A stretch of DNA of 64,000 nucleotides from Rikenellaceae bacterium (GTDB lineage: Bacteria > Bacteroidota > Bacteroidia > Bacteroidales > Rikenellaceae). Under the pieces are notes generated by a model. It was not told the origin of the DNA. It did no database searches and worked only from the letters and a program-made list of their open reading frames with translations. Positions 1 through 64,000 of this stretch are shown piece by piece. Made by a program: the position numbers and the translations under genes. The first letter of the stretch is position 1; the number at the start of each line of letters is the position of its first letter. Where the stretch lies: NCBI GenBank assembly GCA_015059845.1, contig SUZR01000009.1, positions 51,978-115,977 on the forward strand, read 5' to 3'.

Positions 1-164
1 CCAAGCGCAAGTTCAACACCAACTTGAAGACAAAGCGTTTCTGGTCTGAGGAGGAGGGCCGTTGGTTTACACTGAAGGTAACAACTGCCGGTATGAAAAC
101 TATTAACAAGAAGGGCTTGGCTGCCGCTTTGAAAGAGGCCGCTGCTCCTAAGAAGGTTTACTAA
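1..164 (+). CDS. rpmB: 50S ribosomal protein L28, C-terminal part
   Basis: The window opens inside this gene. The frame starting at base 3 reads KRKFNTNLKTKRFWSEEEGR and continues to LKEAAAPKKVY and a TAA stop at 162-164. This matches the C-terminal half of bacterial ribosomal protein L28, a small structural protein of the large ribosomal subunit. The 5' half lies outside the window. It is followed after 17 bases by rpmG and then a DUF4295 gene, the usual ribosomal-protein cluster of Bacteroidales, so the three are probably co-transcribed. The frame and stop are certain and the family assignment is confident. Confidence 0.93.
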   Translation, partial: KRKFNTNLKTKRFWSEEEGRWFTLKVTTAGMKTINKKGLAAALKEAAAPKKVY

Positions 165-181
165 AAATTTATTGAGGACAA

Positions 182-364
182 ATGGCAAAGAAAGGTAACA
201 GAGTTCAGGTGATCCTTGAGTGCACCGAGCAGAAGGAGTCAGGCGTTGCAGGTATGTCACGCTACATCACCACAAAGAACAAGAAGAACACACCCGATCG
301 TTTGGAGCGTAAGAAGTACAATCCTTACTTGAAGAAGGTTACAGTACATCGTGAAATTAAGTAA
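182..364 (+). CDS. rpmG: 50S ribosomal protein L33
   Basis: A complete 60-residue protein beginning [17 protein letters not shown] and ending [10 protein letters not shown], typical of the Bacteroidota form of L33 in length and sequence. It is part of the large ribosomal subunit near the tRNA exit site. The first half keeps the TEQKESG and [16 protein letters not shown] segments that mark the family. It has one cysteine (C14) and no CxxC pairs, so this is the zinc-free type. It lies 17 bases after rpmB and 13 bases before the DUF4295 gene and should be transcribed with them. Confidence 0.95.
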
Positions 365-377
365 TTTAGTGTAAGTT

Positions 378-536
378 ATGGCAAAGAAAGTAGTTGCAAC
401 CCTTAAGACGGGTACCAACAAGAAGTACACCAAGTGCATCAAGATGGTGAAATCAGAGAAGACCGGTGCTTACATCTTCAAGAGCCAGAATATTCTTGAG
501 GAGGCTGACATCAAGGCTTACTTCGCTGAGAAATAG
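378..536 (+). CDS. DUF4295 small basic protein
   Basis: A 52-residue basic protein (MAKKVVATLKTGTNKKYTK..., ending KAYFAEK) that starts with an ATG 13 bases after rpmG and stops with TAG at 534-536. Sequence and position match DUF4295, a Bacteroidota-specific family found between rpmG and ftsY. The function is not established. Its place in a ribosomal-protein operon, its small size and its lysine-rich start suggest a ribosome-associated or translation-linked role, which is inference. A strong terminator follows, so the rpmB-rpmG-DUF4295 transcript ends here and ftsY is separate. Confidence 0.88.
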   Translation: MAKKVVATLKTGTNKKYTKCIKMVKSEKTGAYIFKSQNILEEADIKAYFAEK

Positions 537-564
537 TTTTGCATTAAACCCAAAAGTTTAATAC

Positions 565-599
565 AAAAAAGGCGCTTCCAATATGGAGGCGCCTTTTTT
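565..599 (+). terminator. Intrinsic terminator after DUF4295
   Basis: The stem GGCGCTTCC / GGAGGCGCC (571-579 and 584-592, one G-T pair) is followed by a run of Ts. An A-run on the other side lets it also serve the minus-strand lipoprotein gene ending at 609, so it is probably bidirectional. Confidence 0.85.
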
Positions 600-608
600 G
601 TGTGCTAA

Positions 609-2567
609 TTATTCGCTTGCAGGAGGAGTACCAACAGCAATGCGATCAGTACCCATTATCTGGCCCCAACTTTCTGCCACATCATAAGCAGCCTTAACAT
701 CTGCATTAGGAACATAGAACATAAATCCCTCATTATCATATGGCATCGGATGGCCCATTGTCGGATTCTCAACTTTTAATATTTTATCCGATAGGGAATA
801 GACTGCCTTAAGGTTTGTACAGCCTACAAAAACTCCACCACCCAAATCTCCTGAACCTGCCACAGGGGTTCCTACTCCACCATATTCATCAGCTTCAGCT
901 TCATCTGTACTTCCAGCAAATGCTTCATTTGTGGTGGCTTCTACATCAGTCAAACTTGCAGGCAAAATTATACTTGTTAGACTTGTGCAATTACGGAATG
1001 AATAATTAAAAATAAGTCTCAACTTTGAATTTTCGGCAAACTTCACATCCTCAAGACTCTCACATCCTTCAAATACACACTCCTCAATCTCCTCTACATT
1101 TGCAGGAATTATGATACTTTTCAAAGATTTACAATTTTCGAATGAATAGTTACCCAGTTCCACTATATTCTCACTCAAAACAACCTCCTCAAGATGTTCA
1201 CAACCAGAGAAAGTACTATTCAATCCTCCTGTAACACTATTTGGGATAACCACCTTCTTAAGATTAGTCTCTGCAAATGCTCCAAAACCAATTCTTTCTA
1301 CCCCTAAAGGAATATTTACACTCTCCAAACCTGACAATCCAAAAGATAGTTGACCAAGCACTTTAACTCCTATGGGAATATCAATACTTTTTAAACTTGA
1401 GCATCCACCAAATGCACCCATACCAATAGCTTTAAGAGTTGATGGCAATTTAACACTCTCAAGGCTTGTACAATATGCCAATGCTCCGAATCCCAACTCC
1501 TCTACACCTTCGGGAATGACAATACTCTTTATGTTCATACGAGTCTTAAGATTAGTGTCATCTTGATTGGTAGGTTGCAGGTTTTCTTCATCGATTTCTA
1601 TAGGTAAGAAATTTTCTAAACTAATAGGTTCACCCTCCTCAAAATCAATAATTTCACTTTCGCCATCACTGTAATAGCACCATACCTGATTACTTTGAAT
1701 TGTTTCCAACTCTAATGCAGGCTCAAATGACTGTACCTTGCTACGCTCGATAGTGACCGAGCTATCAACAGATTTCTCGGTTACAATTCCGTTTGTATCG
1801 GTAATGGTAATTGTAAAACCTTTTTCAAAAGTGATAGCAGGCACTACAATCCAAAATTTAGTAGGATTGTCGGCATCTTCGCTCAACAAAACACCATCAT
1901 CACCGCAATCGAGTGTAAGAATCTCGGTTGCATCATCCGCAAAGGTTATTGTAGGCTCCTGCCCGTGGGCCGCAGTGATTTTCGATGCACCAGCCAGTTT
2001 CTCGCCATTATTACCCTTAAACTCTATGTTCATTACTTTTACACCTGTGCCATAAAGCGGGAACTCAAAACAACTGCCGAGATTTTTGAATGCCAAGAAT
2101 TTATCATCAACACCATCTGTAACGGCTACCATAAGGTTGGCGCCAAGTCCGAACGAGTTCTCTGCATATGCTTGAGTAGTGGGTACAATATATGATATTG
2201 TGCCATCGTATGCGATAGATGTGTTTTTATCGTAGGGATATACGGCATAATTAGTAGGCATCGACCAAGCTGTATGGTATCCAACAGGTTTTACAACATC
2301 GAACTCACCACAATTATCGCCCGTTTCACCCAGAAACTTATATTGCAGCGGATAAGTATTGCCATCAAAAATAGTAATACGGTCATCTTCCGTCCAATAA
2401 AGTTTGTAATTAACATCTGCGAATATACGAGACCCTGCGGTCTCCGTAGCGGCATAGAATTTAGAAAATTCTTGCTGTTGATCTTGAGCAGATAGCTCTT
2501 CTCTCTCTTTTGTACAGCTCATCATCATCACAAATGACAATAGAGCCAATGTAAAAACATTTCTCAT
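609..2567 (-). CDS. Surface lipoprotein with fimbrillin-like N-terminal part and BspA-type leucine-rich repeats
   Basis: About 652 residues. I start it at the internal ATG (2565-2567), which begins MRNVFTLALLSFVMMMSC, a lipoprotein signal with the lipid-bearing cysteine at residue 18; the ten residues upstream add nothing. Residues of roughly 25-290 resemble the Mfa/fimbrillin-like proteins of Bacteroidales, with a KLYWTEDDRITIF segment and a FWIVVPA-type strand typical of that group. From about 345 to 560 there are eight or so LRR_5/BspA repeats of the form SLKSIxIPxGVxxLGxxAFxxC. This combination suggests an outer-surface adhesin or fimbrial subunit; ligand unknown. It lies 23 bases after a 38-residue ORF and behind a structured leader. 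Its codon use is more AT-rich than the flanking genes. Confidence 0.82.
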   Translation of the reverse strand: MRNVFTLALLSFVMMMSCTKEREELSAQDQQQEFSKFYAATETAGSRIFADVNYKLYWTEDDRITIFDGNTYPLQYKFLGETGDNCGEFDVVKPVGYHTAWSMPTNYAVYPYDKNTSIAYDGTISYIVPTTQAYAENSFGLGANLMVAVTDGVDDKFLAFKNLGSCFEFPLYGTGVKVMNIEFKGNNGEKLAGASKITAAHGQEPTITFADDATEILTLDCGDDGVLLSEDADNPTKFWIVVPAITFEKGFTITITDTNGIVTEKSVDSSVTIERSKVQSFEPALELETIQSNQVWCYYSDGESEIIDFEEGEPISLENFLPIEIDEENLQPTNQDDTNLKTRMNIKSIVIPEGVEELGFGALAYCTSLESVKLPSTLKAIGMGAFGGCSSLKSIDIPIGVKVLGQLSFGLSGLESVNIPLGVERIGFGAFAETNLKKVVIPNSVTGGLNSTFSGCEHLEEVVLSENIVELGNYSFENCKSLKSIIIPANVEEIEECVFEGCESLEDVKFAENSKLRLIFNYSFRNCTSLTSIILPASLTDVEATTNEAFAGSTDEAEADEYGGVGTPVAGSGDLGGGVFVGCTNLKAVYSLSDKILKVENPTMGHPMPYDNEGFMFYVPNADVKAAYDVAESWGQIMGTDRIAVGTPPASE

Positions 2568-2590
2568 AAGATATAATTTTGATTGATAGT

Positions 2591-2707
2591 TTACCAAGTC
2601 ATATCGTCCTTTTTGTCGTATCCCTCCAATTGAGTTTGTGCAAATCCTTTCTCGATTGCCACCTCAATAATCTCGATTTCGGGCGCAATGTAGTTTTGTT
2701 TCTCCAT
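2591..2707 (-). CDS. 38-residue conserved-looking small protein
   Basis: An ATG at 2705-2707 opens a 38-codon frame with TAA at 2591-2593. The product starts MEKQNYIAPEIEIIEVAIEK and continues GFAQTQLEGYDKKDDMTW. It has no signal peptide or membrane segment. The form (aromatic-APEIE-IIEV-EKGFA, acidic tail, terminal Trp) resembles short unannotated ORFs that I recall upstream of fimbrillin-like genes in Bacteroidales; I cannot confirm this without a search. It ends 23 bases before the surface lipoprotein and begins right after a leader hairpin, so it is likely the first gene of that transcript. Possible roles are leader peptide, regulator or secreted peptide; none is shown. Confidence 0.6.
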   Translation of the reverse strand: MEKQNYIAPEIEIIEVAIEKGFAQTQLEGYDKKDDMTW

Positions 2708-3028
2708 AGTAAGATTATATGTTAAAATTCATCTTACTATCAGACTCCTTGATAGTAGTGCTTGGGGGATTATAAAACAAGACAGTGTGGAGTCCATTTC
2801 GTTCATCTGTTAGAAGGTTGTGGAAAGACCTTGACTGAAATAAACGATGCAATACCCCACACCTGAATAGATATGGGGATAAGACACAAGAAATGTGTCC
2901 TGCCATATACTAAACAAGAAATGAGTGTTGTTCGTTAATCCTTTCAGTCTTGAAAACTTCCACATTTTCTAACAAGGAGTGCGCGAAAACACTTTCTATA
3001 AAATATGTCTGCCGAGAGCACGCCCTCG
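2708..3028 (-). ncRNA. Structured 5' leader of the surface-lipoprotein operon
   Basis: About 320 untranslated bases lie between the minus promoter near 3035 and the small ORF. Read on the minus strand there are several stems in a row: GACACA/TGTGTC (2883-2899), a perfect 10-bp stem CCCCATATCT/AGGTGTGGGG with a four-base loop (2855-2878), AAGGT/ACCTT (2814-2832), and ACTATCA/TGATAGT (2736-2756) just ahead of the start codon. The loop of that last hairpin (AGGAGTC) is complementary to GACTCC at 2789-2794, which allows a pseudoknot or a switch between two folds. No known riboswitch class was recognised. Confidence 0.6.
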
Positions 3029-3034
3029 ACGATA

Positions 3035-3042
3035 CAAAGTTA
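3035..3042 (-). promoter_or_regulatory. Promoter -7 box for the surface-lipoprotein operon
   Basis: On the minus strand the box reads TAACTTTG, an exact match to the Bacteroidota TAnnTTTG element. TTTG-like -33 candidates lie upstream within a T-rich stretch (3050-3065), but spacing is not ideal. It is divergent from the ftsY promoter. Confidence 0.65.
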
Positions 3043-3100
3043 AAAAACTTTCGCAAAACAAACAACACTCGCGGTGGGGAATTGCCCTATAATATTATTA

Positions 3101-3132
3101 TTTGGTATTATCCTCAAAAAATCATAACTTTG
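3101..3132 (+). promoter_or_regulatory. ftsY promoter
   Basis: TTTG (3101-3104), 20 bases, then TAACTTTG (3125-3132), a textbook Bacteroidota housekeeping promoter. Transcription would start near 3138, after the in-frame ATG at 3134, so it supports the ftsY start at 3182. Confidence 0.85.
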
Positions 3133-3181
3133 CGTGATAATATGCCTGTCGGAATGGGCGGGCGCAAAACAGAAAAAGATT

Positions 3182-4219
3182 ATGGGATTTTTTGACCTTT
3201 TTAAGAAGAAAAAAGATACTGCAGCGCCCGCAGCAACACCCGAGCAGCAGGCCGTAGAGGCGCAGGAGGTTGCTCGTGAGGAGCAGGCGCAGACGCAGGA
3301 GCTGGCCGAGGGCTTGCAGAAGACCAAGACGGGTTTCTTCTCGAAGCTGGCACGCGCCGTAGCGGGTCGCTCGACCGTAGATGCCGATGTGTTGGATGAT
3401 TTGGAGGAGGTGCTTATCACCTCGGATGTGGGCGTGGAGACCACCGTCAAGATTATCAACCACATCGAGGAGCGCATCGCACGCGACAAGTATATGAACA
3501 CCTCGGAGCTGAACGCCATCCTGCGTGACGAGATTGCGCAGCTGATGGAGCAATCGCACTCGTCGCAGAAGGATTTTGGTCTGGAGGTGCAGGAGGGCAC
3601 GCCCTACGTTATGATGGTTGTGGGTGTGAACGGTGCCGGTAAGACCACCACAATCGGTAAGTTGGCTGCACAACTCACAAAGGCGGGTCGCAAGGTATAT
3701 ATCGGTGCTGCCGACACGTTCCGCGCGGCGGCTATCGACCAGCTGGCCGTATGGGCCGAGCGCGCAGGTGCTACGATGATTCGTCAGGAGATGGGCTCAG
3801 ACCCCGCATCGGTGGCTTACGATACGCTGAAGTCGGCCGTGGCGAATGGTGCGGATGTGGTGTTGATTGACACCGCAGGTCGTCTGCACAATAAGATTGG
3901 CTTGATGAACGAGCTGACGAAGATTCGCAACGTGATGGCGAAGGTTATTCCCAATGCACCACACGAGGTGATGCTCGTCTTGGACGGCTCAACGGGACAG
4001 AACGCCTTTGAGCAGGCACGCCAGTTTACGCAGGCTACGCAGGTTACATCGCTCACAATCACCAAGCTGGACGGCACGGCTAAGGGCGGTGTTGTGATTG
4101 GTATCAGCGACCAGTTCCATATTCCCGTACGTTATATCGGTATCGGCGAGGGCATCGACCAGCTGAAGATGTTCGACCGCCACCAATTTGTTGACGCCCT
4201 TTTCGGGGAGCAGAAGTAG
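3182..4219 (+). CDS. ftsY: Signal recognition particle receptor FtsY
   Basis: A 345-residue GTPase that docks ribosome-SRP complexes at the inner membrane for co-translational insertion. The start [12 protein letters not shown] at 3182 is chosen because the promoter excludes the upstream in-frame ATG and because this amphipathic basic start is typical of the family. A short acidic/glutamine-rich A region (residues 13-50) is followed by the NG domain with G1 [15 protein letters not shown], the DTAGR G3 motif and [10 protein letters not shown] for G4/G5. The next start codon is four bases after the stop, so the following methyltransferase is probably read from this transcript. Confidence 0.96.
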
Positions 4220-4222
4220 CAT

Positions 4223-5437
4223 ATGCAAATCAATAAACAAAATATAATCAGCCAAATATTGCGAGGTACTAACGACCAAATAACATCAACGGACCTCGCA
4301 ATAATGACTCATTACATATATAATCCTAATCAAAAATTATATTCGACAGCAAACAAAGATTGCGAAAAGAAACTTATATCTAAATTTTCATCTTCTAAGG
4401 TAGATGTTATAGAATGCATATACAAAGAGATGAGAAATGCTCCATTCTTTAATGAAACAAATAATCGATTTACTTTCATTGATTTATTTGCAGGCATTGG
4501 GGGTTTTCGCATTGCTTTACAGAATTTAGGAGGAAAATGCGTATATTCTTCCGAGTGGGACAAATTTGCACAACGTACATATTTTACAAATTTTGGGGAG
4601 GTACCTTTTGGCGACATCACGTTAGAAGAAACAAAGCAATTTATACCGAATAATTTTGATGTATTATGTGCAGGATTTCCTTGCCAAGCATTTTCTCTTG
4701 CAGGCAAGAAGAGAGGCTTTGAAGAGACTCGTGGTACATTATTTTTCGACGTAGCAGAGATCATTAAGCGCAAGCGTCCTAAAGCTTTCTTTTTAGAAAA
4801 TGTTAAAGGCCTAAAAATACACGATAAAGGAAAAACGTTAGAGGTCATCTTAAATACATTAAGAGAATTGGGATACTTTGTACCAGAGCCAGAGATTATC
4901 AATGCTATGGACTTTGGAGTTCCCCAACATCGTGAGCGTATATACATTGTTGGTTTCCGTGATGATTTAGGAATCAACTCTTTTTCATATCCAAAGCCAT
5001 CTGGAAAGAAAGTGTGCTTCGCTGATATTAAAGAAGAAAAAGAGGTAAGTGCTAAATATTATATATCCACTCAATATTTAGCAACACTTAAAGCACATAA
5101 GCAACGTCATATAAGCAAAGGAAATGGTTTTGGATATGAAATTATTCCTGATGACAAATGCGCAAATGCTATTGTTGTTGGAGGTATGGGCAAAGAAAGA
5201 AATCTCGTCATAGACCACAGACTGACAGATTACACCCCCGTAACAAATATTAAAGGAGAAATCAACAGAGAGGGTATTAGAAAAATGACACCCCGCGAAT
5301 GGGCAAGATTACAAGGATTTCCTGACAGCTTCAGAATAGAGGTTGCCGATGCATCTGCATATAAGCAATTTGGAAATTCTGTAGCTGTCCCTGCGATAGA
5401 AGCTACAGCAAAGCAAATAATCGATAAAATTTTATAG
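4223..5437 (+). CDS. DNA (cytosine-5) methyltransferase
   Basis: A 404-residue C5 methyltransferase that uses S-adenosylmethionine. An N-terminal extension of about 80 residues without a recognised domain precedes the motifs: I FIDLFAGIGGFRIAL (85-99), IV with catalytic Cys154 in GFPCQAF, VI LENV (191-194), VIII QHRER (235-239), and X GNSVAVPAI near the end. The target-recognition region (about 250-350) is short, and the sequence recognised cannot be told from it. The gene is markedly more AT-rich than ftsY and rimO and sits four bases after ftsY. With the next gene it forms a probable type II restriction-modification pair inserted into a housekeeping operon. It should protect host DNA from the partner enzyme. 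Confidence 0.93.
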   Translation: MQINKQNIISQILRGTNDQITSTDLAIMTHYIYNPNQKLYSTANKDCEKKLISKFSSSKVDVIECIYKEMRNAPFFNETNNRFTFIDLFAGIGGFRIALQNLGGKCVYSSEWDKFAQRTYFTNFGEVPFGDITLEETKQFIPNNFDVLCAGFPCQAFSLAGKKRGFEETRGTLFFDVAEIIKRKRPKAFFLENVKGLKIHDKGKTLEVILNTLRELGYFVPEPEIINAMDFGVPQHRERIYIVGFRDDLGINSFSYPKPSGKKVCFADIKEEKEVSAKYYISTQYLATLKAHKQRHISKGNGFGYEIIPDDKCANAIVVGGMGKERNLVIDHRLTDYTPVTNIKGEINREGIRKMTPREWARLQGFPDSFRIEVADASAYKQFGNSVAVPAIEATAKQIIDKIL

Positions 5438-5439
5438 CT

Positions 5440-6045
5440 ATGAGCAGTATATTACTTGATTTAGGAATTATAAAGAACGAGACAGCGTCAAGTACCGTTT
5501 TCGAATCATTGCTTGATGATAAATCCTTTCTTGATGTTGAGTACAATGCTCCAAATGAGTATGTTATGACGTATTGGGAGGCTCTAATGAATCACCCCAA
5601 GCACTCAACATTAGCAGGTAATATTTTTGAACTGATAATAACAACCCTCTTATATAGAGAGAACTTATTACCTATATACGTTCAGGCTCAAGTAGCATTT
5701 GTTCCAAATGTTAGATTTGACGCATTGCTCTATAATAAGGAGTTCGGCCCTATTAGCCTATCCCTTAAAACCAGTTTGAGAGAAAGATACAAGCAGGCAG
5801 ACCTCGAAGCAATTGCATTAAAATATGTACATAGAAAGGCTAAATGCCATTTGCTTACAATGCACGAACAAGAAGCTGCAAGTGTAAAGGCTAAAATAAA
5901 GTCGGGAGATGTTATTGGATTAGATTCTGTAGTTATCTGCTCTAATGATGATATAAATAACCTTATTGCCAATTTGAAAACTCAAACCTTTGAGGTTGCT
6001 GGCTCAGTAGAGATTATTACAAGTCATAATATGGTTGTAAGATAA
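5440..6045 (+). CDS. Probable type II restriction endonuclease
   Basis: A 201-residue protein starting two bases after the methyltransferase stop and ending with TAATG, where its stop shares a base with the rimO start. I do not recognise the exact family. Visible features fit a PD-(D/E)XK-like nuclease: Glu64 in a helix (GNIFELI), Asp94 in VRFDALLY, then a strand ending S108-L-K110 (ISLSLKTS) and RERYKQADLEA, a segment seen in some type II enzymes. The second acidic residue of the motif is a serine here, so the active site is not canonical. AT-rich like its partner. The adjacency to the methyltransferase is the main argument for function. Confidence 0.68.
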   Translation: MSSILLDLGIIKNETASSTVFESLLDDKSFLDVEYNAPNEYVMTYWEALMNHPKHSTLAGNIFELIITTLLYRENLLPIYVQAQVAFVPNVRFDALLYNKEFGPISLSLKTSLRERYKQADLEAIALKYVHRKAKCHLLTMHEQEAASVKAKIKSGDVIGLDSVVICSNDDINNLIANLKTQTFEVAGSVEIITSHNMVVR

Positions 6046-7355
6046 TGAAGAAGATAAATGTCATAACCTTAGGTTGCTCGAAGAATACGGTTGATAGCGA
6101 GCACTTGATGGCGCAACTCGCAGCGGCGGGTTACACACTCTCGTTTGACAGCGACCGCACCGACGCAAAGGTGGTGGTTATCAACACCTGCGGATTTATC
6201 GGCGACGCCAAGCAGGAGAGCATTGAAACAATTCTCGATGCCGTTGCGGCCAAAGAGGCAGGATTAATCGAAAAACTTTTTGTAATCGGCTGCTTGAGTG
6301 AACGTTATGCTGACGAATTGCGCGAGGAGATTCCCGAGGTAGATGACTACTTCGGCGTGAAGGATTGGGCCGACATTGCAGCTACGCTGGGTGCCGAGTA
6401 CAAGGCCGAGAACCAGACCGAGCGCGTATTGACAACGCCAAAGCATTATGCCTACCTGAAGATTTCTGAAGGGTGCAACTGGCTTTGTGGCTACTGCGCC
6501 ATACCGCTGATTCGCGGCAAGCACGAGTCAGTGCCGATGGAGCAGGTGCTGGAGGAGGCACGCAAGCTGGCAGCGCGTGGCGTGAAGGAGATTATGGTCA
6601 TCGCGCAGGATACAACCTACTACGGCATTGACCTCTACGGTCGCCGCCGCTTGGCCGACCTTCTGACCGAGTTATGCCGCATCGAGGGTATTGAGTGGAT
6701 ACGTCTGCACTACGCCTACCCCGCCGCCTTCCCCGAGGATGTGATTGAGGTGATGGCACGCGAGCCTAAGATTTGTAAATATCTTGATATTCCCTTCCAG
6801 CATATATCAGACAATATGCTCTCGGCAATGAAGCGCCGCCACACGAAGGCTGAGGCGATGGAGCTTATCGCACGTCTGCGTGAGCGTATTCCCGACATTG
6901 CCCTGCGTACTACGCTGCTCGTAGGTTATCCGGGCGAGACAGCCGAGGATATAGCCGAGCTGGAGCAGTTTGTGCGTGACGTACGCTTTGAGCGTCTGGG
7001 CGTATTCCCCTACTCGGAGGAGGAGGGCACCTACTCGGCAGAGAATCTCAAGGATGACGTCCCGGAGGAGGAGAAGCAACGCCGTGCCGACCGTATTATG
7101 CTCATTCAGGAGCAGATAGCCCTTGAGAACAACCTCTCGCGTGTGGGCCGCACGATGCGCGTTGTGGTCGATTCGCGCCAGGGCGACTACTACGTGGCAC
7201 GCTCGGAGTACGACTCGCCCGAGGTGGACCAGGAGATACTCATCCCCGTGGAGCTAAGACAGCTGCGTCGTGGTCACTTCTACGACGTTCGCATCACCGA
7301 CGCCGAGGGTTACGACCTCTACGGCGAGGTGATAGCGCCAGCACGTAAAAAGTAG
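6045..7355 (+). CDS. rimO: Ribosomal protein S12 methylthiotransferase RimO
   Basis: A 436-residue radical-SAM enzyme that adds a methylthio group to the conserved aspartate of ribosomal protein S12. The N-terminal UPF0004 domain carries GCSKNTVDSEH and NTCGFIGDAKQES with cluster-binding cysteines. The radical-SAM domain has CNWLCGYCAIP (CxxxCxxC). A C-terminal TRAM-like RNA-binding domain follows. The start overlaps the restriction gene stop by one base (TAATG), so translation is coupled. In related genomes, as I recall them, rimO directly follows ftsY; here the restriction-modification pair separates them. Confidence 0.95.
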   Translation: MKKINVITLGCSKNTVDSEHLMAQLAAAGYTLSFDSDRTDAKVVVINTCGFIGDAKQESIETILDAVAAKEAGLIEKLFVIGCLSERYADELREEIPEVDDYFGVKDWADIAATLGAEYKAENQTERVLTTPKHYAYLKISEGCNWLCGYCAIPLIRGKHESVPMEQVLEEARKLAARGVKEIMVIAQDTTYYGIDLYGRRRLADLLTELCRIEGIEWIRLHYAYPAAFPEDVIEVMAREPKICKYLDIPFQHISDNMLSAMKRRHTKAEAMELIARLRERIPDIALRTTLLVGYPGETAEDIAELEQFVRDVRFERLGVFPYSEEEGTYSAENLKDDVPEEEKQRRADRIMLIQEQIALENNLSRVGRTMRVVVDSRQGDYYVARSEYDSPEVDQEILIPVELRQLRRGHFYDVRITDAEGYDLYGEVIAPARKK

Positions 7356-7401
7356 CGGGAATAGAGCTTTTGTGCATTTTAGAGTATCGAAAGGGTCAAA
7401 A

Positions 7402-7433
7402 TTTGCTAAAAAGATATTTTATTTATATCTTTG
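7402..7433 (+). promoter_or_regulatory. Promoter for the coiled-coil gene and zapA
   Basis: TTTG (7402-7405), 20 bases, TATCTTTG (7426-7433). The spacing and both boxes fit the Bacteroidota consensus; the first gene starts 29 bases downstream. Confidence 0.85.
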
Positions 7434-7462
7434 AGTGTTAAAAACCGTATTACCACATTCAG

Positions 7463-7759
7463 ATGGCTTGCAAAAGTATCATAACACACATTCAGGCACA
7501 GGCCGAGCGAGTGATTGCTCAGCACGAAAAGCTGGAGGCCGACTATGCCCAGGTGTGTAAGGAGCGTGATGAGCTGAAGGCCCACGTGCGTGAGCAGGAG
7601 GAGCAGCTGCGCGAGCTGAAGGCCGAGGTGCAGCGTCTGCGTCTGGCCGAGAGTCTGGGTGGTAATGCTACGGATAAAGCTAAATCGCGCGCACGCATCA
7701 ACCAGTTATTGCGGGAGGTTGACAAGTGTATTGCGCTACTGACGAAGGCTTCAAACTAA
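7463..7759 (+). CDS. Small coiled-coil protein upstream of zapA
   Basis: A 98-residue soluble protein. Residues 10-65 have heptad-like spacing and a high Glu/Lys/Arg/Gln content (AHVREQEEQLRELKAEVQRL), predicting a long coiled coil. The C-terminal third (INQLLREVDKCIALLTKAS) forms an amphipathic helix. No domain name is recognised with certainty. It is first in an operon with zapA, 26 bases ahead of it. Short coiled-coil partners of the division machinery, such as ZapB, have this build, so a role at the division septum is plausible but is inference from position and shape. Confidence 0.7.
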   Translation: MACKSIITHIQAQAERVIAQHEKLEADYAQVCKERDELKAHVREQEEQLRELKAEVQRLRLAESLGGNATDKAKSRARINQLLREVDKCIALLTKASN

Positions 7760-7785
7760 TAGGACGAAGAATAAAGAGATAGACG

Positions 7786-8121
7786 ATGGCCAAGCAGGAG
7801 AAGACAACGCAGAAGATACACCTACGCCTTGCAGGTAAGGCATACGGTCTGGAGATAGCCCCCGAGAAGGAGGAGATATACCGTATGGCCGAGCGTGAGG
7901 TGAACGCCAGCGTCAACAAATGGCAAAAGGCTTTCGGAGATAACTTTTCGGTGCAGGATTGTCTGGCTATTGCGGCCTTGCAGCTCTGCATAAACAACAT
8001 CTCCATCGCCCGCCAAAGCGAGTTAAGTGACGAGGATACACAGGCATTGGACGCGCTGTCACAGCGTCTGGACAAGCACCTGAACCGTATGCCGCGCACC
8101 TCTGCGAAGAACAAAAAATAG
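7786..8121 (+). CDS. zapA: Cell division protein ZapA
   Basis: A 111-residue protein that cross-links FtsZ filaments at the Z ring. The N-terminal globular part (KIHLRLAGKAYGLEIAPEKEEIYRMAEREVN) has the usual ZapA strand pattern and YRMAE segment. The C-terminal half is a helix suited to coiled-coil tetramerisation (CLAIAALQLCINNISIA). The length is normal, allowing for a basic tail ending AKNKK. It follows the small coiled-coil gene in the same operon and precedes a candidate non-coding RNA and rny. Confidence 0.9.
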   Translation: MAKQEKTTQKIHLRLAGKAYGLEIAPEKEEIYRMAEREVNASVNKWQKAFGDNFSVQDCLAIAALQLCINNISIARQSELSDEDTQALDALSQRLDKHLNRMPRTSAKNKK

Positions 8122-8266
8122 ATGAGAGAAGGGGGGGCAACGAAAGTAAGCCATACGGAGGAACTCGCTTAAAAGGCAGAACCAACGAGGCGTACGAAAT
8201 TCGAAGCCGAAGAGGCAACCCCAAAAAGTTCTTTACATAAAAAATCTACCCGCATAGATTTCCTTA
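8122..8266 (+). other. Non-coding stretch after zapA
   Basis: No protein-coding frame with a credible start is seen. It opens with a run of Gs shortly after zapA and holds a matching CCCC about 90 bases later, with short internal stems (CTCG/CGAG), so the zapA 3' end may be structured. No T-run terminator is obvious. Confidence 0.4.
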
Positions 8267-8274
8267 TAGCTTTG
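8267..8274 (+). promoter_or_regulatory. -7 box for the candidate small RNA
   Basis: TAGCTTTG matches TAnnTTTG. No TTTG is visible at the -33 position. Transcription would begin near 8280. Confidence 0.5.
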
Positions 8275-8280
8275 CGAAAC

Positions 8281-8447
8281 TGAACACTTTTTATATTGGG
8301 TCAACTCTCGGTTTCTCAAAATCAGGCCTTAACTTCTCGGAGTGTGTCTTATGGCACCGTTGGAAGATTGCGAACTCCGGAGCCCCACACCTTGACTTAT
8401 CGGCAGATTCGTCAAACAAGAAAAGGAAACGCTATGCGGTTTTTTTA
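8281..8447 (+). ncRNA. Candidate small RNA between zapA and rny, possibly 6S RNA
   Basis: About 167 bases between a TAGCTTTG promoter box and a terminator-like stem (AAACGC/GCGGTTT followed by T7, 8428-8446). No open frame. GGGTCAA (8297-8303) can pair with TTGACTT near 8392, enclosing a partly unpaired middle and a GTGTG/CACAC stem, an overall long rod with a bulge as in 6S RNA. In other phyla the 6S gene (ssrS) also lies next to zapA, which is the main reason for the suggestion. I could not match a diagnostic 6S sequence. It could instead be an unrelated regulatory RNA or the rny leader. Confidence 0.42.
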
Positions 8448-8495
8448 TATGCACGAAACACTATATATAATATTAACCAAATTAACTCACAACAA

Positions 8496-10046
8496 ATGGT
8501 AACAACAATAGTAATAACTGCCATCATATCGGCAATCGTGACTATCGGTGCCTACTACTTTGTCACCGCGTACATCACGAAGAACACGATAAAAAAGCAA
8601 TGCGCAGCAGCTCTCAAGGAGGCTGAGGCGGAGGGTGAGATGATTAAGAAGGAGAAAATTCTCCAAGCTAAAGAGAAATTCATCCAGCTCAAGAGCGAGC
8701 ACGACCGTGCCGTAAACAAACGTAATCAGGAGATTGCTCAAATCGAGCAGCGCACAAAGCAGGCTGAGGCTCACGTACAGAACCAGCAGCGCGAACTCGA
8801 GGGCAAGATTAAAGAGAATGACCGTCTGAAGAGCCAGATGGACAGCCAGATGCAGGGCCTCAACGCCAAGAAGGAGGAGTTGGCCGGCATCATCAAGGAG
8901 CAGAACGTACGCCTGGAGCAGATTTCAGGTATGAGCGCCGAGGAGGCGAAGAATATCTTGGTTGAGAATATGAAGGCTGAGGCGAAGGCTGAGGCTGACT
9001 CATACATCAACGAGACCATCGAGGAGGCTAAGCTCACCGCAACAAAGGAGGCGAAGCGAATCATCGTGACATCTATCCAGCGCGTAGCAACGGAGACCGC
9101 TATCGAGAACGCCGTTACGGTATTCAACATCGACAGCGACGAGGTGAAGGGTCGTATCATCGGCCGCGAGGGTCGTAACATCCGCGCTCTGGAGGCTGCT
9201 ACGGGTATTGAGATTATCGTTGATGACACGCCCGAGGCTATCATCCTCAGCGGCTTCGACCCCGTACGCCGTGAGATTGCACGCCTTGCCCTGCACCAAC
9301 TCGTAACCGATGGCCGTATCCACCCCGCACGTATCGAGGAGGTTGTGGCAAAGGTTAAGAAGCAGATTGAGGAGGAGATTGTCGAGGTGGGTAAGCGTAC
9401 CGCCATCGATTTGGGTATTCACGGCTTGCACCCCGAGTTGATTCGTCTTATCGGTAAGATGAAGTATCGTTCATCATACGGCCAGAATCTGTTGCAGCAC
9501 GCTCGCGAGACAGCCAACCTTGCTGGCATTATGGCTTCGGAGCTTGGTCTTAACCCCAAAGCTGCACGCCGCGCAGGATTGTTGCACGATATTGGTAAGG
9601 TGCCCGACGATGAGCCCGAGTTGCCACACGCAATTATCGGTATGAAGCTCGCCGAGAAGTACAAGGAGAAGGCTGACGTATGCAACGCCGTAGGTGCGCA
9701 CCACGATGAGGTGGAGATGACTTCGATGATTGCCCCCATCATTCAGGTGTGCGACGCTATCTCTGGCGCACGTCCCGGCGCACGCCGCGAGGTGGTGGAG
9801 TCATACATCAAGCGATTGAAGGAGATGGAGGATATCGCTCTCTCATACCCTGGCGTTATCAAGACCTACGCTATTCAGGCGGGTCGCGAGCTGCGCGTAA
9901 TCGTGGGTGCCGACAAGCTCTCAGACCAGGAGTCGGAGTCATTGTCACACGACATAGCAAAGAAGATTCAGGACGAGATGACCTACCCGGGTCAGGTGAA
10001 AATCACCGTTATCCGCGAGACTCGTTCGGTAAGCTACGCAAAATAG
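8496..10046 (+). CDS. rny: Ribonuclease Y
   Basis: A 516-residue membrane-anchored endoribonuclease that initiates mRNA decay. The N-terminus is one transmembrane segment ([21 protein letters not shown]), followed by a long charged coiled coil (about 30-170). The KH domain has [19 protein letters not shown] and the HD domain has [13 protein letters not shown] and GAHHDE, the metal-binding catalytic residues. Length and domain order are typical. It probably reads from the promoter at 8267 or from the zapA transcript; a strong terminator follows. Confidence 0.96.
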
Positions 10047-10065
10047 GCAATAGCTACAACATAAA

Positions 10066-10098
10066 AAAAGCCTGTCTGACGATTCAGACAGGCTTTTT
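10066..10098. terminator. Bidirectional terminator between rny and yidD
   Basis: Stem AGCCTGTCTGA/TCAGACAGGCT with a CGAT loop, an A-run before and a T-run after. It lies between two convergent genes and serves both strands. Confidence 0.92.
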
Positions 10099-10113
10099 TA
10101 TATACATTACTTA

Positions 10114-10374
10114 TTATGGTACGGGATCATAGCCACTTCCTCCCCACGGATGGCAACGTGCCAAGCGCTTGAGCGTGAGCCAGCAACCCTTTATCGGGCC
10201 ATACTTGCGTAGGGCCTCGACGGCATACTGCGAGCAAGTGGGTATAAAACGACACGCGGGCGGGGTGAATGGAGAGATGCAATACTGATAAAACTTCACC
10301 AGCGCCAGCAGCGGCCACGTGGCTACCCTCTTACAGATGCTCACAAACTTGTTCCAAGATTCGTTGCAGGGCAT
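10114..10374 (-). CDS. yidD: Membrane protein insertion efficiency factor YidD
   Basis: A small protein that assists YidC-dependent insertion at the inner membrane. It has the signature [31 protein letters not shown] and ends [16 protein letters not shown] start it at the ATG giving [10 protein letters not shown], 86 residues, overlapping rnpA by 44 bases; a GTG 11 codons further on ([11 protein letters not shown]) would shorten it to about 75 residues with only a small overlap and is equally possible. It is the last gene of the ten-gene minus-strand operon, downstream of rnpA, as in many bacteria. Confidence 0.88.
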
Positions 10375-10720
10375 TGGTGATGGTTTTATGCGAGTGACAC
10401 TCCTTGGTAGAATAGACAAAAGCTATATCCAGCGTAACATCTTTTTCGGCAACTGCTTGGCTAAGAGCCTCGCGGTTAAGACGATACGCCTCGCGTGTGC
10501 GGCGTTTCAGAAGATTGCGTTTATTGGCGCGCTTATGGAACTTCTTGGGTACCGAGAACATCGCCTCAATACCCCGTCCCTCAGCCTCGCCCGCTCTCCT
10601 GTCAGCAATCCACACGTAGCGAAACGGATAGACAAAACCACTATGACCCTCACCGAAGAGGCGGCGTATAGCCTTCAGCGAGCGCAGGCGCTCCGAACGC
10701 GGGAGGGTGTAGTTGGCCAT
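10331..10720 (-). CDS. rnpA: Ribonuclease P protein component
   Basis: A 129-residue basic protein that binds the RNase P RNA and helps process tRNA 5' ends. It contains the family signature [20 protein letters not shown] (the RNR motif) and begins [22 protein letters not shown], as expected. It lies between hemD and yidD, with its 3' end overlapping yidD. Its RNA partner rnpB is in this same window at about 31.0-31.4 kb. Confidence 0.94.
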
Positions 10721-10734
10721 AGTTATGATATAAA

Positions 10735-11595
10735 TTACTTCTTCTCAGTGGCAGTGGTTGTGCGAGTGCGGCCCTTCTTGGCCAGCTTGCTCTGCTGGGT
10801 GCGGATGAACTCCTCCTTTGCCTCATCGTTGCGAACCTCAACCTCGGCGACATCCTCGCCCTTCTTAACTTTAGCGATATAGAGGTCCAAAGCCTTGGCC
10901 ATAGAGGGTGCCTCAGGCGATGGAGCCGAAGCCTTCACCTTCATACCGGCATCCAACGCAGCACGCAGTGTAGCCTCGCCGAAGGTGGCGATAACGGGCA
11001 GCTGCTCAACAGCGAAGTTATCCTTCACGCTCTTCACATCAGATGGTGAGTAGAGCGCCATCACATCGTAATCCGCGGGCTTCACGTCGCTCATATCGGC
11101 GGCAACGCTACGGGCAAGGATTACGGGGTCGAAGTTAATCTTAAGCTTGGTAAGAGTCTCGGGAAGCTCGGGCTTATGGGGCTCACTCAGGGCCAAGAGG
11201 AAACGCTCGCTCTTATGCTTGATGATAAGCTCCAGAAGTGATGTAAACGTACCATCGGCAAACGAAATCTTACGCTTACGATAGACGATATATTTCTGCA
11301 AGTAGAGAGCAACAGCCTCCGTATTACAGATATACTTCATCGTCTCGGGCACGGTGATACGAGCATCCTCACAAATCTTAAAGAAACTATCTACTGTGGT
11401 ACGTGATGTAAAGATTACGGCTGTATGGTCCAGAATCTCGATACGCTGTGCGCGGAACTCCTTGAGTGTTACGCCAACCACACGAATCAAGGGCTTATAA
11501 TCTACCTCTACCTTATGTTTGGTTGACAACTCGTAGAAAGGGGACTTTTCAATTACCGCGGGGCGCGGCTGCGAAACCAAAACTTTTTTTATCAT
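10735..11595 (-). CDS. hemD: Uroporphyrinogen-III synthase
   Basis: A 286-residue HemD-like protein that closes hydroxymethylbilane to uroporphyrinogen III on the haem/corrin pathway. The start MIKKVLVSQPRP at 11595 replaces a longer frame that would overlap the preceding gene. Two weakly similar halves are seen, with HTAVIFTSRTTVDSFF in the first and DVMALYSPSDVKSV in the second, the usual substrate-cleft segments. The tail is a Lys/Thr-rich stretch ending TRTTTATEKK, longer than usual. The sequence is divergent, but the order DUF4271-hemD is common in Bacteroidota. Confidence 0.85.
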   Translation of the reverse strand: MIKKVLVSQPRPAVIEKSPFYELSTKHKVEVDYKPLIRVVGVTLKEFRAQRIEILDHTAVIFTSRTTVDSFFKICEDARITVPETMKYICNTEAVALYLQKYIVYRKRKISFADGTFTSLLELIIKHKSERFLLALSEPHKPELPETLTKLKINFDPVILARSVAADMSDVKPADYDVMALYSPSDVKSVKDNFAVEQLPVIATFGEATLRAALDAGMKVKASAPSPEAPSMAKALDLYIAKVKKGEDVAEVEVRNDEAKEEFIRTQQSKLAKKGRTRTTTATEKK

Positions 11596-11612
11596 TCTCT
11601 GTCTATTAAATA

Positions 11613-12614
11613 CTACATCAAACTCTTTGCCGCTTGCCACAGCAGACTGAACGGCAAAATTTCGACGGTGCAAAGGTACAAAATCCAATGCAAAATTGAA
11701 ACTTTTTTAGAAATAAAGAATCCTACACTCTCTCTTACAAACATCACACCCACAACGCCTATGGCCACGCAGCTCACCTTGAGCCACACATCGGCACTCG
11801 CTCCCGAGCCGATAAGAGCCATAAGGATGATGGGAGCCACCATAACCGTAGATAGTACGAAGTATGTAAGTCGTATGCGCATAAATGCGGCAACCTCACC
11901 ATAGGATTGTGTCACAAAGCCCACAATACCCAGAAAGATGTATTGCGCCACGATGACCGCCAGAAAAACAGCAATCACCGCCAGGGGTACATATATCATC
12001 ATCTGCCCCGCTACGCCACCCACGCGCGAGATAGAGATAGAGGTAAGCAGACCGACAAAACATACGCCCAGCATAAACAGCTTGCCGAGTGAGCCATAAA
12101 ATATATCGCTTCGGCGACGCTCGCCTGCGCGTCCCGTATGCTGAATCTTACTATTGAAGATAGACTCGAACAGAGCCTTTATATCATCGAAATAGCGGCA
12201 GACGCAGAAAAGGTGATAGACAAGCATCACCGCCACAAGCAGGTTGAATAGTTCATCGCTCCACCCTGCAAGGCTCCACCCGCCACGCTCTGCGAGCATA
12301 ACCTCGGCATCGTAGAGAGGCGTAAGGCTCGGTGTAGCCACCGAATCGGCCATACTCACAACGCCCTGCGAGAGCGAGCTGCCGCCACCCAGTACGGCCT
12401 CCACGTCGGCATCGTGGTACATCTCACGCGCACGCTGCCACTCCTCCACAATCTGCGTGAAGGTTTGCGGCGAGGCGGCCTCGGCGTGGTGTGTCACATC
12501 GAGCGAATCGACAGGATACAACTCACCCGTCCAGCGGTCCGTCAAACGACGAAGCGCACGCTCGGAGAGTGTATCCAGACCCGTAAGACGTAATGTATCT
12601 GATACAAAAGCCAC
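11613..12614 (-). CDS. DUF4271 membrane protein
   Basis: A 333-residue protein with an N-terminal soluble part (about 1-120) and roughly six or seven transmembrane helices (LLVAVMLVYHLFCVCRYF, LFMLGVCFVGLLTSISI, and others). It fits DUF4271, a Bacteroidota family of unknown function usually next to hemD. The start shown is a GTG whose first base is the last base of the kinase stop codon (TAGTG), implying translational coupling. An ATG further in is an alternative. No enzymatic motif is visible. Confidence 0.82.
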   Translation of the reverse strand: MAFVSDTLRLTGLDTLSERALRRLTDRWTGELYPVDSLDVTHHAEAASPQTFTQIVEEWQRAREMYHDADVEAVLGGGSSLSQGVVSMADSVATPSLTPLYDAEVMLAERGGWSLAGWSDELFNLLVAVMLVYHLFCVCRYFDDIKALFESIFNSKIQHTGRAGERRRSDIFYGSLGKLFMLGVCFVGLLTSISISRVGGVAGQMMIYVPLAVIAVFLAVIVAQYIFLGIVGFVTQSYGEVAAFMRIRLTYFVLSTVMVAPIILMALIGSGASADVWLKVSCVAIGVVGVMFVRESVGFFISKKVSILHWILYLCTVEILPFSLLWQAAKSLM

Positions 12615-13792
12615 TATTCAAAAACTCTTTTAAGTGTTATGCGGAACGTTGTACCACGTCCCACCTCCGACTTGGCAACGGCAATCTTACCGTGGTGGTA
12701 ATCCTCCACGATGCGTCGTGCCAACGACAATCCCAAGCCCCAGCCGCGGGTCTTGGTGGTAAATCCAGGGTCGAAGATACGCTTCCAGTTACCCTTCGGG
12801 ATACCCTTACCCGTATCGCGCACCTCGATGATGACCGACTTCTCGTTTGACGAGAGCGTGACATCTATCTCGCCGTGACCCTGCATCGCATCCAGCGCAT
12901 TCTTCATCAGATTCTCAACAACCCACTCGAACAGAGCCACATTAAGGTTTGCCTTCACGGGTGCGATGGCCAGACCGTTGTACGAGAGTGTAACGTTACG
13001 GGGCACACGCTTATGGAAGTACATCACCGTCTCGCCCACAACCTCGTTGACGCTATGCACCGTAAGGTCGGTCTCGGAGCCAATCTTCGAGAAGCGGTCA
13101 ACAATCTTCATCAGATGCACCAAATCCTTATTCATCTCCTCCACTGCCGTGGGGTCAACCTCCAACGAACGAAGATACTCGGTCCAGCCCAACAGTGAAG
13201 AGATGGGCGTACCCAGCTGGTGGGCGGTCTCCTTTGCCAGTCCAATCCACACGCGGTTCTGCTCGTCCTGACGGGTAGATTGCAGGGCAATGTAGGTGAA
13301 GAGTATAAATATGAATATGATGAGCCACTGCACGTAGGGGAAGTAATATAGAGCCGTAAGCAACTGCGAGCGGCCATAGAAGATGATATGGCGTCGTCCC
13401 GTAGTCCACATCAGGCGCACCGTGCGTGGGGTGTTCTCTTCGGTCAGTTCGTTGAGTTTGCGGCGGAAACGCTCGGGGTCCTTGAGGATATCGTCGTCAA
13501 TGCGGTTGCTCATCACAAGCGAGAGATTCTCGTCGGTGATGATGAAGGGGATATTGTTATGCGTACTTACAATATGCGAGATAAGCGGGTCCACGAGATA
13601 GTTACCAAACGCCTCGCGGCTCACGCGCTCCATAGCTGCCACCCACAACTCCACATCGTGTTGCTCCTTCTGGCGCAGCACATCAGCCAGCTGATAGGTG
13701 TATATTAGCGATACGGTGGCCAATACAACACCTATAACAATTACCGTTATACGGCTGCGGAACGATATTTTTTTAAGCCCGGGGAGTTTCAT
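12614..13792 (-). CDS. Membrane sensor histidine kinase
   Basis: A 392-residue kinase. Transmembrane helices at about 14-35 and 153-171 enclose a periplasmic sensor domain of about 115 residues with no recognised fold. The H box is KETAHQLGTPISS with His191; the N box VENLMKNALDA, G1 DTGKGIP and G2 GWGLGLSLA complete the ATPase domain. No response regulator gene is adjacent: its neighbours are an S41 protease and DUF4271, so its partner lies elsewhere. It is embedded in a housekeeping operon and may sense envelope state; that is inference. Confidence 0.93.
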   Translation of the reverse strand: MKLPGLKKISFRSRITVIVIGVVLATVSLIYTYQLADVLRQKEQHDVELWVAAMERVSREAFGNYLVDPLISHIVSTHNNIPFIITDENLSLVMSNRIDDDILKDPERFRRKLNELTEENTPRTVRLMWTTGRRHIIFYGRSQLLTALYYFPYVQWLIIFIFILFTYIALQSTRQDEQNRVWIGLAKETAHQLGTPISSLLGWTEYLRSLEVDPTAVEEMNKDLVHLMKIVDRFSKIGSETDLTVHSVNEVVGETVMYFHKRVPRNVTLSYNGLAIAPVKANLNVALFEWVVENLMKNALDAMQGHGEIDVTLSSNEKSVIIEVRDTGKGIPKGNWKRIFDPGFTTKTRGWGLGLSLARRIVEDYHHGKIAVAKSEVGRGTTFRITLKRVFE

Positions 13793-13805
13793 TTTCGCCT
13801 AACGA

Positions 13806-15473
13806 TTAATTCTTTTCTGTATCCTGCTCGCTGAGAATCTTACTATAACGCTCGCCATCGCGCAACACGTCGATAGCCTTCATCACCGTGCTGTCGCTCA
13901 CGAGATTATGCTCGACAACACCCTGATAGTAATTGTGGCGCAGCACAACATCGCCATTGATGAGGTCCATAATCTCGGCGCGGTAGTTGCGCAGGTTATC
14001 CATCTTCTGGTCCTTGAGCTTCGACTCAATCTGCTTCAGGTCGTCGGCAAAGTCGCTGTCATAGCGCTCCTCCTTCGAGGTCTTCTGCAACAGCTCCAGC
14101 GCCATACGTGTCTGCGACTCGTAGGGGACATCCTTGTCAGCCATAAACTTTACGAAATCCTCATAATCGGCATCCGTTATCGTGAAGCTCTTGTTATCGA
14201 CCTTGAGCGAGGGGTTGCGGCGCATATACTCGTCCAGAAAATCCTCAATATATCCCAAGTTGTAGAGCATAACGGCAAAGGTCGAGATATAGTCGGGCGC
14301 AACCTTGATGTCGGGCATAAGACCCTTACCATCATATACCTTGCGGCCTGCCGAGGTGCGGAACTCGTTGATAAGCGAGTCGGGTACATTCTCATCCTTT
14401 CCGCCCGAGTGCGAGTAGTTTATACGCTGCACACAGCGGCCCGAGGGGATATAATATTTCGATGTGGTAATCTTGGCATAGGCGTTATAGCCCAGCGGCA
14501 CCAGCGTCTGCACCAGACCCTTACCATACGAGCGCTGGCCCATCAGCACGGCACGGTCCATATCCTGCAACGCACCGCAGACAATCTCCGAGGCCGAGGC
14601 CGTATTGCCATTTATCAGAGCCACCAGCGGCAACTCACCCAAGACGGGATTCGAGTCGGTAGTATAGGTACGTGTAGAGCTCTCGGCACGCCCCTTCATT
14701 GTCAGCACCTTTGAGCCTTTGGGCACGAACATCGAGAGAATCTTCACCGCCTCGGCAACGCTACCACCGCCATTATCGCGGTAGTCGAGAATCAAGCCCT
14801 TCAGTTCACCCTTCTCGCGCAGGCGCTCCACCTCGGCACGCATATCGTCGTAGCAGCCATCGGTAAAGTCGTCGTGACGGATATATCCAATGCCATCGGC
14901 CACAAAGCCTGCATACGGCACGCCGGGGATTGCAATGCGCGCACGCTCAATCTCCATCTCCTCCACCTTGCCCGTCATAAGACGCTTAACGGCGAGCTTA
15001 ACCTTCGTGCCGGGCGTACCCTTCAGGCGAGATGAAATCTGCTCGGTGGTACACTTGGTGACATCCTCGCCATCGATGCTGACGAACTTATCACCAATCT
15101 TCAGGCCCGCCAAATCGGCCGGCGAGTTCTTGTAGGGCTGCGCAATGACAACGCCACTGCTATCGCGCTTCATACGAATCGTTGAGCCGATACCGCCATA
15201 CTTACCCGTAGCCTGCACCTCGAAGCTATCCATCTCCTTCTCGGACATATAGGTGGTGTAGGGGTCGAGGTTACGCACCATACCCAGAGCACCATCCTGC
15301 ATAAGCTTGTCGGTGTCAACATCGTCAACATACTGCAATGTTATCTCGCGCATAAGATTAACCATAATCTCCATATTTCGGCCCAGGCCGAAATCATCGC
15401 GCGTAGCCCACACACCTGTCGCAACAGCCGCCACGACAAGTGCCACAAGGCCATATCTCTTCACACTCTTCAT
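13806..15473 (-). CDS. S41-family C-terminal processing protease
   Basis: A 555-residue exported serine protease (CtpA/Prc type). The start MKSVKRYGLVALVVAAVATG gives a membrane-anchoring or signal helix; the longer upstream frame is rejected. A PDZ domain (about 80-165, ending GDKFVSIDGEDVTK) is followed by the S41 core with the catalytic serine in GNTASASEIVCGAL and lysine in QRSYGKGLVQT. The C-terminal 170 residues are helical and charged. It likely trims periplasmic proteins. It precedes the histidine kinase by 13 bases, suggesting co-regulation. Confidence 0.93.
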   Translation of the reverse strand: MKSVKRYGLVALVVAAVATGVWATRDDFGLGRNMEIMVNLMREITLQYVDDVDTDKLMQDGALGMVRNLDPYTTYMSEKEMDSFEVQATGKYGGIGSTIRMKRDSSGVVIAQPYKNSPADLAGLKIGDKFVSIDGEDVTKCTTEQISSRLKGTPGTKVKLAVKRLMTGKVEEMEIERARIAIPGVPYAGFVADGIGYIRHDDFTDGCYDDMRAEVERLREKGELKGLILDYRDNGGGSVAEAVKILSMFVPKGSKVLTMKGRAESSTRTYTTDSNPVLGELPLVALINGNTASASEIVCGALQDMDRAVLMGQRSYGKGLVQTLVPLGYNAYAKITTSKYYIPSGRCVQRINYSHSGGKDENVPDSLINEFRTSAGRKVYDGKGLMPDIKVAPDYISTFAVMLYNLGYIEDFLDEYMRRNPSLKVDNKSFTITDADYEDFVKFMADKDVPYESQTRMALELLQKTSKEERYDSDFADDLKQIESKLKDQKMDNLRNYRAEIMDLINGDVVLRHNYYQGVVEHNLVSDSTVMKAIDVLRDGERYSKILSEQDTEKN

Positions 15474-15484
15474 CTCTCGAAAAA

Positions 15485-15934
15485 TTATCTTCCCATACGG
15501 TACACAACCTTCGCCACGCCGCGACGGATACCTGTGACATCTACCCACTGGCCATACTGCTCAACGGTAATCTCATCCTCGAACAGCATCACCAGACGGT
15601 CCAAAAAGCTATTGGCACGGAAGACCATACGGCCCTCGCTCTCCTCCTTGAGGCTGAAGCCCGCCACAGCAAACGTCTGCATAATGTAGTCGCGCTGCTC
15701 CTCCATATCGCACTCCACGCGACGCGTCATAAAGCCAAAGCGGGGATATGCGGCAGCCAGAACGATAACGGCAGCACCCAGCAACTTACCTCGCGTGGTG
15801 GCAAACGTGGCGACAACATAATCCCACATACTCACGTCCATACCCTTGGTGGTCATAATACTCAACCACACAACGCCTAAATACAAAACGCAGAAGGCCG
15901 CAAAATATTTCGCAGAGCGAATCAAATATTTCAT
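15485..15934 (-). CDS. Small membrane protein of unknown function
   Basis: A 149-residue protein from the ATG at 15934 (MKYLIRSAKYFAAFCVLYLG). Two hydrophobic segments (about 8-25 and 50-67, KLLGAAVIVLAAAYP) are followed by a soluble C-terminal half of strands (EGRMVFRANSFLDRLVMLFEDEITVEQYGQWVDVTGI) that looks like a small beta-rich domain. I do not recognise the family. It sits between ispH and the S41 protease in the operon, with gaps of 25 and 11 bases, so it is probably expressed with them. Confidence 0.75.
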   Translation of the reverse strand: MKYLIRSAKYFAAFCVLYLGVVWLSIMTTKGMDVSMWDYVVATFATTRGKLLGAAVIVLAAAYPRFGFMTRRVECDMEEQRDYIMQTFAVAGFSLKEESEGRMVFRANSFLDRLVMLFEDEITVEQYGQWVDVTGIRRGVAKVVYRMGR

Positions 15935-15959
15935 AATCAACTTTTTATGTTTTATCAAA

Positions 15960-16823
15960 TTAAAATTTCTCCTTAATAGCCTTTGCTACGCGAGCCATCA
16001 GCCACGCCGGTGTGGAGGTTGCGCCGCAGATACCCACGCTACTACACTCCTCAAACCACTCGGCCTGCAGCTCGCTCTCCTCCTCGATATTGTAGCAACG
16101 CTCGTTGGCCGTGCGGCAGACGTTGAACAGCACCTTGCCGTTGCTCGACTTCTTGCCACAGACAAAAATCACAACATCGAAACGTTTGGCAAACTCGCCC
16201 AGCGCCTTTTCACGATTCGACACGCGGCGGCAGATGGTATCATCAACCGTGAGCATACTCTCATCGCCCAAACGCACCTTCATCTGCTCGGCCAGCGACC
16301 AGAACAGACCTATACTCTGCGTGGTCTGCGAGAGAAAGAACACAGGACGAGAGAAATCGACCAGCTGCAAATCCTCCTCACGCTCCACAACGATTGTCGG
16401 CTGCTCCACCTGACCCGTAAGACCCACGACCTCGGCGTGACCTCGCTTGCCGAGAATCACAACCTGACCGCCGACGGCCTGCATCTTCTCGTGTGCTGCC
16501 ACAACCTTACGCTGCAACTGCGCCACAACGGGGCACGTGGCATCAATGACGCGGATACCCAGCTCCTCGGCACGACGATAGGTTGTAGGGGGCTCGCCGT
16601 GTGCGCGGATAAAGAGGTCGCGGCCGCTCAGGCTCGCCATATCCTCGTGTGTAACCGTCTTCAGACCCAAAGCCTCCAGACGCTGCACCTCCATACGGTT
16701 ATGGACAATATCGCCCAGCGAATAGACCTCGCCACCCAGCTCCGCAACGGCAGCCTCAGCCTTCGAGATGGCACGCACCACACCGAAGCAGAAACCCGAA
16801 TTTTTATCTATCTCGACCAGCAT
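15960..16823 (-). CDS. ispH: 4-hydroxy-3-methylbut-2-enyl diphosphate reductase
   Basis: A 287-residue iron-sulfur enzyme making isopentenyl and dimethylallyl diphosphate, the last step of the MEP pathway. The three cluster cysteines are in GFCFGVVRA (Cys12), DATCPVV and GICGATSTPAWL. HNRMEVQRLEALG and the TQSIG segment also fit the family. It is of normal length for the single-domain form. It starts three bases after cmk, which it follows in the operon. Confidence 0.96.
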   Translation of the reverse strand: MLVEIDKNSGFCFGVVRAISKAEAAVAELGGEVYSLGDIVHNRMEVQRLEALGLKTVTHEDMASLSGRDLFIRAHGEPPTTYRRAEELGIRVIDATCPVVAQLQRKVVAAHEKMQAVGGQVVILGKRGHAEVVGLTGQVEQPTIVVEREEDLQLVDFSRPVFFLSQTTQSIGLFWSLAEQMKVRLGDESMLTVDDTICRRVSNREKALGEFAKRFDVVIFVCGKKSSNGKVLFNVCRTANERCYNIEEESELQAEWFEECSSVGICGATSTPAWLMARVAKAIKEKF

Positions 16824-16826
16824 CTC

Positions 16827-17528
16827 CTACGCATTTACAATCTTCTCATAGCGCTCCATAAACCACGCCATCTGCTCCTCTACGGTCATATAACTGTTAT
16901 CCAGCACCACTGCATCCTCGGCCTGACGCAGCGGCGAGATAGCACGCTCCATATCGGCCTTATCACGCGAGATGACATTTTCGAGAATCTCCTCCATCGT
17001 AACCTTGTCACCCTTAGCCGTCAGCTCGGCATAACGACGCTCGGCACGCACCTTAGGCTCGGCTGTCATAAATATCTTCAGCTCGGCATCGGGGAAGACC
17101 ACCGTACCAATATCGCGGCCATCCATCACAACACCTCTCTCGCGGCCCATCTGCTGCTGCATAGCGACCAGTTTTTCGCGTACCTCGCGGATAGAGCTTA
17201 CGGAGCTTACGCAGTTGCTGACCTCGATAGAACGAATCTTGCCCTCGGCCAGCTCGCCATTGACATAGACATCGCTGGCACCACGCTCGGCATTAAAGCG
17301 GAACGAGATATTCACCTCGGGCAAGAGTGCCACAACGGCCGCCTCATCGACCTTGCCATCCAGGATTGCACCCTGCTCCAGAGCGTAGAGCGTAACGGCA
17401 CGATACATAGCGCCCGTATCAATAAAAATATAACCCAGTCGCGCAGCGATAGCCTTCGCGAAGGTACTCTTGCCACACGACGAGAAGCCGTCGATGGCGA
17501 TAACTATCTTTTGTGTTTGGTTTTTCAT
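16827..17528 (-). CDS. cmk: Cytidylate kinase
   Basis: A 233-residue kinase that phosphorylates CMP and dCMP. The start MKNQTQKIVIAIDGFSSCGK at 17528 is preferred to a longer upstream frame. It contains the P-loop GFSSCGKSTFAKA, the IDTGAMYRAVTLYAL substrate segment, MDGRDIGTVVFPDAELK and the lid RRYAEL. The ATG shares a base with the stop of the LysE-family gene (TAATG), so the two are translationally coupled. The cmk-ispH order is common in Bacteroidales. Confidence 0.95.
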   Translation of the reverse strand: MKNQTQKIVIAIDGFSSCGKSTFAKAIAARLGYIFIDTGAMYRAVTLYALEQGAILDGKVDEAAVVALLPEVNISFRFNAERGASDVYVNGELAEGKIRSIEVSNCVSSVSSIREVREKLVAMQQQMGRERGVVMDGRDIGTVVFPDAELKIFMTAEPKVRAERRYAELTAKGDKVTMEEILENVISRDKADMERAISPLRQAEDAVVLDNSYMTVEEQMAWFMERYEKIVNA

Positions 17529-18190
17529 TATTTGGGAAGAATATCGAAAAAGGTTGAAATAATCGTATAGACGCCCAGCACGCCGATAATCACACCAGCA
17601 ACGTGGTTGATGGTAAGCATATGGCGCGGGCGGAAGCGGCGGCGGAAGTAGTCGATGGTAAAGGTCAGACCCACCCACCACGCAGCGGCACCGGCAAAGA
17701 AGCCGAGGATGGTCATACTGCTACGTACCAGCGAGGCGATATCGCCCTCCGACTGCAGACCCACGTTAAACATCGCGAAGAAGGCCAGCAGGTAGGGAAT
17801 AACCACAACGAAGTTGGCCAGCGTAAAGACAAACATAGAGGAGTAGTCCTGCCAGATGTTTGTCTTGCCGGCGCGGTTCTTACGAATCTGCGGCACGGGG
17901 TTTTGGAAGAATATATATACTCCCACGATGACCACAAATATACCGCCTACGACCTGCAAGATTGCGCTATACTCCTCTATCTGCGCCTGCAACATCGAGT
18001 AGAAGAAGAAGGCGATGATTGCCATCATCATATCGGCCGTAGCCACGCCCAATCCCGAAGCCAGTCCCGAACGCAGATTCTTGCTCAGCGTGCGCTGAAT
18101 ACAGAGTACGGCAACGGGCCCGACGGTAATCGAAGAGGCCAGACCGACACCCATACCTCGCAGGAAAATATCTATTGCACTTACTATCAT
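17528..18190 (-). CDS. LysE-family transporter
   Basis: A 220-residue inner-membrane protein with six hydrophobic segments. The opening MIVSAIDIFLRGMGVGLASSITVGPVAVLC contains the GPVA segment of LysE/RhtB amino-acid exporters. The start at 18190 is chosen over an upstream ATG because the promoter box (18217-18224) leaves that ATG at or before the transcription start. The substrate is unknown. It is the first gene of the ten-gene minus operon that runs through yidD. Confidence 0.85.
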   Translation of the reverse strand: MIVSAIDIFLRGMGVGLASSITVGPVAVLCIQRTLSKNLRSGLASGLGVATADMMMAIIAFFFYSMLQAQIEEYSAILQVVGGIFVVIVGVYIFFQNPVPQIRKNRAGKTNIWQDYSSMFVFTLANFVVVIPYLLAFFAMFNVGLQSEGDIASLVRSSMTILGFFAGAAAWWVGLTFTIDYFRRRFRPRHMLTINHVAGVIIGVLGVYTIISTFFDILPK

Positions 18191-18216
18191 CTTCAAAAAA
18201 ATAGTTATCGAGGGTG

Positions 18217-18224
18217 CAAAGTTA
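18217..18224 (-). promoter_or_regulatory. Promoter of the LysE-to-yidD operon
   Basis: Minus-strand TAACTTTG. The -33 region is T-rich (GTTTT) rather than a clean TTTG. It lies 27 bases ahead of the chosen start codon. Confidence 0.7.
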
Positions 18225-18403
18225 CGCATTTAATATGAAATATTAAAACTTATGCCGACACTTGGTGCGATTATTGCCAAAAGTGGCACTCGTATAGTCA
18301 CAATCAGCACCCGCAAAAGCAAACGGCGAAGTGCACGCGAAAATTGTTGATAATTTATCGAAAACTTTGTCGTGCAGAGCGTATCGCGGGTGATAATAAC
18401 AGC

Positions 18404-18411
18404 TACTTTTG
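18404..18411 (+). promoter_or_regulatory. -7 box of the DUF3467 gene
   Basis: TACTTTTG lies 20 bases ahead of the start codon, so the leader is short. No clear -33 TTTG at standard spacing. Confidence 0.6.
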
Positions 18412-18431
18412 TACAACAAAAATTTGCACGT

Positions 18432-18755
18432 ATGGCAGAGTTTCAGAAACAGGGTCAGGGGATGGAGATACATCTCTCGGACGAGGTTGCACAGGGCAAC
18501 TACTCTAATTTGGCGATTATCGCACACTCTTCGTCGGAGTTCATTATCGACTTCGCGGCAATATTGCCCGGTATGCAGAAGGCGAATGTCAAGAGTCGCG
18601 TGATTCTCACCCCTGAGCACGCCAAGCGTCTGCTGCTCTCGTTGCAGGAGAACATCACACGTTATGAGAGCAACATCGCAAAGATTGAGATTCACAAGCC
18701 GCAGCTCGCCAGCGAGGAGCCTATCCTGAATATGGGCCCGATGGGCAAAGCATAA
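18432..18755 (+). CDS. DUF3467 protein
   Basis: A 107-residue soluble protein starting MAEFQKQGQGMEIHLSDEVA; an upstream in-frame ATG at 18372 precedes the promoter and is rejected. The core GNYSNLAIIAHSSSEFIIDFAAILPG and SRVILTPEHAKRLLLSLQENI is characteristic of DUF3467, a family widespread in bacteria with no settled function. It is a single-gene unit with its own promoter and terminator between the divergent LysE operon and folC. Confidence 0.88.
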   Translation: MAEFQKQGQGMEIHLSDEVAQGNYSNLAIIAHSSSEFIIDFAAILPGMQKANVKSRVILTPEHAKRLLLSLQENITRYESNIAKIEIHKPQLASEEPILNMGPMGKA

Positions 18756-18798
18756 TCTTCCGCCGACAGGCGTCAATATAAGGACAAAATCAGTTGAG

Positions 18799-18836
18799 AT
18801 AAGAGCTGCCACTTGTGTGACGGCTCTTATTGTTTT
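18799..18836 (+). terminator. Terminator after DUF3467
   Basis: Stem ATAAGAGC (18799-18806) / GCTCTTAT (18823-18830), followed by TGTTTT. A moderate T-run. Confidence 0.7.
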
Positions 18837-18840
18837 GAGA

Positions 18841-18876
18841 GGTGTTATAACACTTATAGCACCTATAACACTTATT
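18841..18876. repeat. TATAACAC-type palindromic intergenic repeat
   Basis: Several copies of GTGTTATAA / TTATAACAC-like units in both orientations (TATAACACTTAT, GCACCTATAACACTTAT). A longer, better preserved version is at 50349-50420. Confidence 0.6.
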
Positions 18877-18907
18877 ACGTCAAAAGCCAGACGCCAAAAG
18901 AGCCATT

Positions 18908-20203
18908 TTATACAATTTCTGCAACCACGAAGTTGCTGCCTCCTATAAAAATCATATCCCGCTCGGTGGCCATCTCACGGGCTCGCGCAAGAGCCTGAGC
19001 AACCGTGGAGCATACCTCGCCCTCAAGGCCATAAGTGGCTGCCGTTGCAGCAAGCGCAGCTGCGGGCAGGGCACGCGGCGAGGAGGCCTGCGTGAAGATA
19101 TAATATGCCTTGCGAGGCAGGAGCGGAAGGATGTCGTCAATAGACTTCTCCTTGGCAAAGCCAATGATGCATATCTGCTGCTCATAGTGTTCGGCAAGGC
19201 GGTGCAGCTCGTCTGCCACATATTTGATTCCGTGGGCATTATGACCCGTATCGCACACCGTATATGGACTGTCCGAGAGTCGTTGCCAGCGGCCCGCCAA
19301 CGATGTGGTCTTCGTCACCTCGGCCATACCCTCAACGAAGGCACGGCGGGGGATGGTTATCTGCGTGTGGGTGTCGAGATAGTCGGCCGTAGCGGCAGCC
19401 GTAACCACATTGTGGCACTGGTACTCGCCCACAAGGTCCATATTAATCTCGAAGCGGTATGCATCACGCTGACGACTCAGAACAACGTGCTGATAATCGC
19501 GCTCACGACGATGCTCCACAACCTCGAAAGCCTGCTGGGCATATATCAAACGTGAGTCGAGCTCGGCGGCACGCCCCTCGAAGACGTGGTTATACTGCTC
19601 GCTTGCCTCGCCCAAAACGATGGGGACACGCGGCTTGATGATACCGGCCTTCTCGCCGGCCACCTTCTCTATCGTATCACCGAGCAAGTCGGTGTGTTCC
19701 AGTCCGATATTTGTCACTATGCTCACCTCTGGTGTGATTACGTTTGTTGCATCCAGACGACCACCCAGGCCCGTCTCAATGACAGCCACCTCGACATCGC
19801 TCGCAGCAAAAAAATCGAAGGCCATAGCCGTGGTCATCTCGAAGAACGAGAGGTCCAGCTCGCGCATCTTAGCCTTATGATTTGCTACAAAATCGACCAC
19901 CCCGCGCTCGGAAATCATCTCTCCATCCACGCGCATACGCTCACGGAAATCGCGCAGATGTGGTGAGGTGAACAACCCTACGCGGTAGCCTGCGTGCTGC
20001 AACACCGAGGCCAGCATATGCGACACGGAGCCCTTGCCGTTGGTGCCGGCAACGTGGATTGTATGATAGTTATTCTGCGGGTCGCCGAGATAGTGGCAGA
20101 ATTCACGAATACGCTCTAAGCCAGGCTTATAGGCGTCGGCACCCACCTGCTGAAACGAGGGGGTTGTGGTGAAGAGGTATTCGATGGTTTGAGCGTAGTT
20201 CAT
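18908..20203 (-). CDS. folC: Bifunctional folylpolyglutamate/dihydrofolate synthase
   Basis: A 431-residue Mur-ligase-type enzyme that adds glutamate to folates. The ATP-binding loop is HVAGTNGKGSVSHMLA; LFTSPHLRDFRERMRVDG, GLGGRLDATN and TNIGLEHTDLLG are all family signatures; the C-terminal domain has CDTGHNAHG. Length is normal. It ends close to the DUF3467 terminator (convergent) and starts three bases after lnt, so the two are transcribed together. Confidence 0.95.
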   Translation of the reverse strand: MNYAQTIEYLFTTTPSFQQVGADAYKPGLERIREFCHYLGDPQNNYHTIHVAGTNGKGSVSHMLASVLQHAGYRVGLFTSPHLRDFRERMRVDGEMISERGVVDFVANHKAKMRELDLSFFEMTTAMAFDFFAASDVEVAVIETGLGGRLDATNVITPEVSIVTNIGLEHTDLLGDTIEKVAGEKAGIIKPRVPIVLGEASEQYNHVFEGRAAELDSRLIYAQQAFEVVEHRRERDYQHVVLSRQRDAYRFEINMDLVGEYQCHNVVTAAATADYLDTHTQITIPRRAFVEGMAEVTKTTSLAGRWQRLSDSPYTVCDTGHNAHGIKYVADELHRLAEHYEQQICIIGFAKEKSIDDILPLLPRKAYYIFTQASSPRALPAAALAATAATYGLEGEVCSTVAQALARAREMATERDMIFIGGSNFVVAEIV

Positions 20204-20206
20204 AGC

Positions 20207-21760
20207 TTATACTAAATGATTTTTACGACGTATGCGGTAGGCGACAAAATACAACACGCCCAAGAATGTGAGCAGCAGACCCATACGGCCCAGCCAGTCG
20301 CCATAAGTAACGTATGCCGTTGTGCGGCTGCCAACCTCCACATCTGCGCTCAGCACGCCACGCTTATCCCAATCCAGACGCTGCTCCACATCGCCACGCG
20401 AGGTAATAAATCCCGACACGCCCGTATTGGCACTACGTGCTACGGCACGGCGTGTCTCGATGGCACGCAGACGGCAGAAGTCGAACAGTCGCTTATGCCC
20501 AGGAGTATTACCCCACCAGCCGTCGTTCGACATCACAAGCATCACCTCGGCACCCTCGCGCACGAAGCGGGCGAAACAGTCGCCATATAGGCCCTCATAG
20601 CAGATAGCAGGGCCAGCCTTCACACCACCCTTCTCAAATACGGTGGGCTTGTCGTTGCGGCCCAACTGACCTGTGACACCGCCCAAATTAATCAGCTCGC
20701 TCAGGCTCTTGAACCACCACGGCATAGTCTCCACGCCCACAACGAGGCGCATCTTGTGGTGTACATCCCCCGCGCCATCGCCATTGATGGCTATGGCCGA
20801 GTTATAGATATCGAAATAACCACCCACATTTCCACGCGCCGTAGAGGATGGTTTCTGGCCATAATCGTACTCCTTCATCGTCGATGCACCCACCGCAACC
20901 ATCACCTGCGGGCGATGCTGCGTAAGAATCGTATCAACAATCTGCACCGCAATATCACTCTGCGGCTCGTCGTCATCCACCATATTGGGCAGAGCCGTCT
21001 CGGGCAGAACGATAATCTTCGCGTCGGCAGGGGTCTGCGATATCAAATCGACAATATTCTGCATCTGTCGCGTGGCCGTATTATTGAACTTCTCATCGTA
21101 GCAATCCACATTGGGTTGCAGCACGGCGACCTTCACGCGCTCACTCTGCGGCTCGTAGCTCCAATAAATCACCAGCGACACCACAACGGGCAACAGTGCC
21201 ACCACGCCAGCACGCACCGCAGGCCACTTGGCTCTCTGCTTAAGAGCCTCAAAGATAGCGATATTGCTCAGCAGCACCCACAACGTGCCGCCCAGCACAC
21301 CCGTATATTCATACCACTGCACCGCCCACGTAGAGCCCGAGAAGCCGTTACCCAGCGCCAGCCACGGGAACGAAAGCACCTCAGTGTGGATATAGAGATA
21401 CTCGGTAGCCAGCCACGCCGCAACTAAAATTGTGTAGGCCACCGACTTGGGGGCACGCTTAGAGATGTAGTGGTAGAGCATAAAGGCCACTATATTCCAG
21501 AACGTGGAGATGATGGTTGCTGCGATAGGGCCGATGGGTGTTGCAATCCATATCCACCACACCGTAGCCACATTCCACAACACAAAGGTGAGTGACGCCC
21601 ACCCAGCCATACGCCACCAATCGCGCGCAGAAGAGGAGTAGCCATCGCTGATATATAGCAGCGGAACAAGTGCCACAAGAAGAGTGAAACCGCTCGCACC
21701 CAGCCATCCCACCGAGAGCAGAACGACCGAGGCGAGAATATATAGTAGTTTTCGTTGCAT
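20207..21760 (-). CDS. lnt: Apolipoprotein N-acyltransferase
   Basis: A 517-residue inner-membrane enzyme that N-acylates lipoproteins, the last step of their maturation. The start MQRKLLYILASVVLL at 21760 follows a promoter; the longer frame reaches upstream of it. Eight or so hydrophobic helices (1-200) precede a nitrilase-like periplasmic domain with the E-K-C triad: KIIVLPETALPN, HHKMRLVVGVE and GPAICYEGLYGD. It is needed by the many lipoproteins of this window. Downstream partner: folC. Confidence 0.94.
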   Translation of the reverse strand: MQRKLLYILASVVLLSVGWLGASGFTLLVALVPLLYISDGYSSSARDWWRMAGWASLTFVLWNVATVWWIWIATPIGPIAATIISTFWNIVAFMLYHYISKRAPKSVAYTILVAAWLATEYLYIHTEVLSFPWLALGNGFSGSTWAVQWYEYTGVLGGTLWVLLSNIAIFEALKQRAKWPAVRAGVVALLPVVVSLVIYWSYEPQSERVKVAVLQPNVDCYDEKFNNTATRQMQNIVDLISQTPADAKIIVLPETALPNMVDDDEPQSDIAVQIVDTILTQHRPQVMVAVGASTMKEYDYGQKPSSTARGNVGGYFDIYNSAIAINGDGAGDVHHKMRLVVGVETMPWWFKSLSELINLGGVTGQLGRNDKPTVFEKGGVKAGPAICYEGLYGDCFARFVREGAEVMLVMSNDGWWGNTPGHKRLFDFCRLRAIETRRAVARSANTGVSGFITSRGDVEQRLDWDKRGVLSADVEVGSRTTAYVTYGDWLGRMGLLLTFLGVLYFVAYRIRRKNHLV

Positions 21761-21777
21761 AAGGCAAAATATTTCTG

Positions 21778-21808
21778 CAAATATACTTAAACACGCGCGA
21801 AGCACAAA
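21778..21808 (-). promoter_or_regulatory. lnt-folC promoter
   Basis: Minus strand TTTG, 19 bases, TATATTTG. The 38 or so bases around it closely resemble the cdd promoter at 26095-26130 (AAAATTTTGT, CGCGCG in the spacer, AGTATATTTGCAG). Confidence 0.85.
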
Positions 21809-21816
21809 ATTTTTAT

Positions 21817-21848
21817 TTTGCGATTCACAAAACACTTTTTTATATTTG
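21817..21848 (+). promoter_or_regulatory. Promoter of the sugar kinase gene
   Basis: TTTG (21817-21820), 20 bases, TATATTTG (21841-21848). Divergent from the lnt promoter, with the two -33 boxes only a few bases apart. Confidence 0.85.
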
Positions 21849-21887
21849 TAGAAGAAAAGAGTATTTACCGCTTAAAACATATCAAGT

Positions 21888-22781
21888 ATGAGCCAATCAC
21901 AAGAGAATTACATCGTCGGCATAGGCGAGGCGTTGTGGGATATGCTTCCCGAGGGCCGCAAGATAGGCGGTGCGCCAGCCAATTTCACCTATCACGTTTC
22001 GCAGTTCGGACTCGACGCCGTGGCCGTAAGTGCCGTGGGTGATGATGCGCTGGGCGAGGAGATACGCCAGACATTCGCCGAGAAGGAGTTGCAGACTCAC
22101 ATTGCGACCGTGCCCTACCCCACAGGTACTGTGGAGGTTACGCTCGATGGCAAGGGCATCCCGCACTACGACATCTGCGAGGGTGTGGCCTGGGACAACA
22201 TCCCCTTCACGGCAGAGCTTGAGGCGCTGGCTCACAACACCATAGCCGTATGTTACGGCACGCTGGCACAGCGCAACTCTGTATCGCGCCAGACCATAGA
22301 GTCCTTCATCGAGGCTATGCCAGCCGAGGGTATAAAGATTTGCGATATAAATCTGCGTGGCACATTCTATAACAAGGAGGTTATCGAGTCCTCAATGCGC
22401 AAGTGCGACATTCTGAAAATCAACGATGAGGAGATTGTCGAGGTGTGCCGATTGTTAGGCATTGAGTTCACTGCGCAGCGCAGCGCAGCGCTCTGTCTGA
22501 TGGAGCGTTACGAGATTGATATGCTGATTCTTACGTGCGGCACCGAGGGTAGCTACATCTTCTGTATGGATGGCACCGAATCGTTCCTGCCCACGCCGAA
22601 GGTTGCGGTGGCCGACACGGTGGGTGCGGGCGACTCGTTTACGGGTGCATTTATCGCCGCGCTGCTGATGGGCAAGGAGGTGAAGAAGGCGCACGCGCTG
22701 GCCGTAGAGGTGTCGGCATACGTCTGCACGCAGAATGGAGCAATGCCCGAGCTACCCGAAAAAATCATTGATAAATTGTAG
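21888..22781 (+). CDS. PfkB-family sugar kinase, fructokinase-like
   Basis: A 297-residue ribokinase-type kinase. The opening YIVGIGEALWDMLPEGRKIGGAPANF with the GGAPAN substrate loop and the ATP/anion-hole motif DTVGAGDSFTGAFIAAL near the C-terminus define the family. The first part (GEALWDMLPEG) is typical of fructokinases, but the sugar specificity cannot be decided from sequence alone. It shares its transcript with the exported deformylase, which starts three bases later. The stretch GCGCAGCGCAGCGCAGCGC near 22475 is a small in-frame tandem repeat. Confidence 0.88.
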   Translation: MSQSQENYIVGIGEALWDMLPEGRKIGGAPANFTYHVSQFGLDAVAVSAVGDDALGEEIRQTFAEKELQTHIATVPYPTGTVEVTLDGKGIPHYDICEGVAWDNIPFTAELEALAHNTIAVCYGTLAQRNSVSRQTIESFIEAMPAEGIKICDINLRGTFYNKEVIESSMRKCDILKINDEEIVEVCRLLGIEFTAQRSAALCLMERYEIDMLILTCGTEGSYIFCMDGTESFLPTPKVAVADTVGAGDSFTGAFIAALLMGKEVKKAHALAVEVSAYVCTQNGAMPELPEKIIDKL

Positions 22782-22783
22782 AG

Positions 22784-23371
22784 ATGAAAAAGTATTTATA
22801 CCTCATATTTTTAACCCTCACGATGGCAAGCTGCAACAGACATTTCACCCCCAACGAGCAGGCTACGATACGCGCTGGAGAGGGGGATATAATGTACGTG
22901 CTGAGTGTTGCCGAGGCGGACGACTCGTTGCGTCTGCGTGAGAAGTGTCTGCCCGTGAGCGAGCAGATGCTTCATAGTGAGGATTATGCCCTGCTGCGCC
23001 GCCGTATGCTGGCCACGGTGCAAAATCCTGAGAATGAGGGTGTCGGCATTGCCGCCCCACAAGTGGGCATAAGCCGCCGTATGGTTGCCGTGCAGCGTTT
23101 CGATAAGGAGGGCGAGCCATTTGAGTTCTTCCTCAACCCCGAGATTGTGGAGTTTATCGGCGAGAAGAAGGATGGCGGCGAGGGCTGCCTCTCCGTTCCT
23201 GAGATTTATGGTAATGTGGAGCGCTGGCAACACATCCGCCTACGCTACCGCGACGAACAGTTTGTCGAGCGCGAGGAGGAGGTCGAGGGCTTCACGGCCG
23301 TAATCTTCCAGCACGAGCTGGACCACCTGGATGGCAAGCTCTTTATCGATTATCTCAATAACGTGGAGTAG
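22784..23371 (+). CDS. def: Peptide deformylase with a lipoprotein signal peptide
   Basis: A 195-residue protein. The catalytic region is a complete deformylase: motif I GVGIAAPQVG (86-95), motif II EGCLSVPE with metal ligand Cys135, motif III HELDHLDG (His177, Glu178, His181). It should remove formyl groups from N-formylmethionine. What is odd is the N-terminus: MKKYLYLIFLTLTMASC, a clear lipoprotein signal with Cys17, then about 65 residues before the core. Deformylase normally acts on nascent chains in the cytoplasm, so this one is probably periplasmic or surface-exposed. An internal start giving a cytoplasmic form (Met37) is possible. Co-transcribed with the sugar kinase. Confidence 0.88.
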   Translation: MKKYLYLIFLTLTMASCNRHFTPNEQATIRAGEGDIMYVLSVAEADDSLRLREKCLPVSEQMLHSEDYALLRRRMLATVQNPENEGVGIAAPQVGISRRMVAVQRFDKEGEPFEFFLNPEIVEFIGEKKDGGEGCLSVPEIYGNVERWQHIRLRYRDEQFVEREEEVEGFTAVIFQHELDHLDGKLFIDYLNNVE

Positions 23372-23373
23372 CT

Positions 23374-24630
23374 CTATCTGAGCGTAAAGCGCAAGCCGAG
23401 GTTAAGGTTGAAGTTGAGCGGCTGCTCGCCATAGATGGTCTGCACCGCACTGCCATTATCAAACCAATAACCCACGCCCGGCTCAACATAGAGGCCCACC
23501 AGCGGCGAGAGGTTTACCTGCGCACCCGCCGAGGCCATTACGGAGAATTGCAACTCATCGACCATCAGGTCGCGGCGTTGCGATTTTTCATTTTTGCCGT
23601 TTATCGTGTAGGTAGTCTTGACGCTTCCCGACACGCACTTCTCCAACATAGCACCTGCCGAGAGATAGACCACAAAGCGTTTGTTCGACCAGAGGTTATA
23701 CACACCGCTTACGGGCAGACCGAGGTAGTGCAGCGACTGTCTGTCGGTCGAATAGTTGCTCGTGTGTCCCATCTGCGAGCGCGAGTGTAGCATCGAATAG
23801 ACGACACCACTCTCCACAGCCCAGCGGTCAGTAATATGGTATCGCAGCGTGAAACCAAACTTCACGGGTTGGCTATGGTGTATATCCGTTTGCAGCGACT
23901 CCTTGCTATCGTAGAGTAACATATCGCCTCCCGTGCCCGCCGCAAGCAGGCTACTGCTCTTATCCCCAAACAGAGAGGAGTTCACCTGAAACACCTGCTG
24001 CGTGCCGTGTGCTGTATAACCGGCCGCCGAGCCCGATGCAAAAACATTGGCCGAGAGGCGTGAGGTGGTGCGCTTCTCGCTCGGCTGCAACATAGCGTAA
24101 TAATTATTTCTCTGGCGCTCCGTCGTTACGCGTTTTTCCGCAGGCTTTGAGGGCTTCTCTTCTGCGGGTTGTGTGTTTTCTTCTTTGGTGAGTTGCGTTT
24201 CTTTCTCCTCGACATATGCAGGCAATAACTCAGCTGAAGCCTGCTCCGAGGGTTGCTCCACTGTAACTTGCTTTACGAGCTGCGCGGCTCTTTTCTGCGA
24301 GGTTGCCTGTGCGAGTTCTGCAACGGGCGGCAGCTCCTCGGTCGGCACCTCCGCCAATACTTCGTTCTGCTCGGCTGAAAATACTCGCTCCACCTCGGCC
24401 ATCAGCTCCTCCTCAGACTGCAACGGTCTATCCAACAACAGATAACCTCCTGCCACAACAGCTACAGCCGCCGCCACAGCCGCCCATCGGCGCCAGCCTC
24501 TCAGGGGCACGACAGAAGCAGGCTGCGATGCGGGCATCGCCTCCATTATCTGCTCGAAAAGAGCCTCGGGCGCAGGGGACTCATACTCGGCCATACGCTC
24601 GCGCAGGTCATCACTCCATCGGCTATTCAT
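23374..24630 (-). CDS. Protein with anti-sigma-like N-terminus and outer-membrane beta-barrel C-terminus
   Basis: 418 residues. Residues 1-45 are acidic and soluble, like the cytoplasmic part of an anti-sigma factor. A single hydrophobic segment (about 47-67, RWAAVAAAVAVVAGGYLLL) is followed by about 130 low-complexity Glu/Pro/Lys residues long enough to span a periplasm. The last 190 residues alternate hydrophobic and polar strands (FGFTLRYHITDRWAVESGVVYSM, LNFNLNLGLRFTLR) and end in an aromatic-containing strand, as in outer-membrane barrels. The start overlaps the preceding sigma gene by eight bases. This suggests a trans-envelope sensor that controls its own sigma factor; the function is inferred. 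Confidence 0.78.
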   Translation of the reverse strand: MNSRWSDDLRERMAEYESPAPEALFEQIMEAMPASQPASVVPLRGWRRWAAVAAAVAVVAGGYLLLDRPLQSEEELMAEVERVFSAEQNEVLAEVPTEELPPVAELAQATSQKRAAQLVKQVTVEQPSEQASAELLPAYVEEKETQLTKEENTQPAEEKPSKPAEKRVTTERQRNNYYAMLQPSEKRTTSRLSANVFASGSAAGYTAHGTQQVFQVNSSLFGDKSSSLLAAGTGGDMLLYDSKESLQTDIHHSQPVKFGFTLRYHITDRWAVESGVVYSMLHSRSQMGHTSNYSTDRQSLHYLGLPVSGVYNLWSNKRFVVYLSAGAMLEKCVSGSVKTTYTINGKNEKSQRRDLMVDELQFSVMASAGAQVNLSPLVGLYVEPGVGYWFDNGSAVQTIYGEQPLNFNLNLGLRFTLR

Positions 24631-25183
24631 AGGTTAATCTGTTATTTGTTTTATACTCATTTATTTTTCTTGCCAAAATCGCTTTGGCGCGGTGCAGCTG
24701 CGAAGCGGAAGAGCTCTCGCCTATGCCCAGCAGCGAGGCAATCTCGCGGTGGCTGCGCTGCTCGAAGACGTAGAGGTTAAAGACGGCGCGGTAGCCGGGT
24801 GGCAGTTCGCGTATCATTCGATGTATAACCTCTATTGGTATCTGCCCCACGTCGGGCTCCTCCTCGATAGGCAGCGTGAGCGACTCGATGGGCAAGGTCG
24901 CTATCGCACCCCGCAGATGGTCCAGAGCCACATTCACCACGATGCGTGTCATCCACGCCCGAAGCGAGCCAGCGCCGCGATACTCGAACGAGGAGATAGA
25001 TGTAAAGATACGCACAAAACTCTCCTGCAACACATCGCGCAACGTATCGTCATCCACATAACGTCCGCCCACAGCCGTCAGGTAACGTATATGACGGTCG
25101 TAGAGCTCCCTCATCGCCGCACTGTCACGACGCTGAACAAGCTCTACAATTTGGGTTTCGTCTATGTTTTTGAGGTGAGGCAT
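24623..25183 (-). CDS. ECF-type RNA polymerase sigma factor
   Basis: A 186-residue sigma factor. Region 2 is seen as ELYDRHIRYLTAVGGRYVDDDTLRDVLQESFVRIFTSISSF, and region 4 as LPPGYRAVFNLYVFEQRSHREIASLLGIGESSSASQLHRA, with a helix-turn-helix. It lies between the NigD-like gene (35 bases upstream) and the anti-sigma/barrel gene (overlapping). The usual logic of such pairs is that the next gene holds the sigma factor inactive until an envelope signal. Confidence 0.92.
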   Translation of the reverse strand: MPHLKNIDETQIVELVQRRDSAAMRELYDRHIRYLTAVGGRYVDDDTLRDVLQESFVRIFTSISSFEYRGAGSLRAWMTRIVVNVALDHLRGAIATLPIESLTLPIEEEPDVGQIPIEVIHRMIRELPPGYRAVFNLYVFEQRSHREIASLLGIGESSSASQLHRAKAILARKINEYKTNNRLTYE

Positions 25184-25218
25184 AATGTTTTGTGCGCGGG
25201 CTTACGCGACAAAGAGTG

Positions 25219-25953
25219 CTACTCCATCTTGATAGCTGAGGTAGCTACCTGCACTGATTCATTGCTGCTTGACGAGTCGCCATAGAGGGGGAACTCCACC
25301 GACTTCTCGCCCGAGAATGACATCCACACCAGCTTGAGCTTCTGGTTGGGGTCGTCGCTCTGGGGCAGGCTACGCAAATCGAAAGCTACCAGACCATCGA
25401 CCATATTGCCCGTGGTATCTTCACCCGCATTATGACGCAGGCGCACCTCATAAGGATTATCAGGGTTGACACCCTTCACAAGATTCATAAGGTGTGTTGT
25501 ACCCAAACCGCTTGAGAGGGTGCGGAAGCGCAGCGTGAGGTAACCATCCTCAACCAACGTAACCCAATCCTTGACAATCTCCAGAGGGTCGTCGCCCAGA
25601 TACTCCTGCGTAAGGTTGCCGTGCTGCACGGGCTGCTTGGTAAGAATCTCATCCATCCACACAACACGTACGGCGCGAGTGTAGGGCGCAGGGTCGTCCG
25701 AGGTCTCCAGATAGTTAATCAAGGCACGCACGGGGGCAGTACCATAGGGTGAGCCTTTGAGATTTACGGGGCGGAGGGTTGTGGTGTTGTCGAGCTGAAG
25801 ATAGCACGAGTTTGCATCTACGGGTTTAACGGTAACCAACGCCGTGGGGTAGATATCGCCGATGGTATAACCCTCCGTAGTGTCACAAGAGGTGAAGCCA
25901 TTAGCCGCAATAAGGGCGATGAAGGCCAGAGATAAAAATTTAAGTCTTTTCAT
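25219..25953 (-). CDS. NigD-like lipoprotein
   Basis: A 244-residue lipoprotein with signal MKRLKFLSLAFIALIAANGFTSC (Cys23). The body (YPTALVTVKPVDANSCYLQLDNTTTLRPVN; LTLRFRTLSSGLGTTHLMNLV) matches the NigD-like family of Bacteroidales, two immunoglobulin-like beta domains named after a gene in a bacteriocin locus but common elsewhere. Its role here is unknown. It is the first gene ahead of the ECF sigma factor and the barrel protein, and so is probably part of that regulatory unit. Confidence 0.85.
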   Translation of the reverse strand: MKRLKFLSLAFIALIAANGFTSCDTTEGYTIGDIYPTALVTVKPVDANSCYLQLDNTTTLRPVNLKGSPYGTAPVRALINYLETSDDPAPYTRAVRVVWMDEILTKQPVQHGNLTQEYLGDDPLEIVKDWVTLVEDGYLTLRFRTLSSGLGTTHLMNLVKGVNPDNPYEVRLRHNAGEDTTGNMVDGLVAFDLRSLPQSDDPNQKLKLVWMSFSGEKSVEFPLYGDSSSSNESVQVATSAIKME

Positions 25954-26005
25954 AGTTTTTTATTGTTTTTGTTACTCTTTCGTTTTGTTTTCACTCTATT
26001 AAACG

Positions 26006-26013
26006 CAAAAATA
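26006..26013 (-). promoter_or_regulatory. -7 box of the NigD/sigma operon
   Basis: Minus strand TATTTTTG, 52 bases upstream of the NigD-like start. A CTTG at about the -33 position is a weak match. Confidence 0.55.
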
Positions 26014-26097
26014 AGAAAACCTTGCACGGCGCAAGATACTTTTTTTTCGTTTTATAAACTACTCGTGAAGGAAAAAAGAGCGGAGCCACGAAAAAAT

Positions 26098-26128
26098 TTT
26101 GTTCTACGCGCGCGTTGTAGTATATTTG
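26098..26128 (+). promoter_or_regulatory. cdd promoter
   Basis: TTTG (26098-26101), 19 bases, TATATTTG (26121-26128). Nearly a copy of the lnt promoter at 21778-21808, including spacer and flanks. Confidence 0.85.
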
Positions 26129-26146
26129 CAGTAAGAATATTTCGTT

Positions 26147-26599
26147 ATGACAAAGACGATAAATATCAGCTACTGTCACTGCTCGCTCGACGAGCTTGCG
26201 GCCGCAGACCGACAGCTTGTGGAGGCGGCTTTTGAGGCTACACGACAGGCCTATGCGCCCTTTTCGGGCTTTCGGGTGGGTGCTGCAGCACGCCTGCGCA
26301 GCGGTGAGATAATCACGGCGGCCAACTGCGAGAGTGAGGTTTTTCCCTCGGGGCTGTGTGCCGAGCGGTCGCTGCTCCACTACTACGCCACGAACTACGC
26401 CACAGACCCCATCGAGGCCCTTGCCATTGCCTCCGACCCCTCGGAGAGGGAGTGCTACCCCTGCGGAGCGTGTCGGCAGGTGATACTGGATGCGGAGCGG
26501 CGTCAGCAGAGCCCCATACGCATCATTATGGCGGGCGGCGGAACAGCCACAACGGTGGAGAGTGCCGAGAGTCTGTTGCCGTTTACTTTTAGATTATAA
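26147..26599 (+). CDS. cdd: Cytidine deaminase
   Basis: A 150-residue zinc enzyme of pyrimidine salvage that deaminates cytidine and deoxycytidine. The zinc site and proton shuttle are in LCAERSLLHYY (C-A-E) and PCGACRQVI (PCxxC). The N-terminal YAPFSGFRVGAAAR is the usual substrate-binding segment. Length is typical for the tetrameric form. It has its own promoter just upstream (19-base leader) and is followed by a repeat-bearing intergenic region. Confidence 0.95.
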   Translation: MTKTINISYCHCSLDELAAADRQLVEAAFEATRQAYAPFSGFRVGAAARLRSGEIITAANCESEVFPSGLCAERSLLHYYATNYATDPIEALAIASDPSERECYPCGACRQVILDAERRQQSPIRIIMAGGGTATTVESAESLLPFTFRL

Positions 26600-26637
26600 A
26601 AATTAAGAAGTTATACAACCGCGAGGGTTGCAATCTA

Positions 26638-26728
26638 AGGAGCTGCTTGCAGCGACCGAAGTCCCCTCCCGAGGAGGGAATTTAGGGGAGGGTAAGAGTT
26701 GTAAATGCGGCCAGCGGCCGCAAGGTAT
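26638..26728 (+). repeat. Intergenic palindromic repeat, family 2 copy 1
   Basis: Two hairpins, GCTGCTTGCAGC and TCCCCTCCCGAGGAGGGAA, joined by GACCGAAG and followed by TTTAGGGGAGGGTA; then a third, GCGGCCAGCGGCCGC. The first hairpins recur at 29930-29996 (other orientation) and 44510-44570 with paired base changes; the third recurs at 44661-44675. Confidence 0.75.
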
Positions 26729-26778
26729 GCCTTCATTAGAGAGGAAACCGACCCTACTATTTGTAACTACATTAAACT

Positions 26779-27462
26779 ATGATACACCCAAAAGATATTC
26801 TTTACGAAGACAACCACATTATCGTGGTGAATAAACGCTGTGGCGATTTGGTGCAGCCCGACCGCGAGACGGAGGAGGCGCTGGAGAACGACATCAAGGC
26901 GATGATTAAGGTGCGCGACCATAAGCCCGGAGATGTTTTCCTCGGCGTGGTGCATCGCATCGACCGCCCCGTAAGTGGTGCTGTAGTCTTTGCCAAGACC
27001 TCGAAGGCACTCACGCGACTGAACGAGATGATTCGCAGTGGCGAGATACACAAGACCTACTGGGCCATCGTCGAGGCACGCCCCGCACAGGAGGAGGGCT
27101 CACTCACCCACTACATCGTGCGTGATGGCCGTACAAACCGCTCACGTGCCTACGACAAGCCCAAGGCAGATGGCAAGAAGGCTATGCTCAACTACCGCGT
27201 GCTGGGTTGCTCTACACGTTACACCTTGGTGGAGGTGGAGCTGCTCACGGGTCGTCATCATCAGATACGCGCCCAGCTATCGAAGATTGGCTGCCCCATC
27301 AAGGGCGATTTGAAGTATGGCGCTAAGCGTTCAAATCCCGATGGAGGTATCTCGTTGCATTCACGCCGCGTGGAGTTCATCCACCCCGTACGCAAGGAGC
27401 AGGTGAGCATCACAGCCCCCGCGCCGAAGGATAATTTGTGGGAGTTTTTTGAGAGTATGTAG
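26779..27462 (+). CDS. RluA-family pseudouridine synthase
   Basis: A 227-residue single-domain synthase without an S4 domain. The catalytic aspartate is in HRIDRPVSGAVVFAKT. Supporting motifs are EVELLTGRHHQIRAQL and the C-terminal SLHSRRVEFIHPV. It isomerises uridine in rRNA or tRNA; the exact target cannot be assigned. It opens a run of four closely spaced genes (dtd starts two bases later). Confidence 0.92.
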   Translation: MIHPKDILYEDNHIIVVNKRCGDLVQPDRETEEALENDIKAMIKVRDHKPGDVFLGVVHRIDRPVSGAVVFAKTSKALTRLNEMIRSGEIHKTYWAIVEARPAQEEGSLTHYIVRDGRTNRSRAYDKPKADGKKAMLNYRVLGCSTRYTLVEVELLTGRHHQIRAQLSKIGCPIKGDLKYGAKRSNPDGGISLHSRRVEFIHPVRKEQVSITAPAPKDNLWEFFESM

Positions 27463-27464
27463 CT

Positions 27465-27917
27465 ATGAGATTGTTGATTCAACGCGTAACGGAGGCCTCG
27501 GTTACAATCGAGGGCCGTGTACACTCCGAGATAGGCAAGGGCCTGATGGTGCTGGTCGGAATCGAGGAGGCCGACACACAGGAGGATATAGATTGGCTGA
27601 CGGGAAAACTCCTGCGCCTGCGCATCTTTGACGATGAGGCGGGGGTGATGAATCTTGACGTGCAGCAGGTCGGTGGCGAGGTGATGGTGGTGAGCCAATT
27701 CACACTGCACGCCTCGACAAAGAAGGGCAACCGCCCCTCATACTTCCGCGCGGCGGGTGAGGCTATATCGCGCCCGATGTACGAGAAGTTTGTAGCATCG
27801 GTGGAGCAGGCTCTTGGCAAAAAGGTTGCTACGGGCGAGTTTGGTGCCGATATGAAGGTGGCGCTGGTGAACGACGGGCCGGTAACGATTTGGATTGATT
27901 CGCGTAACAGAGAGTAA
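27465..27917 (+). CDS. dtd: D-aminoacyl-tRNA deacylase
   Basis: A 150-residue enzyme that removes D-amino acids mischarged on tRNA. Both active-site signatures are present: VVSQFTLHASTKKGNRPSY and NDGPVTIWID. The N-terminus MRLLIQRVTEASVTIEG is canonical. It lies two bases after the pseudouridine synthase and one base before the nuclease gene, so the set is co-transcribed. Confidence 0.96.
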   Translation: MRLLIQRVTEASVTIEGRVHSEIGKGLMVLVGIEEADTQEDIDWLTGKLLRLRIFDDEAGVMNLDVQQVGGEVMVVSQFTLHASTKKGNRPSYFRAAGEAISRPMYEKFVASVEQALGKKVATGEFGADMKVALVNDGPVTIWIDSRNRE

Positions 27918-27918
27918 G

Positions 27919-28941
27919 ATGAGAAGAAGAACACAGAAGTTAGGTGGCCGCAGGACCATTATATATATAATAGTAATCGTTCTGCTCGTGGCGGGCAACT
28001 ACCTCTACGACAACTTCGCCCCCGAGCGTGCCGAGGCATCCGAGGCCGAGGCAGTAGAGATGGAGGAGGAGATGGCGGAGGAGATGGCGGAGGAGGTTGA
28101 AACGACTAATACGCAGCCTGCCGCAACGCAACCCTCAGCCGCAGCTAAGGACAAAACATCACACGCAGGCTGGGCCGAGCTACCCTCGCAGAGGAGCAGT
28201 AATGACCTATATGTCGTTAGCCATATGTGCAGCGACAAGCTGCGCAACTATACGGTATGCTACTCGCGCGAGCAGCGTGCCCCGCTATGGGTGGCAGCCC
28301 CTGTGCATCGGTCGTACAAGGGAAGCGTGAAGCGTGTGGATAACTACGACTACGACCCCAAGTTGCCCGTAAACATACAGTCACGCCTGAATCGTTCGTA
28401 TGGCGACTACACGCGTGGCCACATCTTAGGCTCGGCCGAGCGCACCGCCACACGCGAGATGAACAACCAGACCTTCTACTCATCGAACATTGCGCCACAG
28501 CTGCGCGAGGGTTTCAACGAGCGAGGTGGAGCGTGGAATAACCTGGAGTATTTTGTTGACCGTCAGATATGTAACGATACACTTTACGTCGTAACGGGCT
28601 GCATCTACGACAACTACACTGCCGCCGATGGTACCAATATTAAGATGCGAAAGACCACAAACAAGAACGACGGCGAGCGTGTAGGCGTGCCTACGGCCTA
28701 CTACAAGGCACTTTTGCGCACAAAGTCGGGCCGCACGGGTAAGAGCGTGATGGAGTGCAAGGCCTCGGAGCTGAAGTGTGCGGCATTTATCGTGGCGCAC
28801 CGCTCGGACGCGGGACACAAGCCATCGGTGGAGGATATGATTTCGATAAAGGAGCTGGAGCGTCTGACGGGCGTAAACTTCTTTGCCAACGTACCCAACG
28901 CCCCCGAGAGCAAGGCCGAGGCTAAGGATTGGGGATTGTAA
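27919..28941 (+). CDS. Membrane-anchored DNA/RNA non-specific endonuclease
   Basis: A 340-residue protein starting MRRRTQKLGGRRTIIYIIVI, with one transmembrane helix (about 13-30) and then a very acidic linker (VEMEEEMAEEMAEEVE). The catalytic domain fits the NUC/endonuclease G family: SYGDYTRGHILGSAERTATREMNNQTFYSSNIAPQ, with the R-G-H core and the downstream Asn/Asn ligands, then GGAWNNLEY. The usual DRGH is TRGH here. It should cut nucleic acid outside the cytoplasm, perhaps for nutrition or defence. It begins one base after dtd. Confidence 0.88.
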   Translation: MRRRTQKLGGRRTIIYIIVIVLLVAGNYLYDNFAPERAEASEAEAVEMEEEMAEEMAEEVETTNTQPAATQPSAAAKDKTSHAGWAELPSQRSSNDLYVVSHMCSDKLRNYTVCYSREQRAPLWVAAPVHRSYKGSVKRVDNYDYDPKLPVNIQSRLNRSYGDYTRGHILGSAERTATREMNNQTFYSSNIAPQLREGFNERGGAWNNLEYFVDRQICNDTLYVVTGCIYDNYTAADGTNIKMRKTTNKNDGERVGVPTAYYKALLRTKSGRTGKSVMECKASELKCAAFIVAHRSDAGHKPSVEDMISIKELERLTGVNFFANVPNAPESKAEAKDWGL

Positions 28942-28959
28942 AATGAAAAACACAAGAAT

Positions 28960-29517
28960 ATGGATATAGCACAAGCAAAACGTAAGGAGAACATAGCCGA
29001 ATACATCCTCTACCTCTGGCAGCTGGAGGATTTACTGCGTGCGCTGCAGTTCAGCCCCGAGGCTATCTACTCGCAGCTGGTGGCACCCCGCCAGGTGGAG
29101 GAGGAGCAGAAGCACATCTACCTGCTATGGTATATGGATATTGTAAACCTGCTGCGCAAGGAGGGCAAGGAGGAGAGTGGCCATCTGGAGCATACGCTGC
29201 ACCTGATTGGCGATATGCATAACCTCCACCTGCAACTGATGCAGAACCCCGTAGGTGAGCATTATCGCAAGACCTTTGCGCAGCTCGCACCCCAGCTGCC
29301 GCAGCTACGTGCGATGGTGAAGAAGGAGAATATTTCGGATACCGAGCTGGCCTTCCGCGCACTCTATGCAGCGATGTTGTACCGCATAAAAGGCGATGCG
29401 AAACGTGCCGAGGCAATCAAGGATACCATCGAGCTGGTGTCGCCCGTGGTGGGTGAGCTGGCGGCGATGTACGGCAAGGTGGAGCGTGGCGAAGTGGACC
29501 TTTTCAAGGATATGTAG
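28960..29517 (+). CDS. DUF4924 family protein
   Basis: A 185-residue all-helical soluble protein (MDIAQAKRKENIAEYILYLWQLEDLLRAL) that matches DUF4924, restricted to Bacteroidota and of unknown function. It has many Leu/Glu heptad-like stretches and conserved ISDTELAFRALYAAMLYR near the C-terminus. It is last in the operon that starts at 26779, 18 bases after the nuclease. No catalytic residues can be proposed. Confidence 0.82.
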   Translation: MDIAQAKRKENIAEYILYLWQLEDLLRALQFSPEAIYSQLVAPRQVEEEQKHIYLLWYMDIVNLLRKEGKEESGHLEHTLHLIGDMHNLHLQLMQNPVGEHYRKTFAQLAPQLPQLRAMVKKENISDTELAFRALYAAMLYRIKGDAKRAEAIKDTIELVSPVVGELAAMYGKVERGEVDLFKDM

Positions 29518-29601
29518 CCTCGAAAATAGCCCTCAAAAGCCGCTCCGAGGGGCTTTGAGAGGCAAAAACACTATGGCAGAGCCATTTTTATTCGTAAATA
29601 T

Positions 29602-29633
29602 TTTGCGTTTTCGGAAAAAACGTTTTACCTTTG
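29602..29633 (+). promoter_or_regulatory. rpmH promoter
   Basis: TTTG (29602-29605), 20 bases, TACCTTTG (29626-29633). The leader to the ATG is about 65 bases. Confidence 0.88.
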
Positions 29634-29703
29634 CACCTCGCAAAGATTATGCTACGGCAAAATCTGCGCGAATATGTGAAACAAACACAAAAACGATATC
29701 GTT

Positions 29704-29871
29704 ATGGCAATGAAAAGAACTTACCAGCCTTCTCGTCGTAAGAGAATCAACAAGCACGGATTCCGTCAGAGAATGGCTACTGCTAACGGCCGCAAGGTAT
29801 TGGCAGCGCGTCGCGCTAAGGGACGCAAGAAGTTGACCGTATCTGATGAGTCAACATTCAAGTATGCTTAA
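29704..29871 (+). CDS. rpmH: 50S ribosomal protein L34
   Basis: A 55-residue basic protein beginning [20 protein letters not shown] and ending [14 protein letters not shown]. It is a complete L34, a component of the large subunit, with a C-terminus slightly longer than in other phyla. The second Met (29710), giving MKRTYQPS, is an alternative start and the more usual N-terminus. It has its own strong promoter and a strong terminator. It is not next to rnpA, which is 19 kb away. Confidence 0.95.
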
Positions 29872-29891
29872 TTTTCCGATTTCGTCGGAAA

Positions 29892-29928
29892 AATAAGAGG
29901 GGAACGGACGCGTTCCCCTCTTATTTTT
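29892..29928 (+). terminator. rpmH terminator
   Basis: Fifteen-pair stem AATAAGAGGGGAACG (29892-29906) / CGTTCCCCTCTTATT (29911-29925), then T-rich sequence. A smaller stem, TTTTCCGA/TCGGAAAA, precedes it. Confidence 0.93.
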
Positions 29929-29929
29929 T

Positions 29930-29996
29930 ACCCTCCCCTAAATCCCCTCCTTGGAGGGGACTTCGGTCGCCGCAAGCGGCTCCTGCGGGGGAGGTA
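29930..29996 (-). repeat. Intergenic palindromic repeat, family 2 copy 2
   Basis: Read on the minus strand: GAGCCGCTTGCGGCGACCG, then AAGTCCCCTCC, AAGGAGGGGATTTAGGGG and AGGGTA. It matches copy 1 with C-G replacing T-A in the first stem. Confidence 0.75.
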
Positions 29997-30101
29997 ATAA
30001 TAAATATAAGTATTATACCTATAACTCTTACACCCCCTATCCTCCTATAAACTTTACTCCCTAATACTCTATTCAGGCACAATTTATGCTCCGCGTAGGG
30101 T

Positions 30102-30761
30102 ATGAGACTAAGAACACCATTTATAGCAGCCTTCACCGTCGGTCTTACGGCACTGATTATATCCTACCTGCTCAGCCTGCGCTTTCCTGCTGAGCCGACC
30201 GACTACCTATGGTACGACTCGCTCCAGCAGTTAGGCGAGTTAGGACGTGCGAAGTATCGCCAGAGCCACCGCTACGGCGAGTATGCCCAGCGTGCCGAGC
30301 ACGACTCTTTGCACCACCTTGCCACGCTCTTTCGCGCTATGGCCTACGCTGACAACGTGCAGTGCAACAACTGCCGTAAGGCAATAGAGTCGTTAGGAGG
30401 CCGCTTTCACGCTCCCGTGCTGCTCCCCTCCGAGCGGCAACACACGCACGAGCATCTGCGTGCAGCCCTAAACGAGAAGTATGAGATACACAACGGCCCG
30501 ACAGCACCCTGCATACGGCGGGCCATAGACGAGGGCAACCGTTACGTGGCACGGCTGATAACGTGGTGCGATGCGAGCGACATAAAACAGATACTAATCA
30601 TCGAGCGCGAGATAGACAACATCGGCCATCACGCATCACTCACGCCATCACACGGGTATCGCGTATGCCCCACCTGCGGAGCTATAAGCGACGAGGGGCT
30701 GCAATCGTGCTTCTGCCCACACTGTATGACCGACAGCAACCGATTCGTAGTGTTTCGCTGA
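30102..30761 (+). CDS. Membrane-anchored rubrerythrin-like protein lacking most iron ligands
   Basis: 219 residues. One transmembrane helix (about 7-26) precedes a four-helix ferritin-like domain and a C-terminal rubredoxin-type zinc/iron ribbon (C189PTC192, C205PHC208). The core lines up with rubrerythrin: RYGEYAQRAEHDSLHHLATLFRA and EHLRAALNEKYE with DEGNRYVARL. Compared, from memory, with the Desulfovibrio protein, the di-iron ligands Glu20, Glu53, His56, Glu127 and His130 correspond to Lys51, Asp84, Gln87, Asp160 and Gln163; only Glu125 and Glu128 remain. So a peroxidase di-iron centre is unlikely. The ribbon is intact, which argues against simple decay. The function is unknown. Confidence 0.72.
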   Translation: MRLRTPFIAAFTVGLTALIISYLLSLRFPAEPTDYLWYDSLQQLGELGRAKYRQSHRYGEYAQRAEHDSLHHLATLFRAMAYADNVQCNNCRKAIESLGGRFHAPVLLPSERQHTHEHLRAALNEKYEIHNGPTAPCIRRAIDEGNRYVARLITWCDASDIKQILIIEREIDNIGHHASLTPSHGYRVCPTCGAISDEGLQSCFCPHCMTDSNRFVVFR

Positions 30762-30798
30762 CATCACGAGGTGCGCGCCTCAACCATATACACAAAAA

Positions 30799-30832
30799 GA
30801 GGGTGTCCAACACTATGGTTGGCACCCTTCAT
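30799..30832. terminator. Bidirectional terminator between the rubrerythrin-like gene and rnpB
   Basis: Stem AGGGTGTCCAAC / GTTGGCACCCT around an ACTATG loop. T-rich on the plus strand (CATTTT) and a clean TCTTTTTG on the minus strand, so it can also end the rnpB transcript. Confidence 0.75.
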
Positions 30833-30836
30833 TTTA

Positions 30837-31026
30837 GAAGTCGTATAACGAGTGGTATTTTTAGGCTTGCGAAGTCCCAAGAAACCGCAGTTTACTCTAC
30901 GTAAATGAGGATTTCGAGGGCGAGCATAACGTTGCGTTTAAGCGAGGGCAGAGGGTGCTTGCACACTTTGCCGAGCGAAGCAACGAAAAGAAACTTAACG
31001 CCAAAATCACCTTGTTAAACGGCTTC
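30837..31026 (-). repeat. Family 1 structured element, copy A (after rnpB)
   Basis: Outer arms GAAGTCGTATAACGAG and CTTGTTAAACGGCTTC pair; inside are GCTTGC/GCGAGC, GAAA/TTTC and GTTTAC/GTAAAT. It lies about ten bases beyond the RNase P RNA 3' end and before a terminator, read on the minus strand. A family 3 hairpin (30939-30990) is nested in the arm nearer rnpB. Confidence 0.75.
30939..30990 (+). repeat. Family 3 hairpin, copy 1
   Basis: Core GGTGCTTGCACACTTTGCC within GCGAGGGC...GAAAAG. It matches the reverse strand of 44582-44631, with GTGC/GCAC replaced there by ATGC/GCAT. Confidence 0.65.
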
Positions 31027-31035
31027 ATAATCATT

Positions 31036-31398
31036 GCAAATACTATAAGCCGAGTTCTGTACCTCTCACGAGGCCTCTATCATTTATCTACGACTGTGGT
31101 CACCCACAGCCTCTAGCAACCTACCCCCCGACATTGGACGAGCAACCCTTAATTGTCGGTATACGTGGTCTTGCAACCCGCAAGGCGTACGGCCGGTGAA
31201 CATTGCTGCCACCGCGGTGGGCTCTTACCCCACCTTTTCACCCTTACCTGCCAGCCAAAGCCGACATAGGCGGTTATTCTCTGTTACGCTACTACACCCT
31301 TACGGACATCGAGCCGTTAACTCGTGCGGTGCTCTGCGTTGCTCGGACTTTCCTCTCCCCTTTCGGGCAGCGATAGAGCGTATTTCCAATTTTTTACA
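31036..31398 (-). ncRNA. rnpB: RNase P RNA
   Basis: The catalytic RNA that matures tRNA 5' ends. On the minus strand the two universally conserved segments are clear: AGAGGAAAGTCCGAGC (near 31357) and ACAGAACTCGGCTTAT (near 31050). Between them lie the P10-P12 region with GGGTGAAAAGGTGGGGTAAG and the GAGAATAACC-type bulge. Terminal helix P1 is AAATAC / GTATTT. The 5' limit is set by P1 and is approximate. Just upstream is a ten-pair stem (GGATAA-GCCC/GGGC-TTATCC), then 82-bp tandem repeats. The protein subunit is rnpA at 10.3 kb. Confidence 0.93.
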
Positions 31399-31430
31399 GG
31401 ATAAGCCCGCTACTCTTGCTAATGGGCGTT

Positions 31431-31640
31431 ATCCCAATATTTTTAGGCATACTATCGAATAAGGCCCTTCGGCTAATCACGGTAGTACCGCCTGCCTGAA
31501 CAAACGGACCTTATCCTAATATTTTTAGGTACACTATCGAATAGCGACCTTCGCCTAATCACGGTAGTACCGCCTGCCTGAACAAACGGACCTTATCCCA
31601 ATATTTTTAGGCATACTATCGAATAGCGACCTTCTCTCCT
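31431..31640 (-). repeat. 82-bp tandem repeats on the 5' side of rnpB
   Basis: Two full units (31431-31512, 31513-31594) and a partial third (from 31595). Each begins ATCC(C/T)AATATTTTTAGG in the plus sense and contains CGGTAGTACCG, a small hairpin. The first bases of the unit directly join the rnpB 5' flank. If the promoter at 31665 is used they are transcribed as part of the rnpB precursor. Confidence 0.9.
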
Positions 31641-31664
31641 AATAATCCTTAGCGTGGACTATTT

Positions 31665-31694
31665 CAAAGTTTGCTCGACAAGCGTAACGACAAA
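31665..31694 (-). promoter_or_regulatory. Candidate rnpB promoter
   Basis: Minus strand TTTG, 18 bases, AAACTTTG. The -33 box and spacer fall inside a half copy of the family 1 element after recJ. One mismatch in the -7 box and short spacing make this tentative. Confidence 0.4.
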
Positions 31695-31712
31695 ACAGCC
31701 CAATTTGCCAAT
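31674..31712 (-). repeat. Family 1 structured element, half copy E (after recJ)
   Basis: Minus strand AAAATTGGCAAATTGGGCTG followed by TTTTGTCGTTACGCTTGTC. This matches the first third of copy C and begins directly after the recJ stop codon (31715-31717). Confidence 0.65.
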
Positions 31713-31714
31713 TT

Positions 31715-33478
31715 TTACTTAACTACGGGCTTTATATCCTTAATACGCAGCTGCGTAGTTACCGTTCCGCGATAGTGATTCTCCACAATCTGGTAGCACA
31801 CATCAATCGGACGTCCCGAGCGCACCCACTCGTAATGCGTGGGCTGCTGGAAGGCGATAGTCTGGATGGTGGTGTTCGGCTTCTGCTTCTGCACCAAATC
31901 CATACGCAGATGCTCCATATCCGCTCCCACCAACTTCGCCTCGCCGTGGGCACTCGCTCCATACGTCGCAAAGACGGGAGCCGTATTACCCGGGCCGAAG
32001 GGCTGGAAGCTGTTGAGCTGGCGGTGGAACGCAGGCGTGATATCCGAGAAGAGCAACTCGCTATCCACATCTACCTGCGGCACCAGAATCTGCGGGTCGA
32101 TATGCTTCTCCACATAGTCGTTGAAGCGCTCCTTGAAGGCCTCAACATTCTCGGGACGCATCGTAAGACCTGCGGCGTACATATGTCCACCGAAGTTTTC
32201 AAGCAAATCCGAGCACGACTCCACAGCCTGATACAGGTCAAAGCCGGGGACAGAGCGTGCCGAGCCTGTAACGAAGCCGTTGCTCATCGTCAGCACCACC
32301 GTAGGACGGTAGTAGGTCTCGATAAGGCGCGAGGCAACGATACCCACGATACCCTTCATCCACTTGGGATTGTAGATAACCGTACACTTGCGGTTCTTCA
32401 GGTGGGGATTCGACTCAATGTAGTCGTGCGCCTCCTGCGTAACGCTGCGGTCGATGTTCTTACGGTCCTGATTGTAAGAGTCAATAACATCACAGAACTC
32501 ACGCGCCTGACGCTCGTTACCCTCAACGAGCAACTCCACAGCGGCAAAGCCTCCGCTCGGAGCGGCATTCTCATCGTTCTCGTCCATACGCATACGCCCT
32601 GCGGCGTTTATACGCGGACCAATCTTAAATACAATGTCGTCGATAGTGATAGCCTGACGGTCCAGACCACAAATCTTGATTATCGACAACAGACCCGACG
32701 ACGGCATACGGTTCAAACGCTCCAAACCATAGTAGGCAAGGATACGATTCTCGCCCGTAAGCGGTACGATGTCGGATGCAATACTTACCACGAGCAGGTC
32801 CAACAGATGCTCAATCTCCTTAAACGGAATACCGTGCTTCTGCGCATAAGCCTGCACGAGTTTGAATCCCACGCCACAACCTGACAACTCGTTGAACGGG
32901 TAGTTACAGTCGTTGCGCTTCGGATCCAGAACTGCTACGGCCGAGGGAATCTCGTCGGCCGGAAGATGGTGGTCGCAGATAATGAAATCCACGCCCTTCT
33001 CCTTCGCATAAACAACCTTTTCTACGGCTTTAATTCCGCAATCCAGAGCAATGGCGAGCGTTACACCCTTGCGGGCCGCAAAGTCAATGCCCTTGACCGA
33101 AATGCCGTAACCGTCGTTATAACGATCGGGAATGTAGAAAACAAGGTTCTTGTGACCTATCTGCCTCAAAAACTTATAAACCAGCGCCACGGCTGTCGTA
33201 CCGTCCACGTCATAGTCGCCATAAACCATAATCATCTCGTTGTTTGCGACGGCGCGCTCGATACGCTCGACTGCTCGCTCCATATCCTTCATCAGGAAGG
33301 GGTCGTGCAGGTCCGAGAGCTGCGGGTTAAAGAATTTATTGGCCTTCTCTACGGTGTCTATGCCTCTCTGCACAAGTAGGTTCGTGAGAACGGGCGACAT
33401 TCGGAGGTGCGTAGCAAGACGCTCCACCGCCTCCTTCTCGCCGTTGGGTCTCACTACCCAACGCTTCTCTATAGGCAT
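31715..33478 (-). CDS. recJ: Single-stranded-DNA-specific exonuclease RecJ
   Basis: A 587-residue 5'-3' exonuclease for recombination and repair. DHH-family metal motifs: MVYGDYDVDGTTAVALVY, ALDCGIKAVE, FIICDHHLPA. The DHHA1 part carries SGLLSII and ARSVPGFDLYQAVESC, with the GGH motif in ENFGGHMYAAGLTMRP; an OB-fold follows. Length is normal. It is followed on the same strand by rnpB, and preceded by lipB with a 14-base gap. Confidence 0.95.
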   Translation of the reverse strand: MPIEKRWVVRPNGEKEAVERLATHLRMSPVLTNLLVQRGIDTVEKANKFFNPQLSDLHDPFLMKDMERAVERIERAVANNEMIMVYGDYDVDGTTAVALVYKFLRQIGHKNLVFYIPDRYNDGYGISVKGIDFAARKGVTLAIALDCGIKAVEKVVYAKEKGVDFIICDHHLPADEIPSAVAVLDPKRNDCNYPFNELSGCGVGFKLVQAYAQKHGIPFKEIEHLLDLLVVSIASDIVPLTGENRILAYYGLERLNRMPSSGLLSIIKICGLDRQAITIDDIVFKIGPRINAAGRMRMDENDENAAPSGGFAAVELLVEGNERQAREFCDVIDSYNQDRKNIDRSVTQEAHDYIESNPHLKNRKCTVIYNPKWMKGIVGIVASRLIETYYRPTVVLTMSNGFVTGSARSVPGFDLYQAVESCSDLLENFGGHMYAAGLTMRPENVEAFKERFNDYVEKHIDPQILVPQVDVDSELLFSDITPAFHRQLNSFQPFGPGNTAPVFATYGASAHGEAKLVGADMEHLRMDLVQKQKPNTTIQTIAFQQPTHYEWVRSGRPIDVCYQIVENHYRGTVTTQLRIKDIKPVVK

Positions 33479-33492
33479 AACTTACAATTTTA

Positions 33493-34191
33493 TTATTTAT
33501 ATATTTCAATTTTTAATTTTTCGCTTAAATGTTTTACAATCTGGCTTTTAACCAGCTCCATATCCACCTCGTGGCCAAGCTCCTTGCGTAGGCTCGTAAC
33601 ACCTCTATCGACAAAGCCGCAGGGGTTGATATGTGAAAAATATCTCAGGTCGGTGTTCACGTTCAACGCGAAGCCGTGCATCGTAACATAACGGCTCGAA
33701 CGCACACCAATGGCGCAAATCTTTCTTGCGCGCGGGCTGTCGCCCTCAATCCAAACTCCCGAAGCACCCGCCACGCGGCCCGCCTCGATGCCCCACTCTC
33801 GGCAGAGGTCGATAACAGCCCCCTCCAGAGCGTCGATATAATCTCTCAGGCCGATGCCTATCCTCTCCAAATCCAGAATAGGATAACCCACCACCTGACC
33901 CGGGCCGTGGAATGTGACATCACCGCCGCGGTCGATGTGGAAGAACTCGGCACCAATGGAGCGCAAATAGCTCTCCGAGACGAGCATATTCTCGTCCTTG
34001 CCGCTTTTGCCTAATGTGTAAACGGGATTGTGTTCGACCAGAAGTAGCCACCCAGCCTCGCGCTCAATCTGCGCGCGTGCCTCAGCGTCGCCCGCCTTGG
34101 CGGCAAGCATACGCTCGAAGAGCAAGCGCTGATAGTCCCAGCACTCGGAGTAGCCCATAAGGCCTAAGTCTTTGTACAATATCTCCTTCAT
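33493..34191 (-). CDS. lipB: Octanoyltransferase LipB
   Basis: A 232-residue enzyme that moves octanoate from acyl carrier protein to lipoyl domains. The start MKEILYKDLGLMGY at 34191 is favoured over a Met nine codons upstream. Family signatures: RGGDVTFHGPGQVVGYPILDL, and KICAIGVRSSRYVTMHGFALNVNTDL with the catalytic lysine, followed by INPCGFVDRGVTSL with the catalytic cysteine. It lies between lipA and recJ. Confidence 0.95.
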   Translation of the reverse strand: MKEILYKDLGLMGYSECWDYQRLLFERMLAAKAGDAEARAQIEREAGWLLLVEHNPVYTLGKSGKDENMLVSESYLRSIGAEFFHIDRGGDVTFHGPGQVVGYPILDLERIGIGLRDYIDALEGAVIDLCREWGIEAGRVAGASGVWIEGDSPRARKICAIGVRSSRYVTMHGFALNVNTDLRYFSHINPCGFVDRGVTSLRKELGHEVDMELVKSQIVKHLSEKLKIEIYK

Positions 34192-34269
34192 TTCGGTCAA
34201 AAGCCTGCTAATATGCAACGTGCCATCGGCCGAAGTAGAGCAAACCGCTTTAGAGCTTTCTAAAAAACT

Positions 34270-35157
34270 CTACCCTCTGGATTTGCGAACGCTCTCCAGA
34301 GCGGCGTCAGCCAGATATGACGAGCGCACCATAGGGGCGCTGGCACAGTAGCTGAAACCCATCTCAAGAGCCTGAGTGCGGTACCATTCAAATTTCTCTG
34401 GAGTGATATACGCCGCAACGGGATAGTGCTCCATAGAGGGTCGTAGGTACTGACCAAGCGTCACAATCTCGACACCCGCATTGCGCAGGTCTCGAAGGGT
34501 TTGCAATACTTCATCATCGCTCTCGCCAAGTCCGACCATCAGTCCACTCTTCGAGACTGCACCCGAGGCGGAGATAATCTCCAGCGTACGCATACTTGTG
34601 CGATACTTCGCACGCGCACGTACCAGCGGGGTGAGTCGCTCGACGGTTTCGATGTTGTGCCCGATAATATCGGGCTTGGATGCAGCCACAATCTCTATTA
34701 AATCGGCCCTTGCATCCAAATCGGGAATAAGGAGCTCAATTGTTGCGTCGGGATTACTACGACGGACGGCCTCCACCACTGCGGCCCAATGCTGGGCACC
34801 GCCGTCGGGAAGGTCATCGCGCGTAACAGAAGTCACGACAACGTGTCGAAGTCCCATAAGCCTCACACTCTCGGCCAACTTCTCCGGCTCGGAGGCATCG
34901 GGGGCAAGGGGTATGCCTGTCTTTGTCGCGCAGAATCGGCATCCGCGGGTACAAATATCGCCCAGAATCATAAATGTAGCCGTCCTACGACGCCAGCACT
35001 CGGCCTTATTAGGGCAGAGGCCACTGCTACAAATCGTATGCAACGAGTGCTCCCGAACGATACGCTCGACTTCGGCCGACTCCTCGTTACTTTGCAGACG
35101 GATTTTTAACCACTGGGGCTTCTTCAGCACATTTACCTTGTCATAAAACTTCGGCAT
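34270..35157 (-). CDS. lipA: Lipoyl synthase LipA
   Basis: A 295-residue radical-SAM enzyme that inserts sulfur into octanoyl groups made by LipB. Start MPKFYDKVNVLKKPQWLKIR at 35157; the upstream frame runs through the promoter. The auxiliary cluster cysteines are in CSSGLCPNKAEC, the radical-SAM cluster in CTRGCRFC, and the C-terminal RSSY serine ligand is present. The next gene is lipB, 78 bases on; together they form the lipoylation unit. Confidence 0.96.
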   Translation of the reverse strand: MPKFYDKVNVLKKPQWLKIRLQSNEESAEVERIVREHSLHTICSSGLCPNKAECWRRRTATFMILGDICTRGCRFCATKTGIPLAPDASEPEKLAESVRLMGLRHVVVTSVTRDDLPDGGAQHWAAVVEAVRRSNPDATIELLIPDLDARADLIEIVAASKPDIIGHNIETVERLTPLVRARAKYRTSMRTLEIISASGAVSKSGLMVGLGESDDEVLQTLRDLRNAGVEIVTLGQYLRPSMEHYPVAAYITPEKFEWYRTQALEMGFSYCASAPMVRSSYLADAALESVRKSRG

Positions 35158-35184
35158 TTTAAGTTCATTATTTTCCAATTGATG

Positions 35185-35192
35185 CAAAGATA
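35185..35192 (-). promoter_or_regulatory. -7 box of lipA
   Basis: Minus strand TATCTTTG, 27 bases ahead of the lipA ATG. No clear -33 element. Confidence 0.6.
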
Positions 35193-35256
35193 CTAAAAAA
35201 ATCAAAAGCATCACTATTTTTTCTTAAAAAATGACTGCCCGCACTAAAAAAATTAC

Positions 35257-35264
35257 TACTTTTG
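35257..35264 (+). promoter_or_regulatory. -7 box of apt
   Basis: TACTTTTG, 41 bases ahead of the chosen apt start, which makes the upstream ATG at 35231 impossible as a start for this transcript. Confidence 0.65.
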
Positions 35265-35305
35265 TTCTATCACAGCCACATATTGGCACAAAAGCAGTTT
35301 TACAG

Positions 35306-35866
35306 ATGAAAGAGGCTCTAAAATTTTATAAAGATTTCCCCAAGGAGGGTATCGTTTTCGTGGACATCATTCCACTCCTGCAAGACAAAAAAATATTCAC
35401 GCAGCTCATCGCTGAGATAGGCGACAAACTCACCGCTCCCAACATCGCGGCACCCGAGGCGCGAGGCTTTCTGTTCTCGGCTCCGCTGATGGTTGCAAAA
35501 GAGGAGGTGCAGACGATTATCCCCATTCGCAAGAGTGGCAAACTGCCTTACAATGAGGGAGATTTGTGTGACGTAGAGATTGAGAAGGAGTACGGCTCAG
35601 ACCACCTCTTCTACCGCCTGAGCGACATTGCCGCAGCGGCAGCCGAGGGTGACGAGATTCACATCTCAATCCTCGATGACCTGCTCGCTACGGGCGGCAC
35701 GGCCGAGGGCATTGCACGCTCGATGATGAGCCAGAAAATTGTGAAGGATGGCCGCGAGTACAAGGTGGTGATTGACGAGTTCATCTTCCTGGTGGAGCTA
35801 GACTTCCTGAAGGGTGCCGAGCGACTGGAGAAGATTGCCCCCGTGAAGTCGATAATTCATTTGTAG
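35306..35866 (+). CDS. apt: Adenine phosphoribosyltransferase
   Basis: A 186-residue purine salvage enzyme forming AMP from adenine and PRPP. Start MKEALKFYKDFPKEGIVFVD is the usual N-terminus. It has APEARGFLFSAPLM and the PRPP-binding loop ISILDDLLATGGTAEGIAR. The C-terminus (DEFIFLVELDFLKGAERLEK) is normal. It is transcribed alone; a terminator separates it from ileS. Confidence 0.93.
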   Translation: MKEALKFYKDFPKEGIVFVDIIPLLQDKKIFTQLIAEIGDKLTAPNIAAPEARGFLFSAPLMVAKEEVQTIIPIRKSGKLPYNEGDLCDVEIEKEYGSDHLFYRLSDIAAAAAEGDEIHISILDDLLATGGTAEGIARSMMSQKIVKDGREYKVVIDEFIFLVELDFLKGAERLEKIAPVKSIIHL

Positions 35867-35891
35867 AGTAGAGATATTAGCACAATGCAGA

Positions 35892-35917
35892 AGGCGTCCA
35901 TTGGGCGTCTTTTTTTG
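35892..35917 (+). terminator. apt terminator
   Basis: Stem AGGCGTCC / GGGCGTCT with an ATT loop (35892-35910), then seven Ts. Confidence 0.85.
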
Positions 35918-35966
35918 TTATAGCCCCCATAAACTCTTCTCGTTAGCCTAATTCTTAATTTTGAAT

Positions 35967-35997
35967 TTTGCATTTTGCATTTATATCCGTATATTTG
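35967..35997 (+). promoter_or_regulatory. ileS promoter
   Basis: TTTG (35967-35970), 19 bases, TATATTTG (35990-35997). The leader of about 100 bases shows no T-box or other recognised element. Confidence 0.85.
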
Positions 35998-36106
35998 CAC
36001 GTTATATACCTTAATAATTAGGAAAAACACCCCCTTCGAGTGCCAAAAACAGGTACAACAAGGGCCGAAAAACGAAACAAAAAAGAGAATAAAATAAAAA
36101 TCCGCT

Positions 36107-39100
36107 ATGAAGTTCAACGAGTACAAAGGCCTCGACTTGGCGAAGGTCGCTGACGAGGTATTGAAGAAGTGGGATGCCGACGATACTTTCCACCAGAGCA
36201 TCACCACACGCGAGGGTCATCCCACGTTTGTCTTTTATGAGGGTCCCCCCTCAGCTAACGGTATGCCGGGTATTCACCACGTGATGGCCCGCACCATCAA
36301 GGATGTTATCTGCCGCTACAAGACACAGCAGGGTTACCTCGTACACCGTAAGGCGGGTTGGGACACACACGGTCTGCCCGTAGAGTTGGGTGTGGAGAAG
36401 AAGCTCGGCATCACCAAGGAGGATATCGGCAAGACAATCTCTATCGAGGAGTACAACCGCACCTGCCGCGAGGAGGTGATGAAGTTCACCGACGTATGGG
36501 AGAACCTGACAAAGAAGATGGGTTACTGGGTGAATATGGACGACCCGTATATCACCTACGACAACAAATATATCGAGACACTGTGGTGGCTTCTGAAGCA
36601 GCTCTTCGACAAGGGCTTGCTCTATAAGGGTTACACCATTCAGCCCTACTCGCCCGCAGCAGGTACAGGTCTTTCGACACACGAGCTGAACCAGCCGGGC
36701 TGCTACCGCGACGTGAAGGATACAACGATGGTGGCACAGTTCCGCATTTTGGAGCCTAAGGCTGAGATGGAGGGTTGGGGTACGCCCGTATTCTTGGCGT
36801 GGACAACAACACCCTGGACCCTGCCCTCAAATACTGCACTCTGCGTAGGCCCGAAGATTGACTACGTGGCTGTTCGCACATACAACGGCTACACAGGCGA
36901 GAAGATTACCGCCGTATTGGCTGAGCCGCTGCTCTACTCACACTTCAACAAGAAGGCTGAGGGCCTTGCACTCGACTCATACAAGGCGGGCGACAAGCTC
37001 ATCCCCTTTGAGGTTGTAGGTCGCTGGAAGGGTCCCGAGCTGGTAGGTATGCACTACGAGCAGCTCATCCCCTGGGTGAAGCCCGTAGAGATGGACGAGG
37101 AGGGCAACTGGCACTCGGCTGCCGACAAGGCGTTCCGTGTGATTCCGGGTGACTACGTTACCGTAGAGGATGGTACGGGTATCGTACACATCGCTCCGAC
37201 GTTTGGTGCTGACGATGCCTTCGTAGCACGTCAGGCTGGTATTCCTTCGCTCTTTATGATTAACAAGCGCGGTGAGACACGCCCGATGGTTGACCTGACG
37301 GGTAAGTTCTACCTGATGGAGGAGCTGGACGAGAAGTTCGTCCAGGAGTGCGTAAACGCCGAGGCATACAAGGATTACGAGGGTCGCTGGGTGAAGAATG
37401 CTTACGACCCGCAGTTTACCGTAGATGGTCGCTATGACGAGGCTGCTGCGCAGGCGGCAGAGTCGCTCGATGTATATATCGCTATCAACCTCAAGGGCAT
37501 AAACAAGGCCTTCAAGATTGAGAAGCACACCCACAACTACCCCCACTGCTGGCGTACCGACAAGCCCGTATTGTACTACCCGCTGGATTCGTGGTTTATC
37601 AAGACCACGGCTCTCAAGGAGCGTATGATGGAGCTTAACGAAACCATTCTCTGGAAGCCCGAATCGACAGGTACAGGCCGCTTCGGCAAGTGGCTGGAGA
37701 ACCTGAACGACTGGAACCTCTCGCGTTCACGTTTCTGGGGTACTCCGCTGCCCATCTGGGCTACCGAGGACCGCACGGAGATGAAGTGCATCGGCTCGGT
37801 GGAGGAGCTTATGGCCGAGATTGAGAAGTCAATCGCCGCAGGCAATATGACCGAGAATCCGTTCAAGAACTTCAAGGTGGGCGATATGTCGAAGGAGAAC
37901 TACTCTACAGATAATATCGACCTGCACCGTCCCTATGTTGACTCTATCGTTCTGACCTCATCGACAGGCGCGCCGATGAAGCGCGAGAGCGATTTGATTG
38001 ACGTATGGTTTGACTCAGGTGCTATGCCCTACGCACAGATTCACTACCCGTTCGAGAACAGCGGTGCCGACTTCAAGGAGGTATTCCCCGCAGACTTCAT
38101 CGCCGAGGGTGTGGACCAGACACGTGGTTGGTTCTTCACGCTGCACGCCATCGCTACGATGTTGTTCGACTCGGTGGCCTTCAAGAATATCATCTCTAAC
38201 GGTTTGGTATTGGACAAGAACGGCAACAAGATGTCGAAGCGTCTGAACAACGCCGTTGACCCCTTCGAGGTGCTCTCAACATACGGTGCGGATGCTACAC
38301 GCTGGTATATGATTTCAAACTCGCAGCCGTGGGATAACCTTAAGTTTGACAAGGAGGGCGTTGACGAGGTGCGTCGTAAGTTCTTCGGCACGCTCTACAA
38401 TACATACTCATTCTTCGCACTCTACGCCAACGTGGATGGTTTCACAGGCAGCGAGCGCGAGATTCCCGTAGCGGAGCGTCCCGAGATTGACCGTTGGATT
38501 ATCTCGGTGCTGAATACACTCGTAAAGGATGTAACGAAGTATCTTAATGACTACGACCCCACACCCGCAGCACGCGCCATTCAGGACTTCGTGAACGAGA
38601 ACCTCTCGAACTGGTATGTACGTCTGAACCGCAAGCGTTTCTGGGGTGGCGGTATGACCGACGACAAGTTGGCTGCATATCAGACCCTCTACACCTGCTT
38701 GGAGACCGTAGTGAAGTTGGCTGCGCCCTTCGCACCCTTCATCACCGACCAGATCTTCTGTGACCTCAACGCTATGAGCCGTCGCCACGCCGAGTCGTCG
38801 GTACACCTGGCTCAGTTCCCCGTAGTGGATATGACTCTGGTGAACAGCGACCTCGAGCAGACGATGGATATCGCACAGCGCGTATCGTCAATGGTATTGG
38901 CTCTGCGCCGCAAGGTGAACATCAAGGTGCGTCAGCCGCTGACAAAGATTCTGATTCCCGTTCTGGACCAGGATATGGCACGCCACATCGAGGCTGTGAA
39001 GGCTCTGATTATGGGTGAGGTGAACATCAAGGATATTGAGCTGCTGAGCGACACAACAGGTATCATCACCAAGCGCATCAAGCTCAACTTCAAGAACTTC

Positions 39101-39595
39101 TGCCAGCGCTACGCTAAGCTCGCCAAGCAGATGGCAGCCCTTGCAGCTACATTTACGCAGGAGCAGATTGCTGAGATTGAGTCATCGGCCGAGACTACAC
39201 TTGAGGTGGGTGGCGAGCAGGTTACGGTAACGCCTGCCGACTTCGAGATTACATCGGAGGATATGCCCGGATGGTTGGTTGCTTCGGAGGGTAAGCTCAC
39301 CGTTGCGCTCGACATCACCCTTACAGATGAGCTTCGCCGCGAGGGTGTGGCACGCGAGTTGATAAATCGTATTCAGAACATCCGTAAGGATTCTGGCTTC
39401 GAGGTTACGGACAAGATTCGCGTGGAGATTGAGGCTAAGGAGCTGGTGGCAGGCGCCATCGAGCACTTCGCCGACTACATCGCATCGCAGACGCTGGCCG
39501 TAGAGGTGAAGGCTTCGGCTGAGCCCGCAGGCGAGGTTGTGGTTGATTCGGATATTGACGAGCAGCCGCTGAAGATTGCCGTAACTAAGATGTAA
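36107..39595 (+). CDS. ileS: Isoleucyl-tRNA synthetase
   Basis: A 1162-residue class I synthetase that charges tRNA-Ile. The HIGH-type motif is GMPGIHHVMARTIKD near residue 45 and the KMSKS motif is NKMSKRLNN near 705. The editing domain contains the TTPWTLPSN segment (around 225) and the GTGIVHIAPTFGADD segment. The C-terminal region lacks a CxxC zinc motif, as in the long eukaryote-like form common in Bacteroidota. Codon use is strongly biased, as expected for high expression. Confidence 0.97.
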   Translation: MKFNEYKGLDLAKVADEVLKKWDADDTFHQSITTREGHPTFVFYEGPPSANGMPGIHHVMARTIKDVICRYKTQQGYLVHRKAGWDTHGLPVELGVEKKLGITKEDIGKTISIEEYNRTCREEVMKFTDVWENLTKKMGYWVNMDDPYITYDNKYIETLWWLLKQLFDKGLLYKGYTIQPYSPAAGTGLSTHELNQPGCYRDVKDTTMVAQFRILEPKAEMEGWGTPVFLAWTTTPWTLPSNTALCVGPKIDYVAVRTYNGYTGEKITAVLAEPLLYSHFNKKAEGLALDSYKAGDKLIPFEVVGRWKGPELVGMHYEQLIPWVKPVEMDEEGNWHSAADKAFRVIPGDYVTVEDGTGIVHIAPTFGADDAFVARQAGIPSLFMINKRGETRPMVDLTGKFYLMEELDEKFVQECVNAEAYKDYEGRWVKNAYDPQFTVDGRYDEAAAQAAESLDVYIAINLKGINKAFKIEKHTHNYPHCWRTDKPVLYYPLDSWFIKTTALKERMMELNETILWKPESTGTGRFGKWLENLNDWNLSRSRFWGTPLPIWATEDRTEMKCIGSVEELMAEIEKSIAAGNMTENPFKNFKVGDMSKENYSTDNIDLHRPYVDSIVLTSSTGAPMKRESDLIDVWFDSGAMPYAQIHYPFENSGADFKEVFPADFIAEGVDQTRGWFFTLHAIATMLFDSVAFKNIISNGLVLDKNGNKMSKRLNNAVDPFEVLSTYGADATRWYMISNSQPWDNLKFDKEGVDEVRRKFFGTLYNTYSFFALYANVDGFTGSEREIPVAERPEIDRWIISVLNTLVKDVTKYLNDYDPTPAARAIQDFVNENLSNWYVRLNRKRFWGGGMTDDKLAAYQTLYTCLETVVKLAAPFAPFITDQIFCDLNAMSRRHAESSVHLAQFPVVDMTLVNSDLEQTMDIAQRVSSMVLALRRKVNIKVRQPLTKILIPVLDQDMARHIEAVKALIMGEVNIKDIELLSDTTGIITKRIKLNFKNFCQRYAKLAKQMAALAATFTQEQIAEIESSAETTLEVGGEQVTVTPADFEITSEDMPGWLVASEGKLTVALDITLTDELRREGVARELINRIQNIRKDSGFEVTDKIRVEIEAKELVAGAIEHFADYIASQTLAVEVKASAEPAGEVVVDSDIDEQPLKIAVTKM

Positions 39596-39639
39596 ATAAT
39601 AAGCACATTAAGGTGCGATATGCCCGAAGGCCTATGTTT

Positions 39640-39689
39640 TTAATGTAAAGATTTGGTAGTTTATAAAAATTATCTTATCTTTACATTAA
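39640..39689 (+). promoter_or_regulatory. Promoter within a perfect 13-bp inverted repeat (DksA-like gene)
   Basis: The promoter is TTTG (39652-39655), 20 bases, TATCTTTA (39676-39683). It is flanked and overlapped by TTAATGTAAAGAT (39640-39652) and its exact complement ATCTTTACATTAA (39677-39689), separated by 24 bases. The arms cover the -33 and -7 boxes, a layout that fits a repressor operator or a mirror-image promoter. Confidence 0.7.
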
Positions 39690-39710
39690 GACAATAAAAA
39701 ATTTACAACT

Positions 39711-40085
39711 ATGGCAGAAGAGAGAGTAAGATATAGTGATAGTGACTTGGCTGAATTCAAGCAGTTGATATTGCAGAAACTTGAGCAGGCTAAGGCTGAT
39801 TACGAGCTTTTGCGCGAGAACATCGCAAACAGCAACGACACGCACGACACATCTCCCACCTTCAAGGTGCTGGAGGAGGGTGCCGCCACACTCTCAAAGG
39901 AGGAGACGGGACGCTTGGTTGCGCACCAGAGTAAGTTTATCCGAAATCTTGAGATGGCTCTTGTGCGTATCGAGAACAAGACCTATGGAGTATGTAAGAC
40001 TACGGGTAAGTTGATTCCCAAGGAGCGACTACTACGCGTACCACACGCCACAGAGTGTATCGAGGCCAAAGAGGCACGAAAGTAA
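39711..40085 (+). CDS. DksA/TraR-family zinc-finger protein
   Basis: A 124-residue protein. Residues 1-80 are helical (SDLAEFKQLILQKLEQAKADYELL; EMALVRIENKTYGVCKTTGKLIPKERLL). The C-terminal finger has YGVCKTTG and HATECIEAK, so only two of the four usual cysteines are present, as in many Bacteroidota members. It may bind the RNA polymerase secondary channel as DksA does; that is by analogy. It is monocistronic, with a palindromic promoter and its own terminator. Confidence 0.87.
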   Translation: MAEERVRYSDSDLAEFKQLILQKLEQAKADYELLRENIANSNDTHDTSPTFKVLEEGAATLSKEETGRLVAHQSKFIRNLEMALVRIENKTYGVCKTTGKLIPKERLLRVPHATECIEAKEARK

Positions 40086-40090
40086 AAACA

Positions 40091-40118
40091 AAAAAGTCTG
40101 TCGTTTGACAGACTTTTT
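40091..40118. terminator. Bidirectional terminator between the DksA-like gene and ABC exporter
   Basis: Twelve-pair stem AAAAAGTCTGTC / GACAGACTTTTT with a four-base loop, between two convergent genes. Confidence 0.92.
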
Positions 40119-40130
40119 TATTTATAATAC

Positions 40131-41804
40131 CTATTCTATATTCACCACCCCATCACACAGCTCGGCCGTTGCCTCGCGGTGGGTGATGATTATCATCGTG
40201 CGGGAACGGGCATACTGCGCAAGACGCTGCAGCAATACACGCTCGGTTTCGGGGTCAAGGGCGGCCGTAGGCTCATCCAGAATTATCACACTGCGATTAC
40301 GCAACAGACCACGCGCAATGGCAACACGTTGCGCCTGACCCTCGCTGAGTCCCACGCCCGACTCCGAGCAGGGGGTATCAAGCCCCTGCGGCAAATCGAA
40401 GACAAACTCCGCCACAGCTATCTCCAGCGCACGGCGAAGCTCCTCGTCGGTGGCATTGGGATTTCCGAGCAGCAGATTACTGCGCACCGTACCACTCACA
40501 AGCGAATTTCCCTGCGGCACATAGGCCACATTACAACGTGTGGTGGATGAGAGCGGAACGCTCCGCTCGGCATTATACATCTCGGCACGCCCCTGCTGCG
40601 GCGTCACGAAGCCCAGCATAATACGCACCAGCGTACTTTTTCCTGCGCCCGTGTGGCCGAGGATGGCCGTTATGCTCCCCGCTGCGAAGTCGTACGAGAA
40701 GTTCTGCAACACATTCTCCCCACCATTATAGGCGAAGGTGACATCCTCCATACGAATGCCGACCTCACGACCGAGATGCTCCTCGCCACGCTCCTCAAGC
40801 GGGAGGTTTGTGAGCTCCTCGATTCTATCTACGGCTGTTGTTACGTGGATGAACGATGGCAGCTGACGGCTAAGCTCCAGCATAGGACGCTGCACCTGAC
40901 CGGCCAACTGCATAAAGGCGGTCATCATACCATAACCCGCGCCAGCCTTCAGGCGAAAGACACCCCACACAAAGGCGGCCATATAGCCACCCGAGAATCC
41001 CGCCTGCATCATCTTACGCGAGAAGAGGGTGAAGCCCGTGCGGCGCATAACCTTCTCACGCAGGTCGGCCTGCATATGGTCCAAATCCTCCACAACGCGG
41101 GGCGTGTACTCCATCGATGAGATAAGCGTGCGATGGTGCATATACTCCTGAATGTGTGTCTGCACGCGCGAGTCAACATCACGAATCTCCTTGGTGAAGA
41201 ATCTAACCTTGCGGGCATACAGACGGCCGAGAATCATAAATATAGGTAGTATCACCGACACCATCAGCGCCAGGCGATAATCCAGAAATGTCAAAAAGCA
41301 GACTGCCGCCACGAACTGCACGCAGGTTACCAGCGTCTGCGGCACAACGAGGCTGACCGTATTGGCCACATTATCCACGTCGGCCAGGATGCGGTTCATA
41401 ACATCACCCGAGTGCATACGTCCGCCATCCACCCAGCGGCTATCCATAACGTGCGAGAAGAGGCGGTGGCGCAGGCGAATCTTCATATCAATCTCGCTCT
41501 CCACCTCCATACGTGACACGAGTGTCGAGAGCGCTATCTGCGAGAGGATACACGTAGCCATAAGCAGGATGAAGAGATACATATTACCCTCCGCACGCGA
41601 GGTGGCGATATCGACAAGCTGCTTACACACCCACACATAGAACAGCGACACGCCAACGTGAGTCACGCCCACTATGGCCTGCAACATAATTCGGCAACGC
41701 ACCCCCTCGGCTGCGCGCCACAACCATTTTATGTATCCTATAAGTGTCATTCGTTTGGGTTTCTGCTTGGGGTTGGTTTCTGCTTGGGATTGGATTCTCG
41801 CCAA
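40131..41804 (-). CDS. ABC transporter, fused membrane and ATPase domains
   Basis: A 557-residue half-transporter of the exporter type. Six membrane helices (about 38-300) precede an ATPase domain with Walker A ILGHTGAGKST, Q-loop YVPQGNSLVSG, signature VGLSEGQAQR, Walker B VIILDEPTAAL and the H-loop ITHRE. It would act as a dimer; the substrate is unknown. It starts nine bases after the response regulator, so the exporter, kinase and regulator probably belong to one operon. Confidence 0.92.
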   Translation of the reverse strand: MARIQSQAETNPKQKPKRMTLIGYIKWLWRAAEGVRCRIMLQAIVGVTHVGVSLFYVWVCKQLVDIATSRAEGNMYLFILLMATCILSQIALSTLVSRMEVESEIDMKIRLRHRLFSHVMDSRWVDGGRMHSGDVMNRILADVDNVANTVSLVVPQTLVTCVQFVAAVCFLTFLDYRLALMVSVILPIFMILGRLYARKVRFFTKEIRDVDSRVQTHIQEYMHHRTLISSMEYTPRVVEDLDHMQADLREKVMRRTGFTLFSRKMMQAGFSGGYMAAFVWGVFRLKAGAGYGMMTAFMQLAGQVQRPMLELSRQLPSFIHVTTAVDRIEELTNLPLEERGEEHLGREVGIRMEDVTFAYNGGENVLQNFSYDFAAGSITAILGHTGAGKSTLVRIMLGFVTPQQGRAEMYNAERSVPLSSTTRCNVAYVPQGNSLVSGTVRSNLLLGNPNATDEELRRALEIAVAEFVFDLPQGLDTPCSESGVGLSEGQAQRVAIARGLLRNRSVIILDEPTAALDPETERVLLQRLAQYARSRTMIIITHREATAELCDGVVNIE

Positions 41805-41813
41805 GCCCTATCG

Positions 41814-42455
41814 TTACACCTCCACAAGACCGTTCTTTATGGCATAGACCACAAGGCTGGCCGTATTCTTGCATCCGCTCTTCTCGAGGATGTTGGCACG
41901 GTGCTTATCCACCGTACGTTTTGATATAAACAATCTGTCGGCAATCTCCTGCGTGGAGAGGCCTTGACATATACCTACCAGAATCTCCACCTCCCTGTCC
42001 GAGAGCATATCGTGCTCGTCGATGGGGAGTCCCTCCACCGAGCGCAACGACTGCGAGATAGACTCCAGAAGCAGAGCGCTGAAGTATGTTCCGCCATCAC
42101 ACACCGTACTCACCGCCTCGACAACCTCGTCAAACTCCGAGTCTTTCAGAAGAAAACCCTTTGCGCCACTCGAGGCCATACGAGAATAATAGGCATTATC
42201 GCCAAACATCGTGAGCGAGATAACCTTCAGTTCGGGCATACGCTCCAAAGCCCTCTCGGTGGTCTCGGCGCCATTCATACCGCCCATCGAGTAGTCCATA
42301 AAAACCACATCGGGCTGCGCCGCATCCATCAGCTCCAGGAACTCCTCGCCACTCGAAGCCTCCGCCACGACCTCAAAATCGGAGTACGAGGTGAGCAGCA
42401 TCTTCAGGCCGCGCCTGAAGAGCGAGTGGTCATCGACAAGAGCTATGCGCACCAT
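41814..42455 (-). CDS. LuxR-type response regulator
   Basis: A 213-residue regulator. The receiver domain has the acidic pair VDDHSLFRRGL and phosphorylation site Asp54 in VVFMDYSMGGMNG. The C-terminal GerE/LuxR helix-turn-helix is LSDREVEILVGICQGLSTQE with IADRLFISKRTVDKHRANI. Its ATG shares a base with the stop of the histidine kinase gene (TAATG), so it is the cognate regulator. Likely targets include the downstream exporter. Confidence 0.94.
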   Translation of the reverse strand: MVRIALVDDHSLFRRGLKMLLTSYSDFEVVAEASSGEEFLELMDAAQPDVVFMDYSMGGMNGAETTERALERMPELKVISLTMFGDNAYYSRMASSGAKGFLLKDSEFDEVVEAVSTVCDGGTYFSALLLESISQSLRSVEGLPIDEHDMLSDREVEILVGICQGLSTQEIADRLFISKRTVDKHRANILEKSGCKNTASLVVYAIKNGLVEV

Positions 42456-43459
42456 TACTTCTTATGCTTTTTACGTTCGGGGCGTGGCTCGGCGATAGCC
42501 GCAGGTGCCGACACAAGGCGTGCGGCTCCACGCACATTGACCTTCACCGAGGCGGTCATACCCTTACCCTTCGACGAGCGGATGTCGAACTGACCGTTGA
42601 GCGAGTTGATACGCGAATTGATATTCGACAAGCCCATACCGCAATCCATCATAGCCTGCGGGTTGAAGCCGCGGCCGTTGTCACTATACTGAAGCTCCAA
42701 AATATCGCCCGCAACAGACAACGAGAGGCGTATATTGCTGCAACCCGAGTGCTTGAGCGAGTTGGTGACAAGCTCGCACACAACGCGGTACATAATAACC
42801 TCAATATCTGTATTATAACGCTCGCCTCGCAGGTTGGTGGCAAACGAAATCTTCACATTATGCAACGACGATGAGCGGTCGATAAAGGTCTGTATTCCAC
42901 GCGCAAGGCCAAAATCGGAGAGCACGTGCGGCGAGAGGTTATTCGATATCTCGCGCAGCGAGCGCAGCGCCTCCTCAACAACATACAGTGTATTGTCGTA
43001 AATCTCTTTACGCTCGCCATCCATCTCCGTGCGCGAGAGTGCCGAGAGCGAAATCTTTGCCGACGAGAGCAGCGGGCCCAAGCCGTCGTGCAGCTCCTTT
43101 GAGAAGTTGGCACGCGTCTTCTCCTCGGTACGCAGAACGGCCGTAAGGATACGCTTATCGGTCATCTGGCGATGGCGATTCAGGCGGTCGATATAGTCGA
43201 ACAATCTATCCAGCAACACAATACCCACCGACACGCATACCGACACGGCGATATCGAACCACACCATACCCGCCATAGGTATCGGGTGGCCATAGCTCAT
43301 CCACAACTGTAAAACTCGCTCAACGGCCAATACCACGAAGCCGATGATGAAGAGTATCCAAATAGAGTTATACTTCGTGGCACGTACCAGGCGTACGGCG
43401 TAGTACATAGCAATAAACTGGATGATGATTGCCAGATAAAGAAGGATTCTGATTGTCAT
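42455..43459 (-). CDS. HisKA_3-type sensor histidine kinase
   Basis: A 334-residue kinase of the NarL-partner type. Four hydrophobic segments in the first 95 residues (TIRILLYLAIIIQFIAMYYA onwards) form a membrane input domain with no large periplasmic loop. The phosphoacceptor is in KTRANFSKELHDGLGPLLSSAKISL. The ATPase part has ELVTNSLKHSG and DNGRGF. The tail is basic (RPERKKHKK). It is coupled to the LuxR-type regulator by a one-base overlap. Confidence 0.93.
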   Translation of the reverse strand: MTIRILLYLAIIIQFIAMYYAVRLVRATKYNSIWILFIIGFVVLAVERVLQLWMSYGHPIPMAGMVWFDIAVSVCVSVGIVLLDRLFDYIDRLNRHRQMTDKRILTAVLRTEEKTRANFSKELHDGLGPLLSSAKISLSALSRTEMDGERKEIYDNTLYVVEEALRSLREISNNLSPHVLSDFGLARGIQTFIDRSSSLHNVKISFATNLRGERYNTDIEVIMYRVVCELVTNSLKHSGCSNIRLSLSVAGDILELQYSDNGRGFNPQAMMDCGMGLSNINSRINSLNGQFDIRSSKGKGMTASVKVNVRGAARLVSAPAAIAEPRPERKKHKK

Positions 43460-43532
43460 AATCTCCTCGTTTTATTGTTTTACATTCTCTGCGAGGCTCC
43501 GTTTGCAGCCCCGCCATCTCGGCCGAGCCGAG

Positions 43533-44309
43533 CTATTTCAAAATACGCTCCAAATATGGAATCTTGTCGTAGGCCGTCATATCAATCTGCACCGGCACGA
43601 CAGCCACATATCCATTAGCCAAAGCCCACTCGTCGGTCTGCTCGCAGTCGGGCTCATAGTTATCGAACGCACCCGAGAGCCAGAAGTAACGCCTGCCCTG
43701 CGGATTCTCGTGCGGATAGAACTCCTCGCGCCAAATACCACGGCACTGGCGGCAGATGCGCACGCCCTTGATATCCATAGGGTCTATATCGGGGACATTC
43801 ACATTCAGGCAGAGGCGTCCCTCGGCGGGATTCTCCAGCACTGAGGAGATAATCTGGCGGGCATAGTGCTTTGTGGCCAGAAAATCGGCATCGGGCGAGT
43901 GGTCGGTGAGCGACAAGCCTATGGCGGGGCAGTCGTAGAAGCTACCCTCGATAGCGGCACCCATCGTACCCGAGTAGAGGACATTGATACCGGCATTTGA
44001 GCCGTGGTTTATGCCCGAAACTACCAAATCGACCTTTCTGTCGCCGAGCAGATGGTCGAAGGCGACCTTCACGCAATCGACGGGCGTACCCGAGAAGGAG
44101 TATATTTGCAGGCCCTGTTCCTGGTGTTGCAGCTCCAGAAAGAGCGGCTCATTCATCGTCACCGCCTGCGAGCGACCACTCTGCGGCGTGAGCGGGGCAA
44201 CGGCAATCACCTCGCCAAACTCGCGTGCCACCTCGATGGCGGCAGCAAAACCGCGAGCCTGATAGCCATCGTCGTTGGATACAAATATCAATCTATCTTT
44301 TTTCTCCAT
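43533..44309 (-). CDS. surE: 5'-nucleotidase SurE
   Basis: A 258-residue metal-dependent phosphatase acting on nucleoside monophosphates. The start MEKKDRLIFVSNDDGYQARG at 44309 is preferred to a Met eight codons upstream. Signatures: NDDG (metal), APLTPQSGRSQAVT, SFSGTPVDCVKVA, LVVSGINHGSNAG, YSGTMGAAIEG. It is transcribed on the minus strand ahead of the kinase (73-base gap) and may share its transcript. A TACCTTTG box lies upstream at 44367-44374. Confidence 0.95.
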   Translation of the reverse strand: MEKKDRLIFVSNDDGYQARGFAAAIEVAREFGEVIAVAPLTPQSGRSQAVTMNEPLFLELQHQEQGLQIYSFSGTPVDCVKVAFDHLLGDRKVDLVVSGINHGSNAGINVLYSGTMGAAIEGSFYDCPAIGLSLTDHSPDADFLATKHYARQIISSVLENPAEGRLCLNVNVPDIDPMDIKGVRICRQCRGIWREEFYPHENPQGRRYFWLSGAFDNYEPDCEQTDEWALANGYVAVVPVQIDMTAYDKIPYLERILK

Positions 44310-44366
44310 ATTTTCAGAATTTGGGCAGGACATCGGTCGGCCCGCTTATTACAAAAACTATATCTA

Positions 44367-44374
44367 CAAAGGTA
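44367..44374 (-). promoter_or_regulatory. -7 box of surE
   Basis: Minus strand TACCTTTG, about 58 bases before the ATG. No good -33 TTTG. Confidence 0.55.
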
Positions 44375-44509
44375 AAAAAATATTCCGATTTTTAGGGCAT
44401 AGTGATATTTTTTCTCACGCACAAATGATTTTCCGCCACACGCGGTTGCAGATGTGAAAAAATACCATTAATTTTGGGTAATCTTGTGCACCTCTCTGCT
44501 CTACGACCT

Positions 44510-44579
44510 TTGGAGCCGCCAAGCGGCGACCAAAGCCCCTGCCTGAGGCGGGGGTTGGGGGTAATCCGCATACGCGGCT
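44510..44579 (+). repeat. Intergenic palindromic repeat, family 2 copy 3
   Basis: Hairpins GCCGCCAAGCGGC and GCCCCTGCCTGAGGCGGGG joined by GACCAAA, then TTGGGGGTAA and a CCGCATACGCGG stem. The stems differ from copies 1 and 2 by paired changes. It is part of the 439-base gap 44310-44748 between surE and the cupin gene, which also holds a family 3 hairpin and a GCGGC/GCCGC stem but no gene. Confidence 0.7.
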
Positions 44580-44581
44580 TT

Positions 44582-44631
44582 TCACCGCCTCGGCTCGGCA
44601 AAGTATGCAAGCATCCTTTGCTCTCGCCTTA
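44582..44631 (-). repeat. Family 3 hairpin, copy 2
   Basis: Minus strand GCAAAGGATGCTTGCATACT followed by TTGCCGAGCCGAGG. Compare copy 1 at 30939-30990. A further stem, GCGGCTGGAAGCCGC at 44661-44675, matches 26708-26722 with paired changes. Confidence 0.65.
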
Positions 44632-44748
44632 ATGGCGGCGTTGGGTCAGATTTGTAAATGCGGCTGGAAGCCGCAAGCGAGGCCGTAAGGAGCAAGATAA
44701 CTTACAAAATAGCGTAGAATAATTTAATAATACTAAAACCTAAATACT

Positions 44749-45330
44749 ATGGCACAGACACCTTACAAGAAAAAGTACACAAATGCCGACTACTACACCG
44801 ACGGCAAATTCAACGAGGATGTTGCAAAGAAGGCATTCCTCGATATGTTCGAGCACTACGGTATTCCCTTCACTCCCTTCCTTGAGGAGAACTTCTGGGT
44901 TAACGACTTCGGCTTGGGTGATTTCGAGCACGTAGGTATGGGCGGTGTGTTCTGGATTAACAACCCCGACTACCGCTACTTCGGTCACGAGATTTACCTG
45001 CTGCCCAACCAGATGATTGTTGAGCACTATCACGTGCCCTCAGCATTCCCCGCAAAGCACGAGAGCTGGCAGGTGCGCAACGGCTGGGTATATAACTTCG
45101 GTATTGGCGAGCCTACGCCCAATCCTCCCGCGCTGCCCGAGAGCCAGAAGGATAAGTTTATCACCGTTAGCAACTTCCACATTATGAAGGTGGGTGACAT
45201 CAGCGCCTTGCAGGAGCTTGAGAGTCGCCACTTCCTGATGGCAGGTGATGAGGGTGCTGTGGTTACCGAGTACGGTACATTCCACGACAACGACGGCCTG
45301 CGATTCACCAACCCCGACGCAAGTTTGTAG
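44749..45330 (+). CDS. Cupin-fold protein resembling sugar isomerases
   Basis: A 193-residue protein. The central strand region NQMIVEHYHVPSAFPAKHESWQVRNGW has an HxH pair (His93, His95) and His104/Glu105 that fit a cupin metal site; SRHFLMAG near residue 160 supplies another histidine, and VTEYGTFHDNDGLRFTNP closes the barrel. I recall similar sequences in D-lyxose isomerase-like cupins, so a sugar isomerase is the best guess, not established. It is followed by a VOC gene after 47 bases and probably shares its transcript. Confidence 0.68.
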   Translation: MAQTPYKKKYTNADYYTDGKFNEDVAKKAFLDMFEHYGIPFTPFLEENFWVNDFGLGDFEHVGMGGVFWINNPDYRYFGHEIYLLPNQMIVEHYHVPSAFPAKHESWQVRNGWVYNFGIGEPTPNPPALPESQKDKFITVSNFHIMKVGDISALQELESRHFLMAGDEGAVVTEYGTFHDNDGLRFTNPDASL

Positions 45331-45377
45331 GATTGGGAAATAGGAGTATAAATATTTGTAAAAGGAATTAAAATATA

Positions 45378-45695
45378 ATGCTTATGAGAACATTTAATCA
45401 CGTAGGAATTATCCTCAAGGAGAAGATGGAGGGTATGATATATGTTGAGCCGTTGAAGGTTCACATCACCGACTGCTCACAGAGCCCCAACAAGATTGAG
45501 TTCCTCTATTTCGAGCCCGATTCACCGCTGCCCGCACTGGTTACAGGTCAGGGTCATATCGCTTACGAGGTGAAGAACACCGAGGAGGCTATCAAGGATG
45601 CAAAGGTGCTGTTTGGTCCCTTTGATATGGGTAATATGATTCTTACATTCGTCGAGGAGGAGGGTATCGCCATCGAGTTCAACGAGTTTAAGTAA
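45378..45695 (+). CDS. VOC (glyoxalase/dioxygenase fold) protein
   Basis: A 105-residue protein beginning MLMRTFNHVGIILKEKMEGM; the third codon ATG is an alternative start. The pattern FNHVGI, HIAYEVKNTEEAI and IEFNEF at the end is that of a single betaalphabetabetabeta-pair VOC domain, with His and Glu positions that could bind a metal. It could act on a small sugar or aldehyde, perhaps with the adjacent cupin. The enzymatic role is unassigned. Confidence 0.75.
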   Translation: MLMRTFNHVGIILKEKMEGMIYVEPLKVHITDCSQSPNKIEFLYFEPDSPLPALVTGQGHIAYEVKNTEEAIKDAKVLFGPFDMGNMILTFVEEEGIAIEFNEFK

Positions 45696-45715
45696 GATTT
45701 TTATCTGACAATAAG

Positions 45716-45746
45716 AGCCATCCCTGCGCGGGGTGGCTTTTTTTGT
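45716..45746 (+). terminator. Terminator after the VOC gene
   Basis: Nine-pair stem AGCCATCCC / GGGGTGGCT (one T-G pair), then seven Ts. Confidence 0.88.
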
Positions 45747-46040
45747 TGGGGAGATATTTCGCTGTAACTGCTCTTAACAATCTAATGGTCGCTCCCTGCC
45801 ATTAATCATCGCCTTCGCATAACACCCCAGCACTTTTTTCAACCTTTCACACTCCTTATTTTAGTTTTACTAAAACCAAGTATTTCATTTTCTGTTTCTA
45901 AAATCTAAGTTTTTAGGCGCGAGAAGGGCAAAAAAGAGGAGAATCTAAGGAGTAAACTCCATAGATAGATAGATGGAAATAATAGATAAATATTAAGAAC
46001 GGAGGAGGTTTTTTGGGGGGGGGTAGGCAGTTGGGGGGGC
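45747..46040. other. Low-complexity intergenic stretch
   Basis: About 300 bases between convergent genes with no credible frame. It contains GGAGTAAACTCC (a palindrome), a short GATA microsatellite (GATAGATAGATGG), and G runs of eight and seven. No promoter box was found. Confidence 0.55.
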
Positions 46041-46041
46041 T

Positions 46042-46147
46042 CGTATAATGAGGTTATTTTGAGGCTGGTCGAAGGGCAAGAAACCGCAGCATACAAAAGT
46101 ATGTGAGGATTTCTTAACCGAGCCTGACGCAAAAAAAACATTAGACG
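46042..46147 (-). repeat. Family 1 structured element, copy B (after rnhB)
   Basis: Outer arms CGTATAATG (46042-46050) / CATTAGACG (46139-46147), then GGCT/AGCC and GGT/ACC, AAGAAA/TTTCTT and CATAC/GTATG. The innermost stem is GTTTAC/GTAAAT in other copies, so both sides changed together. It begins four bases beyond the rnhB stop. Confidence 0.75.
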
Positions 46148-46151
46148 GATT

Positions 46152-46748
46152 TTAGAACAACTCCATTTGGCCTTCAAGATGATTAAACGTCATACGATGA
46201 TATGGCGTGAGTCCATACTCGCGGATGGCGAGGCGGTGCTCCCGGGTGGGATAACCCTTATTTCTATCCCAGCCATAGTGGGGAAATTCCTCGTGCAGAC
46301 GCATCATATACTCGTCACGATGTGTTTTGGCCAGAACGGATGCAGCAGCGATATTGGCATACTTGCCATCGCCCTTGACGATACACTTAAACGGCAGGCC
46401 CGAGTGCGAGGTGAAGCGGTTGCCATCAATAGAGAGGAACTGCGGTGCGACCTTGAGGTTTGCCGCGGCGATATTCATACCTTCGATTGAGGCGCGCAGG
46501 ATATTTATCTCGTCAATGCGTGCTGCCGTAACCTCCGCAACGGCCCACGCCACGGCCTCGCGCTCGATAACCTCGCGCAAAAGATTACGCTGACGCTCGG
46601 TCATCTGCTTCGAGTCGTTGAGCAGCGGGTGGTAGAAGTCGGGCGGCAGGATAACCGCCGCAGCAAAGACACTGCCGGCAAGACAGCCACGTCCCGCCTC
46701 ATCACAACCCGCCTCAAGGAGTTCTTGTTGATAGCTATTTTCTAACAT
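46152..46748 (-). CDS. rnhB: Ribonuclease HII
   Basis: A 198-residue endonuclease that cuts RNA in RNA-DNA hybrids and misincorporated ribonucleotides. The acidic site begins with AGCDEAGRGCLAGSVFAAAVIL; DSKQMTERQRNLL, ASVLAKTHRDEYM and HYGWDRNKGYPTREH are family segments. A minus-strand TAACTTTG box (46756-46763) lies only eight bases before the ATG, so the mRNA may be almost leaderless. It is followed by a family 1 element. Confidence 0.95.
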   Translation of the reverse strand: MLENSYQQELLEAGCDEAGRGCLAGSVFAAAVILPPDFYHPLLNDSKQMTERQRNLLREVIEREAVAWAVAEVTAARIDEINILRASIEGMNIAAANLKVAPQFLSIDGNRFTSHSGLPFKCIVKGDGKYANIAAASVLAKTHRDEYMMRLHEEFPHYGWDRNKGYPTREHRLAIREYGLTPYHRMTFNHLEGQMELF

Positions 46749-46795
46749 ACGGTAACAAAGTTACAAATATTTTCTCGTGTTGTGCGCTTTTTTCG

Positions 46796-46803
46796 TATTT
46801 TTG
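46796..46803 (+). promoter_or_regulatory. -7 box of the membrane protein gene at 46840
   Basis: TATTTTTG, 37 bases before the ATG; this rules out the upstream ATG at 46777. Confidence 0.6.
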
Positions 46804-46839
46804 TCCTTTGGAGGGGAACAAACCCCGCAAAACAGAGAT

Positions 46840-47832
46840 ATGGCACGCAGAAAGATAGTACAACACCGTATATTAGACCTCGCCGTGACGCTCTTCGTGA
46901 TAGTAGTTATCACGACGTTGCGAGCAACACTCTTCCCCGCAGGTGACGAGAGCATACCCAACACCCCCACACCCATAGGCTCGCTTCTGCAAGGCTTCGA
47001 GCAGAGCTTCCCGACGCTGTCGGTTATCGCGTGGGCTATGATGTTGATGTTCGCAGCCCTAGACGCAGGTCGCTACGGGCCCAAGTTCTCGCTCTACCCC
47101 GCCTACACGCTTATGGCCATACCCGTATTTGGTGTGACGGCAGGTGCGGTGATGGTGAGCGGCGAGTTCCTGCTCTCGGGCGTAGCGATGATGCTTATGC
47201 TCTTCGGCACGAAGTATCTGCTGCGCTGCATAATGCGTACGGAGAGCTTTAACGACCTCTCGCTCTCGATGCTCTGCTACGGCACGCTGCCTCTGGTGTT
47301 TGCCCCCGCGGCGTTGCTCTACATAGCTCTGCCCCTGCTGATTCTCGGCGTGCGTAACACGTGGCGCGACTGGGTGGTAAGCCTTGCAAGCCTGCTCTTC
47401 CCGATTCTCTCGGTAAGCTACTGGGGATGGTGCGCGGGTGAGGGATTTATGGCCACAGGTGAGCAGATATACACCTCGATGTTCACGCCCAGCGAGTTCA
47501 GCTTCTTCTCGACGCTCAACATTGCAGGCATTGCCCTGCTGGGTGTCATCATCGTGATGGTTCTCTGTGCCATATCGCTCATCATCTCGGACCGCTACTC
47601 GCTCAAGGTGAAGTCACGCGCCGTGATGCGATTCAACGCTATGATGCTCGCCGTGACGCTCGCAATGTTCCTTATGCCGGGCTGCACGGCAACACTCTTT
47701 GCCATTGTGGCTGCGCCCGTAGCCATACTCACACCCATCATCTTTGTGCGTATGAGTGTCGGCTTCACCGAGATGTTATACCGCCTGCTATTGATAGCCG
47801 CGGCGGCCAATATGGTGGTTATGGCATTATAA
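46840..47832 (+). CDS. Polytopic membrane protein of unknown function
   Basis: A 330-residue protein starting MARRKIVQHRILDLAVTLFV. About eight hydrophobic helices are visible (AVTLFVIVVITTLRATLF, LSVIAWAMMLMFAALD, LMAIPVFGVTAGAVMV, and onwards to LLIAAAANMVVMAL). No transport or enzyme motif is recognised. Similar predicted membrane proteins are common in Bacteroidales without known function. It stands alone between rnhB (divergent) and rplS (own promoter). Confidence 0.7.
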   Translation: MARRKIVQHRILDLAVTLFVIVVITTLRATLFPAGDESIPNTPTPIGSLLQGFEQSFPTLSVIAWAMMLMFAALDAGRYGPKFSLYPAYTLMAIPVFGVTAGAVMVSGEFLLSGVAMMLMLFGTKYLLRCIMRTESFNDLSLSMLCYGTLPLVFAPAALLYIALPLLILGVRNTWRDWVVSLASLLFPILSVSYWGWCAGEGFMATGEQIYTSMFTPSEFSFFSTLNIAGIALLGVIIVMVLCAISLIISDRYSLKVKSRAVMRFNAMMLAVTLAMFLMPGCTATLFAIVAAPVAILTPIIFVRMSVGFTEMLYRLLLIAAAANMVVMAL

Positions 47833-47877
47833 AAACAGATATTTTACTGAAAATAAGATAAATTCTTAATTCTACAT

Positions 47878-47908
47878 TTTGTTTTTTGAATTTTAACCCA
47901 TACCTTTG
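47878..47908 (+). promoter_or_regulatory. rplS promoter
   Basis: TTTG (47878-47881), 19 bases, TACCTTTG (47901-47908). Confidence 0.88.
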
Positions 47909-47913
47909 CACCC

Positions 47914-48051
47914 CGTATCAACCTCTTATATAGGGCGAGGGGCCACAGAGCGGCCATTTAATGGTGGCTCGGGATTACAAGTCAATGGGCTGTATGGTAG
48001 GCCAATCGCAGCGATAATGTTGAACGATTAATTTTTAATTTTGTTGCAACA
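47914..48051 (+). promoter_or_regulatory. Structured leader of rplS, candidate L19 autoregulatory element
   Basis: About 138 bases of GC-rich leader ahead of a ribosomal protein gene in a genome with mostly short leaders. Stems include GGCCACAGAGCGGCC and GCCATTTAATGGTGGC, which overlap and are therefore alternatives. Ribosomal-protein leaders, including for L19, are known in Bacteroidota; I could not match a specific published motif. Confidence 0.45.
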
Positions 48052-48420
48052 ATGAACAAAGACGCAATCATCAGACTCGTAAACGAGCAGATGTGGACTA
48101 AGACCGATGCAGATATTCCCGCATTCGGCGCAGGTGATACTATCACCGTAACTTATCGTATTGTAGAGGGTAACAAGGAGCGTTTGCAGAGCTTCCGTGG
48201 TGTAGTTATCCAGATTAAGGGTACAGGCAAGACCAAGATGTTTACTATCCGTAAGATTTCTAACGGCGTAGGCGTTGAGCGTATCTTCCCTCTCTACTCT
48301 CCCCACATCGACCACATCGAGGTGAACAAGTATGGCGTTGTACGTCGTGCACGTATCTACTACTTGCGTAACCTTACTGGTAAGAAGGCTCGTATCAAGG
48401 AGCGTCGTATTGTGAAGTAA
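48052..48420 (+). CDS. rplS: 50S ribosomal protein L19
   Basis: A 122-residue ribosomal protein at the subunit interface. Signatures: [56 protein letters not shown] and [17 protein letters not shown]. Complete and normal in length. It has its own strong promoter, a structured leader and a terminator, so is monocistronic. Confidence 0.97.
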
Positions 48421-48442
48421 TTTTCACTCTACCTACCTAAAG

Positions 48443-48480
48443 GAGGCCGTTAACAAAGGTTAACGGCCTCTTCTTTTTTT
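48443..48480 (+). terminator. rplS terminator
   Basis: Perfect 12-pair stem GAGGCCGTTAAC / GTTAACGGCCTC with an AAAG loop and a long T-run. Confidence 0.95.
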
Positions 48481-48515
48481 TATAGTCAGAGATAACAATC
48501 TACATCTATTTTTTG

Positions 48516-48523
48516 TATATTTG
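48516..48523 (+). promoter_or_regulatory. -7 box of the sodium-dependent transporter gene
   Basis: TATATTTG, 25 bases ahead of the ATG. No clear -33 TTTG. Confidence 0.6.
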
Positions 48524-48547
48524 TCACCATTAAGGTTATTTTAGGTT

Positions 48548-49888
48548 ATGAGTAACGAAACAAGAGCCTCGTTTGGAGGCAAGCTGAGCGCCATCCTTGT
48601 TGCCGCTGGCAGTGCCATCGGCCTGGGTAGTATATGGCGATTCCCCTATATGGCGGGCGAGCACGGTGGTGCCGCTTTCCTTTTGGTATATCTGTTGTGC
48701 GTCTTCGTGGTGGGTATTCCCGTTATGCTGGGCGAGTTCGCCGTAGGTCGTAAGACCAAGATGAACGCCGTGGGTGGCTACCGCTCACTCTCGAAGCCGT
48801 GGCGATGGCTCGGCTACAACGGTGTGATTGGCGCACTCTTCATCTCGGGCTACTACTACATCGTGGCCGGCTGGTCGCTGGAGTATCTGGTAAGCTCGAT
48901 TGGTGGCCCGCTCTACTCATCAGCGGATAGCTTCACGGCGCAATTTGCCTCTTTTCAGGATTCGTGGCGACAGATTTTCTATACCATTGTCTTCATTCTG
49001 CTGACGCATCTTATTATCGTTCGCGGCGTGGAGAAGGGTATCGAGAAGGCCTCGAAGGTGATGATGCCCGCGCTGTTTATCATCCTGATTATTATGGCTG
49101 TACGTGTAGCCTTTATGCCTGGCGCAGCTGAGGGTTACCGCTTCTTCCTTGAGCCCGACTTCAAGGAGGCATTCTCGGCAAAGACTATCTTTATGGCTAT
49201 CGGTCAGGCCTTCTTCTCACTCTCGGTGGGTATGGGTTGTATGGTGACATACGCATCATATTTCAAGAAGAACAACAACCTCACAGGCACCTCGTTCAGC
49301 GTGGCGTTGCTGACGCTGCTGGTGGCTGTATTGGCAGGATTGGTAATCTTCCCCGCGGTCTTCAGCGCAGGGTTGGAACCGAGCGAGGGCGCTTCGCTGA
49401 TATTTGTCACCCTGCCTGAGATTTTCAAGGATATGCCCTTCGCGCAGGCGTGGTCGGCGGTATTCTTCATCCTGCTGACACTGGCGTCGCTCACCTCGAC
49501 AATCTCGTTCCACGAGGTGCTGACAGCCTACTTTGCCGAGGAGTACTCGCTCTCGCGCAAGACGGCAACACGCATCACGTCGGGCCTCTCGCTGGCACTC
49601 TGTCTGCTGACGCTCTGCTGGCACTTCGATATCGACGCGCTGGGGCTGAAGAACATCTCGTTCTTCGAGATTTTCGACTACACCACGGCTAACATCCTTA
49701 TGCCGCTCGGAGGTCTGTTCACCTGTATCTTTGTGGCGTGGAAGATGCGTCCCGACTTCCTGCGTGGCGAGATGACCAACTACGGCCAGCTGCGTGGTCG
49801 CGCCTTCCCGTTGCTCTACTTCGCACTGCGATACGTCACACCGCTGTTGATTATCTACATCTTTGTGAAGAACTTAGGCATCATCTAA
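48548..49888 (+). CDS. Neurotransmitter:sodium symporter-family transporter
   Basis: A 446-residue inner-membrane symporter of the LeuT/SNF type. The first helix has the sodium/substrate site KLSAILVAAGSAIGLGSIWRFPY (broken-helix GxGxxWRFPY). Eleven or so further hydrophobic helices follow, including AIGQAFFSLSVGMGCMVTYASY, another family signature. It probably imports an amino acid with sodium; which one is unknown. It is followed after 45 bases by a META-domain lipoprotein. Confidence 0.92.
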   Translation: MSNETRASFGGKLSAILVAAGSAIGLGSIWRFPYMAGEHGGAAFLLVYLLCVFVVGIPVMLGEFAVGRKTKMNAVGGYRSLSKPWRWLGYNGVIGALFISGYYYIVAGWSLEYLVSSIGGPLYSSADSFTAQFASFQDSWRQIFYTIVFILLTHLIIVRGVEKGIEKASKVMMPALFIILIIMAVRVAFMPGAAEGYRFFLEPDFKEAFSAKTIFMAIGQAFFSLSVGMGCMVTYASYFKKNNNLTGTSFSVALLTLLVAVLAGLVIFPAVFSAGLEPSEGASLIFVTLPEIFKDMPFAQAWSAVFFILLTLASLTSTISFHEVLTAYFAEEYSLSRKTATRITSGLSLALCLLTLCWHFDIDALGLKNISFFEIFDYTTANILMPLGGLFTCIFVAWKMRPDFLRGEMTNYGQLRGRAFPLLYFALRYVTPLLIIYIFVKNLGII

Positions 49889-49933
49889 CGAGGCACAGAT
49901 ATTGTACAAAATTTAACTAAGAATCGAAAAGTT

Positions 49934-50350
49934 ATGAAAATATTTTATGGAGCGGTCACAATGACCCTGATAGCCTTGATGTTCGCGGGCTGCTGCGCCT
50001 GCCGCAAGGGCAAGAATAATCTCCCCCTGAAGGGTACGGAGTGGCACCTGATGCGTATGATGGGCCGCGATTTGGCCATTGATGGCGAGCAGTTTGTCTT
50101 TACCTTCAGCGAGGATGGGCAGTTTGGTGGTACGGGCGCCTGCAACCGTATGTTCGGCGAGTACAAGAGCGATGCGAAGGGAGCGTTGACATTTGGTCCT
50201 ATCGCCTCGACACGCAGAATGTGCCCCGATGCGAATCTCGAGACAGAGTTCTCGGCTGTGTTGAGCCGCGCAACGCACTACGAGATTGACGGCAATATAC
50301 TGATGATATTCTCGAATGGCGAGATGCAGGCTATCCTGATGGCAAAATAA
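49934..50350 (+). CDS. META-domain lipoprotein
   Basis: A 138-residue protein with a lipoprotein-like signal MKIFYGAVTMTLIALMFAGC (Cys20). The mature part is a META/HslJ-like domain: LKGTEWHLMRMMGRDL, FTFSEDGQFGGTGACNRMFGEY and FGPIASTRRMCPD. Such proteins are found at the cell surface or periplasm; the function is not known. It may share the transporter transcript. Confidence 0.88.
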   Translation: MKIFYGAVTMTLIALMFAGCCACRKGKNNLPLKGTEWHLMRMMGRDLAIDGEQFVFTFSEDGQFGGTGACNRMFGEYKSDAKGALTFGPIASTRRMCPDANLETEFSAVLSRATHYEIDGNILMIFSNGEMQAILMAK

Positions 50351-50420
50351 GTATTATAAGTGTTATAGGAATTATAGGAAATACTTTATAACACTTATAC
50401 CTCCTATAACACCTATAATA
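50349..50420. repeat. Long AT-rich inverted repeat (TATAACAC family)
   Basis: TATTATAAGTGTTATAGG and CCTATAACACCTATAATA are complementary at 17 of 18 positions and separated by about 33 bases that repeat the same unit. It resembles 18841-18876. Confidence 0.65.
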
Positions 50421-50423
50421 AAA

Positions 50424-50460
50424 AAAGGGCGCCAAACTTTTCAGTTGGCACCCTTTTTCT
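50424..50460. terminator. Bidirectional terminator after the META gene
   Basis: Stem AAAAAGGGCGCCAAAC / GTTGGCACCCTTTTT with one mismatch or bulge; A-run and T-run on either side; it lies between convergent genes. Confidence 0.88.
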
Positions 50461-51028
50461 ATTTGCTGGAGATATTCAGCGTATCCTCCTTGACATAATT
50501 TTTCAAATCTGGCGAGAGCATCTTCAAGACATCATCCAATCTTATGTAACCCACAATATCGCAGACGATAGCCTTCTCGTTGTTGCGCATAAGAATCATA
50601 AACTCGTCAGGTTGATTATTCTTTTTGCGAATGGCCTTGTAGATGCTAATCTCTTGAGTGCGGCCTGTGTTACACATTATCTGCTCATATAACTTCGGTT
50701 TTCTCGAACCGCTAACCAACAGCGTAAAACCACGATAAATATTATTGCCATTATTACGATTATCCAAAGGAATCTTAATTTGATATATAACTTTCAGATT
50801 ATTAAGCACATTCCTGCTGTTACCCGAAATATCATTTACTCCCATTGCTCGTAACATATCTGCCGGATATTGAATTATCTCGACTCCCTCATATACCGAA
50901 CGGGGGATAGAACTTTGATATTTTATCATATCAAACTTTTCCAAAAACTCCTTTGTCTGCGCCGAAGCAGAGGCTGCGCCCGCGAGGGCAAACGCTGCCA
51001 CAAGAAAAATTCTAAAAAAAAGTTTCAT
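50459..51028 (-). CDS. Secreted protein, DUF4252-like
   Basis: A 189-residue protein with signal peptide MKLFFRIFLVAAFALAGAASASAQ. The body resembles DUF4252-type proteins of Bacteroidota (FMILMRNNEKAIVCDIVGYIRLDDVLKML near the end), which are periplasmic or outer-membrane-associated and of unknown role. It is the last gene of a sigma/anti-sigma/barrel operon. Its signal peptide is almost identical to that of the preceding gene. Confidence 0.65.
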   Translation of the reverse strand: MKLFFRIFLVAAFALAGAASASAQTKEFLEKFDMIKYQSSIPRSVYEGVEIIQYPADMLRAMGVNDISGNSRNVLNNLKVIYQIKIPLDNRNNGNNIYRGFTLLVSGSRKPKLYEQIMCNTGRTQEISIYKAIRKKNNQPDEFMILMRNNEKAIVCDIVGYIRLDDVLKMLSPDLKNYVKEDTLNISSK

Positions 51029-51040
51029 ATCATATAGTTT

Positions 51041-51868
51041 TTAGAATCCAATACCTATTGTCCACTGCTGCGCCTCGGGGCCACGACCCGACTTAAAAAT
51101 CTGCGTAGGCTGATATGTGGCATAGACCGAGAACCAACGGAATGTTGCACGCACGGTAGCTCCCGCCTGAATGAAATTGACAGGCAGGTTATGCTCCTTA
51201 TCCTTCTTGCCGCCGTGATATTTTATTTTCGTGTGCGAGTTCATCACCATATCCACATAGCCGCCCACCGAGAAGGCAAAACGCCCAGGATTACCGAACA
51301 TCACCTCGGCAGGGATATGCACCGAGGCGATATTAAACTTACTCTTCTTCACGCCCCTATCGGTCACATTGGCAATCTTGTAGGGCATAACAATCCCACC
51401 GTCGCGGCGCAGCGACATATCCTTGCTAAAGCGGTAGTTGTTGGCACGAAGTCCCAGACCGAGCGTAAAGCCCACCTTGCTACGGTAGTCGTAAGCCGCA
51501 ACCTGCAGGAGGTTTACGGTGAACTGCGTAGATTTCCAGTTACGGATATCCATAAAGTTACCCACATCCATACCCTCATAGGGGGCATAGCCGACATTCG
51601 AGAGTACATTCCAGCCCAGCTCCACCATAGGGATTGTTGACAGAGCACGACGGCCAATAGAAAACTGTCGTCGTGGCTTTGTCTGTATCCACATAATAGA
51701 GGATGCCTGCAATGACTTCTTTTGAGAGTTGTCAACCGAGAGCGAATCTGCATCGTTCACACCCAAAAACTCGATGCCATCCACACCGATACGAATCTGT
51801 GCCTCGGCAGAGTCTATGCCCACAAAGACAAACACCGCCACAAGAAAAATTCTAAGAAAAGGTTTCAT
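51041..51868 (-). CDS. Outer-membrane beta-barrel protein
   Basis: A 275-residue protein with signal peptide MKPFLRIFLVAVFVFVGIDSAEAQ. The mature part has regular amphipathic strands (VGFTLGLGLRANNYRFS; FAFSVGGYVDMVMNSHTKIKY; RWFSVYATYQPTQIF) and ends TIGIGF, an outer-membrane sorting-like end. It looks like a small barrel of eight to ten strands. It is downstream of an ECF sigma factor and its probable anti-sigma, and so may be part of that response. Confidence 0.75.
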   Translation of the reverse strand: MKPFLRIFLVAVFVFVGIDSAEAQIRIGVDGIEFLGVNDADSLSVDNSQKKSLQASSIMWIQTKPRRQFSIGRRALSTIPMVELGWNVLSNVGYAPYEGMDVGNFMDIRNWKSTQFTVNLLQVAAYDYRSKVGFTLGLGLRANNYRFSKDMSLRRDGGIVMPYKIANVTDRGVKKSKFNIASVHIPAEVMFGNPGRFAFSVGGYVDMVMNSHTKIKYHGGKKDKEHNLPVNFIQAGATVRATFRWFSVYATYQPTQIFKSGRGPEAQQWTIGIGF

Positions 51869-51895
51869 AATTATATTTTTTAAGTTGAGAGATTT

Positions 51896-52306
51896 TTATT
51901 CCAAGCTAAAGAGCCCCTCAAGGGAGTTTATTTGCGGCAGCTCGGCCATAGCCAAATCATCGAACATAGCCTGCGCGTAGCGTTGCGCCTCGGGCAGTGA
52001 GTAGATAGGGCGGCCATTGACGTAACAGTAGGGCTTCGGGCGCATAAACCACGCACCCACAGCAATGGCAAGCATACACGCCATAGCCGTCGCCACCCAC
52101 CAGCGTTGCGTTGAGCGGGCGGGATGATGCAATCTGACGGCCACGCGCTGCTCACCTCTATCGGCAGCATAGGCCATCATAGCGCGTGCGGCACGCTCCT
52201 CCGCCGAGAGTCTCTTCTCTTCAGCAAGCGTCGCGCGGAGCGACTGCTCCTCCGACGGCGTTGTCTGCGCCTCGAAATATCGCTGTAAAATATCCTTATG
52301 CTCCAT
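51896..52306 (-). CDS. Probable anti-sigma factor, single-pass membrane protein
   Basis: A 136-residue protein: a soluble N-terminal half rich in Glu/Ala/Arg (LQRYFEAQTTPSEEQSLRATLAEEKRLSAEERAARAMM), one transmembrane helix (about 69-88, WWVATAMACMLAIAVGAWFM) and a short external tail. The start overlaps the ECF sigma gene by 11 bases. Position and topology indicate the anti-sigma partner, although it has no HxxxCxxC zinc motif. Confidence 0.7.
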   Translation of the reverse strand: MEHKDILQRYFEAQTTPSEEQSLRATLAEEKRLSAEERAARAMMAYAADRGEQRVAVRLHHPARSTQRWWVATAMACMLAIAVGAWFMRPKPYCYVNGRPIYSLPEAQRYAQAMFDDLAMAELPQINSLEGLFSLE

Positions 52307-52784
52307 AGTTCATTATCTTTATAAGTTGCTCCTTTACTTTTTGTCGTGCCCGCGAGCAGGCCATACGTGCCGCAGCGGTATTTGTGCCCATAACCTCGGC
52401 TATATCTTCGTAATCCATACCCTCCACATCGTGCAGATGGATGACCTCGCGTTCACGGTCGGGCAGGGAGGCTATCACGCGTCCTACGAGCACCGTTAGG
52501 TTATCCTCCTCGGCCATCTCAATCGAGATGTGGCACTCCTCAATCTCCGTGTGCCGGTCGCGTTGCCGTCGCCGCAGGTTGTCAAGACACATATTTCGCA
52601 CCGAGGTGAGTACCAGCGACCGAAAACCTGTACGCCTGACTATCAGGCGGCGCCGCCAGAGCTTTTCATATAGGTCCTGCACCACATCCTCGGCCTCGGT
52701 CGGGTCGTGGAGCAGGCTCACGGCATAACGATATGCCGCATCCTTTACACTAAGAAATGCTATATTAAGCTCTTCACTATTCAT
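52296..52784 (-). CDS. ECF-type RNA polymerase sigma factor
   Basis: A 162-residue sigma factor. Region 2: DAAYRYAVSLLHDPTEAEDVVQDLYEKLWRRR. Region 4: LPDREREVIHLHDVEGMDYEDIAEVMGTNTAAARMACSRARQKV with helix-turn-helix. It is first in a four-gene operon with an anti-sigma-like protein, a barrel and a DUF4252-like protein, a second envelope-stress-type unit besides that at 23.4-26 kb. Confidence 0.92.
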   Translation of the reverse strand: MNSEELNIAFLSVKDAAYRYAVSLLHDPTEAEDVVQDLYEKLWRRRLIVRRTGFRSLVLTSVRNMCLDNLRRRQRDRHTEIEECHISIEMAEEDNLTVLVGRVIASLPDREREVIHLHDVEGMDYEDIAEVMGTNTAAARMACSRARQKVKEQLIKIMNYGA

Positions 52785-52855
52785 CGTTGGGCGGAGGTTT
52801 GGGGCGCTCCTGCGTATATAATACGTTTTACATAGAAAAATATAACATCAAAAAT

Positions 52856-52892
52856 AAAAAAACTTCCCTTTTGTAGGAAGTTTTCTGTTTTT
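52856..52892. terminator. Bidirectional terminator after recR
   Basis: Stem AACTTCC / GGAAGTT (52861-52882), A-run before and T-rich after. On the minus strand it follows recR and the family 1 element. Confidence 0.75.
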
Positions 52893-52910
52893 TAGGCTTT
52901 TCAGCATTAT

Positions 52911-53030
52911 AAAATTGTATAGCAAGAGCTGATTTTAGGCTTGCGAAGTCCGAGAAAGCGGAGTTTACCGAGCGTAAATGAGCATTGCGAGGACAAGCGT
53001 AACGACAAAGCAGCCTTGTTAGACAATTTT
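52911..53030 (-). repeat. Family 1 structured element, copy C (after recR)
   Basis: The most complete copy. Outer arms AAAATTGT (52911-52918) / ACAATTTT (53023-53030), then AAG-GCTG-like pairs with CAGC-CTT, GCTTG/CAAGC, GTCC/GGAC and inner GTTTAC/GTAAAT. Its first bases overlap the recR stop codon (53029-53031). A terminator follows 28 bases later on the minus strand. Confidence 0.8.
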
Positions 53031-53625
53031 ACTCTATCTCGCGGCGATTGAGTAGCGCGTGTGTGATGGTCAGCTCATCGACATACTCCAGCTCGTCGCC
53101 AAAACCAATTCCGCGCGCTATGGTCGTCACCTTCACCTGCGGGTAGGCCTTCAGACGATTCATAATATAAAAGAGTGTGGTCTCGCCCTCCACCGAGGTA
53201 GATATGGCCAGAATAACCTCTCTCACGGCACCCGACGCCACCTTCTCAAGCAGCAGGTCAATCTTCAAATCCGAGGGGCCCACGCCCTGCATAGGCGAGA
53301 TAACACCGCCCAAGACGTGATACAGGCCACGGTACTGGCGCGTATTCTCGATTGACATCAGGTCACCCACCTGCTCCACAACGCAGATTGTTGTGCGGTC
53401 GCGCTCAGGATTCTCGCATATAGGACAGCGAGGCGTATCCGAGAGGTTGTTGCACAGCTCGCAGTGGCGTATCTCGCGGCGGAAGCGGGCGATGCTACCC
53501 ATCATCTGCTCCACAGCTGCCGTATCCATCTTCAGCAGGTGCATACTCAGACGCAACGCCGTACGACGACCAATACCCGGGAGCTTGGAAAACTCCGAAA
53601 CAGCCTCTTGTAGTAGTTTTGACAT
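53029..53625 (-). CDS. recR: Recombination mediator RecR
   Basis: A 198-residue DNA-repair protein of the RecFOR pathway. The N-terminal helix-hairpin-helix LPGIGRRTALRLSMHLL, the C4 zinc finger CELCNNLSDTPRCPIC, and a Toprim domain (TICVVEQVGDLMSIE; GVISPMQGVGP) are all present. Complete and of usual length. It begins one base after the BatE-like gene stop, as the last gene of that operon. Confidence 0.96.
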   Translation of the reverse strand: MSKLLQEAVSEFSKLPGIGRRTALRLSMHLLKMDTAAVEQMMGSIARFRREIRHCELCNNLSDTPRCPICENPERDRTTICVVEQVGDLMSIENTRQYRGLYHVLGGVISPMQGVGPSDLKIDLLLEKVASGAVREVILAISTSVEGETTLFYIMNRLKAYPQVKVTTIARGIGFGDELEYVDELTITHALLNRREIE

Positions 53626-53626
53626 A

Positions 53627-54439
53627 TTAAATTCGCTCTATGCGCTCCTCTTCAATCCAACCCTTGCGGCCATCGGCGATGCGCACCTCAACCCAGCCGT
53701 CAATCTGCTCGCCGACCACAACCGTAGTACCCTCGTGCAGCACAAAAAGTTCGGTTGCAGCGCGGTCGGGAGAGCTTTTAATCGACACCGACGAGCTCAT
53801 AACCACAGCTTCGCTCTGCTTCACAGCCTCGTTACGCGAGCTGATAGCGAACGATGTAGAGGCTACGAACAACACTCCGCAGACAACCATAATATAGAAT
53901 CCCACCTTGCGCAGGCTCAGACGTTGTGCAAGCAGATAGACCAGAGCCGCCGCCAGCGTCATCACCAGCACCACAAGCGAGAGGATGGTCCACGCATTGC
54001 CGCTCATAGTGTTGCGCACCGAACGCATCCACGATGTGAGGAAGAACTCGGGAATCTCCTCTATGACATCTCGTGTTGACTGCTCGGCATACTCCAGATT
54101 ATGGCGTATATCCTCATCGGCGGGAGCAAGACGCAGGGCACGGTGATAGTAGAGAATGGCGCGTGCCAGCTCGCTCTTCTTGAAGTAGGCGTTGGCCATA
54201 TTATAGTAGAGCGGAGCCGACTCCAGCCCCTTGTCGGCTATAATCTTATAATTAGTCAGGGCCTTGTCCCACTCGCCAGCGTTGTAGGCCGCATTGGCCG
54301 ACTCCCACAGAGCCTCAGGCTCGGATGAGGTGGCCTGCAAGGTCATCTGCGCCGCGGCGGCGGGCAGAGAGTCCGTCTGTGCAAAGGTGGCAGAGGCGGA
54401 GATTAGAGCTATGGCTAATATTGCAAAAAACTTCTTCAT
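53627..54439 (-). CDS. BatE-like protein with TPR and SH3 domains
   Basis: A 270-residue protein with signal peptide MKKFFAILAIALISASATFA. TPR-like repeats (about 42-120: ANAAYNAGEWDKALTNYKIIADKG, NMANAYFKKSELARAILYYHRALRLAP) precede two membrane helices (about 150-200) and a bacterial SH3 domain (VSIKSSPDRAATELFVLHEGTTVVVGEQIDGWVEVRIADGRKGWI). This matches BatE of the Bacteroidota Bat operon (oxygen tolerance). It starts three bases after batD. Confidence 0.87.
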   Translation of the reverse strand: MKKFFAILAIALISASATFAQTDSLPAAAAQMTLQATSSEPEALWESANAAYNAGEWDKALTNYKIIADKGLESAPLYYNMANAYFKKSELARAILYYHRALRLAPADEDIRHNLEYAEQSTRDVIEEIPEFFLTSWMRSVRNTMSGNAWTILSLVVLVMTLAAALVYLLAQRLSLRKVGFYIMVVCGVLFVASTSFAISSRNEAVKQSEAVVMSSSVSIKSSPDRAATELFVLHEGTTVVVGEQIDGWVEVRIADGRKGWIEEERIERI

Positions 54440-54442
54440 AGC

Positions 54443-56278
54443 TTAACGTTTAATAATCGACTCAATACGTGAAATGATATTTACTCCCTCGGCATATACA
54501 TCGCTCATCTGCACCGACTCGGCAGGCGAGTATTGTGCCTCGTCACAACGCGAGATAATCTCCGTGAAGCGCTGCGCATCCTCCTGAGGACAGCCGCGAC
54601 GTTGCAACTCCTCGCGGATATTCTCCTTGGTGAGTGACGATACGGGGATATTCAGCTTGTCGCTCATATAACCCCACAGCGCACGCAACATCTCCTCGAA
54701 GAAGGCGTGGCGATTCTGTTCGCGCATAAACTTCTCGGCCGCACGGAAACGCTGCACGGCAACCTTATTGGCACGGCGGTTACGCACAAGAACGGTATTC
54801 TTGCTATCGCGGATGGCACGGCGCAGCACAAAGTAAGCCACAACGGCTGCCACGATGATGGCAAGCAGGATGATAAAATATGTTCCGCTAAACATCAGCG
54901 GCGCAGCAACCGACGAGAGTGCTGCATCGCCCAGCTTGATAAAGCGAATATCGCTACCCAGCTGGCGTACGCCCTCCTTCGATGTGCCTGTGATAATCTG
55001 CTGAGGCGTAGCGGCTCCTGCCGAGCCATCGGGAGCGACGTTGAGCGTGAGGGCTGCCGACGAGAGTGTAACGTAGGCATTCTTCTCGGGGCTGAAGTAT
55101 GAGAACTCGATGGCGGGGATATCGTACTCGCCCTCGGCACGTGCAATGAAGGGGTACTCAAACTGACGGTAACCCGTTGTACCTGCCGTAGTAGAGCGGA
55201 TAGACTCCGTAGAACGCACATCATACAATTCAAACGAAGAGGGGAGATTCAGCTTCGGAGCCTGAAGGAAGGTGAGGTTTCCCGTACCCGAGATTTTCAC
55301 TGTATAGCTTGCAGCCGAGTTGGCTTTAAGCTCCGTTGAGGGCAGCTGCGTATCCATAGTAAATGAGCCCACAGCACCCGTAAACGATGCGGGAGCGCCG
55401 GCGGGCAGCTCCTTGACCGTAACGTTCACACGTCCTGTAGTGAGCTTACGTGGCACGTTATATACCTCCGAGCCGCCACCAAAGAAGGGGTCGAAGGCGC
55501 GATTTGTACGCATCACAACCTGCGCCACGGCGGTAATATCGGCCGACTCGATGGTAAGCGTACCCGTCTGCTGGGGATAGAGCAGATACTCCTTGATAAT
55601 CTGCGAGTCATAGACCTTGCCATCGAGAGTCTGGCGCGTAGCACGATAACCATCCACGGGTAGCTCCTGCGACCAGAAACCATTGAACGACGGAAGCTTG
55701 ACATCCTCAAAACCTGCTATGCTGGCGCGTGTGTAGAGCGTCAGCGAGGCGCGTATCGGCTCACCTTGGTAGACGTTTGAGCGCGACAGATTCAGGCGCA
55801 GCAGGATATCGTCCTGCGCAATCTGATTCTGTACGGCTGTACCCTGCTCGGCTGCGGCCTGCTCGTCGCGCTTGGCACTCTGCGCCACAACCTCGATGGG
55901 TGTGGATTTGGTGGTATAGCGCTTACCCTTAACCATAACCTCAGCCGGAGTGATGGTAATATTACCTGCCGTCTGGCCCATCACCACGTATGTGATGGTG
56001 AAGGTTGACTTGCTGCTACTCACTCCGTTTATCGACTGGAACGAGTGACCCGTAGCCGTGGTGGGACCCGCCAGCACCTCCAGACCCTCAAACGAGGGGA
56101 CCTTGAAGGAGTCCTTATCGGGCTCGGCATTGGTCAGCACAAACTCCACGCGGAACATCTCGCCCGCGGTGACCATCAGCGGCGTATTAATCTCGAAGGT
56201 AACATCACCGTCGGCACGTGCCGTAAACAGTGCGAGAACGGCAACCAACGTGAGAAGATAATGTTTGAAATGTTTCAT
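54443..56278 (-). CDS. BatD-family protein
   Basis: A 611-residue exported protein with signal MKHFKHYLLTLVAVLALFTARA, then several immunoglobulin-like beta domains (FEINTPLMVTAGEMFRVEFVLTN; LSRSNVYQGEPIRASLTLY) and one membrane helix (about 468-488, YFIILLAIIVAAVVAYFVL) before a cytoplasmic tail. This is BatD, of unknown biochemical role in aerotolerance. The companion batA, batB and batC genes do not adjoin it here: upstream is fumarase with its own terminator. Confidence 0.9.
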   Translation of the reverse strand: MKHFKHYLLTLVAVLALFTARADGDVTFEINTPLMVTAGEMFRVEFVLTNAEPDKDSFKVPSFEGLEVLAGPTTATGHSFQSINGVSSSKSTFTITYVVMGQTAGNITITPAEVMVKGKRYTTKSTPIEVVAQSAKRDEQAAAEQGTAVQNQIAQDDILLRLNLSRSNVYQGEPIRASLTLYTRASIAGFEDVKLPSFNGFWSQELPVDGYRATRQTLDGKVYDSQIIKEYLLYPQQTGTLTIESADITAVAQVVMRTNRAFDPFFGGGSEVYNVPRKLTTGRVNVTVKELPAGAPASFTGAVGSFTMDTQLPSTELKANSAASYTVKISGTGNLTFLQAPKLNLPSSFELYDVRSTESIRSTTAGTTGYRQFEYPFIARAEGEYDIPAIEFSYFSPEKNAYVTLSSAALTLNVAPDGSAGAATPQQIITGTSKEGVRQLGSDIRFIKLGDAALSSVAAPLMFSGTYFIILLAIIVAAVVAYFVLRRAIRDSKNTVLVRNRRANKVAVQRFRAAEKFMREQNRHAFFEEMLRALWGYMSDKLNIPVSSLTKENIREELQRRGCPQEDAQRFTEIISRCDEAQYSPAESVQMSDVYAEGVNIISRIESIIKR

Positions 56279-56344
56279 CTATTATGACGTTTATTCCCAA
56301 CAAAACGTATTTGCGAGGCAGATTATTTTATGCCTTTCGTAAAA

Positions 56345-56379
56345 AACAAAGTTTTGCGCCCCTTTACGAGGCGCAAAAC
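56345..56379 (-). terminator. Fumarase terminator
   Basis: On the minus strand GTTTTGCGCC / GGCGCAAAAC (ten pairs), followed by TTTGTTTTTT. Confidence 0.9.
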
Positions 56380-56396
56380 CTATTATCGAAAAAATT

Positions 56397-58013
56397 TTAG
56401 TGTGCGAAATCGGCGAAGAAGTCGTTACCCTTATCATCCACGATGATGAATGCGGGGAAGTCCTCAACGTAAATCTTACGCACGGCCTCCATACCGAGCT
56501 CGGGGAAGTCAACAACCTCTACACTCTTGATTGAGCGCTTAGCCAACACAGCTGCGGGACCACCGATAGAGCCGAGGTAGAAACCACCGTTAGCCTGGCA
56601 AGCATCCGTAACGGCCTTCGAGCGGTTACCCTTCGCTACCATCACCATTGAGCCGCCAGCCTTCTGGAACAGGTCAACGTAGGGGTCCATACGGCCTGCC
56701 GTTGTGGGGCCAAATGAGCCTGAAGCCATACCCTCGGGAGTCTTGGCGGGACCTGCGTAATATACGGGGTGCTTCTTGAAGTACTCGGGCATAGGCTGAC
56801 CCTCGTCCAACATCTGCTTGATGCGAGCGTGAGCGATATCACGTGCTACGATAAGCGTACCCTTCAGATTCAAACGAGTCTTGATGGGATACTTAGTCAA
56901 AATCTCGCGTACCTTATCCATACCCTCGTCCAAGTCGATATCTACGGCGGGGCTCATAGCGGGAGCCTCAGCGGGCAGGAAGCGTGCGGGGTTCTTCTCC
57001 AGCTTCTCGATGAAGATACCCTCGGGAGTAATCTTAGCCTTGATGTTACGGTCGGCCGAGCAGCTTACGCCGATAGCTACGGGGCAGCTGGCTGCGTGAC
57101 GAGGTGCGCGGATAACGCGAACATCGTGAACGTAGTACTTACCGCCAAACTGGGCACCCATACCCATCTCCTGGCACATCTTGGTGATGCGCTCCTCCCA
57201 CTCCAAGTCGCGGAAGCAGCGGCCACCCTCGTTACCCGATGTGGGCAGGTGGTCGAGATAACCAGCCGAAGCCTTCTTTACGGTTGACAAGCACATCTCA
57301 GCCGATGTACCGCCGATGCAGACTGCAAGGTGGTAGGGAGGACAAGCCGAAGTACCCAAATCGGCAAGGTGCTCCTTGAAGAAGGCAACCAATGACTTCT
57401 CGTTCAACAGAGCCTTGGTCTGCTGATAGAGGAATGTCTTGTTTGCAGAGCCACCACCCTTGGTGATGAACAAGAACTCGTACTCCATAGAGCCGGGGTG
57501 ACCTGCGTAGATGTCAATCTGTGCGGGCAGGTTAGTGCCAGAGTTCTTCTCGTCGGTCATAGTGAAGGGAACAACCTGCGAGTAGCGCAAGTTACGCTCC
57601 TTGTATGTCTCGTAAACACCCTTTGCGATGCACTCAGCATCGTCTGCGCCGGTGTAAACATCCTCACCCTTGTGACCGATACAGATAGCTGTACCTGTAT
57701 CCTGGCAGGTGGGAAGCTCGCCCTCGGCAGCTACAACCTGGTTGCAGAGCATTGTGTAGGCTACAAACTTATCGTTATCCGAAGCCTCGGCATCCTCCAG
57801 AATGTTAGCCAGCTTCTGCAGGTGTGAGGGGCGAAGGTAGAACGACACGTCGCTGTAAGCACGCTTTGAGAGCAGCTCCAGACCCTTGGGGTCAACCTTC
57901 AAAATCTTACGTCCGTCGCACTCTACGACCTTCACGTAATCGGTGGTGAGAAGCTCATACTCGGTGGTATCCTTCTCAATGGGATAGGGTTCCTGATAGA
58001 TGAAATCAGCCAT
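56397..58013 (-). CDS. Fumarate hydratase, class I (iron-sulfur)
   Basis: A 538-residue oxygen-sensitive enzyme that interconverts fumarate and malate, used for the reductive branch to succinate in anaerobes. Cluster-binding cysteines are in [33 protein letters not shown] and the [12 protein letters not shown] region. The C-terminal domain has [29 protein letters not shown]. One polypeptide carries both the alpha and beta parts. It is transcribed alone from the promoter at 58069-58099. Confidence 0.95.
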
Positions 58014-58068
58014 AAGTTTAGTTTTATTTTATTTGTTTTGTAGTTCGTTACAAAAGTCTAAATCTTCG

Positions 58069-58099
58069 CAAATTTATAAAAATAAAGTATAATTACAAA
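58069..58099 (-). promoter_or_regulatory. Fumarase promoter
   Basis: Minus strand TTTG, 19 bases, TAAATTTG. Confidence 0.8.
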
Positions 58100-58105
58100 G
58101 CGAGC

Positions 58106-58120
58106 GGCAATCTTCTTGCC
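58106..58120 (-). terminator. Weak hairpin after the phosphodiesterase gene
   Basis: GGCAA/TTGCC with a five-base loop; no T-run directly after it on the minus strand, so only a tentative terminator. Confidence 0.3.
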
Positions 58121-58138
58121 TCAGCACACCCGTTTCCG

Positions 58139-59020
58139 CTACTCAAAGACCTGGCTCATAGATTGTCCGCGCCATACCTGCGGAGTCTGGAGAGCGAAAA
58201 TCTCGGCGATGGTTGCAGCCGTGTCGTACTGCATCATATACTCCTTAAACTCGCCGCCCTTCTTCACGTTCTTGCCAGCGATGACAAACGGAGTATCCAT
58301 CTCCATAAGGCTACGGCCGCCGTGGCTGGTGTTGATACCGCCGTGGTCGGCAGTAATGATGAAGATACTATCGTCGTAGATACCTGCCTCCTTAACCGCC
58401 TCAACGATGCGACCCAGGCAAGCGTCCAGTTCCTCCATCTTGGCGTAATACTCAGGCGTGTCGTGACCTGCGCTGTGGCCCACGTGGTCGGGGTCGTCGT
58501 AGATGACAACCATAAATTCGGGCTTCTTGCTCTTGATGTAGTCGATTGTCACGTCTGCAATATTCTCGGGTTTCTCCTTGACGCAGAAGTTGATAGCCGC
58601 AGGGTCAATCAGAGGCTTGATACCGCCCCACTCATACACGCAGGCTGTCTCCGCCTCGGGCATCTGCTCGCGCACCAGCGAGAAGATTGTGGGGAAGCTG
58701 CCATTTGCGTTTACATATACGGGTTGCACATCGGGACCACTGCCGTTGTTTGACCAGCCGTGGAACTCGCAGGGGGCACCCATAAACATTGAGGCCCAGT
58801 TGGGAGCGCTATCCGAGGGGAGCACGGTACGCTTCTGGAGGGTGTAGCAACCCTGCTCCATAAAGGCGCGGGTGTTGGGCATCTTGACAGAATCCATACA
58901 ATATGAGCCCCAGCCATCGAAAGCAATCAGAAATACGTGCTTGGCTTTTGGCTCGTTAGACTCGGGAGCGCAGGCAACAACAAAGGCCATCGCCATAACA
59001 AAGAGGAATAATCTTTTCAT
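58139..59020 (-). CDS. Alkaline phosphatase-superfamily lipoprotein (nucleotide pyrophosphatase-like)
   Basis: A 293-residue lipoprotein with signal MKRLFLFVMAMAFVVAC (Cys17). The fold is the phosphodiesterase/nucleotide pyrophosphatase type: FLIAFDGWGSYC (metal Asp), PSDSAPNWASMFMGA (nucleophile region), IYDDPDHVGHSAGHD and ITADHGGINTSHGG (metal His/Asp). It should cleave phosphate esters outside the inner membrane. The substrate is unknown. It stands alone. Confidence 0.9.
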   Translation of the reverse strand: MKRLFLFVMAMAFVVACAPESNEPKAKHVFLIAFDGWGSYCMDSVKMPNTRAFMEQGCYTLQKRTVLPSDSAPNWASMFMGAPCEFHGWSNNGSGPDVQPVYVNANGSFPTIFSLVREQMPEAETACVYEWGGIKPLIDPAAINFCVKEKPENIADVTIDYIKSKKPEFMVVIYDDPDHVGHSAGHDTPEYYAKMEELDACLGRIVEAVKEAGIYDDSIFIITADHGGINTSHGGRSLMEMDTPFVIAGKNVKKGGEFKEYMMQYDTAATIAEIFALQTPQVWRGQSMSQVFE

Positions 59021-59118
59021 AAGGAATCATTTTCAGTTAAATCATACAAAAATACTCTTTTTTATGATAAACTCCAATCTGTTTGGGCGACAATTATCGA
59101 TTCTTTCAATAAAATTTA

Positions 59119-59126
59119 TATCTTTG
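59119..59126 (+). promoter_or_regulatory. -7 box of ridA
   Basis: TATCTTTG, 88 bases before the ATG. No TTTG at the expected -33 spacing. Confidence 0.55.
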
Positions 59127-59214
59127 TGGTCGGCCGCCGTGGCTAAAGGGTGAGTTTTTTGATGCCTGCACGGCCAGCAACAGAGAATTTTTAATTTTAG
59201 AAAACAATAAAACT

Positions 59215-59589
59215 ATGAAAAAGATTATCGCATCACCCCTCGCGCCGAAGGCGGTGGGTCCCTATTCACAGGCCGTTGAGAGCAACGGTACACTCTATGT
59301 TTCAGGTCAGTTGCCCATCGACGCCGCAACGGGCAAGATGGCCGAGGGTATTGAGGAGCAGACTCGTCAGTCGCTCACCAACATCCGCTACATCGTGGAG
59401 GAGGCTGGCTACACGCTCGCCGATGTAACAAAGGTTACCGTTCTGCTGGATGATATCGCCGACTTCGCCGCAATGAATGGCGTATATGCTACATTCTTTA
59501 CCGAGCAGATGCCCGCCCGCGTATGCTACGAGGTGGCTAAGCTACCGATGGGTGCCAAGGTGGAGATTGACGCTACGGTCACTCGCTAA
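59215..59589 (+). CDS. ridA: RidA family enamine/imine deaminase
   Basis: A 124-residue protein that hydrolyses reactive enamines and imines made by PLP enzymes. Signatures: APKAVGPYSQAVESNGTLYVSGQLPID, a GIEEQTRQSLTNI helix and the active-site arginine in ARVCYEVAKLPMGAKVEIDA. Complete and of standard length. It has its own promoter and is followed by a terminator before nrdJ. Confidence 0.95.
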   Translation: MKKIIASPLAPKAVGPYSQAVESNGTLYVSGQLPIDAATGKMAEGIEEQTRQSLTNIRYIVEEAGYTLADVTKVTVLLDDIADFAAMNGVYATFFTEQMPARVCYEVAKLPMGAKVEIDATVTR

Positions 59590-59613
59590 AGAAAAATATT
59601 TTTCTCGAAAAAC

Positions 59614-59652
59614 ACGCGTCGGAGATAGCTCTGGCGCGTATTTTTATTTTTG
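59614..59652 (+). terminator. ridA terminator
   Basis: Stem ACGCG (59614-59618) / CGCGT (59635-59639) with inner GAG/CTC, then T-rich sequence. Confidence 0.75.
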
Positions 59653-59792
59653 TTGATAACCTTGTCGAAAAATAGTCGCAGAAAAATTGGTTTTACCACA
59701 CTTTTTTTAAGACCTTTGTATTGGTGCTTTACGCGCTCTGACGTCACGCATACACACATTTCGAAAGATAAAATTATAATATACAAGCAATT

Positions 59793-62339
59793 ATGTCTAA
59801 AGAACCTAAAAAACTCACCGAGGTGAGCTACAACGACGCCGTGGCTGCGTCGAAAGAGTATTTCGCCGGTGATGACCTTGCTGCTACCGTATGGGTGAGC
59901 AAATATGCGCTGAAGGATTCCTACGGCCATATCTACGAGCGCACACCCGAGGATATGCACCATCGCATCGCCGCAGAAATCGAGCGCATCGAGATGAAGT
60001 ACCCCAACCCTCTGAAGAAGGAGGAGGTATTCTCGTTGCTCGACCATTTCCGTTACATTATCCCCCAGGGTGGCCCTATGACCGGTATCGGTAACACGTT
60101 GCAGGTGGCTTCATTGTCAAACTGCTTCGTTATCGGCAACCGCCAGCACGCCGACTCGTACGGCGGTATCTTCCGTATGGACGAGGAGCAGGTGCAGCTG
60201 ATGAAGCGCCGCGGTGGCGTGGGTCACGACCTCTCGGAGTTGCGCCCCACAGGCTCACCCGTATTGAACTCGGCTCTCACATCGACCGGTATCGTTCCCT
60301 TTATGGAGCGTTACTCAAACTCTACACGCGAGGTTGCACAGGATGGCCGTCGTGGAGCATTGATGCTCTCACTCTCTATCAAGCACCCCGATGCAGAGCG
60401 TTTCATCGATGCAAAGACTCAGTCAGGCAAGGTGACTGGTGCGAACGTATCTATCAAGATTGACGACGAGTTTATGCGCGCCGCACACGAGGGTCGCACA
60501 TACCGTCAGCAGTTCCCCATCAACAGCAACGAGCCTAAGATGACTGCCGACATCGACGCTAAGAAGTTGTGGGACAAGATTATCCACAACGCTTGGCAGT
60601 CAGCCGAGCCCGGCGTATTGTTCTGGGATACAATCATCCGCGAGAGTGTGCCCGACTGCTATGCAGACCTCGGTTTCAATACAGTTTCTACAAACCCCTG
60701 CGGTGAGATTCCATTGTGCCCCTACGACAGCTGCCGTCTGTTGGCATTGAACCTGTTGAGCTACGTGGAGAATCCATTTACGAAGGATGCAAAGTTCAAC
60801 TTCGACCTCTTCCGCGAGCACGTAGGCAAGGCTATGCGTATGATGGATGATATCATCGACCTCGAGTTGGAGAAGGTTGAGCAGATTATCTCGAAGGTGG
60901 CAAGCGACCCCGAGGAGGCAGACATCCGCCACGTCGAGCACGAGTTGTGGCTCAAGATTAAGGATATGGCTCTGCGCGGCCGCCGTACAGGTTTGGGTAT
61001 CACAGCCGAGGGCGATATGTTGGCAGCGTTGGGTCTGCGCTACGGCTCGGACGAGGCTATCGACTTCGCCGTAAGCGTACACCGCACATTGGCCGTAGAG
61101 GCATATCGCGCATCTGTGAAGATGGCCGAGGAGCGTGGTGCATTCCCCATCTATGATGCAGCACGCGAGGCATCGAATCCTATGATTCAGCGTATTAAGG
61201 AGGCTGACCCCGAGCTCTACGAGCAGATGGTGAGGAACGGCCGCCGTAACATCGCAATGCTTACCATTGCACCTACGGGTACCACATCGCTTATGTCGCA
61301 GACAACATCGGGTATCGAGCCTGTGTTCCGCCCCGTATATAAGCGTCGCCGCAAGATTAACCCCTCGGATAGAGGCAAGAAGGCCGACTTCGTTGACGAG
61401 ATGGGCGAGAAGTTCGAGGAGTACTATGTATATCACCACCAGTTTGTTAAGTGGCTGGAGAAGAATGGCTACGACACATCGAAGTTGCAGACAATCACCG
61501 ACGAGGAGCTATCAAAGTGGCTGGAGGCATCGCCCTACCACGGCGCTACGGCAAACGATATCGACTGGGTTGCCAAGGTGCGTATGCAGGGTGCTATTCA
61601 GAAGTGGGTGGACCACTCTATCTCGGTTACCGTTAACCTCCCGAACGATGTGAGCGAGCAGCTGGTAGCTGACGTATATCACACAGCGTGGGAGTGCGGC
61701 TGTAAGGGTGTTACGGTTTATCGTGACGGCTGCCGCACAGGCGTACTTATCGACACCAAGAGCAAGAAGGATAACAAGAAGTGCGACTCGGGCAACAGCA
61801 CGCAGAAGCGTCCAAAGTCAATTTCCGCCGACGTCGTACGTTTCAAGAACGGTAGCGAGCCGTGGATTGCATTTGTAGGTATTCAGAACGACCGCCCCTA
61901 CGAGATTTTCACCGGTAAGATTGAGGAGGATGCAATGTATATTCCGCCAAAGATTACGAAGGGTTGGATTATCAAGGTGCGCGAGGAGGATGGCTCAAAG
62001 CGTTACGACTTCCAGTACAAGGACCGCTACGGATATGTAAATACTATCGGTGGTATTTCACGTTTGTTCGACGAGGAGTTCTGGAACTACGCCAAGCTTA
62101 TTTCGGGCGTATTGCGTCACGGAATGCCTATTGACAAGGTGGTACATCTCATCGACGGTCTGCACCTGAACAGCGAGAGTATCAACACCTGGAAGAATGG
62201 TGTGCAGCGCGCTCTGAAGCAGTACATTGCCGACGGCACAAAATCGAAGGGCAAATGTCCGCAGTGCGGCCAGGAGGAGATGGCTTACCAGAACGGTTGC
62301 CTGACCTGTATGTCGTGCGGATACTCGAAATGCGGTTAA
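59793..62339 (+). CDS. nrdJ: Adenosylcobalamin-dependent (class II) ribonucleotide reductase
   Basis: An 848-residue enzyme that reduces ribonucleotides using B12, working with or without oxygen. Core motifs: SYGGIFRMDEEQVQLMKRRGGVGHDLSELRP, NPCGEIPLCPYDSCRLLALNLL (active-site Cys and NxCxE), and LTIAPTGTTSLMSQTTSGIEPVF. The C-terminus ends in a zinc ribbon CPQCGQEEMAYQNGCLTCMSCG. The 200-base upstream region shows no cobalamin riboswitch that I can recognise. Strong codon bias suggests high expression. Confidence 0.95.
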   Translation: MSKEPKKLTEVSYNDAVAASKEYFAGDDLAATVWVSKYALKDSYGHIYERTPEDMHHRIAAEIERIEMKYPNPLKKEEVFSLLDHFRYIIPQGGPMTGIGNTLQVASLSNCFVIGNRQHADSYGGIFRMDEEQVQLMKRRGGVGHDLSELRPTGSPVLNSALTSTGIVPFMERYSNSTREVAQDGRRGALMLSLSIKHPDAERFIDAKTQSGKVTGANVSIKIDDEFMRAAHEGRTYRQQFPINSNEPKMTADIDAKKLWDKIIHNAWQSAEPGVLFWDTIIRESVPDCYADLGFNTVSTNPCGEIPLCPYDSCRLLALNLLSYVENPFTKDAKFNFDLFREHVGKAMRMMDDIIDLELEKVEQIISKVASDPEEADIRHVEHELWLKIKDMALRGRRTGLGITAEGDMLAALGLRYGSDEAIDFAVSVHRTLAVEAYRASVKMAEERGAFPIYDAAREASNPMIQRIKEADPELYEQMVRNGRRNIAMLTIAPTGTTSLMSQTTSGIEPVFRPVYKRRRKINPSDRGKKADFVDEMGEKFEEYYVYHHQFVKWLEKNGYDTSKLQTITDEELSKWLEASPYHGATANDIDWVAKVRMQGAIQKWVDHSISVTVNLPNDVSEQLVADVYHTAWECGCKGVTVYRDGCRTGVLIDTKSKKDNKKCDSGNSTQKRPKSISADVVRFKNGSEPWIAFVGIQNDRPYEIFTGKIEEDAMYIPPKITKGWIIKVREEDGSKRYDFQYKDRYGYVNTIGGISRLFDEEFWNYAKLISGVLRHGMPIDKVVHLIDGLHLNSESINTWKNGVQRALKQYIADGTKSKGKCPQCGQEEMAYQNGCLTCMSCGYSKCG

Positions 62340-62367
62340 AAATCGGGTAAAATAGCATACTTAACTG

Positions 62368-62429
62368 CGCAAAGATGTAAAAAAAAGGATAAAGACTTGT
62401 TTTTTTATTTTTTTATTTACATCTTTGCG
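62368..62429. promoter_or_regulatory. ompA promoter region with a 14-bp inverted repeat
   Basis: CGCAAAGATGTAAA (62368-62381) and its exact complement TTTACATCTTTGCG (62416-62429) are separated by 34 AT-rich bases. The right arm contains CATCTTTG, a near -7 box, with CTTG 19 bases upstream, reading to the OmpA gene. The left arm carries the mirrored box on the minus strand. Confidence 0.6.
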
Positions 62430-62548
62430 TTGTGTATCCCGTATTCTGAACCATAATTTGGCGCAGAAAATGTGGAATTATGCTTTTTACCTTTATTAAT
62501 TAACGTGTGTAAAACAAGATTTTTATAGCACAATAAACAATTTAATTT

Positions 62549-63706
62549 ATGAAAAAGTTTTTACTTTCTATCGCTATTGTAGCGTTCTCTATGGGTAGCG
62601 TATTTGCTCAGGAGAATTCAGCAGAGAAGCTCCGCTGGAAGGGAATTATGAACAACGGCTTCTGGTCTAACTGGGAGATTGGTATCGCTGGTGGTATCAA
62701 TGGCACAGCTTGGAACGATGCTTTTGGCACAGATCAGGGAGCTATAGGTGACCTCGGTTGGCAGATTGAGGGTAATGTAACTAAGTGGTTTAACCCTATC
62801 GTAGGTGCTCGTGTTCAGTTGATTGGTGGCCGATTAAATGCTTCTGATGATTATTTGAAGAATTATTGGATTATGCCTCACGCAGATGCAGTTTTGAATC
62901 TCTCTAACTGGTTTGGTGGCTACCGCGAGGATCGTGTTTACTATGCAAAGGTATTTGCTGGTGCTGGTGTTAACTTTGTAAATGTAAACAACGACGGCAC
63001 TTCAGGTTTTGCAGGTGTTGCAGGTTTGATTAATACTTTCCGTGTATGCAAGCAGTTGGATATCAACCTTGAGTTGAAGGGTATCCTTTCTGCAGGTCGT
63101 GATATGCCTCGTGGTATTAATACAATCGCTGCTAAGTATGGTCAGATTTACTCTGCAACATTGGGTATCGCTTACCGCTTCAACAAGCGCGACTGGAACA
63201 AGGCTTACTCACAGGAGGAGATCGATGCATACTTGGCATCAATCGCTGCTTTGGAGTCAAGCTTGGCAGATGCTCACCGCAACGAGGGTAAGTTGGCAGA
63301 GCGTTTGGCTGCTCAGAAGGCTGCTACAGATCAGGCTTTGAAGGACAACGAGGCTTTGCGTGCTGAGTTGGCTAAGCGTAAGAACTCTGTAGTTTCTTCA
63401 TCAGCTATCTTCTTCAACTTCGACAGCGCTCGTTTGACAGACCGTGCTAAGGCTTCTATGCAGGTTCTTCAGGAGACTATCGCTGCTGCTCCCAAGGATC
63501 AGGTATTCACTATCGTTGGTCACGCAGATGTTAAGACTGGTTCTGCTGCATACAACCAGAAGCTCTCTGAGAAGCGTGCTAAGGCTGTTTACGACTACCT
63601 CGTAGAGCAGGGTGTAAACAAGGATCAGTTGACTTGGAAGGGTGTTGGTTCTTCAGAGAACATCTTCCCTGTTAACAACACTAACCGCGTTGTTATCGTA
63701 AAGTAA
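62549..63706 (+). CDS. OmpA-family outer-membrane protein
   Basis: A 385-residue protein with signal peptide MKKFLLSIAIVAFSMGSVFA. Residues 30-215 form an eight-strand barrel (WEIGIAGGINGTAW; SATLGIAYRFNKRDW). A coiled coil follows (about 222-280, LESSLADAHRNEGKLAERLAAQKAA) and then the peptidoglycan-binding OmpA domain (IFFNFDSARLTDRAKASMQVLQ; LSEKRAKAVYDYLVEQGV). It links outer membrane and cell wall. T-ending codons differ from neighbours, the bias of a very highly expressed gene. Confidence 0.95.
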   Translation: MKKFLLSIAIVAFSMGSVFAQENSAEKLRWKGIMNNGFWSNWEIGIAGGINGTAWNDAFGTDQGAIGDLGWQIEGNVTKWFNPIVGARVQLIGGRLNASDDYLKNYWIMPHADAVLNLSNWFGGYREDRVYYAKVFAGAGVNFVNVNNDGTSGFAGVAGLINTFRVCKQLDINLELKGILSAGRDMPRGINTIAAKYGQIYSATLGIAYRFNKRDWNKAYSQEEIDAYLASIAALESSLADAHRNEGKLAERLAAQKAATDQALKDNEALRAELAKRKNSVVSSSAIFFNFDSARLTDRAKASMQVLQETIAAAPKDQVFTIVGHADVKTGSAAYNQKLSEKRAKAVYDYLVEQGVNKDQLTWKGVGSSENIFPVNNTNRVVIVK

Positions 63707-63725
63707 TTTTAGCGATATAACAGAT

Positions 63726-63756
63726 AAGGCTCACCTTCGGGTGGGCCTTTTTTTGT
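63726..63756 (+). terminator. ompA terminator
   Basis: Stem AAGGCTCACC / GGTGGGCCTT with a TTCG-type loop, then T7. Confidence 0.9.
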
Positions 63757-63779
63757 TTGGTGTATGATATAGCAAAGAA

Positions 63780-63803
63780 AAAAGGCTGCTCGTTTGAGCA
63801 ACC
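63780..63803 (-). terminator. Minus-strand terminator near the right edge
   Basis: On the minus strand GGTTGCTC AAAC GAGCAGCC followed by TTTTTTC. It implies a minus-strand gene to the right whose 3' end carries family 1 copy D. Confidence 0.75.
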
Positions 63804-63814
63804 TCCTTACCTAA

Positions 63815-63890
63815 AAATTGTATAATAAGGCTATTTTGAAGCTGGTCGCAGGCCGAGAAAGCGGAGTTTACAAGAAGTAAATAAATCAAC
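63815..63890 (-). repeat. Family 1 structured element, copy D (partial)
   Basis: AAATTGTATAATAAGGCT and GAAGCTGGTCGCAGGCCGAG, with the inner stem GTTTAC/GTAAAT at 63867-63881. The arm towards the right edge is degenerate. It precedes a minus-strand terminator, as copies A and C do. Confidence 0.65.
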
Positions 63891-64000
63891 TATTTGCCAA
63901 CCTTAAATATTTATTTAATAATCAAACTATTGTCAAATTACTTTATAGTTGCTATTTAATTTTATAACATACAATTTGCATACAAAGTCGGAGATTTCGG
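63891..64000. other. AT-rich right edge
   Basis: About 110 AT-rich bases with no complete gene. ACAATTTG near 63970 resembles a plus-strand -7 box but is not well supported. Confidence 0.35.

What the first reader, a model, noticed from the sequence alone, without database searches (positions are those of the whole stretch)
30837..63890. Family 1: an oriented, covarying ~120-base element placed between stop codons and terminators
Copies lie at 30837-31026, 46042-46147 and 52911-53030, with a partial copy at 63815-63890 and a half copy at 31674-31712. Arms fold into one long hairpin. Stems change in pairs: inner GTTTAC/GTAAAT versus CATAC/GTATG; middle GCTTGC/GCGAGC, GCTTG/CAAGC, GGCT-GGT/ACC-AGCC; outer AAAATTGT/ACAATTTT versus CGTATAATG/CATTAGACG, with an unpaired A kept at one position in all. 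Read in the sense of the upstream gene, the element starts at or within about 10 bases of the 3' end of recR, rnhB, recJ and rnpB, always in the same orientation, and an intrinsic terminator follows in copies A, C and D. So it is transcribed as a 3' untranslated structure. It could be a 3'-end stabiliser, a source of small RNAs, or a mobile element that targets terminators.
Basis: seen in the sequence. Interest (0 to 1): 0.8.

Follow-up and report, generated by a model that had tools for sequence, protein, structure and literature searches.

The report
Phylum-spanning relatives of ERIC hairpin repeats
The hairpin repeat that follows gene ends in this gut bacterium matches, in sequence and fold, repeats in at least three bacterial phyla and ERIC repeats of enterobacteria, and it likely spreads as selfish DNA that depends on one folded strand.

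Summary
The window holds three full and two partial copies, the genome about 40 matches, and 37 of 49 genomes of the genus carry the element. Covariation is very strong here and in 42 copies from other phyla (0 of 500 shuffles reach the observed values in either set).

First, the well-folding strand is opposite the upstream gene: it folds better in 27/28 copies here, 45/49 from other phyla and 15/15 ERIC-type or intermediate copies, with G·U kept and A·C avoided. So it is not optimised as an mRNA 3'-UTR structure. Second, the family is not local: a covariance model built only from other-phylum copies finds the window copies (best E 2.7e-14) and some enterobacterial ERIC repeats (best E 6.1e-7; E. 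coli-type ERIC only weakly). Rfam has no match above its cut-offs.

Best reading: a non-autonomous mobile palindrome, kin to ERIC, whose spread likely needs one folded strand and which persists where it harms least, just after stop codons. Its mobiliser is unknown; no REP-type (Y1) or DUF772 transposase was found in 49 draft genomes. ERIC itself is known; the cross-phylum family and strand rule did not appear in the open papers I could search.

The parts
30835..31026 (+). Copy A, long composite form with an extra module (about 30946-31000), next to the 3' end of rnpB; strand given is the folding strand
   Evidence: R1 30835-30945, 66.7 bits; R2 E 1.8e-12; sequence
31677..31715 (+). Half copy at the recJ stop
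   Evidence: BLAST G000:C7:83654-83692, 85%
46035..46154 (+). Copy B, its end overlapping the rnhB stop codon
   Evidence: R1 80.5 bits; R2 E 2.4e-10
52909..53032 (+). Copy C, its end overlapping the recR stop codon
   Evidence: R1 125.1 bits (C is in the model); R2 E 2.7e-14
63812..63890 (+). Copy D, partial
   Evidence: R1 34.7 bits over 63812-63931; R2 0.059
30800..30828 (.). Terminator-like hairpin beside copy A (read by eye)
   Evidence: sequence
52861..52882 (.). Terminator-like hairpin beside copy C (read by eye)
   Evidence: sequence
63784..63803 (.). Terminator-like hairpin beside copy D (read by eye)
   Evidence: sequence
31030..31389 (-). rnpB (RNase P RNA)
   Evidence: RF00010, 240.7 bits
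31715..33478 (-). recJ
   Evidence: TIGR00644
46152..46748 (-). rnhB
   Evidence: NF000595
53029..53625 (-). recR
   Evidence: TIGR00615

Best explanation
The element is a multi-copy palindrome of a cross-phylum family related to enterobacterial ERIC repeats, and it likely spreads as a non-autonomous mobile element whose movement would require one particular strand to fold into the conserved hairpin. Shown: family, copy numbers, structure, strand asymmetry, patchy presence. Inferred: that the folded strand is the substrate or intermediate of movement (probably single-stranded DNA), and that the place just after stop codons, mostly in one orientation, is what selection leaves, since that orientation keeps the strong hairpin out of the neighbouring gene's mRNA. 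The enzyme is unknown.
For: 0/500 shuffles reach the covariation in 28 genomic copies or in 42 others. The same strand folds better in 27/28, 45/49 and 15/15 copies; folding strand 70 G.U to 4 A.C cells (28 of the 70 in one invariant pair), mRNA strand 21 to 20, 19 of the 21 in one column. Runs of identical scores with at least 150 copies in a Nitrosomonadales genome. R2 finds 11 of 11 own-genome loci tried and ERIC of Pantoea at E 6.1e-7. The strand rule is kept where orientation to genes is absent.
Against: Copies are related, so strand counts are not independent trials, and RNA and DNA folds cannot be told apart. No enzyme or intermediate was found. E. coli-type ERIC scores only 12 bits with R2 (E 0.4; seven loci) and one ERIC-type locus, L414, gave no hit. 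TA at both ends in 16 of 41 non-Bacteroidota-type copies but only 4 of 29 Bacteroidota-type; no target duplication could be read at orthologous sites.
Confidence: 0.55

Rival explanations
1. Ordinary MITE: a DDE transposase of a resident insertion sequence recognises only the terminal repeats; the hairpin is incidental.
For: TA at both palindrome ends in 16 of 41 non-Bacteroidota-type copies against AT 5, GC 5, CG 1 (AG..CT also 16, as many ends read TAG..CTA). In Marinobacter BGYM27 an insertion sequence with a DUF772 transposase has ends that match the element's in 13 of 16 bases.
Against: Covariation and strand-specific wobble along the stem are not needed for it; no DUF772 domain in 49 genomes of the genus (other DDE families not searched); no partner with the same ends in the own genome; patterns of this length hit often by chance (35 control hits against 71).
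Confidence: 0.28
2. The folding strand is made as a small antisense RNA with a regulatory role.
For: RNA energies favour that strand; a terminator-like hairpin lies upstream of its 5' end in 72 of 124.
Against: Presence is patchy between sister genomes; no match above cut-off in Rfam; no own promoter shown.
Confidence: 0.09
3. 3'-end stabiliser or small-RNA source in the upstream gene's mRNA.
For: Same-strand stop at the left end in 102 of 124, median 2 nt.
Against: The mRNA strand is the poorer folder with A.C mismatches; orientation 28 to 12 in tandem pairs, absent outside the Bacteroidota.
Confidence: 0.05
4. A REP element moved by a RAYT, or an attC-like recombination site.
For: Hairpin with bulges, one strand favoured, placed after stop codons; GTCTAAC and GTTATAC resemble attC R boxes (attC features recalled).
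Against: No Y1 transposase in 49 genomes; no integron integrase above cut-off in the own genome; copies are mostly single and scattered, not cassette arrays.
Confidence: 0.03

Closest known systems
ERIC / IRU / RU-1 (enterobacterial repetitive intergenic consensus)
   Same: Imperfect palindrome of about 120-127 bases, the same apical loop (GGAG-YTTAC..GTAAR-TGA), AGGC and AACRC blocks on the arms, intergenic, multi-copy, the same strand the better folder.
   Different: Other outer arms; described for Enterobacteriaceae and Vibrionaceae (PMC10969869, passages), here in Bacteroidota and others; E. coli-type copies score only 12 bits with R2.
Intergenic repeat families of Pseudomonas fluorescens (R0, R2 and others; PMC2718517, passages)
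   Same: MITE-like hairpins enriched between convergent genes.
   Different: Kinship not tested; their sequences are in a supplement I could not open.
REP / REPIN with RAYT
   Same: Dispersed hairpins outside genes.
   Different: No Y1 transposase in 49 genomes; much longer; other sequence.
RUP / Correia-type MITEs (PMC2229807, passages)
   Same: Short, TA at ends, no coding capacity.
   Different: Their terminal repeats are family constants; here arms vary from copy to copy and stay complementary.

Membership tests
ERIC / IRU | Covariance-model match over the whole element | tested here: inconclusive
   R2 (built without enterobacterial copies): Pantoea 30.1 bits, E 6.1e-7; L420 26.5; L416 22.1; L368 and L365 19.8; L421 17; L411 16.4; seven E. 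coli-type loci 12 bits (E 0.4); L414 no hit. R1 on E. coli ERIC 15.1 bits, E 0.01 in 1 kb.
ERIC / IRU | Conserved loop and arm blocks in the same order | tested here: met
   AGGC 20 nt before GGAG in 13 of 14 ERIC-type loci, AACRC 12-24 nt after TGA in 13 of 14; comparable spacing (18 and 19 nt) in L407 of this family.
ERIC / IRU | TA ends and target duplication | tested here: inconclusive
   16 of 41 non-Bacteroidota-type, 4 of 29 Bacteroidota-type; empty sites too diverged.
ERIC / IRU | Host in Enterobacteriaceae or Vibrionaceae | tested here: not met
   28 of 80 titled hits are Bacteroidota, most others Pseudomonadota outside the enterobacteria.
ERIC / IRU | Orientation-dependent effect on upstream mRNA | not testable with these tools
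   Reported for Yersinia ERIC (PMC2229807, passages).
REP / RAYT | Y1 transposase in carriers | tested here: not met
   0 of 49 genomes.
Integron attC | Integron integrase | tested here: not met
   No match above cut-off in the own genome; best 90 bits against 265; relatives not searched.
MITE of a DDE transposon | Autonomous partner with the same ends | tested here: inconclusive
   None in the own genome or in plasmids with a Pseudomonas arm; one 13-of-16 likeness in Marinobacter.
Known Rfam family | Match at the gathering score | tested here: not met
   None in the window apart from RNase P; on seven loci one sub-threshold overlap, sX9 26.3 bits against 44, E 0.93, other strand (L145); none on copies B and C beyond a weak Phe_leader overlap, E 0.72.

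The most novel reading that the evidence does not exclude
ERIC and these repeats are branches of one ancient, phylum-spanning class of mobile hairpin that propagates as a single folded strand. Its conserved apical loop is the fixed part, its arms are exchangeable but always self-complementary, and it uses a host or so far unrecognised enzyme, not a classical transposase.
Probability: 0.3. Interest if true: 0.85.

Novelty: new variant of a known kind. Interest (0 to 1): 0.66.

Why it matters
ERIC repeats underlie the ERIC-PCR typing method, yet how such repeats move is left as an open question (PMC2229807, passages). Placing ERIC among relatives in Bacteroidota, Pseudomonadota and Desulfobacterales, with apparent recent bursts in some genomes and none in sister genomes, turns the search for the mobiliser into a tractable comparison of genomes. 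The strand rule says which strand to use as bait.

Tried and rejected
Sense 3'-UTR RNA: rejected on the strand tests. REP and attC readings: rejected. Autonomous partner with the same ends: not found in the own genome or in plasmids with a Pseudomonas arm; pattern searches in three other genomes gave one weak lead amid many control hits. Target duplication from orthologous sites: nine own loci compared, intergenic regions too diverged. A first alignment with wrong ends (A2) was replaced by A3; A5, poor outside the core, by A6. A paper search with six sequence words found 0 papers; topic searches listed nothing that describes this family outside the enterobacteria and Vibrio (listings, and passages of five papers).

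Rows dropped and caveats: A6 uses 42 of the 51 stretches; nine were left out for inserts, divergence or no clear taxon (L126, L127, L137, L138 twice, L159, L175, L189, one of two in L196). Eight of the 42 (L201, L207, L213, L219, L231-L234) come from records whose titles were not shown and were judged non-Bacteroidota by sequence type; the same judgement was used for untitled loci. One search used 49 stretches of full length, one titled only 'uncultured bacterium'. One search kept 70 of 112 arm pairs. Searches kept 124 of 132 loci (8 at an edge or without motif); two of them (L311, L312) have identical flanks. Terminators there come from my own simple scan, which missed hairpins plain to the eye (for example L007, L008, L010), so 72 is a low count.

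Full report
What is there. The window lies in an unnamed 2.09 Mb draft genome of 15 contigs, 92.6% complete. A covariance model of 28 genomic copies, copy C among them, gives four hits in the window, all with the folding strand on +: C, B, A and a partial D. BLAST with copy C lists 41 matches in the genome, the weakest a 14-base palindrome. Besides the form of about 120 bases there are forms of about 40 bases with the outer stem only (L037, L041, L042, L044), half forms (L031, L035, L045, L048, L050) and long forms of about 200 bases with an extra module (L057-L059, window copy A).

Structure. Across 28 full copies 97.3% of cells pair, 25 of 34 pairs have double changes, 0/500 shuffles reach any of the five measures, and slid structures pair in 29-43%. 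In 42 copies from outside the Bacteroidota the figures are 94.9%, 20 of 29 and 0/500, with up to 19 of 42 sequences doubly changed at one pair. Stems change freely but stay complementary, while the apical part AAASCGSAGYWTAC-N5-GTAWRTGAGSA is kept. In relatives the outermost arms differ between copies yet remain inverted repeats. One site shared with sister genome G016 has the same interior but other, largely complementary ends (L011 against L256).

Strand. The strand opposite the upstream gene is the better folder in 27 of 28 copies as RNA and 28 of 28 as DNA. RNAalifold gives -32.3 kcal/mol for it (28 copies) and -15.9 for the mRNA strand (22 copies; the sets differ). With the structure derived on the mRNA strand itself there are 20 A.C and 21 G.U cells, 19 of the G.U in one column; on the folding strand 70 G.U to 4 A.C, 28 of the 70 in one invariant pair; in the 42 other copies 80 to 17, 42 of the 80 in one invariant pair. 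The same strand folds better in 45 of 49 non-Bacteroidota stretches (46 as DNA) and in 15 of 15 ERIC-type or intermediate loci. Copies are related, so these are not independent trials, but avoidance of A.C in freely changing stems suggests continuing selection on one strand. RNA and single-stranded DNA would give the same signal. An earlier survey notes that ERIC structures can be predicted on both strands (PMC2267715, passages); the difference here is one of degree.

Placement. In 124 copies (27 own, 97 from the genus) the left end faces a same-strand stop codon in 102, at a median of 2 nt; the other end faces an opposite-strand stop in 83, at a median of 69 nt. In convergent gene pairs the left end is nearer in 61 of 67; in tandem pairs 28 follow and 12 oppose the genes; together 89 of 107 (binomial p 1.8e-12, which ignores relatedness). 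Terminator-like hairpins lie on the far side in 72 and on the near side in 9. In non-Bacteroidota-type copies of the named collection there is no orientation bias (tandem 18 against 22), in Bacteroidota-type copies 16 against 2. The strand rule is thus family-wide and the orientation rule lineage-specific, which suggests that the fold serves the element and not the neighbouring mRNA.

Spread. After recR, two of the 29 readable loci of 30 fetched carry the element, with different arms, and a third (L093) only a stretch that looks like the extra module. Nine contigs of G001 end 13 to 22 bases beyond a copy, as expected of near-identical repeats. In Nitrosomonadales NC_groundwater_1688 at least 150 copies score (the cap), many identically; P. 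chengduensis has 74. No Y1 or DUF772 domain was found in the 49 draft genomes. In the own genome the tyrosine recombinases found are of XerC/XerD size (306 and 321 aa; identity inferred) or lie in frames of 416-442 aa.

Kinship. Of the 80 whose titles were shown I count 28 Bacteroidota, 4 Desulfobacterales, 2 Deltaproteobacteria, 1 Acidobacteriota, 1 unassigned and 44 Pseudomonadota (Pseudomonas, Halomonas, Marinobacter, Nitrosomonadales and others). The four strongest matches to R1 among these loci are in Alistipes sp. MAGs, so the window's genus is probably Alistipes; no tool named it. R2, from 42 non-Bacteroidota copies, finds 11 of 11 own-genome loci tried, at 32 to 63 bits, and three window copies. 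The apical loop was used to collect these copies, but alone it is worth about 12 bits. Against ERIC, R2 gives 30.1 bits for Pantoea, 26.5 for L420, 22.1, 19.8 (two loci), 17.0 and 16.4 for others and 12 bits for seven E. coli-type loci; L414 gave no hit. Three loci collected by an ERIC-like loop pattern (L404, L397, L396) score 30 to 38 bits and look intermediate. ERIC-type loci keep AGGC 20 nt before GGAG in 13 of 14 and AACRC after TGA in 13 of 14. I conclude kinship with ERIC; strict membership is unproven.

Literature. ERIC is described with TA ends, target duplications and no known transposition mechanism (PMC2229807, passages), in Enterobacteriaceae and Vibrionaceae (PMC10969869, passages). 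Tail-to-tail placement is known for MITE-like repeats of P. fluorescens (PMC2718517, passages). Nothing on a cross-phylum family turned up in searches of the open library; the original ERIC papers were not available.

Mechanism. I commit to a mobile hairpin whose movement depends on one strand being folded. Shown: dispersal pattern, structure, strand asymmetry, family. Inferred: that the strand is recognised as single-stranded DNA, that orientation near stop codons is filtered by selection, and that the enzyme is not a classical one.

Noticed in passing
window 31436-31640: Tandem repeats of about 70-85 bases (TATTTTTAGGCATACTATCGAATA...) between rnpB and recJ, seen in the sequence.
   Followed up: no
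L007-L010, L012, L037, L041, L042, L057-L059; G016 loci L262-L266: The terminator beside many copies is itself a repeat (GAGGGTGCTAAC..GTTAGACACCCTC), so element and terminator may spread as one unit.
   Followed up: partly
L017 against L255 (G016:C98): The same site in a sister genome holds a different subfamily of the element.
   Followed up: partly
G001 contigs C2, C17, C20, C22, C34, C38, C40, C50, C60: Contigs break just beyond a copy, always on the side of the folding strand's 5' end: near-identical, probably recent copies.
   Followed up: no
L468-L473, L476 (Marinobacter sp. BGYM27): A repeated insertion sequence with a DUF772 transposase and ends GAGGCTGTAGAAAAAC, 13 of 16 like the element's ends in that genome.
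   Followed up: partly
L062, L076, L078: Pairs of copies 5-10 bases apart in the same orientation.
   Followed up: no
L093 (G033, after recR): Only the extra module of the long form, without the apical part, after recR.
   Followed up: no
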